Assembly (NCBI GenBank): GCA_014905825.1
Contig: JACGCN010000052.1
Coordinates: 1 to 64,000, forward strand
Direction: 5' to 3'
DNA length: 64,000 bases
DNA from: Lyophyllum atratum
Lineage: Eukaryota; Basidiomycota; Agaricomycetes; Agaricales; Lyophyllaceae
Part shown: positions 1 to 64,000 of the stretch, piece after piece
Layout: each line of letters opens with the position of its first letter
How positions within the stretch are numbered: position 1 is the first letter of the stretch
Program-made: the position numbers and the translations under genes
The notes under the pieces: model-generated
What the model was told of the DNA's origin: nothing
Database searches by the model: none
Seen by the model: the letters and a program-made list of their open reading frames with translations, nothing else

Positions 1-1119
1 TGGTTTATACCGTCGCACCTCCTCTCGCACCTGCTCTCGCACCTGGTTTATACTGTCGCACCTCCTCTCGCACCTGCTCTCGCACCTGGCTTCTCCGTCG
101 CACCTCCTCTCGCACCTGGTCTCGCACCTGGTTTATACTGTCGCACCTCCTCTCGCACCTGGTTTATCCGTCGCACCTGGTTTATATGTCGCACCTCCCG
201 TCGCACCTGGTCTCGCACCTGGGTTATCCGTCGCACCTGGCTTCGCACCTCCCCTTGTACGATTCGCACCTCCCGTCGCACCTGGTCTCGCACCTGGGTT
301 ATCCGTCGCACCTGGTTCCGCACCTGGTTTATACCATCGCACCTGGCTTCGCACCTCCCCTTGTACAATTCGCACCTCCCGTCGCACCTGGTCTCGCACC
401 TGGGTTATCCGTCGCACCTGGTCTGGCACCTGGTTTATACCATCGCACCTGGCTTCGCACCTCCCCTTGTACAATTCGCACCTGGTTTGACTTCGCACCT
501 CCCGTCGCACCTGGTCTCGCACCTGGGTTACCGTCGCCCTGGTTCCGCACCTCCCTTATACCATTCGCACTCCGTCGCACCTTCATCCGTCGCACCTCCC
601 TTCATCCGTCGCACCTCCTCTCGCACCTGGTCTCATCCGTCGCACCTGGTTTTGACTTCGCACCTCCCGTCGCACCTGGTCTCGCACCTGGGTTAACCGT
701 CGCACCTGGTTCCGCACCTCCCCTTGTACCATTCGCACCTCCCGTCGCACCTCCCTTCATCCGTCGCACCTCCTCTCGCACCTGGTCTCATCCGTCGCAC
801 CTGGTTTATAGTCGCACCTCCCGTCGCACCTGGTCTCGCACCTGGGTTATCCGTCGCACCTGGTTCCGCACCTCCCCTTGTACCATTCGCACCTCCCGTG
901 GCACCTCCCCTCATCCGTCGCACCTCCTCTCGCACCTGGTCTCATCCGTCGCACCTGGGTTATCCGTCGCACCTGGTTCCGCACCTGCCCTTGTACCATT
1001 CCCACCTCCTGTCGCACCTCCCCGCATCCGTCGCACCTGGCCTCGCACCTGTTTTTGCACCTGGGTTATCCGTCGCACCTGGTTTCGCACCTGGGTTTCC
1101 ACTTTTCACCTCAATTACG
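1..1119. repeat. Diverged CGCACCTGG-type minisatellite at left edge
   Basis: A continuous run of degenerate ~10-22 bp units built on TCGCACCT followed by GG, CC or CCTC, joined by spacers such as TTTATACCG, GGTTATCCG and CATCCG. The same motif fills the repeat part of the 1.33-kb satellite units to the right, but here the order of sub-units is different and there is no intervening unique segment, so this block is longer than the ~800 bp found in a standard unit. It runs off the left edge of the window. Long open frames exist on both strands only because the motif lacks stop codons; they have Pro/Arg-rich repeated composition and I do not accept them as genes. Confidence 0.9.
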
Positions 1120-4100
1120 GTGAAGGACGGTTCACACCAAGCATTACGGTAAATGACGGTCCACGTCACGTGACTTATTTACTTCCAGGAGCACGCAACT
1201 TTACCCTCCTTTTTCTCCACAACCGGACCGCCGATTTCTTAGCTTTTTTAAAGGTTCATTGGTACATATATAACCTCTCTTTTGGACCCCTAACATCCCC
1301 AAAATTTTGATATTTGTATATAAGAGTACTCTTATACAGGACGGTATAATATATAACCTCTCTTTTGGACCCCTAACATCCCCAAAATTTTGATATTTGT
1401 ATACAAGAGTACTCTTATACAGGACAGTATAATGAGCCGTGCAGGTGAAGAGTACTATATTCGAAGTTTGAGGGCAGCATCCACCATGTTCTTCGTCGAC
1501 AAATACTGTGGCGCGTATATATTCACGCATCCTGAGTACAGTGTTTACCCTGAACTCCCCTGCGTGGACGTGGTGACTCTCGTGCATTTCTTTCAAGTAG
1601 AAAGCACTTCGGGGCAGGCCTAACCCTAGTAGAGAACAATACGACAGGGTTATGGGGTCATTCACGGTAGATGACGCTGAATGACGCTTGATTACGCTAT
1701 ATTACAGTGCACGACGGTGAATATTACGCTGGATATTACGGTGAATGGCTACTTGCCTGGACTTGCTGACCTCGCACCTGGTTTCGCACCTGGTTTCTCC
1801 GTCGCACCTGCTCTCGCACCTGGTTTCGCACCTCGTTTATACCGTGGCACCTGGTCTTGCACCTGGTTTATACGTCGCACCTCCCCTCGCACCTGGTCTC
1901 CCACCTGGTGGTTTATACGTTGCACCTCCCCTCGCACCTGGTTTTGCACCTGATTTATCCGTCGCACGTCCTTTTGCACCTCCCCTCATCCGTCGTACCT
2001 GATCTCGCACCTGGTTTATACCGTCGCACCTGCCTTCACACCTCACCTTGTACCCTTCGCACCTGGTTTTGACTTCGCACCTCCCGTCGCACCTTCCCTC
2101 ATCCGTCGCACCTCCCCTCGCACCTGTTTTCGCACCTGGTTTATCCGTCGCACCTGGTCTCGCACCTGGTTTATACGTCGCACCTCCCGTCGCACCTGGT
2201 CTCGCACCTGGTTTATACCATCGCACCTGCCTTCGCACCTCACCCTGTACCCTTCGCACCTCCCGTCGCACCTCCCCTCATCCGTCGCACCTCCTCTCGC
2301 ACCTGTTTTCGCACCTGGTTTATACCGTCGCACCTGATTTCGCACCTGGTTTATCCGTCGCACCTCCTCTCACACCAGGTCTCGCACCTGGTTTATACTG
2401 TCGCACCTCTCTCGCACCTGGTCCCCGTCGCACCTGATCTCGCACCTGGTCTCGCACCTGGTTTATACTGTCGCACCTGATCTCGCACCTGCTCTGGGTC
2501 TCGCACCTCCCCTTATAGTATACCTAGTATACCTTAGGGTTATCTGGTCTCGCACCTCACGCCTCGCGGGTCATGTCACGTGACTTATATACTTCTAGGA
2601 GCACGCAACTTTACCCTCCTTTTTCTCCAAACCGGACCCGCCGATTTCTTAGGTTTTTTAAAGGTTCATTGGTACATATATAACCTCTCTTTTGGACCCC
2701 TAACATCCCCAAAATTTTGATATTGTATACAAGAGTACTCTTATACAGGACAGTATAATGAGCCGTGCAGGTGAAGAGTACTATATTCGAAGTTTGAGGG
2801 CAGCATCCACCATGTTCTTCGTCGACAAATACTGTGCGCGTAATATATATTCACGCATCCTGAGTACAGTGTTTACCCTGAACTCCCCTGCGTGGACGTG
2901 GTGACTCTCGTGCATTTCTTTCAAGTAGAAAGCACTTCGGGGCAGGCCTAACCCTAGTAGAGAACAAATACGACGGGTTATGGGGTCATTCACGGTAGAT
3001 GACGCTGAATGACGCTTGATTACGCTATATTACAGTGCACGACGGTGAATATTACGCTGGATATTACGGTGAATGGCTACTTGCCTGGACTTGCTGACCT
3101 CGCACCTGGTTTCGCACCTGGTTTCTCCGTCGCACCTGCTCTCGCACCTGGTTTCGCACCTCGTTTATACCGTGGCACCTGGTCTTGCACCTGGTTTATA
3201 CGTCGCACCTCCCCTCGCACCTGGTCTCCCACCTGGTTTATACGTTGCACCTCCCCTCGCACCTGGTTTTGCACCTGATTTATCCGTCGCACGTCCTTTT
3301 GCACCTCCCCTCATCCGTCGTACCTGATCTCGCACCTGGTTTATACCGTCGCACCTGCCTTCACACCTCACCTTGTACCCTTCGCACCTGGTTTTGACTT
3401 CGCACCTCCCGTCGCACCTTCCCTCATCCGTCGCACCTCCCTCGCACCTGTTTTCGCACCTGGTTTATCCGTCGCACCTGGTCTCGCACCTGGTTTATAC
3501 GTCGCACCTCCCGTCGCACCTGGTCTCGCACCTGGTTTATACCATCGCACCTGCCTTCGCACCTCACCCTGTACCCTTCGCACCTCCCGTCGCACCTCCC
3601 CTCATCCGTCGCACCTCCTCTCGCACCTGTTTTCGCACCTGGTTTATACCGTCGCACCTGATTTCGCACCTGGTTTATCCGTCGCACCTCCTCTCACACC
3701 AGGTCTCGCACCTGGTTTATACTGTCGCACCTCCTCTCGCACCTGGTCCCCGTCGCACCTGATCTCGCACCTGGTCTCGCACCTGGTTTATACTGTCGCA
3801 CCTGATCTCGCACCTGCTCTGGGTCTCGCACCTCCCCTTATAGTATACCTAGTATACCTTAGGGTTATCTGGTCTCGCACCTCACGCCTCGCGGGTCATG
3901 TCACGTGACTTATATACTTCTAGGAGCACGCAACTTTACCCTCCTTTTTCTCCACAACCGGACCGCCGATTTCTTAGGTTTTTTAAAGGTTCATTGGTAC
4001 ATATATAACCTCTCTTTTGGACCCCTAACATCCCCAAAATTTTGATATTTGTATACAAGAGTACTCTTATACAGGACAGTATAATGAGCCGTGCAGGTGA

Positions 4101-7100
4101 AGAGTACTATATTCGAAGTTTGAGGGCAGCATCCACCATGTTTTCGTCGACAAATACTGTGCGCGTAATATATATTCACGCATCCTGAGTACAGTGTTTA
4201 CCCTGAACTCCCCTGCGTGGACGTGGTGACTCTCGTGCATTTCTTTCAAGTAGAAAGCACTTCGGGGCAGGCCTAACCCTAGTAGAGAACAAATACGACA
4301 GGGTTATGGGGTCATTCACGGTAGATGACGCTGAATGACGCTTGATTACGCTATATTACAGTGCACGACGGTGAATATTACGCTGGATATTACGGTGAAT
4401 GGCTACTTGCCTGGACTTGCTGACCTCGCACCTGGTTTCGCACCTGGTTTCTCCGTCGCACCTGCTCTCGCACCTGGTTTCGCACCTCGTTTTACCGTGG
4501 CACCTGGTCTTGCACCTGGTTTATACGTCGCACCTCCCCTCGCACCTGGTCTCCCACCTGGTTTATACGTTGCACCTCCCCTCGCACCTGGTTTTGCACC
4601 TGATTTATCCGTCGCACGTCCTTTTGCACCTCCCCTCATCCGTCGTACCTGATCTCGCACCTGGTTTATACCGTCGCACCTGCCTTCACACCTCACCTTG
4701 TACCCTTCGCACCTGGTTTTGACTTCGCACCTCCCGTCGCACCTTCCCTCATCCGTCGCACCTCCCCTCGCACCTGTTTTCGCACCTGGTTTATCCGTCG
4801 CACCTGGTCTCGCACCTGGTTTATACGTCGCACCTCCCGTCGCACCTGGTCTCGCACCTGGTTTATACCATCGCACCTGCCTTCGCACCTCACCCTGTAC
4901 CCTTCGCACCTCCCGTCGCACCTCCCTCATCCGTCGCACCTCCTCTCGCACCTGTTTTCGCACCTGGTTTATACCGTCGCACCTGATTTCGCACCTGGTT
5001 TATCCGTCGCACCTCCTCTCACACCAGGTCTCGCACCTGGTTTATACTGTCGCACCTCCTCTCGCACCTGGTCCCCGTCGCACCTGATCTCGCACCTGGT
5101 CTCGCACCTGGTTTATACTGTCGCACCTGATCTCGCACCTGCTCTGGGTCTCGCACCTCCCCTTATAGTATACCTAGTATACCTTAGGGTTATCTGGTCT
5201 CGCACCTCACGCCTCGCGGGTCATGTCACGTGACTTATATACTTCTAGGAGCACGCAACTTTACCCTCCTTTTTCTCCACAACCGGACCGCCGATTTTCT
5301 TAGGTTTTTTTAAAGGTTCATTGGTACATATATAACCTCTCTTTTGGACCCCTAACATCCCCAAAATTTTGATATTTGTATACAAGAGTACTCTTATACA
5401 GGACAGTATAATGAGCCGTGCAGGTGAAGAGTACTATATTCGAAGTTTGAGGGCAGCATCCACCATGTTCTTCGTCGACAAATACTGTGCGCGTAATATA
5501 TATTCACGCATCCTGAGTACAGTGTTTACCCTGAACTCCCCTGCGTGGACGTGGTGACTCTCGTGCATTTCTTTCAAGTAGAAAGCACTTCGGGGCAGGC
5601 CTAACCCTAGTAGAGAACAAATACGACAGGGGTTATGGGGTCATTCACGGTAGATGACGCTGAATGACGCTTGATTACGCTATATTACAGTGCACGACGG
5701 TGAATATTACGCTGGATATTACGGTGAATGGCTACTTGCCTGGACTTGCTGACCTCGCACCTGGTTTCGCACCTGGTTTCTCCGTCGCACCTGCTCTCGC
5801 ACCTGGTTTCGCACCTCGTTTATACCGTGGCACCTGGTCTTGCACCTGGTTTATACGTCGCACCTCCCCTCGCACCTGGTCTCCCACCTGGTTTATACGT
5901 TGCACCTCCCCTCGCACCTGGTTTTGCACCTGATTTATCCGTCGCACGTCCTTTTGCACCTCCCCTCATCCGTCGTACCTGATCTCGCACCTGGTTTTAT
6001 ACCGTCGCACCTGCCTTCACACCTCACCTTGTACCCTTCGCACCTGGTTTTGACTTCGCACCTCCCGTCGCACCTTCCCTCATCCGTCGCACCTCCCCTC
6101 GCACCTGTTTTCGCACCTGGTTTATCCGTCGCACCTGGTCTCGCACCTGGTTTATACGTCGCACCTCCCGTCGCACCTGGTCTCGCACCTGGTTTATACC
6201 ATCGCACCTGCCTTCGCACCTCACCCTGTACCCTTCGCACCTCCCGTCGCACCTCCCCTCATCCGTCGCACCTCCTCTCGCACCTGTTTTCGCACCTGGT
6301 TTATACCGTCGCACCTGATTTCGCACCTGGTTTATCCGTCGCACCTCCTCTCACACCAGGTCTCGCACCTGGTTTATACTGTCGCACCTCCTCTCGCACC
6401 TGGTCCCCGTCGCACCTGATCTCGCACCTGGTCTCGCACCTGGTTTATACTGTCGCACCTGATCTCGCACCTGCTCTGGGTCTCGCACCTCCCCTTATAG
6501 TATACCTAGTATACCTTAGGGTTATCTGGTCTCGCACCTCACGCCTCGCGGGTCATGTCACGTGACTATATACTTCTAGGAGCACGCAACTTTACCCTCC
6601 TTTTTCTCCACAACCGGACCGCCGATTTCTTAGGTTTTTTAAAGGTTCATTGGTACATATATAACCTCTCTTTTGGACCCCTAACATCCCCAAAATTTTG
6701 ATATTTGTATACAAGAGTACTCTTATACAGGACAGTATAATGAGCCGTGCAGGTGAAGAGTACTATATTCGAAGTTTGAGGGCAGCATCCACCATGTTCT
6801 TCGTCGACAAATACTGTGCGCGTAATATATATTCACGCATCCTGAGTACAGTGTTTACCCTGAACTCCCCTGCGTGGACGTGGTGACTCTCGTGCATTTC
6901 TTTCAAGTAGAAAGCACTTCGGGGCAGGCCTAACCCTAGTAGAGAACAAATACGACAGGGTTATGGGGTCATTCACGGTAGATGACGCTGAATGACGCTT
7001 GATTACGCTATATTACAGTGCACGACGGTGAATATTACGCTGGATATTACGGTGAATGGCTACTTGCCTGGACTTGCTGACCTCGCACCTGGTTTCGCAC

Positions 7101-10100
7101 CTGGTTTCTCCGTCGCACCTGCTCTCGCACCTGGTTTCGCACCTCGTTTATACCGTGGCACCTGGTCTTGCACCTGGTTTATACGTCGCACCTCCCCTCG
7201 CACCTGGTCTCCCACCTGGTTTATACGTTGCACCTCCCCTCGCACCTGGTTTTGCACCTGATTTATCCGTCGCACGTCCTTTTGCACCTCCCCTCATCCG
7301 TCGTACCTGATCTCGCACCTGGTTTATACCGTCGCACCTGCCTTCACACCTCACCTTGTACCCTTCGCACCTGGTTTTGACTTCGCACCTCCCGTCGCAC
7401 CTTCCCTCATCCGTCGCACCTCCCCTCGCACCTGTTTTCGCACCTGGTTTATCCGTCGCACCTGGTCTCGCACCTGGTTTATACGTCGCACCTCCCGTCG
7501 CACCTGGTCTCGCACCTGGTTTATACCATCGCACCTGCCTTCGCACCTCACCCTGTACCCTTCGCACCTCCCGTCGCACCTCCCCTCATCCGTCGCACCT
7601 CCTCTCGCACCTGTTTTCGCACCTGGTTTATACCGTCGCACCTGATTTCGCACCTGGTTTATCCGTCGCACCTCCTCTCACACCAGGTCTCGCACCTGGT
7701 TTATACTGTCGCACCTCCTCTCGCACCTGGTCCCCGTCGCACCTGATCTCGCACCTGGTCTCGCACCTGGTTTATACTGTCGCACCTGATCTCGCACCTG
7801 CTCTGGGTCTCGCACCTCCCCTTATAGTATACCTAGTATACCTTAGGGTTATCTGGTCTCGCACCTCACGCCTCGCGGGTCATGTCACGTGACTTATATA
7901 CTTCTAGGAGCACGCAACTTTACCCTCCTTTTTCTCCACAACCGGACCGCCGATTTCTTAGGTTTTTTAAAGGTTCATTGGTACATATATAACCTCTCTT
8001 TTGGACCCCTAACATCCCCAAAATTTTGATATTTGTATACAAGAGTACTCTTATACAGGACAGTATAATGAGCCGTGCAGGTGAAGAGTACTATATTCGA
8101 AGTTTGAGGGCAGCATCCACCATGTTCTTCGTCGACAAATACTGTGCGCGTAATATATATTCACGCATCCTGAGTACAGTGTTTACCCTGAACTCCCCTG
8201 CGTGGACGTGGTGACTCTCGTGCATTTCTTTCAAGTAGAAAGCACTTCGGGGCAGGCCTAACCCTAGTAGAGAACAAATACGACAGGGTTATGGGGTCAT
8301 TCACGGTAGATGACGCTGAATGACGCTTGATTACGCTATATTACAGTGCACGACGGTGAATATTACGCTGGATATTACGGTGAATGGCTACTTGCCTGGA
8401 CTTGCTGACCTCGCACCTGGTTTCGCACCTGGTTTCTCCGTCGCACCTGCTCTCGCACCTGGTTTCGCACCTCGTTTATACCGTGGCACCTGGTCTTGCA
8501 CCTGGTTTATACGTCGCACCTCCCCTCGCACCTGGTCTCCCACCTGGTTTATACGTTGCACCTCCCCTCGCACCTGGTTTTGCACCTGATTTATCCGTCG
8601 CACGTCCTTTTGCACCTCCCCTCATCCGTCGTACCTGATCTCGCACCTGGTTTATACCGTCGCACCTGCCTTCACACCTCACCTTGTACCCTTCGCACCT
8701 GGTTTTGACTTCGCACCTCCCGTCGCACCTTCCCTCATCCGTCGCACCTCCCCTCGCACCTGTTTTCGCACCTGGTTTATCCGTCGCACCTGGTCTCGCA
8801 CCTGGTTTATACGTCGCACCTCCCGTCGCACCTGGTCTCGCACCTGGTTTATACCATCGCACCTGCCTTCGCACCTCACCCTGTACCCTTCGCACCTCCC
8901 GTCGCACCTCCCCTCATCCGTCGCACCTCCTCTCGCACCTGTTTTCGCACCTGGTTTATACCGTCGCACCTGATTTCGCACCTGGTTTATCCGTCGCACC
9001 TCCTCTCACACCAGGTCTCGCACCTGGTTTATACTGTCGCACCTCCTCTCGCACCTGGTCCCCGTCGCACCTGATCTCGCACCTGGTCTCGCACCTGGTT
9101 TATACTGTCGCACCTGATCTCGCACCTGCTCTGGGTCTCGCACCTCCCCTTATAGTATACCTAGTATACCTTAGGGTTATCTGGTCTCGCACCTCACGCC
9201 TCGCGGGTCATGTCACGTGACTTATATACTTCTAGGAGCACGCAACTTTACCCTCCTTTTTCTCCACAACCGGACCGCCGATTTCTTAGGTTTTTTAAAG
9301 GTTCATTGGTACATATATAACCTCTCTTTTGGACCCCTAACATCCCCAAAATTTTGATATTTGTATACAAGAGTACTCTTATACAGGACAGTATAATGAG
9401 CCGTGCAGGTGAAGAGTACTATATTCGAAGTTTGAGGGCAGCATCCACCATGTTCTTCGTCGACAAATACTGTGCGCGTAATATATATTCACGCATCCTG
9501 AGTACAGTGTTTACCCTGAACTCCCCTGCGTGGACGTGGTGACTCTCGTGCATTTCTTTCAAGTAGAAAGCACTTCGGGGCAGGCCTAACCCTAGTAGAG
9601 AACAAATACGACAGGGTTATGGGGTCATTCACGGTAGATGACGCTGAATGACGCTTGATTACGCTATATTACAGTGCACGACGGTGAATATTACGCTGGA
9701 TATTACGGTGAATGGCTACTTGCCTGGACTTGCTGACCTCGCACCTGGTTTCGCACCTGGTTTCTCCGTCGCACCTGCTCTCGCACCTGGTTTCGCACCT
9801 CGTTTATACCGTGGCACCTGGTCTTGCACCTGGTTTATACGTCGCACCTCCCCTCGCACCTGGTCTCCCACCTGGTTTATACGTTGCACCTCCCCTCGCA
9901 CCTGGTTTTGCACCTGATTTATCCGTCGCACGTCCTTTTGCACCTCCCCTCATCCGTCGTACCTGATCTCGCACCTGGTTTATACCGTCGCACCTGCCTT
10001 CACACCTCACCTTGTACCCTTCGCACCTGGTTTTGACTTCGCACCTCCCGTCGCACCTTCCCTCATCCGTCGCACCTCCCCTCGCACCTGTTTTCGCACC

Positions 10101-10725
10101 TGGTTTATCCGTCGCACCTGGTCTCGCACCTGGTTTATACGTCGCACCTCCCGTCGCACCTGGTCTCGCACCTGGTTTATACCATCGCACCTGCCTTCGC
10201 ACCTCACCCTGTACCCTTCGCACCTCCCGTCGCACCTCCCCTCATCCGTCGCACCTCCTCTCGCACCTGTTTTCGCACCTGGTTTATACCGTCGCACCTG
10301 ATTTCGCACCTGGTTTATCCGTCGCACCTCCTCTCACACCAGGTCTCGCACCTGGTTTATACTGTCGCACCTCCTCTCGCACCTGGTCCCCGTCGCACCT
10401 GATCTCGCACCTGGTCTCGCACCTGGTTTATACTGTCGCACCTGATCTCGCACCTGCTCTGGGTCTCGCACCTCCCCTTATAGTATACCTAGTATACCTT
10501 AGGGTTATCTGGTCTCGCACCTCACGCCTCGCGGGTCATGTCACGTGACTTATATACTTCTAGGAGCACGCAACTTTACCCTCCTTTTTCTCCACAACCG
10601 GACCGCCGATTTCTTAGGTTTTTTAAAGGTTCATTGGTACATATATAACCTCTCTTTTGGACCCCTAACATCCCCAAAATTTTGATATTTGTATACAAGA
10701 GTACTCTTATACAGGACAGTATAAT
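1120..10725. repeat. Satellite array, ~1.33 kb period, seven full periods plus a partial eighth
   Basis: The landmark TCACGTGA recurs at 1166, 2576, 3901, 5226, 6558, 7885, 9213 and 10541, giving periods of 1410, 1325, 1325, 1332, 1327, 1328 and 1328 bp. Each unit has ~530 bp of unique sequence (E-box palindrome CACGTG, the 12-bp palindrome AAGAGTACTCTT, the telomere-like strings CCTAACCCTAG and TTAGGGTTA, and ATTACG/GTGAATG-rich sequence) followed by ~800 bp of the CGCACCTGG minisatellite. Units 4-7 look almost identical, while units 1-3 carry small indels. The eighth unit stops at 10725, just after ACAGGACAGTATAAT, and unrelated sequence begins. No coding capacity is supported. Confidence 0.95.
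1268..1433. repeat. 83-bp tandem duplication inside the first satellite unit
   Basis: The segment beginning ATATAACCTCTCTTTTGG at 1268 is repeated at 1351 with a period of 83 bp and only a couple of differences (GTATAT versus GTATAC, GACGG versus GACAG). Later units have a single copy. This duplication accounts for the extra length of the first period (1410 against ~1328 bp). Confidence 0.9.
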
Positions 10726-11918
10726 CTCATCGTCTCCGGACGCAAGATTTGGCTTCCACCCACCACTCCCTACATAGCAACGGTCTCTTACGTTACATTC
10801 TCACTACACTACATTCCTTAGACAGCTCCTATAGTCGCTGGCTTGAGTCCTGTCCCTGTGACGGACAAAAGAGCGAGTAGAGTCCAACAATTATTTAGAA
10901 ATGAGCCAGATAAGTAACGCAAAACAACAGAGAACTCACTAACACTAACCCTAAAAGACGTTTCAGGTCATGGATTGGGCTGTCGTTGGTCGAGCGACGC
11001 TTGAAACGTTGCGGTTCTGGTGTCCAAGACGCGCGCTAAGTGTGTTGCCCGCAAGGTCTCACGGCTCGCGCTTCGTTGATCGTTCACGTGCCTTTAACGC
11101 CGTCCTAAAAAGGAGATTCTTTGTAATAACCCTCCCCTCCCAACATGAGGGGCGTGATAGCCACAGGACTAATATACAAATACTAACGAGTGGGGAATGG
11201 GGTACATCACGAAACGAGGCCATGGGGAGTGGGGAAGAAGTCGAGAAGTGGAACTCCGAACGTCAAGGAAGGAAAGAAGAGGCGCGATTAGATAAGATGT
11301 CGAAGTTGGGTCAGGATCATCTCGAACCGGGAATGACTCGGGGAGCGCGGTCGAGATGTGGATGCAGCGGCGTGACTACAAACGCATGCAATTGGCGAAA
11401 CCACATTCGACGCGTCTCAACCCTACCGTCCGGCTGTTGAAGTCACCTTCACCTCGTCCTAGTCCCACCTAACCAAGTAAAATATTGACGGTACGAGTCG
11501 AAAGTAGATGAAGCAAGAGGAAGCGTAAGTGTTGACTCTTTATAGGTAATGATCTCAACGGAACGAGTGAGGGCGGAGGTAAACCTCGTACGCGGTGGGT
11601 AGTGATCGTGGTATGTACCTGTAAAATAGAATCTGTGTCGGAATATCAGAATATCAGTACAAACATCAGGATGAATGGCTTGGGGGTGTAGCATCTATAA
11701 TAGTCTCGAAGGATTTGGGTCTGGTAAGCTAAGCGTGAGAACGACGTGAGTGTCCAAGTTCATGTGCAGGCGCCCTGCACTACCACACCGGCAATGCACC
11801 AAGCCTTTAGAATCGACGCGAGAATATTATTAGGCATAAGTAAAGTGAGCGTGTATAGATGAGTACACATAATTAATCGAAAGACGCGCTCTAAAGTCAT
11901 TTTACACTCAACAACTTC
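10726..11918. other. Intergenic, no gene recognised
   Basis: Unique sequence between the satellite edge and the 3' end of the next gene. It contains one telomere-like string (ACTAACCCTAAAAG near 10940). Open frames at 10970-11440 (+) and 11449-11694 (-) show no recognisable motif and no neighbouring splice structure. Confidence 0.6.
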
Positions 11919-14900
11919 CTACAAACTCGTCACCTCCGAAATCTCTGAAAACCGCAGCCTATCACTCTTCAGACCATCCTCCCCGCTACGTCCAGCCATA
12001 TCCAAATGCAACGTCCCGCCCGCCTTAGCACTTCTCTCCAGTAGGTCGTCCCATCGTGCTGCCTTCTCCTGCTCCGAGAGAATGGTACCCGGACCAGTGT
12101 GCCCAAGTTCACGGAAAGTCATGACGCGTCGTGGAGGGGGCGATGGGGGCGAGACGGAGATCCAAGAGCTGGAGCGTCGGCGAATGTTGGTGATAGTCGC
12201 AGTCGAGGCAGTGCTGTGTCCGCCCGTGGACCGACGGTTGGGATTGGGGATAACGTTGGAAGGGCCAGCGATGGGCAACACCGTATCGGGTGGTGGTACA
12301 GGAACACGAGTGACGACGGACGACGAATTGACAGGGCTCGTGGGCACGGACTTGCTCCCGCCAGGTGGCGGCCTCTGGGTGCTTCTGCGAGGTCTCGGCG
12401 GCGGCTCTGTTGGGCTGAGGTTCTGCAGATCCTGCAACTGCTGCGGATGACGATGCAGCTGAGTAGCGAAGGACGACCCCGCCGACGCAGGACCTGACGT
12501 TGACGCCGGCGACGGTCTCGACCTCTTCGTATCGGTCGAAACACGGCGTGATGCGAACGCGTTGATAGGGTCCGCAGTCGAAAACGACGGAATGATGGGA
12601 GACCCCCGACCACCCCCCTCCTCATCCCGCTCATCCCGCTCTCCCATACCCCCGCCAACGTCGCCACCACCCCACATCCGCTCCCATTCCATCTCGTCTC
12701 CCCGATACCGATCCTCCTCATCATCTACCTCCCCTCCACTTCGCCCACTCCAGCTCGTATTCGGCGTTGGCGTATTCGCATCGCTCCGTATCCGATTCTG
12801 CGGGGGCGCACGGCGGGGCGGCAGAGGGAGCGACGCCAGCTCCATCGCAGGGGTATGTACGATCATCCAGTCATCGCTCTTCCTAGGCTGCTTCGTGGGT
12901 GACGAGGAAGTGGGTAAGACGAGCTTTAGCTTCTTGAACGCTTTGTTGGACCCAGCCTGGCTCTGCGACGGGCCGTAACTCGGGGCACGCGACGGGCTCT
13001 TGTGAAGCTGTAGAGAAGGGCGTGGCTGCTTCTGTACGCGTTGGTGGTTCGACTCCTCGCTCCCGCCGTGTCCCTCGTCGCTATGCATGCGGCCCAACTC
13101 GCTCGGCGGGATGATATGCTGCGCTAGCCCCATGTTCAGCTTCGGCATGGGCGGGGCAGCCTCGAACAGCAACGACGAAGCGCTCGAATGCGCAGAGGCC
13201 GACTGTTTGTATCCCGATCCCGAAAAGAACCTGGCGGAGGCAACGTCGCTCGAGTTGGGGGAGGAGGAGCGTGTGGTCGTACTCGGCCGAGCATTCGATG
13301 TGGGCGGAGACGGGCGTACAGCAGGCGTGGTAGTTTGGCTAGGGAGAGGCGAGCGGGGGAGGGGGAGGGGACTTGGGGACGGGAGGGGCTTGGTGGGTGT
13401 ACTGGGGGTAACGTTCACGCCTAGGACAAGGGACGCCTTCTTCCCCACAACCTTCCCAAGTCCGGGCGCAGCCGCCCCAGAAGAGCTCAGAGGTGACTGT
13501 GCACTCGACGGACCCCTCGGTGTAGCTGGCGAATCCTTCCCCTCTGCAGATCTCGACGGCGACGCATACTCCTTCGGTAAAGCAGGCACAGGCGGGGCGC
13601 GCACGTCCTGGTGACTATACTTCTCCCTCAACCCGCCCGTACTAATCCGCTTCATCAGCTTCCAGATCTTGCTCCCACCGCCCCCACTCGTACTCGGACT
13701 CGCGCTCGGCGTATTCCCACTCGCAGGGCTCCCACTCGCCGGACTCGACTTCACCTCCCTCTCCCTCTCCCTCTGTCTCTCCCTCTCCAGCTCCCTCTCC
13801 CTCTCCCGCCCAAGCACGCGCACCTCCTCCGGGAACTTGTCAATCGAAAGCCTCAACGACCTCCCCGACCCCGACCCCGACCCTGCCACAGTCATCCTCT
13901 TCCCACTCCTCTCCTCCTTCAGATTCGGCAGCTGACGTTCCTGCAAACTCGGCCGCCCCCTCTCGACGCTGAGACTGACCCCACGCTGCGTCTCCTCGCG
14001 CTCACTCTCACTCGCACCACGTCTCCACCGCCCCGACACCTTCCTCGTGAGCGTCCGCAACCCGCCCCCGCCCCCACTGCTAGCCGTGGTGGCCGCAGCG
14101 ACGGTCGACCGCCGTCCCAAACTTCCCAAACTCGAGCTGAGCGCGAGCGGCGACATGTCCCACGAGAGGTGATGATGGTCCTCCGGGCCTCCCACAGCCA
14201 CTACCCTTCCCGACGTAGATCCAAACACCGTATAATACGGGCCCCCACCTTCTCCCTCTCCCTCTCCGCCTCCTTCTCCCCCACCTTCTCCGAGACGCCC
14301 CTTACCCCTACCACCCGCACCTAAAGTCTGCGACGCCGCAGCCCCAGACGCCGTATGCGGTCTCCTCCCCACCTTCTGCCCCTGCCCCTGGCCCCGCACC
14401 ACCACCCGCTCAATAACTTCAAACCCACCCCCTCCCGTCCCTCCGAAACTGAGACGGCTCATCGCGCTCTCACTCGTACTGACAAAGCTCCCCCCCGCCG
14501 CGCGTCCCACACTCCCCACATCGACATCGGTATTAGGATGGGCAGCGGCCTCGCGCATCGCAGCCTGCCTTTTATACGCCGCTATAATCGCGTTCGCAGG
14601 CGTGAGTCCTTGACCAGGGTCGGGGGAGGGATTGGCGGGGCGCTGGCGGGAGGCGCTGCGGCTCGCGGGGGCGCTAGCACTTGGACCGGGACCGGGACTC
14701 GGACTGTGGCGGGAGCTAATGACAGCGTTGGACAGGTGATGTGGGTGGTGATGCGGGGAGCGAAAAGACGGGGAGTGAGTTCTCGAGGGGGCTGGGGACG
14801 AGGAGGGCGAGGGGGAAAGTGAAGACGAACGAGGGGAGGGGAAGGCGTGAGTTGCGCCTGTGGAGCAAAGAAAGATGTTAGCGTTGTCCGTGGAGGGGGC

Positions 14901-16071
14901 GGGGGGATGATGAAAGAGAGTAAATTCGCATGAGAAATAGGGAATAGGGAATAGATAGACCCCCCAGAATTCAAAACGAAGGACCAAATAAAAGAGACAT
15001 ACCGAGTCCGCAGTTCCTCCCTCCCACATCCGTGACACGTACACACGGTGTTCCTCCCTCCCTCTCCCGTTCTCCTATTCGCGTTTCTGAGGCTGAAGCA
15101 TATCCGTGCCCGACATTTTGGTGATCTCGCTGTCGAGACATGTTGAGCGCCTCACGTGTGACGACGTTCCCCTCGACGCGGGGCGTCCCAAATCCAGGCG
15201 ACCTGGAACCCGGCGCCGTCGTGGGCCTTGGCGATGTGGCACGTGATACCGAGGCGGGGGAGCCAGCGGGGAGGATGGAGGGTGTGAGTGGTGAGCGAGG
15301 TGAGAGGGGTGGGAGGGGCGAGCGGATGTCGCGGGCGGGGGGAGTGAGATGCAAGCCGGTTGCTGAGCTGTTGCGTGAGACGGATTTTGTTTTTGTAGTG
15401 GTCGTGGTAGTGGATGCGGAGGGGGAGGATACAGTCGTGGTGGATGGACGACGACGCAAAACGTTACGAACACGTTTCTCCTTCCCCTCCTTTTCCTTCT
15501 CATGCGTAGCCTCAGATCTCGACCTCGACCTCGACCTCGCCACCCCCACCGTCAAATCCAAATCCAACGGCTGCCCCCGATCAAACGAGATCTCACGCAG
15601 AGCCCTATCCCGCTCTCGATCGCTCATCGCGCGCTCCCTCTCCCGTTCGCGGCGGACCCGGTTCACAGAGCTACCTCCCCCGTCCGAAAAACTGTATCCC
15701 CCACCAGTCTCCGACTCGCTCCCACTACCATTGTGAGCACGTGCGTACGGCGGGGCGGGCTTGGCTAGGAGACGTTTCATGTCGAGGGCCCGCGGGGAGG
15801 AGGGAGGGGGGGAGACGGGGAGAGAGGGGGGGACAGGCGTGAGGGGTGGGAGCTGCTGGCCGGGTGTGGGGGTGTGGGCTGGGGTGTTTGGTGAGGAGGT
15901 GGTGGGTGCGCAGGAAGGTGTGCGGGGGAGCGGGGATGGCGGGGTGGGGGAGGATGAGGACGGGACGCGGGTGCGGGTGGTGGTTGCGTTGGTGTTCGCA
16001 GGAGAATTTCGGCTGGATGTGGTGGTTGTCATATTGGTCGTAGAACCTCGTGAGGTGGACGACGCGGACAT
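11919..16071 (-). CDS. Ser/Pro-rich, largely disordered 1335-aa protein of unknown function
   Basis: Two exons on the minus strand, 16071-15003 and 14857-11919, joined across a 145-bp intron with donor GTATGT and acceptor CACAG; the coding length of 4008 nt keeps frame and gives 1335 aa. The protein is dominated by Ser, Pro, Thr and Arg, with runs of Ser and Thr, RERERE-type tracts around residues 140-160 and again in the middle, and Gly-rich stretches. More conserved-looking islands are TPANAIIAAYKRQAAMREAA shortly after the exon junction, KIWKLMKRISTGGLREKY in the middle, a KKLKLVLP...DDWMIVHTP segment, and a C-terminal RRSSSWISVSPPSPPPRR followed by an acidic/amphipathic tail. No catalytic domain or membrane segment is visible. 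Such islands in disorder suggest a scaffold or regulatory protein rich in phosphorylation sites, but that is inference. It has no clear functional link to its neighbours. Confidence 0.75.
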
Positions 16072-17706
16072 TTATCTGTCGTCTGCGATGGGGCACTTAG
16101 CGCTATGACGAAATCTGGGAATAAAAAGGACTTACGACGGGTTTTCGTATTTCCCTTCAGGTATAGCCTCTAACTCTGGGGCGTACAAGAATTCTAGTGA
16201 GGAAAGGTAGTCAGAACGTCAGAAGAAAGAAAGACATAACGCAGTCCACGGACATGAGTCGTTCTCGGATATATTATAGGTATCTGCACGCGCCCAAAAA
16301 GAACACACGCTGGGAACACGTGGTACCCTGCGCACTGATAAGTTACAGGACAGCTGATGGACGGATCGAAAACGAATGTCGAGACGTTGAGAACGTCAGA
16401 GTCGGACCAAGAACGAAATCAAAACGAGTGTGTAAAGTGTAGCAGAGCCTGCCAGAGGTCGAGTACCGTGAGGTGCAGAGCAAAAAATATGTTTGCGATC
16501 CGGAGGTCGGACCTCGGCTACCGGCTACTCGTACCCCTTCTCACGCCTACCCAAAACAAATCACGCTCGTTGCTAGGGCGCCTACCCCGATGGTCGCTCG
16601 ACTTTCTCGCCGCCGATACCCCAAGCTAAGATACAGCTTCCGACCCTCCGACTTGGATGTACGTCGCTCTCATATATATCCTCAACACAGTACTGCAGGG
16701 CCGCTCTCAACACCTATGCAAAATGGCATTTTAAGCGCTCTCCACACCCATGTGCTGCTTTCATTTCATGAAACAGCTGACTAGGCACGATGTCGTCATA
16801 TCCATACTTGACGACGCTGCCGCCCTAACCGCCACACACGTCACCGGTCCCGAGCCTCATACGGACATCCGATAACGACCGAGGAAGGTAAGTACACGAA
16901 ATGACGTCAACTTCCTCGTGCCCACAGGAACTCTAGGTGTCGGGCACCTCAGCGAAGTATGTATGGCGACAAACGCAGGCCTCACTCCACCGGTCGGATG
17001 CGAGAGTATGATCTATGGACCAGATAAAAGCTGTGTTCGCTTGACGGTCCGTCTCGACTACATCGGCGCTGTCCTTCAAACGCTCCCAGCCCAGAAGTTG
17101 ACATAGCTCACCACCGTCACTACCACCCAAATCGCCCCTCCCAGCTCAACGCTTGCCGATGCCCCTCCTCCATCCCCATCAAATCCACCTCGCCAACATC
17201 CCACTCAGTCGCATCAGAAATCCGATCCAAAAAGAATATCACACCAAATGAACCGGCTCACTCAAATTTTACTAACTCCTTCACGCGCTCGGATCCCCGA
17301 CGCCCACGCCCCCTCTCCCTCCCACCGACCACGACCAGACGAACATGTACACCCTCCCACCCAAATTTGACGCCCTCTGGGTCGGCGATGGATCCCACGT
17401 GGTGAGACGGCAAGACAGAATTCTCGATGTGACGGATGTGGGCGATAAGATTCGAGGGGTCCCTGCGCTTGGTAAGTAGGTCTGTTTCTTTCGAGGTCAA
17501 TTTTCCCTTCGGTTCGGTTTCTCGTGCCCTGCTCCTTTCTTTTCTTTCGTTCGTTTCGCTCTGTTCTTTCTCTTGCGCTCCTTTCCCCTCCGTTTCAGTT
17601 TTTCGGTTTCCATTGGATTTCTCGTTTCGCGCCCCCGACCCCCTTGTCTTCCCCCTTGCACATCTATCCACGTTCTATTCCTCAGCTCCCCAATCACTTC
17701 GCTACA
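16072..17706. other. Intergenic upstream of the left inverted-repeat arm
   Basis: No gene is supported. Around 17346-17470 (+) a short open stretch starting at ATG and ending at a plausible donor (GCGCTTG then GTAAGT) reads like a protein (FDALWVGDGSHVVRRQDRIL), so it may be an exon or relic, but I found no partner exons. The T/C-rich tract at 17500-17700 is polypyrimidine sequence. The left arm begins near 17707. Confidence 0.4.
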
Positions 17707-17873
17707 TACATCTTCCGTCACTACTTGGTTCGTATCTTATGTTTTCTTGATCGATACTACTTGTTCTCAGCTACTTCATCAGCTTAGCCTTCGGACTTGC
17801 CGCCTCGTATCATGTCAGGAAGATCGACCACATTCTCTCGGATTGGACACTTCGCCCCAATTCTGCTCCCTAA
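17707..17873 (+). pseudogene. Last exon only of the membrane-anchored hypothetical gene found whole at 54888-55438
   Basis: This is the copy of the 3' end of the gene at 54888-55438. After the block edge the sequence reads LLGS, an intron (donor GTATCT, acceptor TTCTCAG), then YFISLAFGLAASYHV and on to the stop at 17871-17873. The upstream exons present in the right copy are absent because homology stops at ~17707, so this copy is 5'-truncated and presumably non-functional. Confidence 0.65.
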
Positions 17874-18184
17874 TGCTACATTCTCCGTCGCTGCCGTCAA
17901 CTTATCGTTATGCGGACTCCATGGAATGGAAGCACATGGCTGACACGTCACGGCTTATGCATGGAAGCGGGTCGACGCCAGCCTTGTGTATCCCAGTATT
18001 CACCACTTAACCTGCTTCGATGGGAGCTATCAACTCTTTGCAGCACCACATCGTGTGATATCGGTAGTTGCTGATTGCATCTATCCGTGCCTCAAGGCAT
18101 TTCGCGACTTAAGGCGACAGAGCCAGACAGTCCCGAATCACTATAGTCTAGTCTATCCTGTAACCCTGATCTACAACTCGATTC

Positions 18185-19290
18185 ATGCTTACGCCTCGGG
18201 AGCGTGGATTCCTCAACGACGTTGGACTTAGGATCCTTGATAACACAGCGTCGATTACGACTTCCACCCTACTGTACGGTACGCTGGTTCCTGTTTCGAT
18301 GTTCCTCCCCAGCGTTCACGTAACTATCCAGGGACATTTGTACTTCTTTTCTTTCTCTCTGCCTCCAAGGTCTTGTAAGTTTTAGTCAAGTATGCGGCCA
18401 GCCTTCTTCTTCTGACCCTCCTTCACAGCCGGCGACATGCCAGGTCCCCTTTCAACATGGGTGATGAAATGACTGTGACACGTACGATACCTCCGAAAGA
18501 CGCTGTGTGATAGCGTCAATGGACCGCTGGACGACACACGGCTGGATGATATTGATCAAAGCGACTTTAAGATCGACCAAATAACCGTTTGGACACGACA
18601 AGTGCTGGTGAGTCTACGCCCATTCCGACTCCTCACACGGGACACCGGAACCTTAGCTTACGTTACATTCTTAGCAAATTGTCGGAGACATGATCGTTGT
18701 TTGGAGGGCGTGGGCACTCTGTATAGATCACCGATGGGCCATCCTGTTTCCCTTCGCGTTACTCTTCGGAACTTGTGGTGAGTCTAGTTTCGCCAAATTC
18801 TCGATCCATGGGCGTCAGAGTTGACATCACCCGTAGCATCGTCGTTCGCCTTCCTGGCGCTTACGTCAACTCTCGACGGGTACAATGCGTACATTTTTGA
18901 TGGTGAAAGAGTCGCCGCTGCGTTATACAAGGCAGCGAATTCTTTATCACTTGCGACGAATGTATTTTCGACATTGTTGATTGCGTATATCTTATGGTAT
19001 GTCGCGCGATACTCTAACCATCCGTCACTGATACCCTCCTGGCCTTGGCCTTTAGGTCTCAGCACAAGCACTGGAATATAATCATGGGTGGAAGCTGGTC
19101 CCGTGCACAAACAATACTCCTCATGATTATCGAATCTGGCGCGATCTATGGCGCATGTCAGGTAAATGGAACATAGCAAGGGGTGTGAGCGTATTCTGAC
19201 AACTTTATCTGCAGTTAATGACTGTGATCGTAGTGCCGTACGTGTCAAGCGCTTTCATGTGGCATTACCTGATGTACGAAAATTCTAGGC
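18185..19290 (+). pseudogene. Basidiomycete multi-pass membrane protein, probably broken
   Basis: Exon-like pieces in order: a first exon from ATG at 18185 (ending YGTLVPVSMFLPSVHVTIQ, a membrane segment); a piece with DDIDQSDFKIDQITVWTRQVL ending at donor GTGAGT near 18607; QIVGDMIVVWRAWALC and a second membrane segment to ~18777; then SSFAFLALTSTLDGYNAYIF...ANSLSLATNVFSTLLIAYILW, SRAQTILLMIIESGAIYGACQ and LMTVIVVPYVSSAFMWHYL. The VGDMIVVWRAW and SLATNV...LLIAY patterns are typical of an uncharacterised mushroom seven-helix membrane family. I could not join the first exon to the second without stops around 18440-18510, so I treat it as a probable pseudogene, although missed introns are possible. 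The right arm retains only the part up to the fourth helix. Confidence 0.5.
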
Positions 19291-19369
19291 CATGTATCCG
19301 ACTATCGTTCTGCGTCTTATTGACGGAAACCGGTCGTTTACTAATTTGCACGGTTTCTCTACGACGGCG

Positions 19370-19765
19370 CTGGGAGGTTTAAGCCAGGAAAGTGGTTTCA
19401 AATTCTCCTTGCATGTCCCTCGCTCTGTTCACGAGGTGCAGGGGTGGATCGGGTACGAGGAAAGGGAGATGTGTTAGCTATTAGAGCGCCGTATGGATGT
19501 GAATAGTCATGTATCAATGGGAAATCGATTCCCGTGGCCGGAACAATCAATGTCTTAATGCCTCAAGTTATGCAAAGATCTCGAATCGAAAATCTGACAG
19601 TCATGGATCATAGATACTACAAGGGCTTTGATACAGCGGATCGAGGCAAACACCACGCAGGGACAGCACGATGACGCCTGTGAAAGACGATCTATTGAAC
19701 GTAAAACAATTCAGTAGGTTACCAAACAGAGTAAATGGAGCAGGGTCACTTAAGACGAACCACTA
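19370..19765. repeat. Third, partial copy of the sequence flanking the 175-aa genes
   Basis: This stretch matches 22188-22434 in direct orientation, and the opposite strand of 51250-51560: TGTCCCTCGCTCTGTT..., the ATGCAAA.ATC.CGAATCG string, ACTACAAGGGCTTTGATACAG, and ACCAAACAGAG. It is more diverged than the two arm copies and has no coding part, since it ends before the stop codon of the 175-aa gene. Confidence 0.8.
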
Positions 19766-20015
19766 ACCCTAGAGCCTGCACTGCCTCTCCTCCACGCACG
19801 GGTATGCTCTGACTGATATCGCGCCTGTCCGCCGCTCGTCAAGGATGAAGATGGTACATGCGAAATCAAAACTTCTAACGCACCGATTCTGCGGGAAGGT
19901 TGCGTTCAGTTCAGAATTTCCTGATGATATGTTGCCTTGTGCCTCAGGCCTTCTGAACTTGATCAATACATGACAATGTTACTTGTATATACCTAGGCAT
20001 CTCAATGGTAGTATA

Positions 20016-20767
20016 TCAACACCAGGCCCGCGCATGCGCTGAGAGTTTATTCCAAACTCCAGTTCCACCCACGGCGTCGAACTCCTCTACAGAAGCACGA
20101 TCTATATCGGCTCCCTTCGAATGTGACGACAGCTGTGCATGGACAGTCTGTACCCCTTGAATAAAGAGTCCAATCGGCGCTGGGCGGTCTTGACGCCGCA
20201 TATCATCATCCTTGCCGCGCTCAGCAACTCGTCCCATATAATCAAAAAGTTGATTTGCCCCCTGAAGAGACTGATTAGCTAGGCTGCCTTCTAATCTGAA
20301 TGATGGTGCTAATACCTTGGCCATATAATCTAATTCCTCCTTGACCGCCACAATCGCAATGATGATGTCCTCTTCAGGCGCTGTATCACCCTGGAAGACT
20401 TTGTAGATTATGAAATCCGGCTTCCATACGCCCTTCTCAAGACCTGCGTACCGGACGGTGAGCGTATACCATGAGAAGTACACGATCAGAACTCACCTGG
20501 ATCACTCCTTGAAGCGGCGTGACTGCCGTCCATCGCGTCATATGAACGCTCCGTTGATTCTGAGGACACACTGGCCTCGTTTCGTAAGAGACCTTGCGGC
20601 ACGATCACAAAATAATCGGAGGGGGGAAAGGCGAGTCCTAGGAAGGTGTGAACTATCTCGTGCATGTGCTCATATTCAAGCTGGCCAGAGAACGTATTGG
20701 TCCATCGAGTTTGAACCCAGCTGGGGACGGTGGTATCGTATGCGAGAGGCGGAGCAATTACTGGCAT
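20016..20767 (-). CDS. 232-aa protein of unknown function, left-arm copy
   Basis: Two exons, 20767-20497 and 20443-20016, joined across a 53-bp intron (GTGAGT...CGCAG); 699 coding nt, 232 aa. The start ATG is preceded in both arms by the same sequence. It is nearly identical to 52199-52950, differing at Thr/Ala 12 and Gln/Arg in the FIQGV(Q/R)TVHAQ segment. The N-terminal half has an aromatic-rich segment (VPSWVQTRWTNTFSGQLEYE); the C-terminal half contains KPDFIIY at residues 98-104 and IIIAIVAVKEE at 117-127, reminiscent of the PD...(D/E)xK layout of restriction-like nucleases but with Ala 123 where the acidic residue should be. The protein ends KLSAHARAWC. No signal peptide or membrane helix. 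Function unknown; the nuclease-fold idea is speculation. Confidence 0.7.
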
Positions 20768-21103
20768 GGTCTAGAAAGTACCTGTGGTTGTAATTGTCAA
20801 GAGGGATCGGCCAAGCACTGAGTGAAAAAAATCGAAGCTCGAGAAGATCACGACAGTGATCACGCGCCGCGCCCATCAGTGGCGTTATTGCTTCTACCCC
20901 GACTTATGTCCATGAAGATGCGTTGTGCGCATGCAGGTGTACTGTAAAGAAAAGGATACAAGTTCCAGAAATGCCCTTCACGGTCCACAACCGGGGACTT
21001 CGACCCAGACATCTTCCAATTATCCCTCGCCACTCTCCTCGGCCTGATATCCTCCCCCTTGTCGCTCAGAGAAACCAAACTCCCATCCAAGCCCAGCCCA
21101 TTC

Positions 21104-22187
21104 ACTCTCGGCGGCTCCTACTCCTGCCCACCTCCTCCAGGACCCCGGACTATCTTGAGGGAGGCTTGGTACCTATCCAGACGGATTTTGGACTTTTTGG
21201 CCTCGAAACCTAGGTCTGTTTCCAGACAAAACTGGGGGTAAATCCCTAAACACCTACATCACGTATCACGTAGGTGTCCAGACACAACTGGGGTGCGTAG
21301 GAGAAGTTAAATGACTGTCCAGACGAGATGGCCCCGTGGTGGAGTGGTTTGTAGTCGTGACACTGCGCGGTGCCAGTGACTACCGAGCCCTCGTTAGTTC
21401 GACTCCTGTATGCACTGACTTTTTCCTGCTCTTGTCACCATACAATGAACGTTGTACAAATTTGCTTGATTCGGAAATCCGAAAAAGGCGAGGCCGTGTT
21501 TGAGGAGCGATGAAGCTGTTCCGTAAAGAAAAGGATAAAGAAGATTTGAATATGTGTCTTCTGCTGTACATACATTCTAGGACTTCATTCAAAGCCCTTG
21601 GGGGTGCAGGGGAAGAAAAAAAGGGTTTTTACAGGCTTTCCAGACAAAATCAGGCATTTGGGAAGCTAGATCGGATTGTCCAGACATGGGCTGGAAATTT
21701 TTTCTAGGGTAGGTACAATCCAGACACAAATCGGCCAAAAGTGTCCAGACAGAAATCGCGAAATCGGAAATTTTTGGTATCTAGGCTCGAACGAGATTCG
21801 CCGGGGTCCTCCTCCTCCCTGTTACCCCTTATCTGCTGCCCGCCCCGCCCGCAACCAGCTCCGCCTTCTCCTCTTCCCGCCCAAGACTGTGACTCCTACT
21901 CCTCGCATCCCGCACATACCCCCGCCGGCTCAAGCGCGCCTTCTCCAGCCGGCTGCCACGACTTCGCGAGTTGACTAAGCGGCCTCTCCCCGCCCGCCGC
22001 CCATCCTGCATTAACCTCAAGTTAGAGGAGGCAGTACTTGAGAAATGGTACTCGCACTGACTAGAACGCTGTAGAACTTTCGAAAATGGGAACAGGATAC
22101 GTGAAGACGGGAAGGTCGTCCACCACCCCTGGAAACTGCGTCCACCACGTCTCGAAATCTTGCCTTCTCCGCTGTTCCGAGTAAACC
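21104..22187. other. Insertion specific to the left arm, with TCCAGACA repeats
   Basis: The right arm lacks this ~1.08 kb: homology breaks at CCATTCAC (21103) and resumes at CCCTCGCTCTGT (~22188). Between 21176 and 21750 the core TCCAGAC recurs about eight times (TTTCCAGACAAAA, GTGTCCAGACAC, CTGTCCAGACGAG, ATTGTCCAGACAT and others). Such a cluster resembles the subterminal repeats of a DNA transposon, and a tRNA-like sequence lies in the middle. I see no clear terminal inverted repeats and no gene. Confidence 0.6.
21330..21412 (+). ncRNA. tRNA-like sequence (possible SINE head or decayed tRNA)
   Basis: TGGTGGAGTGG at 21337-21347 fits a Pol III A box (TRGYNNARNNG), and AGTTCGACTCC at 21396-21406 fits a B box (GGTTCGANTCC) with one mismatch, at tRNA-like spacing. 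The T-arm and acceptor stem do not pair well, so this is not a confident functional tRNA. It may be the 5' head of a tRNA-derived short interspersed element, in keeping with its place in an arm-specific insertion. Confidence 0.35.
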
Positions 22188-22438
22188 ACGCGCCCTCGCT
22201 CTGTTGACGAGGTGCACGCATGAATGTGAATAACTTATGCAAAAATCCCGAATTGAACATCCGAGGGTTATGGATCATACATACTACAAGGGCTTTGATA
22301 CAGCGGTGGAGGCAAACACTACGAAGGGACAACACGATTACGCCTGCGAACGACGATCTATTGAACATAAAACAGTTCAATACGTTACCAAACAGAGCGA
22401 ATGGAGGAGGGCCACTTACGACGAGCCATGACACAGCG

Positions 22439-23031
22439 CTAATACCCACTGTAATAGCTGGGAGGGTTGACATCGACGTACCAATCCGGCTCCTGCTGTA
22501 TAATCCGCCGCAGTTTATCCATCTGCGCTTGGGTCGGCCTCCTCTCGTAGGAGCTCCTCATCGAGCTACACACGCACACGATTGGTACGCATCTGCCGGG
22601 CGAGCGTTCGAGCTCGAGCGAGGGGTCACGGGCATTGCAAATAACGCCCTCAATCGTCAGATTCCTCAACCGCGAAGACGCTCTTAGAAGTTTCATGGCG
22701 AGGTAAGTCTTGGTTCCTAAACTGACGGGGTCCAGGCCGTAGCCGTTGATGCGGTGGGCGTTCTGCTCGCAGTAGCTGACGAGCCACTCGGTGGAAACAG
22801 CAAAACCGTAGAGTATGCGGTGGTCCTTCGCGGCGGGTGTGCGGTAGGGGACTGGGAGGTGGATTTGATCTTGACTTGCCGTGTTGGTGGCTTTGGTTGG
22901 GTTGGGGGGTTGTTGTAACTGCCAGCAGTGGGATCATCATGAGCATACGTGAGAAAAAAGGCTGTAGACAGAGAGAAGCTTACACTCATAGCTTCGATAG
23001 ATTGCGTAAGAGACGGGATTTGAGATGACAT
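22439..23031 (-). CDS. 175-aa protein of unknown function, left-arm copy
   Basis: Two exons: 23031-22984 (48 nt, MSSQIPSLTQSIEAMS) and 22918-22439, with a 65-bp intron (donor GTAAGC, acceptor GGCAG); 528 coding nt, 175 aa. The second-exon frame was chosen because it keeps a conserved-looking body: HRILYGFAVSTEWLVSYCEQ, then TYLAMKLLRASSRLRNLTIE, then the C-terminal DWYVDVNPPSYYSGY. The right-arm copy (50647-51239) has the same exon lengths and stop, with about ten substitutions concentrated just after the intron. Preservation of frame and splice sites in both copies argues that it is a real gene. No known domain, signal peptide or membrane helix is visible. Confidence 0.7.
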
Positions 23032-23310
23032 GGGACGTGCAGTGGGATGGTGATGTGTATAAAGTGTCGATGGTGGGTGGAGATTGAACTTGTTTATTGA
23101 CACAGCCACGCGTTTTGAAGTTCCGATAATTATGCCGATGGGTTCAGAGTTCAGTGTCGACAGTGAATTCCGAGTCGGATCCGGGCGACCTTCGCCTCGT
23201 GATATACGAGAAGAGGGGTAATCTGCATATTGTCAACACGAGGGGAACGAGCGGTCTTCTCTGCGGCATCGAGGCTTTTATTGCTCGAAAACGTGTTCAT
23301 AGAAAGCCGT

Positions 23311-23313
23311 ACG
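23311..23313. other. Left copy of target-site duplication ACG
   Basis: ACG immediately precedes CACTATGG and is repeated immediately after the right terminus at 28853-28855. Removing the element and one ACG restores an open reading frame across the junction. Confidence 0.85.
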
Positions 23314-23530
23314 CACTATGGAGGCCGGCAAGGTTGCCGGTCAACCTACCACAGGTCGAATGTTGCCATTCGACCTGGTACTGGTTGATCTTTAGGTTGA
23401 TGGAATCAACCCGTCGAATAGGATGTCAATTGACCTAACAAATTGACCTCACCATGGTTGTTTATTGACCAGTAGAATTGACCTATACCATAGAGTAGTT
23501 ATCGACCATGTAAATCAACCCCAGCAAGGG
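23314..23530. repeat. Left terminal and subterminal repeats of the CACTA element
   Basis: The region starts with the CACTA terminus and contains many copies of the 7-mer TCAACCT / AGGTTGA and the related AATTGACCT in both orientations (for example GGTCAACCTA, TTTAGGTTGATGG, CAATTGACCT, ATAGAATTGACC, AAATCAACCCC). Clusters of short subterminal repeats are transposase-binding sites in CACTA elements. Confidence 0.85.
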
Positions 23531-23621
23531 CTTTCTTCACCCGGCAAGCATGGAGGGTAAGCCGTGATGAACGGGACTGTCTACTGCGTGCTATGTCGTG
23601 CTACGTCGTGCTACATTGTGT

Positions 23622-26600
23622 CTAGTCATCTTCCTCGCCTACTGCTCGAGCCAGATTACCACTTCTATCAATAATCCCCCATGTGTGGGGTTCCTTATCC
23701 TTCACCCGCCCTACCAAACATTGTACCGAGGTGACATCGACAATGTCCAGCTGGCCCATCCGGGAATAGAAATGGATGTCGAGATCTTTGAGCTGTGTGT
23801 CGTTGTCAAGCACACAAGAGCGGATTACGGCAAAGATTACCGTGTCTTGCCCCTCAGGAAGTCGGAGAGTTTGGCGAGCTTCGGGGGCGTGAAAATGAAC
23901 GACGAAGAGTTGTTGGAGTTGGCCATAAAAGGTTTGTAACTCAAACTTCATTGCTCTTGTCCGATGCGCTGCGTTTTGGTCGACATACATCTCGTACTGG
24001 GGGAGACAATGTCAGTTAATTTGCCAAGACAATCAAGGGCTCGAGCACTCACGCGGACGAATGTCGCATCGCGAGAATCTTCAGAAGTGGTCCCTAGTAA
24101 CGCCGCACGCATAGTGTCTCCCGCATCTGAGTCGACACGCCGTACCTTCCCCCATTCATGAATTTCGGCTGCTCTCAGACACTCGGTGACACGAGCCATT
24201 GACGGTATCGCTGGCTTTGATCCCCTCCGAGCACCAGGCCGAGTTTGAGGGTCGGGAGGTTCCTGAGAAAGTTGGACCTCAATACGAGTGCGGAAGGCTG
24301 CACAGATCTGCTTTATGATGTTGTTTGGAGGACGCTCATGCCTCGATGGAGGTAGCAGGACACATGTGGGATCTGATTTCAAGGTAAGCATTGGACATGG
24401 CTGGAACAAAGGGAAAGACTTACAGGAGGGGTCACGGAAGCCAAGAGCAGCACGAGGTAGGCGGAAAGAAAGTTCCTCGGTGAGATTATAGATGACCTTG
24501 ATTTGCGTGAGCTGGGCTTCTTCTAGGACGTAACGATCGATGGCGGCAAAGGGGAAACGCCGACTCCGGATGGCAGGCTGTAGCTTGCCACAGTAGCGTT
24601 CCATCGGAAATGCCCAATAGCACCATACGGGTCCCGCAGCTTTGATGCTATCAGCGACGTGCAGTAGCGCATGAATCGTGACAGGGCATGCTGATATGCG
24701 CATCGGGTTGTTTTGGTAATAGATCCTGTGTAATTGCGTCAGAAATGATGGATGACGCCAACGATAGACTCACTCTTCGTACTCGGTCACCCACTGGATA
24801 AACCCTTGGCGAACATCATCAATCTCGTCGTCGGAAATCTCGAACCCGAGGCAGAGATGCAAGAGTCTGACCAGCCGCACAAAATGTTTGAAATACTTCG
24901 GCCGCTCAAAGCGGCGACGAAGCAAAATAGGACCTATATAAAGTGCCCAGAAAGACCACATTTCCGCGGACATGATCGCTCGATCAGTGGCGATGTTCGG
25001 GACCCGATTCCCATATGCTGAGGGGATGGTGGATCCTGACTGGGCTGTGGCCTCACCGATAGCATCCCACACCGACTTCGGGAGCTCGTAGTTTTCGTGG
25101 CCGTCGTCGAGATCCTTGAATGTTCCGGTCCAGTGGAGAATGAGATTTTTGAGGTTGTTCTCATCGAAGAGATGCATGCAATCATGAGGGAAGGAGGCGG
25201 GGAATCGAAGTGAGGTAATATGAGAGAGAACGGGAATAGCCTTGATCCCGTATGACTTGGCGAGCCTCTCTGCTTCGGCATTGGTGGTTGCTGACTGTAC
25301 TTCACGAGCTTGTTCCAACAAGCGTGTATGGGTGCGAAGAGGAAGGTTGGCAGCGTCATAGCGCTTGGTGAGCTGTGCGTTGGCAAGAACTGCAGGATGG
25401 GTGGAGCGGTTAAGTGGGACGTAATTGGTAGTCGCGCGAGAGTTTGGAACACGAAGGCCTTTAATCTCGCACATACGGCATGGTGAGATGCCGTTGTGCC
25501 CTTTCATGTGCATGATCATTGCGATTGCCGGCATATCCCCAAATACTAGAATGAGATAGGCATGGAGGTCGAACATCTCAGAGCCAAGGATATCAAATGC
25601 TCGGACACCCTTCATGAGCTTGAGGAGCTCGACCACAAGGGGCCACAGGAAGGAATCGGGATCTGCAGGCTTCTTCGGTCCTGGGATGACGCCGACTGCA
25701 AGAATATGTTCGAGATGGAAGCGGATTTCGGGGGGGAGATTGTAATTAAAGATAATTAGCGGCCACGCAGTGCTCTTTCGCTTCTTCCATGGACAGAACC
25801 CGTCAGTTGAGAGCCCGAGTGCGACATCACGAGGGTCAGAGAAGTAGTGATGGTCCAGCTTCTTCCCATCGATCTCGACCAGGAGTGACCGAAGAAGCCG
25901 GTAAAGATCCCCATCAAATACATCCGTCGTAACACCTGGTGTGGATTTATGTTCTCCACGGTACCCCATTGTTCGGGCCATCTTGCAATTGCTGGCGTAT
26001 GCAATGAGTCGAGGAATGAGAGGGATGTAGACAAATCTCTTGCGAGCTCTGCCGCTAGACTGGTAACGAGGCTCCTCGCAATGGGGGCACTGCACAAGTG
26101 CTTCATTTGGCCCGACAAAGCAACAACAGGAGTTGATGCAACAATCATAGATCTCAGGTTTGAAACCACTGAGAAACGCGACGCGGGAACGGATGCCGTC
26201 AAGTTTGGGAAGGGGCGGGTGAGAGGGAAATGCAAATGGAAGCTTCGCGAAATCGGCGTCGGTTGTGTGCGTTTGGACCTTGTATGAAAACGCCCGACAG
26301 ATGGCGCGATCATAGGAACTGAGCTTCTCCACTAAAAGTTGGTTAGTTTTGTGTCGATAAGATGGAACCACTTTAACACACCAATTTCAGCTGCGTACCG
26401 CTCATACTCTTCTCCGTACGCCTCAGATGCTGCTGAGAGCAGTTTTTCGAAGGCATCCCAGTCAGGGAGGTCCTCGTCATCATCCTCCATATCCTCATCA
26501 CACTCTTCGAGTCCCGGAAGCTCCTCGCCCCCTAGATATCGATAATCGACCTCAACTTCGTCATCCTCTTCATCCTCAACCCATGCCTGGCGTCGGCGAG

Positions 26601-26907
26601 TAGACCACTCGTTTAGATCCGGCTCCGGCTCGTTTTCGCTCAGCTCCATGCCATGATCTCGCTCTGCAAAAGCTGGTGGTGACATTGGTTCTGGCGGAAA
26701 TGGAAGGCGGGGTGGTTCAGGTGTAGTGTCGTCAGACTCATCAGTCGAAATGTTGTCGAATTTGCGGAGTCCACTGGTATGGGAAGGTGCAGTGGCACGA
26801 GAATATGGGTGTATAGAAAGGTCACGGTGGGCACGCTCGCGAGACCGCGTCAAGTACTTGTTGCAGCATAAACACAGTATGAGAGTATTTCGAGCTCGGG
26901 ACGCCAT
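23622..26907 (-). CDS. CACTA transposase, Tnp2 family, 1026 aa
   Basis: Five exons: 26907-26382, 26331-24774, 24725-24424, 24372-24053 and 23996-23622. They sum to 3081 nt and keep frame at every junction. The N-terminus has CLCCNKYLTRSRERAHRDL (residues 12-30), a CxxC...H zinc-binding-like start, followed by an acidic linker. A Cys-rich segment (YDCCINSCCCF...CPHC) lies near 238-260. The core contains STDGFCPWKK (Asp ~352) followed by STAWPLIIFNYNLPPEIR and VIPGPKKPADPDSFLWPLVVELLK, the hallmark block of Tnp2 transposases (Transposase_21, PF02992). The C-terminal part (IHALLHVADSIKAAGPVWCYWAFPMERYCG) is also typical of basidiomycete members. It should bind the element ends and catalyse cut-and-paste transposition in the nucleus. 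No stop or frameshift seen. Confidence 0.93.
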
Positions 26908-27057
26908 TCAGCGTAGCGTGAGGATACCGAGTGGGACTTAAGAGAGATATGACACTAATATCGGAACCCGGAACCACCTTGAAATTTTCTCAATCTTAAT
27001 TCCCCCGCCCATCATCGCCCTAAAGACGGTCGGACTCAACTCATCGTTGGTGGAGAG

Positions 27058-28313
27058 ATGGTAAACCCACCTCGTACCCCTCTGACATCTGCCTCAGCTC
27101 GACATACAACCCCAAGACTTGGATCTGGAAGAAAAAAGCAACAACCATCAGCAGCCGAAGCAGACGAGAATGATCCCCCTACTCTTTCAGCTCGACCAAT
27201 CCGTGCAAAAGGACGCAGTACACAGGGACCACCACTTCAAGATAAGGTCAATGAAGATGCCGCAGTCCTTCAAGCCCTAGTCAGTAGGGTTGCCTCCCTC
27301 GAACGTTAGGAATTCCTATTAGCTTGTCAATGTCTACTTTTTTTACTTAACTTTGGGCATAGAGGAGCTTACCAGAGAGCGCGCAGAGAAGGACGACCTC
27401 GCTAAAGATCTAGCTGAAGCCAAGGATGCCGCCATGACAGGCCTAGAGGACGACGAAACCCCGAACAATCGGGAGTTGTTGGAGCAACTGGAGGCAATCG
27501 AAGGTGAGTCATTCTTAGATTCGGACACTGGCATGCATGTTGTGACAGACTCACCTCCAGAGGAGCTTGAGGAGGAGCGGCGGCACAGCATGGAGCTCGA
27601 GCAGCAGGTCCAAGAGCAATTGGCATTGTCAGAAGCGCGCAATGCACCAGGAAACGACGATGTTGCAGACGGCACGATCCTTCGTCCCAAGGGTACTGCT
27701 GGCCAGGAATGGGGGATCCAGATGGCGATGGGCTTGGGTGGATCGACACGCAAAAACGAGTTCTATAAGGGTATTCAGGTTAGCCAGTCAATACACAGGT
27801 TATCTGGGCATCCTAACGTACCAACTTCAACTTAGCGGCAGCTTCGTGACCTCTCAATCAGCGCCCAGCTTAACTGGGAACTCGAGTGGGCCAATATTCC
27901 GACTGTCGACAAGGCAAAGTTTTTCTGTGTGGTTCGTTGTCTATAAGCCTCAATCAGAATATGAAGCTGCTGACATACTGGTATAGGCACGCGAAAAAAT
28001 TAAGTTCCTGAAGCGTTTTCGCAACGATTGGGCGACGGAGGAAATCGTGAAGCAATACTTTAAGAACAAACGCAAGAACCATTATAAGAACGGTTGGCTC
28101 GACGTTCCCGAGCGTTACAAGTACCTCAAAGATACCTCGGCCAAACGCGACCAAGCGGGTTCCAGAGTCAAACGAGTCAAGGCTGCGCGGGATGCTGCTC
28201 ACAGGAACACTCGACGGCCTGGGGTTGCTGGTAGGCATCGGGAGGACAGCGAGGATGCTGACCACCGCGATGGCGATGGCGATGGCGATGGCGACGTGGA
28301 CATGGAAGACTAA
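27058..28313 (+). CDS. CACTA accessory protein with coiled coil (second element gene)
   Basis: Plus-strand gene divergent from the transposase. Exon 1 starts at ATG 27058 and ends at CTCGAAC before donor GTTAGG (~27303). Exon 2 starts after GGGCATAG (~27360) and restores a heptad-rich stretch, ELTRERAEKDDLAKDLAEAK. A likely intron (GTGAGT...CTCCAG, ~27504-27560) lets the coil continue as EELEEERRHSMELEQQVQEQ. Two further introns end at AACTTAG (~27835) and GGTATAG (~27988). The C-terminal part is basic (REKIKFLKRFRNDWATEEIV, KNKRKNHYKNGW) and ends with a DG-repeat acidic tail. Its place inside the element and the basic region suggest a DNA-binding partner of the transposase, like TnpA of plant CACTA elements, but I see no sequence homology to TnpA. 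Confidence 0.75.
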
Positions 28314-28579
28314 GACAACGAGGTGTGTCCGTTTTTTCATGGCTTCGAATGGCAGATCAACTGATGTGTCACAGTATCAACAACAGTCCACAGCGCTTAA
28401 CAGGCGGTTTCCGACGTCGACAGCTTTACATACGAGTTTGAAGTCGTTTACCTTCTCCAGTCTCTTCTTACTCATTCAATAAACATTATTCCATGCTATC
28501 TGTATACTGGCGCGCAGCAGGAAATCGAGAACCGCATGACCGAAACATCCTGAGCAAGGGACGATGATCAACCCTTGAT

Positions 28580-28852
28580 CTGATGACATGACCTCAAGGA
28601 TAGGTTGAATTGTTCACCTGGTACTGGTCCAATTCCGACCCGTTCTCGAGTGATAATCAACCTGTGCTCTCGTTCTCGAAACAGGTTGAAATTTCTAAAA
28701 TTAGGTCAGTCATTGACCTATCCGGACAACCTATCAACCTTATCAAAAATCAACCTTGCATTGACACTTATCAACCTGGAGCTGTGTAGTGTTCAACCTA
28801 TGTAGGGGTTGGAAATATAGGTTGACGGTCAACCCGGGCAACCGTCACAGTG
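28580..28852. repeat. Right terminal and subterminal repeats of the CACTA element
   Basis: Repeated TCAACCT / AGGTTGA motifs (ATAGGTTGAATTG, AATCAACCTG, ACAGGTTGAAATT, CTATCAACCTTATC, GTTCAACCTATG, ATATAGGTTGACGG) lead to the terminus CACAGTG at 28846-28852, followed by the target duplication ACG (28853-28855). Confidence 0.85.
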
Positions 28853-29123
28853 ACGCACCTCTTTTGGAACGAATAGAGGCACCCGTCGCGGCGTTGCTCG
28901 TGGCAGAGACATACCGAGTGTTTTTTACATCGTCATGAAGGTAGACAGAGGTCAACCACCATCTAAGGAAGAGATATCAGAAGAGGGTTTTCGGTTTATG
29001 CGGCGTACTGGACGACTGCACTGTTTCGTGCAGTGGCCTCGGAAAGTCGAGGCGATTGTGCGGGAGCTTTTTGACATGGTGTCCTTGAGGCTTGCTCGAA
29101 TTGGCAAGACGGCCCCGATATGA

Positions 29124-29617
29124 TAAGATTAGATTAGATTGCGCCTCATGTTCCAGTGAACCTCATGCGTTTTGCAATACTTCCACATTCCTTTGCATGT
29201 AGATTTTAGTGGGTCTTTACATCTTTCATCTGGATGTGCCTAGGGCACGTAATGGTTCATGGACTCGAATACATAGTGGGAGGCGCTTGCAAGCGGTGCC
29301 AGGAATGGCGCTCAGCACACAGCCACTGATTTCGATCGATCAGCTGTGCCACGTTTTTTTTTCTTCTCACCAGGCCATCGTTCGTGGGTCCCAGCTCAAG
29401 GTCGCTGCGCCTCGCATAACGCCCCCGCTCTCGGCAGTCGGGACCGACAAGCGTTTACCGACAACCTCGACAGGGGCTGAGGAAAGTTCCAGGAGGAAAG
29501 TGGTCGAGGGTGGGAAGATCAAAAGGAAGATGTTGATTCGAGTGTGTGGCGCGGGTGAGTGATCAGGTGGCTGCGTGGCACACCCTTGACCCAACACAAC
29601 CACCATAGGGACCATCC
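29124..29617. other. Upstream region of the zinc-finger gene
   Basis: Between the broken small gene and the zinc-finger CDS. Open frames present on both strands show no recognisable product. I see no defined promoter element; a T-rich patch lies near 29352-29362. Confidence 0.4.
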
Positions 29618-31930
29618 ATGTCTGCCTCTGTCCTCTACGCCACACCCCCCGCTCCCCCAGAGGCCCTCCCACCGCAGTCGCTGCCTATAAACGAGCCCAC
29701 GATACCGCAGTCGCCACCCCCGATCGATGAGGACATCGGGTCGGCTGTTCAAGCCATCGCCACGCATCCAGCGTCACACGACGTCGAGATAGCCTCAAAC
29801 CCTCCACCACCCTCCTCAGGTTCCCGCATGGACGTCTCCTCAACGTCCTCAACCCCCTACTCCAGCACCTCAGCCCCACTCCCGCCGCAGCTCATAGCTC
29901 GGCCTTACTCGGGTGGCGCACGCCAAGCGAGGTCACACGCCGGCAGCAGCGGCCATCCTGCCTCTCGCTCATCGGATTACACGCACACCTCCCGCCATAC
30001 ATCCCCTCGTCTGGCAGCACGGCGCCACGAGGCGCGGCACTCGCCGTACCCGCCACCTGCGTTGCGCCGCTCCCGCGCGTCCATCAGCCCCGAGGAGGAA
30101 GATATCGGCTCGGCCGACAGCTCTTCCGACAGCTCCGACGCTATGTCTGAGTCGTCAAGGTCGCTCTCGTCAGAGGAGGACCAGCTGCAGATCAATGGAG
30201 GCTTCGGATTCTCTGCCGCCACATGGAGCTCTTCACTCCCCGCCACTTCCTCATCTCGGGCTCATGCCTCCGCCCACGATCGTTCGCGTCGTCATGGCCA
30301 CGAACCTCGGAAGTATCATTCTCCGGGACATCATCGTCAGCCACCACCCCCCCAACATGATCACCACAATCCCGCTGGTCATTACGAAACGCATCGCCGT
30401 CCTTCACCCTCGTTTGAGCGCCATGCTCGATCACACTCGTACTCTTACCGTCGTTCACTGTCCCCGGACCCGCATTATCAGGATTACCGACAGTACCGGG
30501 AATTCAGGGAGACCCAGAGCGCCCTCTGCAACCGGTCCGTACAGACCTCTCCCGTACGCGTCTCCCCCATCCCGCACTCCCGCTCCCGCTCCCGCTCCTT
30601 CGTCCGCGAGCTCACTCCCACTCGCCACCGCCATGCCCACGAGGAGCGGCCGCTATCTGACCAGGAGAGAGATAGGAGCAGGCAGCAGTACGACTTCGAG
30701 CACCGTGTGCCACCACCGTTATCGGACCAAGAGCGGGAGAGAGGGAGGGAGAGGGCAAGGGAGAGGGAACGAGAGAGGGCGAGGGAGAGGGAGCGGGCAC
30801 GACGCGAGGACGAGTACAAGCTGCGCGTGCGAACCCCACCGCCCTCGCTATCTGGCCCCATGAAGGTCCGCGAGCCCCCAGCCTCCCTCCATTCCTCGTC
30901 GTTTTCGCGGGCACCGTCGCACAGGGAGCATCGCGGTCGGGACCATCACATGCCTATCGCGGCGAGGATGGATCACGCATATGTCCCCATCGCACCCGCT
31001 CCGTTGGCGGTCCCGTCATCGTCCAAGAGGCAAGGCCCACAACTGAAGTCGGGGGCGGAGCTTAAGCCCCGAGGTTCCCGCCCAAGGTCGTACACGGAGC
31101 TGGCGCCGCCGCGCCTCATTGCGCCTGCGCCATATCAAGGCCCACCGTCGTCATCGAGGGGCGGTCCGCGGTCTGCACCGACACGGGAGGACCACGGGTA
31201 TGACCTGGACGACGACATGGACGACGACGACGACGGGGAGGACGACGAGTACGCGCCCATGCCTAAACACCCCAGCTCCACCTCCGCCTCTACCTCCCGG
31301 CGCACCACTCAAACCCCGCTCTACCGCGCCGACCCCAACTCCAAACCACCACAGCTCTGGACTCCTCCCCCGCCTTCGTCGACCTCGACGTTCGAACTGA
31401 GCACGCGGGCATCGGCGCCGGCGAATAATAACGGGAGCACGTCGACGACGACGATGTTCCACGTGACCACCCCGCGCAGCATCTCCGCCTCTTTGGCAGC
31501 GTCCTCCTCCTCCTCCGGGCAGCCCCTCACCCACGCCGACCCCGACGCCGAGAAAATGCGCATCCCCTCCTTCAAACGCGCCGGAAAGACGCGGTACTCC
31601 TGTGTCTATTGCGGACTCGACTTCTCACGGAAGAACGACGCGTACAGGCATATGAGCAGGAAGCATAACGACCATGCGATGGAGTTTATGTGTGTGTGTG
31701 GGAGGGTGTTGAGTCGGGGGGATGCGTTGGCGAGGCATGAGAGGACGTGTAAGGAGTATATGAGGAGTGAGGGGAAGAAGGAGGCGGCGGCGGCGGGGAA
31801 GGGGGGGAGGAAGGGGAAGGGGAAGGGGGTGGGGAAGGGGAAGGAGAAGGAGAAGATGGAGGTGGTGGTGGAGGGGGAGGTGGGGACGGAGCCGGATAAT
31901 GATGTTTCTATGGCGGAGGAGGAGGATTAG
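29618..31930 (+). CDS. C2H2-type zinc-finger protein, putative transcription factor, 770 aa
   Basis: A single open exon from ATG 29618 to TAG 31930. Residues 1-640 are low complexity: Ser/Pro-rich, His-rich (HHRQPPPPQHDHHNPAGHYE), an RERERARERERE tract near 380-400, and a D/E run (YDLDDDMDDDDDGEDDEY) near 530. The only folded part is near the C-terminus: finger 1, YSCVYCGLDFSRKNDAYRHM, has Cys 662, Cys 665, His 678 and His 683; finger 2, FMCVCGRVLSRGDALARHER, has Cys 692, Cys 694, His 707 and Cys 711, so its first pair is C-x-C and the last ligand is Cys. A Lys/Gly-rich basic tract (GKGGRKGKGKG) follows, then an acidic end. Paired fingers with a disordered N-terminus fit a fungal DNA-binding regulator located in the nucleus; targets unknown. 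Confidence 0.8.
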   Translation: MSASVLYATPPAPPEALPPQSLPINEPTIPQSPPPIDEDIGSAVQAIATHPASHDVEIASNPPPPSSGSRMDVSSTSSTPYSSTSAPLPPQLIARPYSGGARQARSHAGSSGHPASRSSDYTHTSRHTSPRLAARRHEARHSPYPPPALRRSRASISPEEEDIGSADSSSDSSDAMSESSRSLSSEEDQLQINGGFGFSAATWSSSLPATSSSRAHASAHDRSRRHGHEPRKYHSPGHHRQPPPPQHDHHNPAGHYETHRRPSPSFERHARSHSYSYRRSLSPDPHYQDYRQYREFRETQSALCNRSVQTSPVRVSPIPHSRSRSRSFVRELTPTRHRHAHEERPLSDQERDRSRQQYDFEHRVPPPLSDQERERGRERARERERERARERERARREDEYKLRVRTPPPSLSGPMKVREPPASLHSSSFSRAPSHREHRGRDHHMPIAARMDHAYVPIAPAPLAVPSSSKRQGPQLKSGAELKPRGSRPRSYTELAPPRLIAPAPYQGPPSSSRGGPRSAPTREDHGYDLDDDMDDDDDGEDDEYAPMPKHPSSTSASTSRRTTQTPLYRADPNSKPPQLWTPPPPSSTSTFELSTRASAPANNNGSTSTTTMFHVTTPRSISASLAASSSSSGQPLTHADPDAEKMRIPSFKRAGKTRYSCVYCGLDFSRKNDAYRHMSRKHNDHAMEFMCVCGRVLSRGDALARHERTCKEYMRSEGKKEAAAAGKGGRKGKGKGVGKGKEKEKMEVVVEGEVGTEPDNDVSMAEEED

Positions 31931-32994
31931 GGCCGGGTACGTGGTGTTCGCTTTGTCACTTTGCGAGATACTCATCGTGGTTTCCTAGCCTCTCTTCTCT
32001 TGCCCCCTTGGCTTCATGGGCACCACCACCTTCGTTCTATACCCCATCCTCAGCCTCCCTCACGTCGTCCTTCCTTGCCTGCGAATCCAACATTGGTCAC
32101 TCACGCATGTTCCACCATTTATATCTACACACCTATACACCTAGATCACTGCATATCCACATTTATACATACACCTCGCAACGTACATACATATGATACC
32201 ACCACCCATCGCGTCGGTCACCTCCCCTCATTTTATCTGTTTCACCTGTTGTTTCTGTCTACGGGCATTCTCGGCTGCTCGATGTAACTCGTGCTTTGTA
32301 TCCTTCTAGTACTGCTCTGTCCGTGCATCGCGAGGTTATAACGCGTCTTGTGGATGATAACTGGGGTAAGGCTGCTGTTCCGCCTCAGTATCACGTGATG
32401 ATATAGCTCGGATCAGAATGTCGGCGCGGAAAGTCGCAAGTTCAAGTTGCCGACCTGCACCACCATCTCAACCCCCTGCGACTGCGCGACTGGCGGAATC
32501 TCCTTTCCTGTGCGTGGCATATGAACGTTACATATTTGAGCATCAGGCATGTGAATCTGACTCGACGACGTCTGACGTGAAGACCTGCTTTTTATTTGCC
32601 TCCGGGTCAATGTACGCTAACGTTGAGCCATCTGCTCCTCCTGCCCACCTGTATCTCCCTCACGCTATAGGTGGTATGCTTCTCTGTTACCCTATCGTTT
32701 TATCTGTTATTTACTAGCGCGTTCTGTATTCGGAATTATAGGTATCTACTCGCTATAGGCCGTGGAGCTCGGTTCGGTTGTATCTCGCCCTCTTGGAGTT
32801 TAAGTGCGCTTGCGCTCGTGGCAGGATCAAGTACGCTCCTTCGTGGAGGCTCATGATGATGTGACCTCGCCATCATCTGTACCCTCGATGGCTGGTACTT
32901 TTCTTACGATCCAAGACATGGTAAGCGAGCATGGTGTTCTGTGATATGTTGATTACTGGTACATTGGCGTATCAGTTGTTATCGCTGTCTTAGC
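31931..32994. other. Intergenic, no gene recognised
   Basis: 3' flank of the zinc-finger gene. A short hydrophobic open stretch near 32671-32856 (+) might be an eroded upstream exon of the DUF6534 relic that follows, but I could not align it convincingly. Confidence 0.4.
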
Positions 32995-33464
32995 GTCAAG
33001 AGTCTAAGACGACATGGGCAGTTATTGTCTAAACGAAACAAGGAGTTTCGATTCGTCAATCAGATCCTACACCGCGCTACGCGGTTGAACGATTGAGACC
33101 GGGGGCCTGACGTGCGGCGTTGTCATGATCGAGCTTCTGCTATTCTTTCGGTCTGGCAGCTCGTACTACTTCACTCTGCGTATTCTATGATTATTCGTCT
33201 CTCATTTCTGTCATCTCAGGCACTTACTTACGGGCTTTCAGGATAATAATCAGCGGGAAGATATATTCTAACTCCTTGTTGGCATCCGTCAACTCTCGTG
33301 CTCAATTATTTCGAAGGGGAGATCCTGCAGATCAGGAGGTGTGGTCATATGTAGACGTCAATTTCGCGACGCGTAAGCCGAGATCTGCATGGTCGACGCC
33401 GGCGGAGTCCTGCGCAGGCATCAGAGCTGCGGATGGTAAGTTTCTGAAACGTAAAGCAAGATGA
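32995..33464 (+). pseudogene. DUF6534 relic A (3' exons, frameshifted)
   Basis: Recognisable C-terminal exons of a DUF6534 protein. KRNKEFRFVNQILHRATRL is followed by one extra A (near 33086) that breaks the frame before a TIETGGLTCGVVMIELLLFF-like segment. Then come an intron ending CTTTCAG at ~33241 and IIISGKIYSNSLLASVNSRA...DPADQEVW. The N-terminal helices are missing. It is the leftmost member of the DUF6534 set; the missing 5' exons and the frameshift mark it as dead. Confidence 0.8.
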
Positions 33465-34768
33465 GCATACCTAATGGTCCTACTCCTACTCGCGTACGTC
33501 CGGCGCAGCAGCGCGACGTTGTAGATCAAGAAGTGTACGCAACACCCACCACGTCCAAGTCATAGAGGAGACAGACCTAGATCGAGATTTACCAGCGAGT
33601 CGTTCATCCACAAATCACTTAAAAGGCATCACTCGAACCTGATATATTCCTGTGAAAATTGACATAGTCCGCCATGTTTCACGGCATTTATCCGACCTTC
33701 GCGTCTGCATCCTGCTCGGTTCATTATGATCGTGATATTTCGCCTGCGAACCAGGTCAGGGGTATCGGGAAAGGCGTGACTTGGTCGAAGCCCAAGACGA
33801 AGCAAGTAGACGGAGGATACGCACCCTCATCTTTCGAGGAGGTCTACGCCTTATCCTGACACCAAGACCCACGAAGATCGAAATTAATTCGCTTCCTTTC
33901 TATCGGTGCGGGTGTGCTCATGGGTGAAGGCGAGTCATGCTCACCTCTATCGTCACTCATTCGGGAACCCCGAAACCTACTACGTCGAGAGCTCCTCCCT
34001 AGCAAGCTCTCCTGATTGATGATCTTCCTTTCACGTTCGTTGGCCCTTCCGAGTAAAAGTTGCTGAATACAGAGGCCGTCCAGACTCCGCAGACGTGGCT
34101 TCTGCGTGGTTTTGGTTTGCATCGGAGAATCGAAAGGATGCCCTGACGATTGCTTGGGACTAACATTCGTGTCTCATTGAATGGTACGGAGTGAAGGTAC
34201 GCACATGTAGAGTTGTTCATATTGAGTATCCGCAGCAGGATGTTCTTACCAGCTGCGCCGAAGCTAGGGAGAAGCAGCGCATCTTAGGGACAGAAACCTA
34301 GGTAGAATCCCACGTAAGGATGGGGCGTCAATCAGAAGTAGAAACATGCTGCGAGAACAAACGTCAAGATTCAGATGCTATATTCTCAGAAGATGATACT
34401 TACCGTCTGATCTCTGTATGTCGTTGCGCGTATTGTCATCATTGAAAGTTAAACGTCATGGATCATGCTGGATCGCGACAGTTGCGGCTCGCCTGATGCG
34501 AAATTTGAACACGCGTTGCTGAGGTAATCATCAAAACGCGTCGCGACGCGTCATTTTTTTTTCGCGAAGGAGAACTTGCTTAAACCTCCATCCGTCAAGC
34601 TTCAAGCTTCAAGCTTCAAGCAATGCGTTGGTATGTCTTCGATACAAATGTGAATACAGTATAGTCCGTCTAAATGATACAGGCGAGGTAATACAAAGTG
34701 TCCATCCCACGTCCCATCGCTCCTTCACTGGGTGGATCGCATAGCTGATTCTACACCAACTGGTTCAT
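33465..34768. other. Intergenic, no gene recognised
   Basis: No coding region supported. A short direct repeat of the 7-mer CAAGCTT (CAAGCTTCAAGCTTCAAGCTTCAAG) lies at 34597-34621. Confidence 0.5.
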
Positions 34769-35470
34769 TCAAGGACACTTGGAAAGCAGATAGGTCTTAC
34801 CTGCAAAGCCACCCCATTCCCTAGGAGGCTGATAGTATTCCTCCTCGTCCGACATGAATGACCGCTCCGGCTGCGGCTCAAACTCACCATCGTACATGGC
34901 AAAGGGATCATCCGACACAATTCTTCGAGAAGGACCGGCTCCAGCAAAGAATTCGCGAGGCCATTGGGTCGAGTAGCTGTGGGTTGGATAGCTATCCTCG
35001 TAACTGTTATACTCCTGAGACAGTGTCTTCCCTGTCATTTCGGGAGTGGTACACTCAGACTCCGGGGCCTTCGGTCCGGCGAGCTAACAGTATGGTTCGA
35101 CGACGGCTCAACGGAAACAGAATACGGTGCGACTCACCCTCTCCTCCTTAGCAGCCTCCGCCTTCTTTATCCCCTTACACGTCCTCTTATGCTTCTTCCA
35201 ATTGAAGCCATAGTATTCGCCATGCCTATCATCCAGTCTCTGGGTCTTGTTGCACCCGCGACACTGAACAGAAGTAGGCTGAACGTTGGTCGCCCATGGA
35301 TCGGAATCAAGGAGCGCCTTGCGGTCAATCGCGCTCATGATATTCGGTCCATTTCTTCTGACCCGGACCTTTGCAGATGCTTGCGCGTTGACGCGCCGTT
35401 TGTGGTCAGCGGATTGTATGGGCACCGCTGTGGCCTTTCTGGCGGGCTTCGCGCTACTTTGGGGGGCCAT
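34769..35470 (-). CDS. 215-aa protein with CxxC...HxxxC zinc-binding-like motif
   Basis: Two exons, 35470-35138 and 35083-34769, with a 54-bp intron (donor GTGAGT, acceptor GTTAG); frame is preserved and the protein has 215 aa. The N-terminal third is Lys/Arg-rich. The core VQCRGCNKTQRLDDRHGEYY...NWKKHKRTC supplies Cys 70, Cys 73, His 94 and Cys 98, spaced like a zinc ribbon or finger and of a type I recall in many mushroom hypothetical proteins. The C-terminal exon is acidic and aromatic (DEEEYYQPPREWGGFA). The 3' end could instead splice at GCAG|GTAAGA (~34803), in which case the last residues differ. Possibly nucleic-acid binding; unproven. Confidence 0.65.
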
Positions 35471-37396
35471 TCAGCGTTCTCCGTCGAAGGAAGATACGAA
35501 TTTGCTTACCCAGTAAGCCCATCGTTCCTCCTGGTTGCCGCTAATGATATTCGATCAGTTCCTGTGCTCAATTAAATGGAGACGAAGACGTACCCAGGCT
35601 TGTATCCTGGCGCGAAGACGACTGCCGCGTGATTGCCATCTGACAAGAGGATGCGAATGGAGAGATGGATATGTGTTGGGAGGTTGTGGTAGGACTTCGG
35701 CTTTGAACACTCGCCGGGTACTTATAGTCGGAAAAATGGACCACTCAACGCGCACACGTGATGGTCCAACCACAATCGCGTACGCTCATTTTCCATTGTC
35801 CCTCAGTGCCACCGCCGCATTATATCTCCGCTTTGACGCAAATGGCCATCCGTCGCCTTGCCTGGTTTAGACAGCGATGTCGGTTAACGGGTGATCTCAA
35901 CAGTCCGAGTCGAGTACTTGCTCTGCACTTCCACATTCGGTTTACAATAGGCTGTGGAATACCCCGGATCCACCAAATGTGGGATGTGCTCAATTATCCG
36001 TAGAACGCCGGTCTCCTAACATGATTACCATAAACCTTTCGTACCATCTTCTCGCTGTGTCTGCCACGTGAAGAGTTCGTTTCGATCCGTACCGCTACTC
36101 CACAGTTATTGTAAGCCGCCGCTACCAACCATCACCCAAGCCTCTCACAAGGCGAATATAGAGCACGCTGTCCTCGACCTGTTTTGAGACGAATCGAAAA
36201 ATTTACGGTGTTCACGACTAGAACCTCTCGAGATGAACAACGGTGGCACGCATTTGCCCCGCCAGCCTAAGTCGCGCAGCGGGCTCGTAATTTCGACGGC
36301 TAACAGATCTTGAGGATACGCATCCGACTTTTGTTGTTGAACCGTAAGTAGATGACAACGAGTCAACAACGGGACAGGCATGTTATCTGGGCGCGTCTGG
36401 TATGCGAACAAAGTGTAGTAGATTAGACTAGATCGTAGATGTAGATAGCGGGCGCCGGGCACTGCCGAGTGGCTGTGCACGGGGTAGGCACTTGTCTTAA
36501 CACGTCAAGCTGGACAAGTCGACAACACCCCATCTTTGACATCCTTGACGCGTCTGCTCGCACAGGCTGGTATGCCGTCCTCATCGCTTCAAAGACTGTT
36601 CCATCTGAGCACTCGACGGGTCCGGTTTTCCTGCACATCCAAGCCGCCTTCACGTTAATCGATACCGGCGCCCCATGAATCTCGACTGGCTGGCCCAGGC
36701 GCAGACAGGCTTTCTCAGAGCCCCGTACACAACACAGAAATGGAAGAAAATATCTCCAGGACCCCCTTAATCTATCCTCATACATCCATAGCAGCGTCAA
36801 GGAAACCCCCAACATCTGTCGCGCAACTGATCGCCGTTCTCAGCCCCGCTTTTCCGTATCAGGGGCTAGTTCTCTCCTTGTCAGCTTTCTGGTCAACTTC
36901 TACACCCGAACCACTTAGACTTCTCCGATGGCGGGGACCCGTTTCCGTTGAACCTCAATAGGGCGGTGGATGGCTGGATGTTCTGACGATCTGAAAACGA
37001 GCGCCAGATCCAACGACCGGCCTCCGCGAGTACGGTTCGAGCCTGAGATATAGTTACCTAGGTACGCAGCATAGTATCAGCGAGCTCTCCCGAACTATAG
37101 GCGATTGGATGCTAAGGACCGCGGAGAAAGTGATCACATGCTGCCGCCTGCGGCTTGCATCTCGCGTCACCAGCATCACTGTTCACTGCTTCAGCGCTCC
37201 GCTATGATCACAAAGTCACGAAGACTGATAGTACACAGCTGATGTAGAGCCTATAATAAGAGAAGTAAGAAAAATTTCACGTCTTGTTCGGGTTCATGTG
37301 GCTTACTGATATAAGGATCGTCCTTATCTCCGATCCCCCTTCGCAACCCTTCTCTCCCCTCGAATGCTCCTTCCTTGCACTCTCGAGGGCTGCAAC
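35471..37396. other. Intergenic, no gene recognised
   Basis: Nearly 2 kb with scattered open frames (for example 36423-36815 on the minus strand) that lack motifs or splice support. An alternative in-frame ATG for the next gene lies at 37364. Confidence 0.45.
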
Positions 37397-38911
37397 ATGT
37401 CCCAGCTGGACCCAACGTCGTTTGCAATAGTTAGGTGAGTTATCCTCTCACGCATTGGTTGCACTCATTAAGCACTGAGAGTTAGCTTGGGGCCCGTTGT
37501 AAGCGCTTTCACCCTTGAATGCATGCCCACCATCTGACGACATATAAGTTTATCGGAAACCTGTTGAACTATGGTATCTCAATCCCGTTAGGATGCCCCG
37601 GTGGGTGCTCAAGGCGTTTTTGAACAGCTTTCATGGGGGTCCTGGTAGTGCAGGTGTATTTCTATAGCCTCGCATTCAGGAGCGATAGACTGTCCCTAAA
37701 GGCCCTTGGTCCGTGTTCAACGCTGAGTTTAGTACGTTTTCTAATACTGATTGTCCCACGCAGTGAGCCTGGTCCTTGGTCTGGATATCATTCAGACCGG
37801 CTTATCCACTCATTGTTCATGGTATGCATCTGTTCCCCTCCGAAAGTATGCCGAGCATCGTTGTACCGCGCCGTTGGCGTTTCAGCGTTTCAGGGACGTT
37901 CTTATCGTTAGCTGGGGAGATATGGCTCACATACAGAAACAAACCTGGAGCGTTACTACCCTCGCTCCCATGGCGGGATCAGGCGAGTAAAGTATCACGA
38001 TCCAGGGGTTATAGCTCTTACATCTTCACATCGCAGTTGCATTTGTCGTCCAGTGTTACTACGCATGGCGTGTTTGGATCCTGGGCGCGCATCACCGGAT
38101 CACTCTTCCTATCGTTAGTTTAATCTGCCTGGTAAGCTCATTCCGAGTGACATTTCTACGACAACAAGTGATGCATATTCTCGAATAGAGTGGCCTTGCT
38201 TCGTTTCTCATGTCGCTCTGCTATGGCATCGCGGTACTCGTCATCCTTAATTACCTTCCGTTAGCTGACAAAACCTTCTTCCATTAGATGAATCGCGAAC
38301 TGAGCGTCATCGCGTCTGACCTTCAAGCGAAATTCTTGGTGGTGAGTGACTAGCTGAATTTACTTCGAACTATTTGACCTCTGCTACGATGTTTTAGGCA
38401 TGGTCATCCACCAGCATGGTTTGCGACCTGCTAATCACAATTACGTTGGTGATTCAGGTAACTTCAACGCGTCAAACCGATCCCATCGGGCAGCTCATCC
38501 ATGTTATTGCAGCTACAGCTTCGAAGAAACCAACATTTCCGATTCGTTAACGAGGTCGTGCACCGCACTATCCGGATGGCTATCGAAACTGGCGCCCTAA
38601 CATGTGGCATCGCGATAGCCGAGCTCGCGTTGTATGTCAATGGAAGGAGCACTTACTACAACATGCTGTGCGTATTATATCTTATGAGAGAGATGTCGTA
38701 CTCATGCCCCTGTCTTGACAGAATCATCCTTTGCGGGAAGGTATATTCGAACTCGCTTCTGGCGTCTCTGAACTCGCGTGCGCCGATACTAAGGAAGGAT
38801 GAGCCTGCAGATAAGGATGTATGGCATATAGACGAAGGATATATCTCATCTAGTAGGAGCTGGACCGCGAGGTCTACGCAAGTAGAGTTACGGACAGGTA
38901 AATCCGAGTGA
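37397..38911 (+). CDS. DUF6534 multi-pass membrane protein, copy B
   Basis: Twelve exons can be joined in frame for ~300 aa: MSQLDPTS..., a 13-nt microexon (LGPV), FIGNLLNY, MGVLVVQVYFYSLAF (helix), LVLGLDIIQTGLSTH (helix), a DVLIVSWGDMAHI loop, VAFVVQCYYAWRVWIL (helix), SGLASFLMSLCYGIA (helix), a short MNRELSVIAS exon, AWSSTSMVCDLLITITLVIQ (helix), an FRFVNEVVHRTIRMAIETGA...GIAIAELALY exon (helix), and KVYSNSLLASLNSRAPILRK. The last two exons are the DUF6534 signature (PF20152). The splice pattern and phases match copies C, E and F. The intron after MAGS uses a GC donor (CAG|GCGAGT, ~37982). It is predicted to sit in a membrane with seven helices; the family has no known function. An upstream in-frame ATG at 37364 is less likely by comparison with the short N-termini of the paralogues. 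Confidence 0.8.
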
Positions 38912-39600
38912 AAGCTCGTTGCCTCTTATATGCTAATCTCGTACATAGAATGCGTTGATAGTGTATAGCACGTTGGGGAGGAATCGAAGCGTGTCGTCTG
39001 TTACACGCTACATGAGTTGGGTACGGCTAAACATTGGTGGAAGAGACCAGAAAGAGACGATCAAGCAACGATCAAGAGACGATTGGCAGCAGCGTTTTGT
39101 GTGATCATGATGACGAAGACTTTCTCACACCCCAATTTTCAGCCAGCTCCAACCGTATCAACCTGACCAGGGCCAGCCGAAGCTTTCCTCGCCGAGTCTT
39201 ATCGACATGAATTCGTCGCGATGCTGGTAGTCACAATGATACTAAGCTCCATTTGTGGCAATCTCTGCCAATCTTCAAATGCTGTCCGTTGTGAGGCTTT
39301 TCATTTCCAAGCCTACGTCCTGCCGTTTAAGATCAACCCTTCTTACAGGCCTTCACGAACATGGGCCTGATGAAGCGAGGATGCCTGAACATTGAAATAT
39401 GGAAGGCGCCAGGACCAATCATGACGGTGCAGACATGACATCGCATTCCGCTTGACTTGAAGGCGAAGCGAATGATTGCTACTTGACAGTTCAGTGATGT
39501 TTTCCTTCGACCCGTTGATATAGATGCCAATCAAAGTCTGTGTCCCCTTCTTCCCCTAGTCTTCTCTGCGCCGGCGCCTTTTTCGTTGTCCAACGGTATT

Positions 39601-41075
39601 ATGGCCCTAATAAGCTCGTGCGTCCGTATATGTTACCTCCTGGATATTGGCAGTAACCACGAGTAAATTCAGGATGGGTCCCTTCGTAAGTCTGCATGGA
39701 TTCCTCTCGGGAAATCTCATCTCATTCCACCGCACTCGCAGCTGATAGGAAACCTTTTGAATTACGGTTCGTGAAATTCAGTATCTCGTCCCTTAAGGCT
39801 AAACTAACGATTCCACAGGCCTAATGGGCGTACTTGCCGTGCAAGTTTACTTCTACAGCCTCGCGTTCCCAAAAGATAGGCTGGCGAACAAGGCCCTGGG
39901 TTCGTGACTGACTTCTTGGCCTTTCGCGCGTTCTGATACTTTAACTTGTTCCAGTGGGCATCATTCTTTGCCTCGACATCGTCCAGACCTTTTGCGCGAC
40001 TTTGTACATCTGGTACGTAGCTTTAAACCTCCTATCCACTGGGCTCGCGCGTTTGCATGTGGCTGAGTGCTATGCATCCAGGGACATTCTCGTTGTCGGC
40101 TGGGGCGACATGGCACACATCGAGCATGCACCTTGGAGCATTAGTACCTTGCCACCCGCAGCTGGAACCGGTAGGCGTTTTGTGGGTCTCTCTCGGAGCG
40201 TGTTTGAAACTCGATAAGTTACTTTCATCGCTCAATCTTTCTTTGCCTGGCGCATTTGGATCCTGGGGACCCGCCGCTGGCCGTTTGTCCTGATCGTCGG
40301 TGCTATTCGCGTTGTATGTCATTCTAGGTCATATCACCGTAGAAAGATTGACAGTTTCTCGTTCAGACAGCACTAGCCTCGTGTGCGATGTCGTTTTGCT
40401 ACGGGATCGCGTTATATCATCTTCCATGCTCCCTGAGCGTCACTCATCGTCTCGTTCCGCCAGTTAGTGACAACTTCTCCTGATGCCAGCCGTATGTTCG
40501 AATCGAACGCTCTCATGGTAGGAATTGAGTACTCCCGTTCATCTAAATGCAGCTAAAACCTTGGTACGATGTTCAGGCATGGCTAGCGACGAGTATAGTC
40601 TGCGATCTGATGATCATCGTTACGCTGTCTGTTCAGGTAATGCAGCTAACATACTACTTGCGATTTTCTCATCTTCTGTCGCAGCTCTGGATCAAAAAGC
40701 AGAAGACGTTCCACTTCGTCAACCACGTGGTACACCGTGGCATGCGGATGGCGATAGAGACTGGTGGCTTGACGTGCGGTGTCGCCATCGCTGAGCTCGT
40801 GCTGTTTCTTACTCCACAGAGTTCATATCTTCACATGCTGTGAGTACTTCACCCATGACATCGAACGCTTCCACCCCATGTCCGGCAGCGTTATCATCAG
40901 CGGGAAGATTTACTCGAACTCCTTATTGGCGTCGCTCAACTCGCGCGCCCCGATCTTCAGAAAGGATGACCCTGCCGACGAGGAGGTATGGGAGGTCAAC
41001 CATGCTAGTATCGCGTTCCGAAGGACAACAACTACTAGGACGATGACACATACGGGGGTTTGCTCAGAAGTGTGA
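39601..41075 (+). pseudogene. DUF6534 protein, copy C, with a damaged splice donor
   Basis: Exons follow the same plan as B: MALIS, microexon (MGPF), LIGNLLNYGLMGVLAVQVYF, GIILCLDIVQTFCATLYIW, ILVVGWGDMAHIEHAPWSIS, VTFIAQSFFAWRIWILG, TALASCAMSFCYGIA, AWLATSIVCDLMIIVTLSVQ, FHFVNHVVHRGMRMAIETGG and KIYSNSLLASLNSRAPIF, ending with TGA at 41073. At the end of the CYGIA exon (~40410) the sequence reads GGGATCGCG then TTATAT; paralogues have GCG then GT. One G appears to be missing, so the donor is lost or shifted by one. The alternative GC|GTTATA puts the next exon out of frame at an immediate stop. The rest is well preserved, suggesting a young pseudogene or an assembly error at one base. Confidence 0.65.
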
Positions 41076-41149
41076 GGCTTCGGACACATCCAGAGTTTGT
41101 TATCCCTCTGTAGGAACGCGACATGGGACTTTTGGTCACTGCTTTCTCA

Positions 41150-41325
41150 TGCACGCGGTCCACCATCGTACGTCTCATGGTCGGCAAGATACATTCAAAT
41201 TCGCTTTCAGCATCTTAACTCGCGCTCACCTCTTTCGAAAGGGATGATCCACTGGACAAGAGGTGGAGGGCGGAAGTATCACATTCAGAAGGGCGTTGAG
41301 CGGGAGATCGACACTTCGTGACCTT
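41150..41325 (+). pseudogene. DUF6534 relic D (fragment of last exon)
   Basis: Just downstream of copy C, CTCATGGTCGGCAAGATACA and onward translates to pieces of the DUF6534 last exon (VGKIHSNSLSAS, then in another frame a version of DDPADEEVW and the SIAFRR end) with several indels and a stop. A decayed duplicate of the 3' end of a neighbouring copy. Confidence 0.6.
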
Positions 41326-41970
41326 CTGTATACGTGGAGAGGCGGAAACTGCGCTTGCACATCTAAAGACCATGCATTCTTGAAGGGTTCGACAGACGCT
41401 GAGTTCGTTATTCGGCCCATCGTTCCCACTCACGTCTCGTGGTTGTCGGTGATAGGCATCTGAACGAGTCACTCGCCACAATCAACTCTGCATCCATCAA
41501 ATGATAACAATGTTTCGCCATGCCAAACGCGAGTATATATATCAGACTGGCTATGCTCAGGACCGGTGATGAGAATCGATTTCTTTTCTCAAATTCATGA
41601 ATCTGCAGCGACGATGAGGGCCAGGCGTCTTTCTGGATTTGGCGCCTTCCCCTCGCGTTGGACCTACATGCGAGTACCACGGTCACGCCAAGGATTCCGG
41701 GCGGACAAGACCTCCCTCTTCAACGAGATGTCCAGAAGATACGTGATTCTGTCAAGGTGTAACTCCGCCCACTGTCCGCCAATCGCCCCGAACAAACTAC
41801 TCAAAGGGAATACTACTGCGGCTGGGTGGTCAAAGCTGAATGCGGTGTATCTCTCCATTATTACTATCACGGTGCTGCGCCTTACGATCCCGGGACATAT
41901 AAGGCTTGACCCTTTCAGAATTCCTGACACTCTCTCCCTAAACAGCCCTAGTTAACCGTTCGCGCGAACC

Positions 41971-43459
41971 ATGGCTCCAACAACATTGTGAGTGCGCGTA
42001 AACAAATGCTGAATCACTTCCCGACCTTCTCGAGGGAGTAGTATTGGACCCTTTGTACGTGCAATTACTTGTAGGGTCCTCTCACACGCTGATCACGGAC
42101 TTCCAAGCTCATCGGGAACCTGCTAAACTATGGCTCGTTATTTCTCGGCTTGTGCCATTCCTCGGACGCTAACACAATTTCGTAGGCCTAATGGGTGTCC
42201 TCGCGGTACAGGTATATTTCTACAGCATCGCGTTCCCAAGTGACAGGCTCGTAACCAAGACTATAGGTTGGTGATTTTGTATTGCGTATTTATCAGCATA
42301 GGCTTATACTTCATTTCAGTGTACGTCGTTTTTGCTCTTGACGTCGTTCAGACCTGCTTTTCAACTGTGTATGTGTGGTGCGTTGCTCGAAATTCCACGT
42401 TGCGGACCGTCCGACCGGCCACGAAGGCTCAAGTTATACCTTTCAGGCATATTCTCATCATTGGCTGGGGGGATATGGAGCATGTCCATGACACACCTTG
42501 GAGCATCAGCACGCTGTCGCCCGCGGCTGGAATTGGTAAGTTCCTCGCGATTCAGCTATCGAGAACTTAGGGTGCATGGAACGTAGTGGCTCTGCTCGTC
42601 CAATTCTTCTTCGCATGGCGCGTCTGGGTCTTGGGCGCCGAAAGCTGGACATCCATTCCGCTCGTTTCCGGAATCATTGTCGTAAGTTCCGGTCACCTCA
42701 TTCCCATTCACGCCTGACATAGACACGTGTATACACCCAGTTTGCCTTCGCCTCGTGTGTGGCGGCTTTCACCTACGGGATCGCGGTGAGTCGAGCCCAA
42801 GGAGGCTGACTTGTATTCCGCTCATGTAAGTTTTTCGCAGCTGGTGAAGGCTCCTCTTGCCAGTCACGGGCTTCTTTTGGTATGTACCTTGTTCGATTCA
42901 AAGTGGCCGCATCCGTTCATGGAGGTGTCTAGGGATGGTTGACGACGAGCATCGTCTGTGATCTTCTCATCACCATCACACTGGTACTACAGGTAGCGGC
43001 CACACGTCGTACTGGGGGAACCCATCGCTGAATCAACTTGGAAATCACAGCTCTGGATCAAACGACGAAAGGGATTTCGGTTCACAAACATCGTGGTACA
43101 TCGTGCTCTGCGTATAGCCGTAGAAACAGGCGCCGTGACATGTGGGGTAGCAATCATAGAGTTGGTTCTCTGCCTCACGCCAAAGAGTCCCTACGTCCAC
43201 CTACTGTACGTCGTCTGCTCTCAATTTTTCGTATAGCACAACCCTTACTAAAGTCATGTACTCATCGTGTATCAGAATCCTTGTCAGCGGGAAGATATAT
43301 TCAAACTCTTTGTTGGTGTCTCTCAACTCTCGGGCTCCGTTCTTCAGGAAGAACTGTCCTGCAGACGAGGAGGTGTGGGAAATTGAAAACCCGAGTATCG
43401 CTTTCAGAAGGACAATTACAGCAACGTCGACCGAGCTGGGACTTCCATCTGAAGGGTGA
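41971..43459 (+). CDS. DUF6534 multi-pass membrane protein, copy E
   Basis: Twelve exons in the same arrangement as B: MAPTT, microexon (FIGPF), LIGNLLNYG, LMGVLAVQVYFYSIAF, VYVVFALDVVQTCFSTVYVW, HILIIGWGDMEHVHDTPWSI, VALLVQFFFAWRVWVLG, FAFASCVAAFTYGIA, LVKAPLASHGLLL, GWLTTSIVCDLLITITLVLQ, FRFTNIVVHRALRIAVETGA and ILVSGKIYSNSLLVSLNSRA, with TGA at 43457-43459; ~286 aa. All exon phases agree with B and F. The donor after LLNYG reads G|GCTCGT (~42130), a GC rather than GT donor, so that intron depends on GC-AG splicing. If that site is dead the gene would be inactive. Predicted seven-helix membrane protein of unknown role. Confidence 0.78.
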
Positions 43460-44571
43460 GGCTCCTCAGATGGTCAAAATGCGTCCTTGGAGCCCGCATA
43501 TCGAGGTTTCTGATGGTGTGATCATGAAGATCCTTCGGGAGCGTAGGGAATGGATGATGTTTATGACGTGATAAAGTGCCATGACACGTTCGTTTCTGTT
43601 GCTTTGGCATGAAGCGGAGGCGTTCGTATCTTGATAAGAGGATCGTGACGGAGCTCGGACTGGGACGACATCGAGGCTACGCGAGCGCGTTTAGTTATCG
43701 GGCTTTGAGCTGATAATGATATGGCGGATGGAATAGATGAGCAGCGGTGCGTCAGTATTATTGGTGAGATTTCGGTGTGGTCGGTGGAGAGCGGTGGCGA
43801 AGCATTCTGGCCCACAGCGTTCCACCGCCAGGTGTCCTAGAAGTTAACCCCTCACAGCTGTCTCTCCGCTCGTATCTCAGAATTGGAAGGAATACGGCTC
43901 CGCAGCTAGCCCACAAACAGGGAAACGGCTCTATGAGGCCGCAGGTTCGATAAACACGAGCGTTATGTTGGAGATACTTGGATACGTAGGTTGAGGAGTC
44001 CGGTGAACGTGAATCTCCATGCGATGGAACCTCCAGGTTCGCCACCTATATCGGCTGAGATTCCAAAGAACCTTCCCGTACTCAACAGTTCCCGAATCCG
44101 AGGAATTGAAACGACGGGTTAGCTACTGATCTTGTGCGATGAGACATGGCGAGTGGACACCGGGTCTTCCAATCTTTTAGCGTTAGAGCTTGGCCGATCG
44201 GTGGTCCAAGTCCTGTTGATTTGCTCGTACCCGTTTTGCCGCGTGAAGTTCGGAAGGCGTCAAGGCTTGGGACATATTTCACGAAAGCCCTGAACGTGCT
44301 CACCAGGGCACTATCCTCCTGCGCGTTCACCTGGATCATCCACTCGTTCGTCCCGATGATTTGCTGCGCATTGCGTTGTGAAGATGCCATAGCTGGTAAG
44401 AAACATTTATGGGCCAAATGTCTTTGATTGTTGTAGAGGGATGACGACAACAAGGCATAACGCAACACAGCCACACATTCTGTGCTCGGTTATGTTCCTC
44501 GTTGTACCGGACAATGTGCACTCCAGGCCTTCTCTCCTCTATCTCCCATAGAATCTCCTTCTGCTCCTCCA
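43460..44571. other. Intergenic, no gene recognised
   Basis: An open frame on the minus strand (44082-44390 from an internal Met) has no motif I know. The 5' leader of the BTB gene occupies the right end. Confidence 0.4.
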
Positions 44572-45919
44572 ATGCCCTCACGATCCGCCAAACATGAAGA
44601 TCAACCTACCCGCAGCTCCACTTTCTGGCTACATGACGGATCGATAGTGCTGGCTGTTGGCAAGACGCTGTTTAGGGTACACCAGACGATTCTGGCCAAC
44701 CATTCGGAGATATTTGCGGATTTGTTTAGCTTGCCGCAGCCTGAGGACGATGGAGATGTGGAGACAAGGGTTGAAGGGTGCCCAGTGGTCGAACTGCATG
44801 ACGATGCGGACGACTTTGATGATCTGCTGAAGGCCATTTACCATCCGTCGTGAGTAGCTAGGCTTTTCTTTCTCATTAACTGGCACTAATTATCCGGACA
44901 GGCACTTTGATAAACTCCCGCCTTCTGCGGATTTGGATGCGCTGCTAACGTTCATTGGTGGCATCCTGCGCCTTAGTACGAAGTATGTCATCAACGAGCT
45001 ACGCAAACGGTGCACGGCGCTGCTGGTTTCACGTTTTCCCACCTCCTACCAGGAGTACCTTGCTACCAGTCCGAAACCGTACACCCCGACGACTGTCCGA
45101 TCTCCCACATCGGACAATTCCACCAGTCAGGACGACACATCGTGGTCGAGCACGGTCACGTTCACCTTGGTTCCTACCCCTCATACCCCGCAATCGCAAG
45201 CCTCTTCCTCGACGGCGTACCAGGTGCAGCCTCAACCTCAACCCCAGCCCCAGCCGTCTCCTTCCCACTCCTCGACTTCCGGCCACTCAACCTCCCACCC
45301 CAGCTCAGACCGCCACGGCTCCCGCTCCCGCAGGCACTCCTCCCACCACCACAGAGACCGAGACCGCGACCGCGACCGGGACACCCCCAAACACAAACCC
45401 AAAGACGACCACCCCCCCAAACCCAAAGGCTCCTCCATCATGCGCGCCATCGCCCTCGCCAACGAAACCAACATCCTCACCATCCTCCCCTACGCCTACT
45501 ACCTCCTCGCCCGCACCTCCGACCCCCGCCGCTACCTCTCCCACTCCCCCTCCTCCGCCCTCTCCTGGCACCAGAAGACCCTCACCCTCGTCGGCCGCGC
45601 GCATCTACATACAGCGGAGGTGTCGATGTCCCATGCGTTCCTTGTGGCGTTCGAGCCGGCGCCGACGTGTGTCGCCGTGGGGGGCACGTGTAAAAACGCG
45701 AGGGGGCCGCTGGTGGAGTGGGCGCTGCTGGGGACGACGGGGAGGGGGCCGGAGCCGCTGAGGCCGTGGGAGAGGTGGGAGAAGCTGGGGGTGTGCTTGA
45801 TGTGTGTGGGGCATGCGAGGAGGAGGCATGAGAGGGGGAGGGAGGAGGTGTGGAATCGCTTGCCAGAGTTTTTTGAGCTGGGGAGTTGGAGTCGGTTGAG
45901 GAGCGGGCAGGAGGCGTGA
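44572..45919 (+). CDS. BTB/POZ domain protein with disordered insert, 431 aa
   Basis: Two exons, 44572-44849 and 44902-45919, joined across a 52-bp intron (GTGAGT...GACAG); 1296 nt keep frame, 431 aa. The N-terminal part matches the basidiomycete BTB pattern: STFWLHDGSIVLAVGKTLFRVHQTILANHSEIFADLF, then VVELHDDADDFDDLLKAIYH and LLTFIGGILRLSTKYVINEL. Residues ~150-265 are low complexity (Ser/Thr/Pro, a QPQPQPQPQP tract, then HHHRDRDRDRDRDRD). The C-terminal part returns to an alpha-helical, Trp-rich segment (NILTILPYAYYLLART, LSWHQKTLTLVGRAHL, WERWEKLGVCLMC) with several Cys. BTB domains mediate dimerisation or CUL3 adaptor functions; which applies here is unknown. Start chosen as the ATG just before the conserved N-terminus; an upstream in-frame extension to 44482 exists but is poor in conserved features. 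Confidence 0.82.
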
Positions 45920-46034
45920 GGAGGGGTGGTATGGACGCTTTTTGCGATGTTATGGTGTCGAGTTATATGCTATATCCGGAGTTTCCGCTATCGTCATATG
46001 GAGTCTTTTACTGATTCGTGGTTAACGTATTTTT

Positions 46035-46650
46035 AGTAGGTAACTTATTTGTATGGTATATGATATACCGATCAATCGTAGTCTCATGCCTAGTCGCGGT
46101 CAGATCTTGATGCAACTCTCACCACGTCGACGAACCGTTTAGACGGGTACTAAGGGCGCCGCGCTTAGTAGACGTCTTGATGAACTTTCAGACACCTTCG
46201 CTCGACGCAAATCGACTGTTTTCCAAGCCAACAGAGATCCGGTCATCGCCTTTTCAAGACTGCATTCCCCTGCTAAGATGTACACAAGACCCATGGACGC
46301 ATACATGTCCAGTATCTAGCTTTCACGGGGCTTGGACCCCCCACCTGCGATATACATATCGTCCATTCCCGGCGACGAGAATCATCCTAACGGGAAGTTC
46401 CAAATTCAGGTATAGATGAAGACGAGGCTTCGCGGAGCTAGGCTGTTACAGTACCTCCACTTGGGGGGTGGTGAACTCAGTCACCGTCATTCCGAACGAA
46501 GGAAAACGGGGTCGATGTTGGGTAGGTGTGAGAGAAATTCAAGCTGGTTTGAGCTCGGGGCTGGTGAACGCAGTCACTGGCATTCCGAACGAAGGAAAAC
46601 GGGGTCGATGTTGGTTAGGTGCAAGAGAGATCAAGCTGGTTCGGGACGAT
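46035..46650. repeat. Dispersed repeat shared with 53340-53940
   Basis: Direct-orientation similarity to 53340-53940: TTATTTGTATGGTATATG, TAATGCCTAG-type strings, AACCGTTTAGACG followed by GTA.T.AGGGC.CC, CCGCTCGA.ACG, and near the end GGTGAACTC.GTCAC with ATTCCGAACG. Within it 46466-46650 is a ~90-bp tandem duplication (GGTGAAC.CAGTCACYGKCATTCCGAACGAAGG...GGGTCGATGTTGG, starts near 46466 and 46556). Nature unknown; it may be an old transposon remnant. Confidence 0.7.
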
Positions 46651-47789
46651 GACTGGACGTGGGGTGGAGAGGATATGTGGTTTTGGGGGGTGCTTGGAAG
46701 CTGGTGGTGTTGATGCTTCTGCCGCTAGCGTTCGTACTTATCCAGCGGCTATAACTTGGAAAGGTACGGGAACACATCGGGATGCAACGATGCCAATCCA
46801 CTGAACGATGGACCCGGGCGTATGAACGGAGGCACGAGACGCAAAACGCAGAAAAAGGGTCCTTTCATGATGATACAGGTGCACAGCCAAAAACGCATGA
46901 AACCGAGAAGCATGGCTGAGCGAATGCACAACGTACGTGATAAAACAAACGTTGGCAGAAGATGGGCTATGCGCTTCGGCTGTATATACGAACATGTATA
47001 CGAGGACTGCAAGAGATGTCGAGAAGAAAGGACGAGGATACGGGGCGGGGGTAAGTGTGTGGTTGAGCTGGAACCCAGGGAGCTGAGGTGGGAGACGCAC
47101 AAGTGAAAAGACGAGGGGGCGTGGACCAAACGAGAAACTGAACGCAAATTGAAATTGAAACCGGAATCGGAACGGAGGGAGCGCAAGAGAAGGGGCACGT
47201 CGAAAGGAACGAAGGAGAAAAGCTGGAGAGGAAATCCTTGGAAGGAAACGGTTTAACAAGCGCAGGGGTCCGTCCTTCGATTTGATCGCTCGCAGCCGTC
47301 ACACCGAGATTGCTGCGCTGCTATCTCGCTGCGTGGGAGTCTAGATCGGCGAGGGATAGTATCCCTCGTCGCGTCAAGTGGGGTGGGAGGGTGTCCAAGA
47401 AAGTTTCATGCGGGAATGGAACTATCTGCGAGATTCTGAAGCTTCGTCTGGCCGTGGCTGGTGTCCGTTGGTGGAGCCGGTATAATCATCATCGCCGATC
47501 GGGTCTGATGTTAGCGCGAGAAACCTCTGAGCTCAGAAACATCAATAGAGCGTTAAGAGTATTCGGAAGGCGCTGTGGATGAACGAGATGAAGTAAACTT
47601 ATGACGTGGAAATGTAGCGGTACGTACTACAATGCTGAGAGAGGGCCTGGCTGAATCCTGATAAACCAGACGCTGCAAGCGAAATTTTCTACAGTCTGAA
47701 TGCGAACGGGAAACCACAGTAAGTCAGAGCGGTGATAATGGCTAGCATAATGGAATGTATGAGCGATTGCGCGACATAGGGCTCCGCAC

Positions 47790-47940
47790 CGCGCCGTATG
47801 TCGACGGCAATACGGTGCCGTGATACGGCCACCGTCACCGTACCGTTGGCATGTGGGCAGGTTCATTCACGGTACGGGAGGCGGTACAGAAGTGCTGATC
47901 TACGGCCGTACACGGCCGTAAGTATACGGCTCGTCGATCG
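47790..47940. repeat. TACGGC-rich palindromic cluster
   Basis: Dense short inverted repeats built on TACGG/CCGTA: CAATACGGTGCCGTGATACGG, CACCGTACCGTTGG, and CTACGGCCGTACACGGCCGTA with GTATACGG next to it. This resembles the subterminal repeats of a DNA transposon. It directly precedes a long hairpin. Confidence 0.55.
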
Positions 47941-47965
47941 CGTGAATCCAAGTGAATCCTGCCCA

Positions 47966-48031
47966 TTTCTGGTTGGTAAGGATTCTGGAGGGCACCACCT
48001 GCGCCCTCCAGAATCCTTACCAACCCAGAAA
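47966..48031. repeat. Long near-perfect hairpin
   Basis: Left arm TTTCT plus GGTTGGTAAGGATTCTGGAG plus GGC; right arm GCCCTCCAGAATCCTTACCA plus ACC, then C and AGAAA. The 23-bp central stem is perfect, the loop is 9 nt (48994-equivalent offset: 47994-48002), and five more pairs follow a one-base bulge. It could fold as an RNA or DNA hairpin, or be a foldback insertion. Confidence 0.9.
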
Positions 48032-48373
48032 CGCAAGTCTGAAGGTCGCGTGACTATGCCATGCGTCAGATCACAATTTAGAGTTTATGTGGGAATTTGT
48101 ACAGCCGCTTGTTGCTAGCGACGACCACCACCACAATTTCTGCCTACATAATCTACGCGAGCGCCTCCTCCTTATCCTCTGTACAACGAGCAGTGTTTCA
48201 ATATATCAAGGTTTTAGGTCCATGTGAGTGAGTGAGGAGCTTTGAAACTTTGGGGCACGTATCCTCGAGAGAGCTGAACCCCAAAATGTTGTACTATAAA
48301 AAATGCACGGTAAGTCTCAAATCTTCGACGCCATTCACTGCTCCGCTAATCTACTTCCAGAATATCCACTACG

Positions 48374-48685
48374 ATGTCCGATCAGTGTGCTCTCAACGAG
48401 GATGGAACATTGAAGGATGCAAGGGAGATTCGCTGGTCCTTCGATGTGGACAGTGACACTCCGACGTCCGTGGCCCGAAAAGCCAACCACCGCCGTTGAA
48501 TGTATGTCCAGTTATTTTTTATTGCGTTTCTTGTTATTGATGACTATATCAAAGCCCAACCAGCTGGGCGTGGCCGCCGCCTCAAAAAAACCTCTAAGCT
48601 TGATGCTGGATTGGCGGCCGAGCTTGACGACGAATTTGGGAACCCTATCCCGATCAAACCACGCCGCTCGCGACACTGACAGCCT
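48374..48685 (+). pseudogene. Fragment of a recurrent basidiomycete hypothetical gene
   Basis: From ATG 48374 the sequence reads CALNEDGTLKDAREIRW and then SDTPTSVARKANHRR to a stop at 48497-48499. A second piece downstream (RGRRLKKTSKLDAGLAAELD, to ~48680) lies in a different frame, separated by a GTATGT...AAAG interval that could be an intron. The ALNEDGTLKDA start is a pattern I recall from small repeated genes in mushroom genomes. The frame cannot be joined cleanly, so I call it a relic. Confidence 0.35.
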
Positions 48686-48997
48686 GACGCGTCGTATGTA
48701 CAACCACTGCACCACTTGAAGAGTTCAACTTGATCGTACTATCTGCTTTCACGCAAAGGTGTTGCCAAACACTGGCGATCAATTCGGGTTTCCTCTACCA
48801 ATGCCATTTCCTGAACATTGCCCATGATGACTCCTGATACGATTCTCCGGGAACTCCTCGATGAAACTATGAGCCAGCTGTCCGATGATACACTATGTTT
48901 CTTTGTCCAACAACCATCCTAAGTCATATTTATTCTATCCAACTCGCCAAACGTCGACGTCCAGAATTCAGATAGGGGCCCTCAAAAAAACACGAAG

Positions 48998-50128
48998 CTA
49001 ATATATCTGGGCCAACGCCTGGATCCGCTCCCTCACAGCGTACAAAGCCACATTCGATTCATCAGTCTTCAGGCTGCAGCAGGCGAGAACTCTGTCGTAA
49101 TACATCGCGACTGCGTTAGGATCCCGATATGAGCGGTCGACGTCAGATTGGTCTTCCTCCGAGTCAGTTTCAGGCTCCTCGTCTGAGTCGTCGACGTCAG
49201 ATTGCTCTTCCTCAGTGTAAGGTCCATCGGACCAAAATCTGCCCGCTGGCCCACGATTGTTCCTGAGGACGACGTCACGATGGTACTCGACATACCTCCA
49301 GTGCGGGCCGAGAGCAACGATGACGCCGATGATGTCAACGTCATCGTGATCGTGACACCGGAACGCATGCCACACCTGGTCCTCAGTCTGTTCGAGGACC
49401 TCGTTGAACCTAAAGGGTTCCGCAACTTCTGACTCTATAGGCTTGGCCTTGTTCTCAACCAGCAAGAGTATATGTTTCTGCAGATTGCCGCTCTTGTATT
49501 CATGAAGAAGCTCTGTGAAATCGGGAATTCGCGTCGAGCGTTTGGTTTTGAATCTACGAGGCGGGCTCGATGCAATGGATGATTGAGCCTGAGGACTAAT
49601 CTGCTCTGGTTGCGCGTTACGATGGGTAGGGGGAGGGGAAGGGGTGACCAGCATTGTTGGGCTGTAACCCACAAGGGAGTGCTGATTTGTGCGATTTGCC
49701 CGGTCTTCTGGGCTCGGTGCACTCCTGCTGCGTGAGTAAGGTGTTGGCGTGGATGGGGCTAGATCCTGGTTCGTCGCACCGGAGGACTGGTCATTGACGC
49801 TGACCTCATAGGAATCCTCGTCCTCGTTAACGTCGATGTCACGCGTAAGAGGAAATTGGGGATAGACGCGAGTTGTTCTGGTTCGTCCGCCTGTCAATTC
49901 GCGGCAGAAGTCTCTGTCGAAAATGACGTTCTCTAGGACCCAACACCATACACCATACCAAGGGGCCTCTCTGTGGTCATCGTCGGCAGTATCATATGCG
50001 ACACGGAAGTCGAAATCTCGTTGCATTTCTTGAATGTGGGTGCGATGGTCGCGTACGAAGATCAGGAGGAGTGCGGAAGTCGTGCTGTTGTTGCTGCGGT
50101 TTTTTGCTAAGACGCAGAGCTCCGGCAT
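48998..50128 (-). CDS. 376-aa protein with PD...ExK-like motif, function unknown
   Basis: A single open exon from 50128 to 48998. The N-terminal part (residues 36-80) has aromatic clusters (EAPWYGVWCWVLENVIFDRD). The middle (100-195) is disordered, Ser/Thr/Pro-rich. Then RIPDFTELLHE (Pro 202, Asp 203) is followed by HILLLVENKAK (Glu 225, Asn 226, Lys 227). A PD followed ~20 residues later by E-x-K after a hydrophobic strand is the layout of the PD-(D/E)XK nuclease superfamily, and a downstream helix-strand pattern (VWHAFRCHD...DIIGVIVALGPHWRYVEY) is compatible. The C-terminus is acidic with two similar SDVDDSDEEP / SDVDRS stretches. I cannot name the family; nuclease activity is only a hypothesis. 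Confidence 0.65.
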   Translation of the reverse strand: MPELCVLAKNRSNNSTTSALLLIFVRDHRTHIQEMQRDFDFRVAYDTADDDHREAPWYGVWCWVLENVIFDRDFCRELTGGRTRTTRVYPQFPLTRDIDVNEDEDSYEVSVNDQSSGATNQDLAPSTPTPYSRSRSAPSPEDRANRTNQHSLVGYSPTMLVTPSPPPTHRNAQPEQISPQAQSSIASSPPRRFKTKRSTRIPDFTELLHEYKSGNLQKHILLLVENKAKPIESEVAEPFRFNEVLEQTEDQVWHAFRCHDHDDVDIIGVIVALGPHWRYVEYHRDVVLRNNRGPAGRFWSDGPYTEEEQSDVDDSDEEPETDSEEDQSDVDRSYRDPNAVAMYYDRVLACCSLKTDESNVALYAVRERIQALAQIY

Positions 50129-50532
50129 TGCAAAAACATCATATATATACTTATTTCAAGGTGGGAGTTCGAAACAAACTGCGAAGCTGATCTGCCAGAA
50201 CTACGTCCATGAGGGACGTTACGCGTAAGAGACATGCGAACAAAAAGATCTAGATAAGGCACATCATACGTGCCAAGGAAGCAAGGAGGAGGAAATCAAG
50301 AGGAAATGGTAGCACAAGGTCCACCCGTCTTCGACCCGTCTGCATTGTCTACGAGAACAAGAACTGACCAGGTGACAACAATTGCATTCTGTGAGTAGGC
50401 AAGGCTGTGTTTGATGAACGGGCGACTCCACCGTTCCGACTCCTTGACAAAAACTGCCCACCATTGTCTACGAGAACAATGATGGAGCCACCGTGGTACT
50501 ACCAGAACAAGAGAACAATGCGTTCGAACTCT
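50129..50532. other. Junction zone before the right inverted-repeat arm
   Basis: No gene. Repeated TCTACGAGAACAA strings occur (50347, 50466), with AACAAGAGAACAA near 50505, immediately outside the arm's inner edge. Confidence 0.5.
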
Positions 50533-50646
50533 GACTCATCGGGATTATTATCGGAACCTCAAAACACGTGGCTGTGTTGATAAACAAGTTCAATCTCCAC
50601 CCACCCATCGACACTTTATACACATCACCATCCCACTGCACCTCCC

Positions 50647-51239
50647 ATGTCATCTCAAATGCCGTCTCTTACGCAATCTATCGAAGCTATGAGTGTAAGC
50701 TTCTCTCTGTCTACAGCCTTTTTTTTCACGTATGCTCATGATGATCCCACTGCTGGCAGTTACAACAACCCCCCAACCCCACCAAAGCCACCAACACGGC
50801 TAGGTCAGAGCAAATCAACCTCACGATCCCCTACCGCACACCCGCCGCGAAGGACCACCGCATACTCTACGGTTTTCCTGTTTCCACCGAGTGGCTCGTC
50901 AGCTACTGCGAGCAGAACGCCCACCGCGTCAACGGCTACGACCTGGACCCCGTCACTTTAGGAACCAAGACTTACCTCGCCATGAAACTTCTAAGAGCCT
51001 CTTCGCGATTGAGGAATCTGACGATTGAGGGCGTCATTTGCAATGCCCGTGACCCCTCGCTCGAGCTCGAACGTGCACCCGGCAGATGCGTACCAATCGT
51101 GTGCGTGTGTAGCTCGATGAGGAGCTCCTACGAGAGGAGGCCGACCCAAGCGCAGATGGATAAACTGCGGCGGATTATACAGCAGGAGCCGGATTGGTAC
51201 GTCGATGTCAACCCTCCCAGCTATTACAGTGGGTATTAG
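50647..51239 (+). CDS. 175-aa protein of unknown function, right-arm copy
   Basis: Exons 50647-50694 and 50760-51239 with a 65-bp intron, exactly the exon lengths of the left copy (22439-23031). 175 aa: MSSQMPSLTQSIEAMS, then LQQPPNPTKATNTARSEQIN, HRILYGFPVSTEWLVSYCEQ, and the same C-terminus PDWYVDVNPPSYYSGY. Most differences from the left copy are in the segment after the intron (RSEQINLTIPY against SQDQIHLPVPY). Upstream of the ATG a TATA-like TTTATACAC lies at ~50617, about 30 bp before the start, in both copies. Function unknown. Confidence 0.7.
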
Positions 51240-52198
51240 CGCTGTGTCATGGCTCGTCGTAAGTGGCCCTCCTCCATTCACTCTGTTTGGTAACGTATTG
51301 AACTGTTTTATGTTCGATAGATTGTCTTTCGCATGCGTAATTGTGCTGTCCCTCCGTAATGTTTGCCTCATTCACTGTATCAAAGCCCTTGTAGTATGTA
51401 TGATCTATAACCCTCAGATGTTCGATTCGGGATTTTTGCATAAGTTATTCACATTCATGCGGCGCTCTACTAGCCAACATACCATCTCCCTCCTCGTACT
51501 CGATCCACCCCTGCACCTCGTCGACAGAGCGAGGGACATGCAAGGAGCCTGATGAGAGGAGGGTGGAATACCATGAAAGAGCCCAAACAACCGTAATGGA
51601 GCCATGACGATGATCCAGAGACTCAGAGGCATAAAGGGAGTTTTACACGCTGCAAATACTGCATGACGACTATGATTAGATCCACAATCTGCCCTCTCCC
51701 CTGCGTAAATGATGTCTCTCTTCAAGAACAAGGCTCTCTCGTTGGCGGCACCGTCTCGATCATCCTGGTTATTTTTGCACCTTTTTCGGTCTTCTGGGGT
51801 GCTCTTTGGAAGACACCTGTAACCAATTTCAATGTGCGGTTATCGTACATCTTTGTTTCTCGTGAATGGGCTGGGCATGGATGGGAGTTTGGTTTCTCTG
51901 AGCGACAAGGGGGATGATATCAGGCCGAGGAGAGTGGCGAGGGATAAGTGGAAGATGTCTGGGTCGAAGTCCCCGGTTGTGGACCGTGAAGGCATTTCTG
52001 GAACTTGTATCCTTTTCTTTACAGTACACCCGCATGCGCACAACGCATCTTCATGGACATAAGTCGGGGTAGAAGCAATAACGCCGCTGACGGGCGCGGC
52101 GCGTGATCAGTGTCGTGATCTTCTCGAGCTTCGATTTCTTTCACTCAGTGCCCGGCCGATCCCTCTTGACAATTACAACCACAGGTACTTTCTAGACC

Positions 52199-52950
52199 AT
52201 GCCAGTAATTGCTCCGCCTCTCGCATACGATACCGCCGTCCCCAGCTGGGTTCAAACTCGATGGACCAATACGTTCTCTGGCCAGCTTGAATATGAGCAC
52301 ATGCACGAGATAGTTCACACCTTCCTAGGACTCGCCTTTCCCCCCTCCGATTATTTTGTGATCGTGCCGCAAGGTCTCTTACGAAACGAGGCCAGTGTGT
52401 CCTCAGAATCAACGGAGCGTTCATATGACGCGATGGACGGCAGTCACGCCGCTTCAAGGAGTGATCCAGGTGAGTTCTGATCGTGTACTTCTCATGGTAT
52501 ACGCTCACCGTCCGGTACGCAGGTCTTGAGAAGGGCGTATGGAAGCCGGATTTCATAATCTACAAAGTCTTCCAGGGTGATACAGCGCCTGAAGAGGACA
52601 TCATCATTGCGATTGTGGCGGTCAAGGAGGAATTAGATTATATGGCCAAGGTATTAGCACCATCATTCAGATTAGAAGGCAGCCTAGCTAATCAGTCTCT
52701 TCAGGGGGCAAATCAACTTTTTGATTATATGGGACGAGTTGCTGAGCGCGGCAAGGATGATGATATGCGGCGTCAAGACCGCCCAGCGCCGATTGGACTC
52801 TTTATTCAAGGGGTACGGACTGTCCATGCACAGCTGTCGTCACATTCGAAGGGAGCCGATATAGATCGTGCTTCTGTAGAGGAGTTCGACGCCGTGGGTG
52901 GAACTGGAGTTTGGAATAAACTCTCCGCGCATGCGCGGGCCTGGTGTTGA
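52199..52950 (+). CDS. 232-aa protein of unknown function, right-arm copy
   Basis: Exons 52199-52469 and 52523-52950 (271 + 428 nt), with an intron GTGAGT...CGCAG of 53 bp. Same architecture as 20016-20767: N-terminal Trp-rich part, KPDFIIY at 98-104, AVKEE at 123-127, LFDYMGRVAERGKDDDMRRQ and a C-terminus ending HARAWC. Only two amino-acid differences from the left copy were noted, fewer than in the 175-aa gene pair, which hints at recent gene conversion or constraint. Same direction as the 175-aa gene upstream, ~960 bp away. Confidence 0.7.
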
Positions 52951-53339
52951 TATACTACCATTGAGATGCCTAGATATATACAAGTAACATCGTCATGTAT
53001 TGATCAAGTTCAGAAGGCCTGAGGCGCAAGGCAACATATCATCAGGAAATTCTGAACTGAACGCAACCTTCCCGCAGAATCGGTGCGTTAGAAGTTTTGA
53101 TTTCGCATGTACCATCTTCATCCTTGACGAGCGGCGGACAGGCGCGATATCAGTCAGAGCATACCCGTGCGTGGAGAGAGGCAGTGCAGGCTCTGCCCTT
53201 TCTCGCCAGTTGACGGCCTTCCCAAAATAGCTCACGTTGGAATATATTGCTGTAGTTCTATATCAGTAGTTACGAGTAACCTCTGCACGCCACCCCGGTG
53301 TATCGCCCTCGGAAACCCAACTCAGCAAGGCTACGTGGA

Positions 53340-53940
53340 CCGCCTCCCTGCTGTACTCGCAGGTGATTTATTTGTATGGTATATGCCATACGAATGAATG
53401 GCAGTCTAATGCCTAGTGAGGGTCTTCAGTAATTCTGGTCCACGTCAACTCTTCAAACGCCGGAACCTCACTCACCACAAACCGTTTAGACGAGTAATGA
53501 GGGCACCTCACTTGGTAGCGCCGACGAGAACGTGATAATGGACTTCCATACGTTCCGCTCGATACGAATTCGGTGTCTTGCAGGTCAACACGACTCGCAA
53601 CATGGCATTCTGGACTCGCCCACATTCTCCTACCAAAAATTTTCCAAAGGCCCGCGAATTGTCGGAGGATAGAGTATCTGGTTTGAACGGAGATGGAATT
53701 CCCGAACCAGCGTATGGTCAATGGTCTTGTTATCCGCCATTCGACGACTGGTACGATCTTGGTGCGAGGCGCGCTTACTACCGCTGGTCCAGCATGAATG
53801 GTATACATCAAGATCCCGCTTCACGGAGCTGGACTCGTACCCTGACTTGGGGGCTGGTGAACTCGGTCACGCTAATTCCGAACGGTTTCGGCGTTCTCAG
53901 GTAGGCTAGTGAACTTGATCACCCTGATTCGAAAATGCTA
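53340..53940. repeat. Dispersed repeat shared with 46035-46650
   Basis: Same orientation as the copy between the BTB gene and the hairpin. Here it replaces the 3' half of the membrane-protein gene that the left arm still has, so it marks a replacement or insertion in the right arm. Only one GGTGAACTCGGTCACGCTAATTCCGAACGG unit and a decayed second unit (GTGAACTTGATCACCCTGATTCG) are present. Confidence 0.65.
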
Positions 53941-53942
53941 GG

Positions 53943-54591
53943 GTGATGTCAACTCTGAAGCCAATGAATCGAGAATCTGGCGAAACTAAATTCACCACAA
54001 GTTCCGAAGAGTAACGCGAAGGGAAACAGGATGGCCCATCGGTGATCTATACAGAGTGCCCACGCCCTCCAAACAACGATCATGTCTCCGACGATTTGCT
54101 AAGAATGTAACGTAAGCTAAGGTTCCGGTGTTCCGTGTGAGGAGTCGGAATGGGCGTAGACTCACCAGCACTTGTCGTGTCCAAACGGTTATTTGGTCGA
54201 TCTTAAAGTCGCTTTGATCAATATCATCCAGCCGTGTGTCGTCCAGCGGCCCATTGACGCTATCAATCAGCGTCTTTCGGAGGTATCGTACGCGTCACAG
54301 TCATTTCGAACATCACCCATGTTGAAGGGGACCTGGCATGTCGCCGGCTGTGAAGGAGGGTCAGAAGAAGAAGGCTGGCCGCATACTTGACTAAAACTTA
54401 CAAGACCTTGGAGGCAGAGAGAAAGAAAAGAAGTACAAATGTCCCTGGATAGTTACGTGAACGCTGGGGAGGAACATCGAAACAGGAATCAGCGTACCGT
54501 ACAGTAGGGTGGAAGTCGTAATCGACGCTGTGTTATCAAGGATCCTAAGTCCAACGTCGTTGAGGAATCCACGCTCCCGAGGCGTAAGCAT
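53943..54591 (-). pseudogene. Truncated right-arm copy of the multi-pass membrane gene
   Basis: Reverse-complement counterpart of 18185-18842. It has the first exon (LTPRERGFLNDVGLRILDNT...YGTLIPVSMFLPS, start at 54591), the WTRQVL exon, and QIVGDMIVVWRAWALC up to the fourth membrane segment, where homology ends at 53943. Later exons (SLATNV...LLIAY and SRAQTILLMII) are absent, so it cannot make the full protein. Confidence 0.6.
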
Positions 54592-54887
54592 GAATCGAGT
54601 TGTAATAGACTAGACTATAGTGATTCGGGACTGTCTAGCTCTGTCGCCTTAAGTCGCGAACTGCCTTGAGGCACGGATAGATGCAATCAGCAACTACCGA
54701 TATCACACGATGTGGTGCTGCAAAGAGTTGATAGCTCCCATCGAAGCAGGTTAAGTGGTGAATACTGGGATACACAAGGCTGGCGTCGACCCGCTTCCAC
54801 GCATAAGCCGTGACGTGTCAGCCATGTGCTTCCATTCCATGGAGTCCGCATAACGATAAGTTGACGGCAGCGACGGAGAATGTAGCA

Positions 54888-55438
54888 TTAGGGAGCAGAA
54901 TTGGGGCGAAGTGTCCAATCCGAGAGAATGTGGTCGATCTTCCTGACATGATACGAGGCGGCAAGTCCGAAGGCTAAGCTGATGAAGTAGCTGAGAACAA
55001 GTAGTATCAATCAAGAAAACATAAGATACGAACCAAGTAGTGACGGAAGATATATCATGGGAATGTCGGGCTGTGTAGGGTAGCGGTCAGCGTCGAAGTA
55101 CCAAAGATGATCAAGGATGCCTGACGCACGGAATGGGTTGATCTTGGATCCCGCTATCTCGAATTCGAGGCCTTCCTTGTCTGAGCCTGATCTCATCCAT
55201 ATCCTTATATTCTGAGGTCCTATGTCCATGTTCCGTGATGGTGCTTGATCTTCTCCATCACACGGCGATAGAGGGCGTCTCGGTCCTGGAAGCAAATAAG
55301 CAAATGCGTCGAGCAACGATGACGAGAAGCACTAACGGAAGGGTAGTGAGAAGATAGGAACATCGAGTCAAGAAAATGCCTGAAGTTCTCGCCAGCCACA
55401 AGAATACGTGTACGGACGGAATTGGAAGAGTCTACCAT
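54888..55438 (-). CDS. Hypothetical protein with C-terminal membrane segment, model uncertain
   Basis: Minus strand. The first exon reads SVRTRILVAGENFRHFLDSM to HYPS, then a 51-bp intron (GTTAGT...CTTCCAG) leads to DRDALYRRVMEKIKHHHG. The following conserved-looking stretch, DKEGLEFEIAGSKINPFRAS...ILDHLWYFDADRYP...IYLPSLLGS, lies in another frame, so there is either a further 44-bp intron (GTGTGA...ACATAG) or a frameshift. The last intron (GTATCT...TTCTCAG) joins LLGS to YFISLAFGLAASYHVRKIDH and a stop at 54888. The hydrophobic YFISLAFGLAASY may be a membrane anchor. The right edge of the inverted repeat lies within this gene at ~55054; the left arm has only its end. Confidence 0.45.
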
Positions 55439-56324
55439 CGCAATTAGCAGATCTCAAGCTCTACAGGGTATCTAATATGAATCACCTTGGTTGAACTATG
55501 GGGCGTTCTTGTCGTCAACGTCATCAGCTCTTACATCAGCAGAGCCGACCAAGGCTTAGAATCAAAGACAACGGAACTACTGGTACTACTCTACAATCTC
55601 GGGGGTCGCGTGTATGTCTGGGATATCGTTTCGAATGAGGAGTTGGAAGCAGGAGAACAATGTCCGAGTCCGAGTGCCTGAGGGTGTGTCTGTCACGGAA
55701 ACATGAAGTTGTTGTTTGTTGCCCACGGCTCAGCAAGACAGTTGAAAACCTAGCCCGCAAATGTTGGCTTCGGACCTCAACGGTCAACGTTGGATTGCAG
55801 CAGAGTCACGAATGACCCGCTCATTGGGTCGCTCAGTCCGTCCGAAAGTCAGCGAAACCGCCTCGAAAGGCTAGAACTACTCTCATTTGTACGACATTAT
55901 TCCCTTGGCATGACTTGATACTTGTCACCCTTCGCTTACCAGCGGATGATTTTTTGGCAGGTGTTGTAAGACGTTTACACATGGTCAGCGCAGGAGATTA
56001 CTAGTTCAGCTTCGCCTCTGGATCGCATGGACGTGGCTCTGCACCGTTCTCGTTGATTATGGGACCGCGTCTGCTTCGAACGGACGGATCTTGCCCCACT
56101 TGCACATTCCTACCTGTTGATCGCGATCGTTTACCCCCTGGTGTGATATCTTCCTGGTCGAGGATGGAGTGCCCTTGATGAACCTTATCGATCAGGTTAC
56201 GAAGTTGGTGAGCGAAGCTTCCTGATAAATCGATGCATTCCTTATCGCTGACGCAACTTTCGTTAGCGTCGCAGGGAGGAGAAACGATAACGTTGGCTCT
56301 CGCCACGGATTTGCGAATGCGCAG
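55439..56324. other. Intergenic, no gene recognised
   Basis: An open frame on the minus strand at 56001-56306 and one on the plus strand at 55487-55681 have no clear family. The latter begins VELWGVLVVNVISSYISR, weakly reminiscent of the first DUF6534 helix, but the match is too poor to call. Confidence 0.4.
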
Positions 56325-56695
56325 CGGTTACGCAGCCGGAAGCCAATTTGGTGTTACCAAGGCTTCCAGCATCATCGCCGCGAAGATCCTGAGTGATGCT
56401 GGGTAAGTCCTTTCAACAAGCACTCTTAGCTTCCCAGGTCAAAATTACCCCCGCCCAAGAACTCTGGCTCGGTTTCCGACATGTAAGCCGTTTGGAACGG
56501 TGATCGTTGGAAAAATTACTTATACTTTGTTCTCCACAGCATATCTGGCCTTAACTTCATAGTCGCTTCTGCCGCCAGCTCTGCCCGCCCCTCGATCGCC
56601 TCCCTCTCCCTCGGTGGAGGTGCATCGACCGCTCTCGATAACGCAGGCACCTCGGTCAGCCAGTCGACACATCGTTTCCGCCGAACTATATAGGT
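56325..56695 (+). pseudogene. Subtilase relic upstream of the intact protease gene
   Basis: Two pieces match the intact gene at 57812-59847. The first, SQFGVTKASSIIAAKILSDAG, ends at donor GTAAGT (~56404) and corresponds to LGVAKDAAIIAVRVFSDAG. The second, ISGLNFIVASAASSARPSIA and SLSLGGGASTALDNA, corresponds to MSGLEYVANSATASGRPSVA. The Asp and His exons, the Ser exon and the propeptide are missing. Same strand, ~1.1 kb upstream; a decayed tandem duplicate. Confidence 0.8.
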
Positions 56696-57811
56696 ACTGC
56701 AGAAACGAGGAGATCTGAGAGGCACCCGTGCCCTTGTCTAGAACGCTCAAACTGTCTTGTATTGGGTATCTGGTGCTCGGGTCTGTTAACGGTATGAGTT
56801 GGGCAATGTTCTCGTACTACGCTTTTACGTCTGCTGTTGGACTTGGATTTCAGGGGATATTTCAATATTTCTTGGATCTTTTTGTGGCAGTTATCGTTCT
56901 TTGATTGTGTCTGTCGAGGATAATGACATGATCTTCTCGGAATCCAACTGATGTGACTGAGATTAGATGAAAGGAAGTGCCACAGCCGTGGGAGCATATG
57001 AAATGTGACCAAACAAGCCTCGCTTGATCAAAAATGCCATTTCTGCTCTCATGTCGTCCAATTGGGGACCTGCTATCCGTCGTTCCTTCGTACCCCTGCG
57101 CTTAGAAGAAGTACAGAAAACGGACCTAGAAATCTTCACGGTAGAATAACTCCCACTCGTGGCCTCGGTGGTCCCGCATTCTATCCTGATGCTTCCATTC
57201 TCGACAAAACCCTTGAAATTTCGACTCTACTGTTGAGGAACTCGATACCTATAACGAACCCGCCAGAGGGGTCACCCGTTCGAGTCTTTTGCGATATGCG
57301 TAGTCAAGGTCGATTTTAGGGATTCCACGCTCCTGCTCTAGACGCTGATTCATTGGGTGAATGCCCATCCTTCCCGGCTTCCTTTCGTTTACCTCTATGC
57401 CCGAGGCCGGTTGACGCTGATAGGAGGTGTGCGCATGTCGTGTAGGATTCGTGCGTAGTTTCTTTAGAGGACCAGTGTATTTTAGCTGATATAGTCCTCC
57501 CTAGATTCTCTGACTACTAACAGGCGATAGCGTTGCAACTCTCAGGATCGAGCATATCCCGACACAGTGAAACGCTGCTCTCCAGAAGGCGAAGGAATCT
57601 CTATCCCTGATTTCAAAGATCTAGACCTCAGTTACTTCCTTAGCTGTCGGAAGGTGCATACATCGATTGGTTCCTTTTAGCTGACCAAGTACTGCCACGT
57701 CGTGCCGGGAAATGAACTTATTGCTGTATATAAAGGTGAGCGCCACTGACCTTCCTCCTCACACCTTTCCCAAGTGCCTTCCCAGCTAGCCGTTGCTTTC
57801 ACCGATCGACA
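56696..57811. other. Upstream region of the protease gene
   Basis: No gene recognised. A TATA-like ATATAAAGG at ~57727 lies about 85 bp before the protease start codon. Confidence 0.4.
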
Positions 57812-59847
<2,036 letters not shown>

Positions 59848-60187
59848 GGAACTCCTGATTGATACCGTGCCCAGTCCGCAGTGTTCAGGTTTGAGAACTT
59901 TGTATGTCCCGGAATGGAGACAAGAGAATAGACCGCTTGTACATAGGCTGCGTTTGCTGTCTGAATATTGCGAGATCGACGCAATACGAATGACTTGGTT
60001 AAACCCTCGTCCGTACGATTGATGCGGCAAGACGGAGTCAAGATACTGTTTTATAAACAGCGAGGATGTTGGGGGGTACTTACAAGGTCTTCTCGGATAC
60101 TGTATCTGCTGGCTCGCGCGCAAGGCTTAGGCTGCATCGGTTGCTTCATTCGCGTAACGCTACCTACATAGCTTCTAGACTACAGCG
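59848..60187. other. Intergenic between convergent genes
   Basis: Tail-to-tail spacer between the protease (plus) and the DUF6534 gene (minus). Nothing recognised. Confidence 0.5.
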
Positions 60188-61689
60188 CTACTCTGTCTGC
60201 GTCGGCTTTGCGGTGAAGGTGATTCCCCTTTCCAGGTTAAACTCTTCCCCAAACCATACCACTTCTTCGCTAGGGTCACTCCTCCTGAAAATTGGAGCGC
60301 GCGAGTTCAGGGACGCCATGAAAGAGTTCGAATACATCTTCCCACTAATAATGATACTGAGACAAGAAAAGGTCGTTTAAGGAAAGTCGAAGCGGAGATG
60401 ATGGCTACGCACAGCATGAAGTAGTAAACGGTGAAGGGGGTACTAATGTACAATGCCAGTGTGGCAATGGCCACGAGAGACGTTAAGCCGCCAGTTTCTA
60501 TGGTCATCCTGATAGCACGGTGCAAAACATGATTCGTAGATCTGAATTGATTGCTTCGTTTCGACCGCAGCTAATTCGCGGTCATCCGGCAAATGTTAGT
60601 GAAGTGCGGCAGCGCAGTGTGTCGCAATCACCTGGATGACTAGCGTAACTGTGATGAGAATATCGCAGGCTATACAAACGACCAACCATCCCTAAAGTCC
60701 ACGTCATCGAGTTGTCAGGTAATTAAGCGTAGATGAGGACTGTGTGCGTACAGACAGCGAGCCTGTTTGAAGCGCGCGGTTGAAAATGCTTTTCTCAATC
60801 TTCGGGGATGAGTATCACTACGTGATATCTAAACTGCGTCGAATACGACACACCGTGATTCCATAGAAGAATGATAATATGCACGAAGCAAGCGCCATCT
60901 ATGAGTGTTGTGAGGGGGATAGATATCGAGGATACCATTGGCGACCAAACTGACGAAGACGATGACGACCGCGGTGAATCTGAACGCCCTATGTCGTACC
61001 CCAAGTGTCCAAATACGCCACGCAAAGAAAGTCTGGACAATGAAGGCAACTAGACAGTGTTCAGTATAATCTCCTCGACATTTTGAAAGATAAAGAAATC
61101 ACCGGATCCAGCTAATGGGGAAGCCGTGCCAATGCTCCAAATAGGAGATTCGGACCCAACGGTGATATGACCCCAGTCGACGATAATAACGTTCCTGTAT
61201 GCGGAGGTATATGCGACACTACGAGTGATGGGGATGGGATGGGAACGCACCACACAGCATGTGTCGAAAAACACGTTTGTATGAGGTCCAGAATGAGAAC
61301 GAAATAGACTACGAGGAATTGGCTTTGATGTAAGAGCGATTGATAGCGAAGATTCAATTGCAACCAACCTAACGATTTGAGAGCCACTCTATCCTTCTGA
61401 AATGTGAGAGTATAAAAGTAGACCTGTACCCCCAGGACTCCCGACAGCGCTGTCCGAAGTTCGTAGTAAGCATTCGAAGAACGAAGATCTTACACGGTGT
61501 ACCCACCGTGGTTAAGTAGGTTTCCGAGAAGCTAGGGCGTCATGATATGGACCAAATTCACTTGTCGAGTAAGGGGTACATACGAGGGGACCGATGCTAG
61601 ATAAACCATGGATTTTGAGGCAAAATACTCTGAGCGAGAAGCATTCCCACTTACAGGTTGACCACTAGCTGTGTATCTGTATCTTTCAT
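60188..61689 (-). CDS. DUF6534 multi-pass membrane protein, copy F
   Basis: Minus strand, twelve exons with the same phases as B and E: MKDTDTQLVVN, 13-nt microexon (IGPL), LLGNLLNH, SGVLGVQVYFYTLTF, VYFVLILDLIQTCFSTHAVW, NVIIVDWGHITVGSESPIWS, VAFIVQTFFAWRIWTLG, MALASCILSFFYGIT, IEKSIFNRALQTGS, GWLVVCIACDILITVTLVIQ, STNHVLHRAIRMTIETGGLT and IIISGKMYSNSFMASLNSRA, stop at 60188-60190; ~295 aa. All donors are GT except that one (GTCGCC after FVSL) is weak. It lies outside the right arm, ~17 kb from copy E and in the opposite direction, and starts ~810 bp from the divergent arsenic gene. Predicted seven-helix membrane protein; function unknown. Confidence 0.82.
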
Positions 61690-62500
61690 GGCGCAGCTCA
61701 GAAGCGTGAGGATTGGGAGAAGGAGTGACAAAGAGGGAGGTCCTCGATATCATTTCAAGGACAACAAAGATGCTGATGTGACCATCCCGCACGACAGCAC
61801 ATCATCAAACTACGTTACGGTCGATACAGAGTTTCATCACGGTCCCGCGGTGTTCGCGCATCATGCGCCAGTCCGATAATCATGTCAACTCGGTTGCCTC
61901 GGCCTATCATGCAGTGTTGACCTAAATGATATGGCTCGTTGGGATTCGAGTAAGGTTTGACACGCTAAATACGTGAGGAGAAAGTGGAATGTCGCGAACT
62001 TGTGCCAAGGCTGGATGCGACCGTGTCGCTAATTGATTCATAGAGTTCTGTACAAAAATCAAACGAGATCGGAGGACTAAGTACAGTACACGCTAACAAC
62101 CACGTACCAACATCGCAGTGTTGACTGCTCATCCCCACGACGTTGCTTCTCAGGCAAGCTGGTAGCCTAGTGAGAAGCCCGAGCTGAAAGTAAATTCATA
62201 AAGTGGCCAGAGATAAACGTGTCAGAATCTTATTAAGAAGCTTCGGACCAGAGATACTTCATGTTTTCCAATCGGAAGAGGAGAAGATTGAATATAGGAG
62301 TGGCCTAACGTAGTATACACTGTGAGCAGGCCAATACTGCCGGGACGATTCTGGCCAGGTCCAAGTGGCAACCTCGCGAAAAAGTTGCTTTGTGTGGACG
62401 TGTTTGGTCTCCACGGCGCCAGGAAAGCCTGGGCCGAATGTCGTTCAGGAACCTTTGAAACTGAATTGCAATTCAAATTCAACCCATTCTTTCAACACTC
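61690..62500. promoter_or_regulatory. Divergent promoter region between DUF6534 copy F and the arsenic gene
   Basis: About 810 bp separates the two divergent start codons. No gene is supported within it. I cannot point to a specific regulatory motif; the placement alone suggests that it holds both promoters. Confidence 0.4.
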
Positions 62501-64000
62501 ATGTCCAAACTCGCAGATTCTGATATAGTCATAGCCGTGGAGAAAGCTTACAGCGAGAAAGCCAGATCAGGAGCGAATAGTGCCTGTAAGCCATCTTCTG
62601 GAGCAGCCCAAGCTCAAACGAAGTCTGACTGTCCAGGGTGAACAGATGCCGAGGATGTGGCAAAATCGGTTGGTTATACGCAAGAGGAGCTCAACGCAGT
62701 TCCAGGCGCCGCTCATCTTGGAGTAGGATGCGGAAGTCCTGTCGCTGCCGCTGACCTGAAAGACGTACGTCCCGCTCACTCCCGATTCGTAGTGGCATTG
62801 TGCATGATGAAAGCTCAAGAATAATCAAGGGCGAGGTCGTTGTCGACCTTGGATCAGGAGGTGGGATCGATGTGCTCCTGGCTGCAACTAAAGTCGGGTC
62901 CCGGGGACAAGCTATAGGACTCGATATATCCCTCGTGAGACGACCGATTCTTGTAGATGTGGCTTGAGTTTAACTTCCGTCTTTGCGCAGGATATGATCG
63001 CGCTCGCTCGCCACAACGCAAGGGAGAAGGGCTTGCAGTCTCCGCAGGTTTCTTTTGTACAAGCGTCGCTCGCTGAACCTCTGCCGATCGCATCGAACGC
63101 GGTAAACTGTGTTCTCTCAAACTGCGTCGTGAACCTTTTACCCGAGGGTGGGAAGGAGGACTTACTGAAGGAAGTCCATCGAATTCTGAAGCCGGGAGGC
63201 CGGATCGTGTTAAACGACGTATGCGTATCCCATATTCCATACATACTCAGCTAACCTCACGATTTACAGATTATAGCGAGGAAGCCGCTCTCGGACGAAA
63301 TTCGTAACGATCTCACATCATACATCAATTGCATATCAGGATCGATTCAGATCGAGGAATACAAAGTGCTCTTCGAGAATGCTGGTTTTTCTGGTGCGCA
63401 TTGTTCTTGAGAAAGGCTCCTGATCCCGCTCTGAAGGCACTTAGATCTCCACTTTCTTGAGACAAAGAATGACCTTGCGAAGGTTTGTAGCGGCATAAGT
63501 AGTAGCTGCTGTAACGCAAGTACTTTCAAACCTAGCTTCGACGTAAATGTCTGGGTCGGTACGTCGAACTCATTCACGATGTTGATCGCAAGTCTAACGT
63601 CAGCTGCATAGCCTCCTACCAGGTTACTGCTCGCAAGGCCATCAAAGTCGTCGAAGGTGAGGCCCCGGCTCCCACTTCGGCTCTGCTCCGATGGTGGGAT
63701 GCCTATCCAAAGGTCAAATCTTCGCCCTCCTTGATGACGACGGAGAACCTTGCGATGCTGATGCGAGGTAATTCTGGACCCAAACGTGATTTCGCTGTTA
63801 TCGACGTCCGAAGAGATGATCACGCGGTGGGTTTGACGTTTCTCAGTGATCAGACTGTGGGTACGCACTTACGCGAACTTTCAGGGTGGACATATTCGTA
63901 GAAGTGATAACTGGCCTGCCCAGACTTTCTACAACGACCTTCCTTCGTTTCTCGAGACGTATCGTGACACCAGCCAGGTCGTTTTCTATTGCGGGAGTTC
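62501..64000 (+). CDS. Arsenite methyltransferase fused to a rhodanese/Acr2-like domain (partial, runs off right edge)
   Basis: Eight exons to the window edge: 62501-62585, 62646-62764, 62830-62934, 62991-63218, 63270-63393, 63445-63558, 63612-63826, 63885-64000; every phase agrees and at least 368 residues are encoded. Residues 1-260 are an ArsM/AS3MT-type SAM-dependent methyltransferase: [13 protein letters not shown] (71-83, SAM motif I) and the Cys residues expected to hold As(III): Cys 57 in GVGCGSPVA, Cys 148 in SNCVVNLLP, Cys 200 in INCISGS; a CC pair follows in SSSCCNAS. After [14 protein letters not shown], the usual end of such enzymes, the same exon continues without a stop into [33 protein letters not shown] and [15 protein letters not shown]...VVFYCGSS, a rhodanese/Cdc25-Acr2-like domain with candidate catalytic Cys 366. 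Predicted role: methylate trivalent arsenic, possibly with arsenate reduction by the second domain. The C-terminus is not in the window. Confidence 0.85.

Follow-up and report, generated by a model that had tools for sequence, protein, structure and literature searches.

Inversions arising from staggered breaks are known from Drosophila, where they leave a footprint of inverted duplications (available text of PMC5080602 and PMC7584159). For the D. subobscura inversions O4 and O8, the accessible part of PMC5080602 describes inverted duplications confined to the inverted arrangement, where they stand at both ends, and a single copy in the other. In the Atlantic herring, three of four inversions are flanked by inverted duplications of 8–60 kb, according to the portion of PMC11499932 at hand. 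Among basidiomycetes, inversions between two haplotypes are described for Phlebopus portentosus (PMC12411881) and Puccinia striiformis (PMC12129025), as at the present locus, and the available parts of these accounts describe no breakpoint-duplication footprint. A literature search on fungal inversion breakpoints, inverted repeats and staggered breaks found no related paper by title or start of abstract, and among literature mentioning Lyophyllum atratum no paper on its genome assembly was found by title.

The locus lies in a 64,000 bp stretch of L. atratum DNA (the window). As in O4 and O8, the duplications belong to the inverted arrangement alone and stand at both of its ends, with gene duplication in the process, and as in O8 the duplication corresponds to one breakpoint (PMC5080602, as far as its available text goes). 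It differs from O4 and O8 in being fungal, in its size (33 kb, against a cytological size), in a polarity assigned by parsimony, in that both arrangements are two contigs of one assembly, and in the private replacements in each arm. With the herring it shares breakpoint-adjacent inverted duplications of similar identity (85–99% in herring); the herring authors infer recombination between the duplications, whereas the other haplotype here has no pair to recombine (PMC11499932, accessible part).

Inverted arms and the homologous contig

Self-BLAST of the window shows two arms, A (17706–23152) and B (50527–55055), that are inverted repeats of each other in three block pairs in nested order: outer (17706–18839/55055–53935; 96.6% identity, 1138 columns), middle (19771–21105/53194–51862; 98.7%, 1335 columns) and inner (22217–23152/51461–50526; 94.9%, 937 columns). 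The bit scores of the blocks (1467–2320) exclude chance, and a separate repeat search gave the same pairing as six ungapped pairs (95–100%). Exact runs common to both arms reach 581 bp. The span between the arms (23153–50526) is 27.4 kb, and the inverted segment including arm A (17706–50526) is 32.8 kb. The first-pass annotation had proposed inverted-repeat arms framing an interior, which these pairs confirm; its description of them as nearly identical holds inside the blocks but not between them, where each arm has private, non-homologous sequence. Hairpin or cruciform pairing of arms 27 kb apart is considered implausible.

The window sits on contig C100 of a 64.76 Mb assembly, which also holds a homologous contig, C75. 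On C75 both flanks are oriented as in the window and the interior is reversed, and the breakpoint segment is present once (C75:71393–76260, 4.9 kb), while the window has it twice, inverted. Self-comparison of C75:43000–86000 gave 16 matches of 100 bp or longer, none of them inverted. Each arm continues its colinearity with C75 on one side only: for arm A this is the interior, for arm B the right flank. Judged from the two contigs, the window belongs to one haplotype of a mushroom that is heterozygous, as a dikaryon or in some other way, and it differs from the homologous C75 by an inversion of about 33 kb. Comparison of interior orientation between haplotypes, a check proposed at the outset, thus found the other orientation on C75, and the arms, earlier likened to the flanks of an inversion polymorphism, do mark an inversion difference. 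The features of the window are:

11172–17705, plus strand: left flank (L), in the same orientation as C75:45181–51750
17706–17713: join of L and the outer end of arm A, where L-type and arm-type sequence have ATCT in common
17706–23152, minus strand: arm A, the breakpoint segment in inverted orientation; apart from the private segment it is colinear with C75:76260–71393, and the colinearity extends into the interior
17706–18839: first block of arm A (block 1; 1134 bp), resembling membrane-protein exons; Pfam gave no family for the ORFs on C75
20019–20767, minus strand: arm A copy of gene 2, two exons, like FPV67DRAFT_951132, a protein without assigned function
21106–22216: private segment of arm A, in place of ~400 bp found in arm B and C75
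22442–23031, minus strand: arm A copy of gene 3 (MSSQ...YYSGY), two exons
23314–28852, minus strand: CACTA (tnp2) DNA transposon, ends CACTATGG...CACAGTG, ACG target duplication, absent from C75
28853–46131: interior (X), inverted relative to C75:71233–53128
46131–47397: far end of the interior, a weak colinear match to C75:53128–51046 that includes a repeat related to the CT-rich one of the left flank
47398–50526: 3.1 kb stretch with an ORF at 48998–50155 (minus strand), abutting arm B
50527–55055, plus strand: arm B, the breakpoint segment oriented as on C75; apart from the private segment it is colinear with C75:71393–76260, and the colinearity extends into the right flank
53195–53934: private segment of arm B, where arm A has ~930 bp
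55056–64000, plus strand: right flank (R), in the same orientation as C75:76261–85124

The stretches searched in the left flank, the interior (29609–33000) and the right flank (to 60000) each have one long match, on C75, which argues against C100 and C75 being unrelated paralogous duplications. Identity of the left flank is 91.6% to C75:45181–48807, 82.7% to 49023–50869 and 74.2% to 50906–51364, and contigs other than C75 match at most 868 bp of it. The right-flank match extends 2671 bp past the window end at 98%. The C75 joins, like those of the window, rest on assembly.

A reading of the arms as a mobile element present twice was rejected: searches placed block 1 at A, B and C75 alone (three matches), and relatives of blocks 2 and 3 at places other than the arms and the corresponding C75 segment reach at most 84%, the counts being lower bounds.

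Contents and divergence

The reading frames of genes 2 and 3 are open in all three copies (arms A and B, and C75). Pfam assigned no family to two arm ORFs, a 385-residue ORF, six C75 ORFs or the proteins P0017, P0001 and P0007. Between the arms, dS is 0.006 for gene 2 and 0.069 for gene 3, which lies ~2 kb away; the difference is cited for the improbable reading, taken up below, in which the arms now exchange sequence. The private segment of arm A has 13 short partial relatives elsewhere (70–88%). The only relatives found for that of arm B lie at the far interior end (C75:52433–53211; window 46.04–46.5 kb), with 66–67% identity to the C75 relative and 75–82% to short window stretches. Both private segments are read as later changes, because C75 matches the opposite arm at each. 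The interior end is itself only 62–68% alike between haplotypes.

Over the outermost 1.2 kb of the arms, 91 sites set A and B together against C75, 8 pair A with C75 and 9 pair B with C75, so the duplication would have arisen on the lineage of the window. Informative sites (AB against AC plus BC) number 91:17 in the outer, 23:14 in the middle and 26:33 in the inner blocks (chi-square p 4e-7), a pattern that a single duplication does not produce unless sequence was exchanged afterwards. Gene conversion has probably homogenised the arm copies unevenly. The arms differ by ~1–5%, against ~9% between the interior haplotypes, and look younger.

CACTA (CMC) transposons are recognised by CACTA termini, a 3-bp target duplication and a tnp2 transposase. 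The 5.5 kb element at 23314–28852 shows all of these (PF02992 match, E 1.6e-24) and has an empty site on C75, confirming a CACTA element where one had been placed, within the interior. It is an insertion separate from the inversion. As a cause of the inversion it was rejected, having its own target duplication and an empty site and being present at one end only.

Pfam confirmed DUF6534 in the one motif-bearing interior ORF tested (38462–38911); a peptide motif that we take to be DUF6534-like matches at 38744, at 40911 and, outside the interior, at 60299. The stretch 47398–50526 has no counterpart on C75, and nothing of high identity to it was found elsewhere. Relatives of a CT-rich repeat occur at both ends of the inverted segment (window 17184–17707 and 47397–46877) and are adjacent on C75. 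The interior-end repeat gave z 23.6 against C75:50906–52000 and z 17.5 against L (100 shuffles each), and two control pairings gave 0.7 and 0.5. The interior end resembles the first C75 CT-rich repeat more than the second, so that the exact left cut is blurred.

Mean identity to C75 is 90.1% in L, 91.1% in the interior, 93.6% in R at 55–60 kb and 96.7% at 60–64 kb (one strain), and allelic-looking control pairs elsewhere gave 98.1, 96.2 and 99.6% (few controls, one strain). Suppressed recombination in the inversion would raise divergence inside it relative to the colinear flanks; here the left flank shows no less divergence than the interior, and the outer right flank shows less. The locus was also considered as a mating-type region, a reading that is not supported, with linkage judged within contigs only: the 41 STE3 matches all lie on C61, C96, C24, C74 and C108, and the six Homeobox_KN (HD) matches on C86, C83, C1 and C133, with none of either on C75 or C100.

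Origin of the inversion

The two arms are probably the repair scar of an inversion by staggered breaks (probability about 0.7), and are more likely a product than a cause of the flip. The ancestral order, by parsimony, would have been C75-like: left flank, interior, arm, right flank. One break would have hit or adjoined the paired CT-rich tandem repeats at C75 ~51.36–51.75 kb, a site that looks intergenic, and at the other end two strands or sister chromatids would have been cut ~4.87 kb apart (C75 71,393 and 76,260). After reversed rejoining with fill-in or exchange, the DNA lying between the staggered cuts would stand once at each end, the two copies facing opposite ways as the arms. At some time each arm would have gained its private replacement, and the CACTA element would have inserted next to arm A. 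If the inversion arose in this way, then one arrangement should carry an inverted duplication at both ends and the other a single segment and a reversed interior, with one-sided colinearity, and this is what is found.

Some observations speak against staggered breaks. An overhang of 4.9 kb is long for nicks on the same chromatid, A–B agreement is uneven and the arms are apparently younger than the interior haplotypes, the left flank is no less diverged than the interior, and the 3.1 kb at 47398–50526 is unaccounted for.

In an unlikely alternative, an inverted duplication would first have put a second arm beyond the far end of the interior, and crossing-over between the two arms (non-allelic homologous recombination) would then have flipped the interior, C75 never having had, or having lost, the second arm. 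The exact runs of up to 581 bp would suffice for recombination, uneven A–B similarity suggests exchange, and flanking inverted duplications are read in this way by the herring authors (PMC11499932, available text), but C75 carries a single arm, and C75:43000–86000 shows no inverted self-match of 100 bp or longer. With a single arm on C75, this order requires two events exactly at the interior ends instead of one. Recombination between inverted repeats calls for the repeat pair in both arrangements, and C75 is single-armed. Of the earlier suggestion that the arms flip the interior by recombining, the inversion difference stands and the arms as pre-existing machinery do not. That the arms now act as a recombination pair, exchanging sequence and letting the DUF6534-bearing interior flip repeatedly, with the two nuclei of a dikaryon, or strains, keeping alternative orientations of a diverged gene block, is quite improbable.

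Replicative template-switching repair goes under the names MMBIR and FoSTeS. Such repair has a low probability of having made the inversion and the inverted duplication jointly, without staggered cuts. The four-base ATCT in common at the L/arm A join, the relatives of the arm B segment, found only at the other breakpoint, and the unexplained 3.1 kb where the interior joins arm B are consistent with it, and PMC7584159, in its accessible part, allows repair alone as the source of such duplications in inversion O7; against this, no observation here separates template switching from staggered breaks, and the 66–67% identity of the arm B segment to its C75 relative, beside 62–68% between haplotypes at the interior end, is no guide to its age.

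A misjoin or fold-back on C100 as the source of the second arm, a concern of the first-pass annotation that is judged here from the assembly alone, is very improbable: C100 is short (300,738 bp), with a tandem array at its left end and repeat-rich sequence at 66.7–74 kb, but the arms are ~1–5% apart within blocks and carry large private segments, the CACTA element adjoins arm A only and has a clean empty site on C75, and the left flank differs from that of C75 (74–92%) and so is not a stray C75 piece.

Meaning for inversions in mushrooms

The origins of fungal inversions are hard to see when one haplotype is assembled; here both arrangements are available at base resolution in one assembly. 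The arms suggest which end had the staggered cut, and two genes were duplicated as a by-product. The locus offers a case, testable by PCR, for asking whether mushrooms carry inversions that block recombination of gene blocks.

Arm structure and order on the homologous contig

Self-comparison confirmed two inverted arms in the window, made up of three nested blocks.

17706-23152: arm A
50527-55055: arm B, in opposite orientation to A

Identity of arm A to arm B by self-comparison
Block 1: 1138 aligned columns, 96.6%
Block 2: 1335 aligned columns, 98.7%
Block 3: 937 aligned columns, 94.9%

Between blocks the arms are unlike, with a private 1.1-kb segment in A (21106-22216) and a private 0.74-kb segment in B (53195-53934). 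In genome searches the former has 13 short partial relatives (70-88%) on several contigs. The sole relatives found for the latter lie at the interior's far end, beside the other breakpoint (66-67% to C75:52433-53211; short matches of 75-82% to window 46.04-46.5 kb); an old relative of a gene and a repair trace are both conceivable. Block 1 looks like the exons of a membrane protein, with no Pfam match. Used as a protein query, the block 2 ORF gave a single hit, an L. atratum hypothetical protein with the sequence of the arm A variant.

The left flank (11000-17705), part of the interior (29609-33000) and the right flank (55056-60000) were queried against the whole assembly, and the only long match of each was on a single contig, C75, arranged as follows.

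45181-51750, same strand as window: left flank
about 53.1-71.2 kb, opposite strand to window: interior
71393-76260: arm, one copy
76261 on, same strand as window: right flank

Relative to C75, the interior of the window is reversed and a second arm is placed between the left flank and the interior. Past the window end, C100:64001-66671 (C100 being the contig whose first 64,000 bases are the window) is 98% identical to C75:85125-87798, so colinearity on the right extends up to a repeat-rich stretch. This stretch (C100:64001-74000) includes a piece of more than 5 kb (its bases 4612-9995) for which other contigs have three matches of 98%, presumably transposons. The left end of C100 (window 1-10850) is a tandem array of about seven near-identical 1328-bp units, 99.6% identical between register-shifted copies and with internal 111-nt subrepeats. 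Shorter matches to the left flank were found on C46 (606 bp, 87%), C130 and C85 (about 550 bp each, 68-73%) and C10 (868 bp, 99%). The C10 match is the start of that contig, on the reverse strand, against C100:11000-11868, so C10 and C100 may meet within the array.

The assembly has 64,759,978 bases in 151 contigs (C100, 300,738 bp), and the window contains no N. Genome searches with window pieces gave several matches paired on two contigs (C68/C130, C62/C35), and HD genes are present on C1 and C133 with differing open-frame lengths. These observations point to an assembly that includes both dikaryon haplotypes; no paper stating this for the genome was found.

Breakpoint joins

Private segments aside, the colinearity of arm A with C75 runs from 76260 down to 71228 and resumes in the interior past a transposon insertion, and that of arm B runs from 71393 up through 76260 and on into the right flank. 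On one side, therefore, each copy has its native neighbour; the joins that are new lie between left flank and arm A (17706-17713), where ATCT is common to both parent sequences, and between interior and arm B (near 50526).

On C75, the left breakpoint falls within a tandem pair of CT-rich repeats (51058-51414 and 51416-51793, 68% alike). Relatives occur in the window at the end of the left flank (17184-17707) and, reversed, at the interior's far end (47397-46877). With 100 shuffles per comparison, the interior end reached a score of 84 with C75:50906-52000 (z 23.6, shuffle mean 24.6), 73 with the window's left flank (z 17.5, mean 23.9) and 48 with C75:51416-52430 (z 9.5), the two control pairings giving z of 0.7 and 0.5. 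As its best match is the first C75 repeat, not the second, no claim is made as to which repeat moved where.

The 3.1 kb from 47398 to arm B is specific to the window's haplotype, having no counterpart on C75 (score 29 versus a mean of 25.9, 50 shuffles), and a genome search found no high-identity match to 47398-50526 elsewhere. It carries a 385-residue ORF with no Pfam family and nine relatives besides itself, among them hypothetical proteins of Crassisporium and Lyophyllum, as well as Piloderma and others. A palindrome of about 66 bp (47966-48031, 87%), whose genome relatives match on both strands, looks like a short inverted-repeat element.

Divergence of arms and haplotypes

In a three-way alignment of the outer 1.2 kb, A and B agree against C75 at 91 sites, the other two groupings having 8 and 9; because of this, the arm duplication is placed, by sequence comparison, on the window's lineage after its split from C75. 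The AB:AC:BC site counts are 23:6:8 in columns 2400-3600 and 26:16:17 from column 4800 on. Groupings in these three bins are unequal (chi-square 29.5, p 3.9e-7; the bins between, dominated by private segments, were omitted). The A-B difference is 18/1335 in block 2 versus 48/937 in block 3 (Fisher p 1.8e-7; counts back-calculated from block identities, gap columns included). This uneven similarity is most simply read as the result of gene conversion, either from arm to arm or with the other haplotype. Predicted genes 2 and 3, lying within the arms, each have two exon stretches, open in all three copies and with the stop codon in the same place.

dS between copies (C, C75)
Gene 2: A-B 0.006, A-C 0.058, B-C 0.064
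Gene 3: A-B 0.069, A-C 0.088, B-C 0.078

Averaged over 500-bp windows, with gap columns left out, identity to C75 is 90.1% in the left flank (13 windows) and 91.1% in the interior (33 windows, omitting two at 46.0-47.0 kb with 62-63%, the CACTA element and short alignment-segment end remainders). On the right it is 93.6% at 55.1-59.6 kb (9 windows) and 96.7% at 60.1-63.6 kb (7 windows). Seven locus pairs served as controls. Three of them look allelic, two over more than 3 kb each (98.1 and 96.2%) and the third over 1.8 kb (99.6%); the remaining four are partial, repetitive, on the same contig or not allelic. These values fit reduced recombination around the inversion, but the left flank is no less diverged than the interior, the controls are few, and a haplotype already old and diverged before it was inverted would give the same picture. 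The arms are less diverged than the interior, which speaks for an inversion that came later or for arm-to-arm conversion.

Mechanism of the inversion

The staggered-break footprint known from Drosophila consists of inverted duplications at both ends of one arrangement, a single copy in the other with the interior reversed, and copies that are each colinear with the uninverted arrangement on one side only; the window shows all three of these features. PMC7584159 describes same-chromatid and sister-chromatid variants, which the pattern cannot separate, and notes that repair alone could account for the duplications of inversion O7. For herring inversions, recombination between pre-existing inverted repeats is proposed in PMC11499932, but C75 is without the defining feature of that mechanism. 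The first-pass annotation had likened the arms to inversion flanks able to flip the interior: the inversion holds, and the arms are probably a scar that it left rather than the means by which it arose. Later flips by arm-arm recombination are possible, since the arms, whose longest common exact run is 581 bp, could recombine now.

The CACTA element (23314-28852; start CACTATGG, end CACAGTG) was rejected as the cause of the arms, having its own ACG on either side and an empty site with a single ACG on C75; it is a separate insertion on the window's haplotype. Its internal ORFs match tnp2 (PF02992, E 1.6e-24), with a DUF4218 match below the cut-off.

In the assembly the arrangement is real, and it is well accounted for; it represents a fungal instance of an already known kind of inversion footprint.
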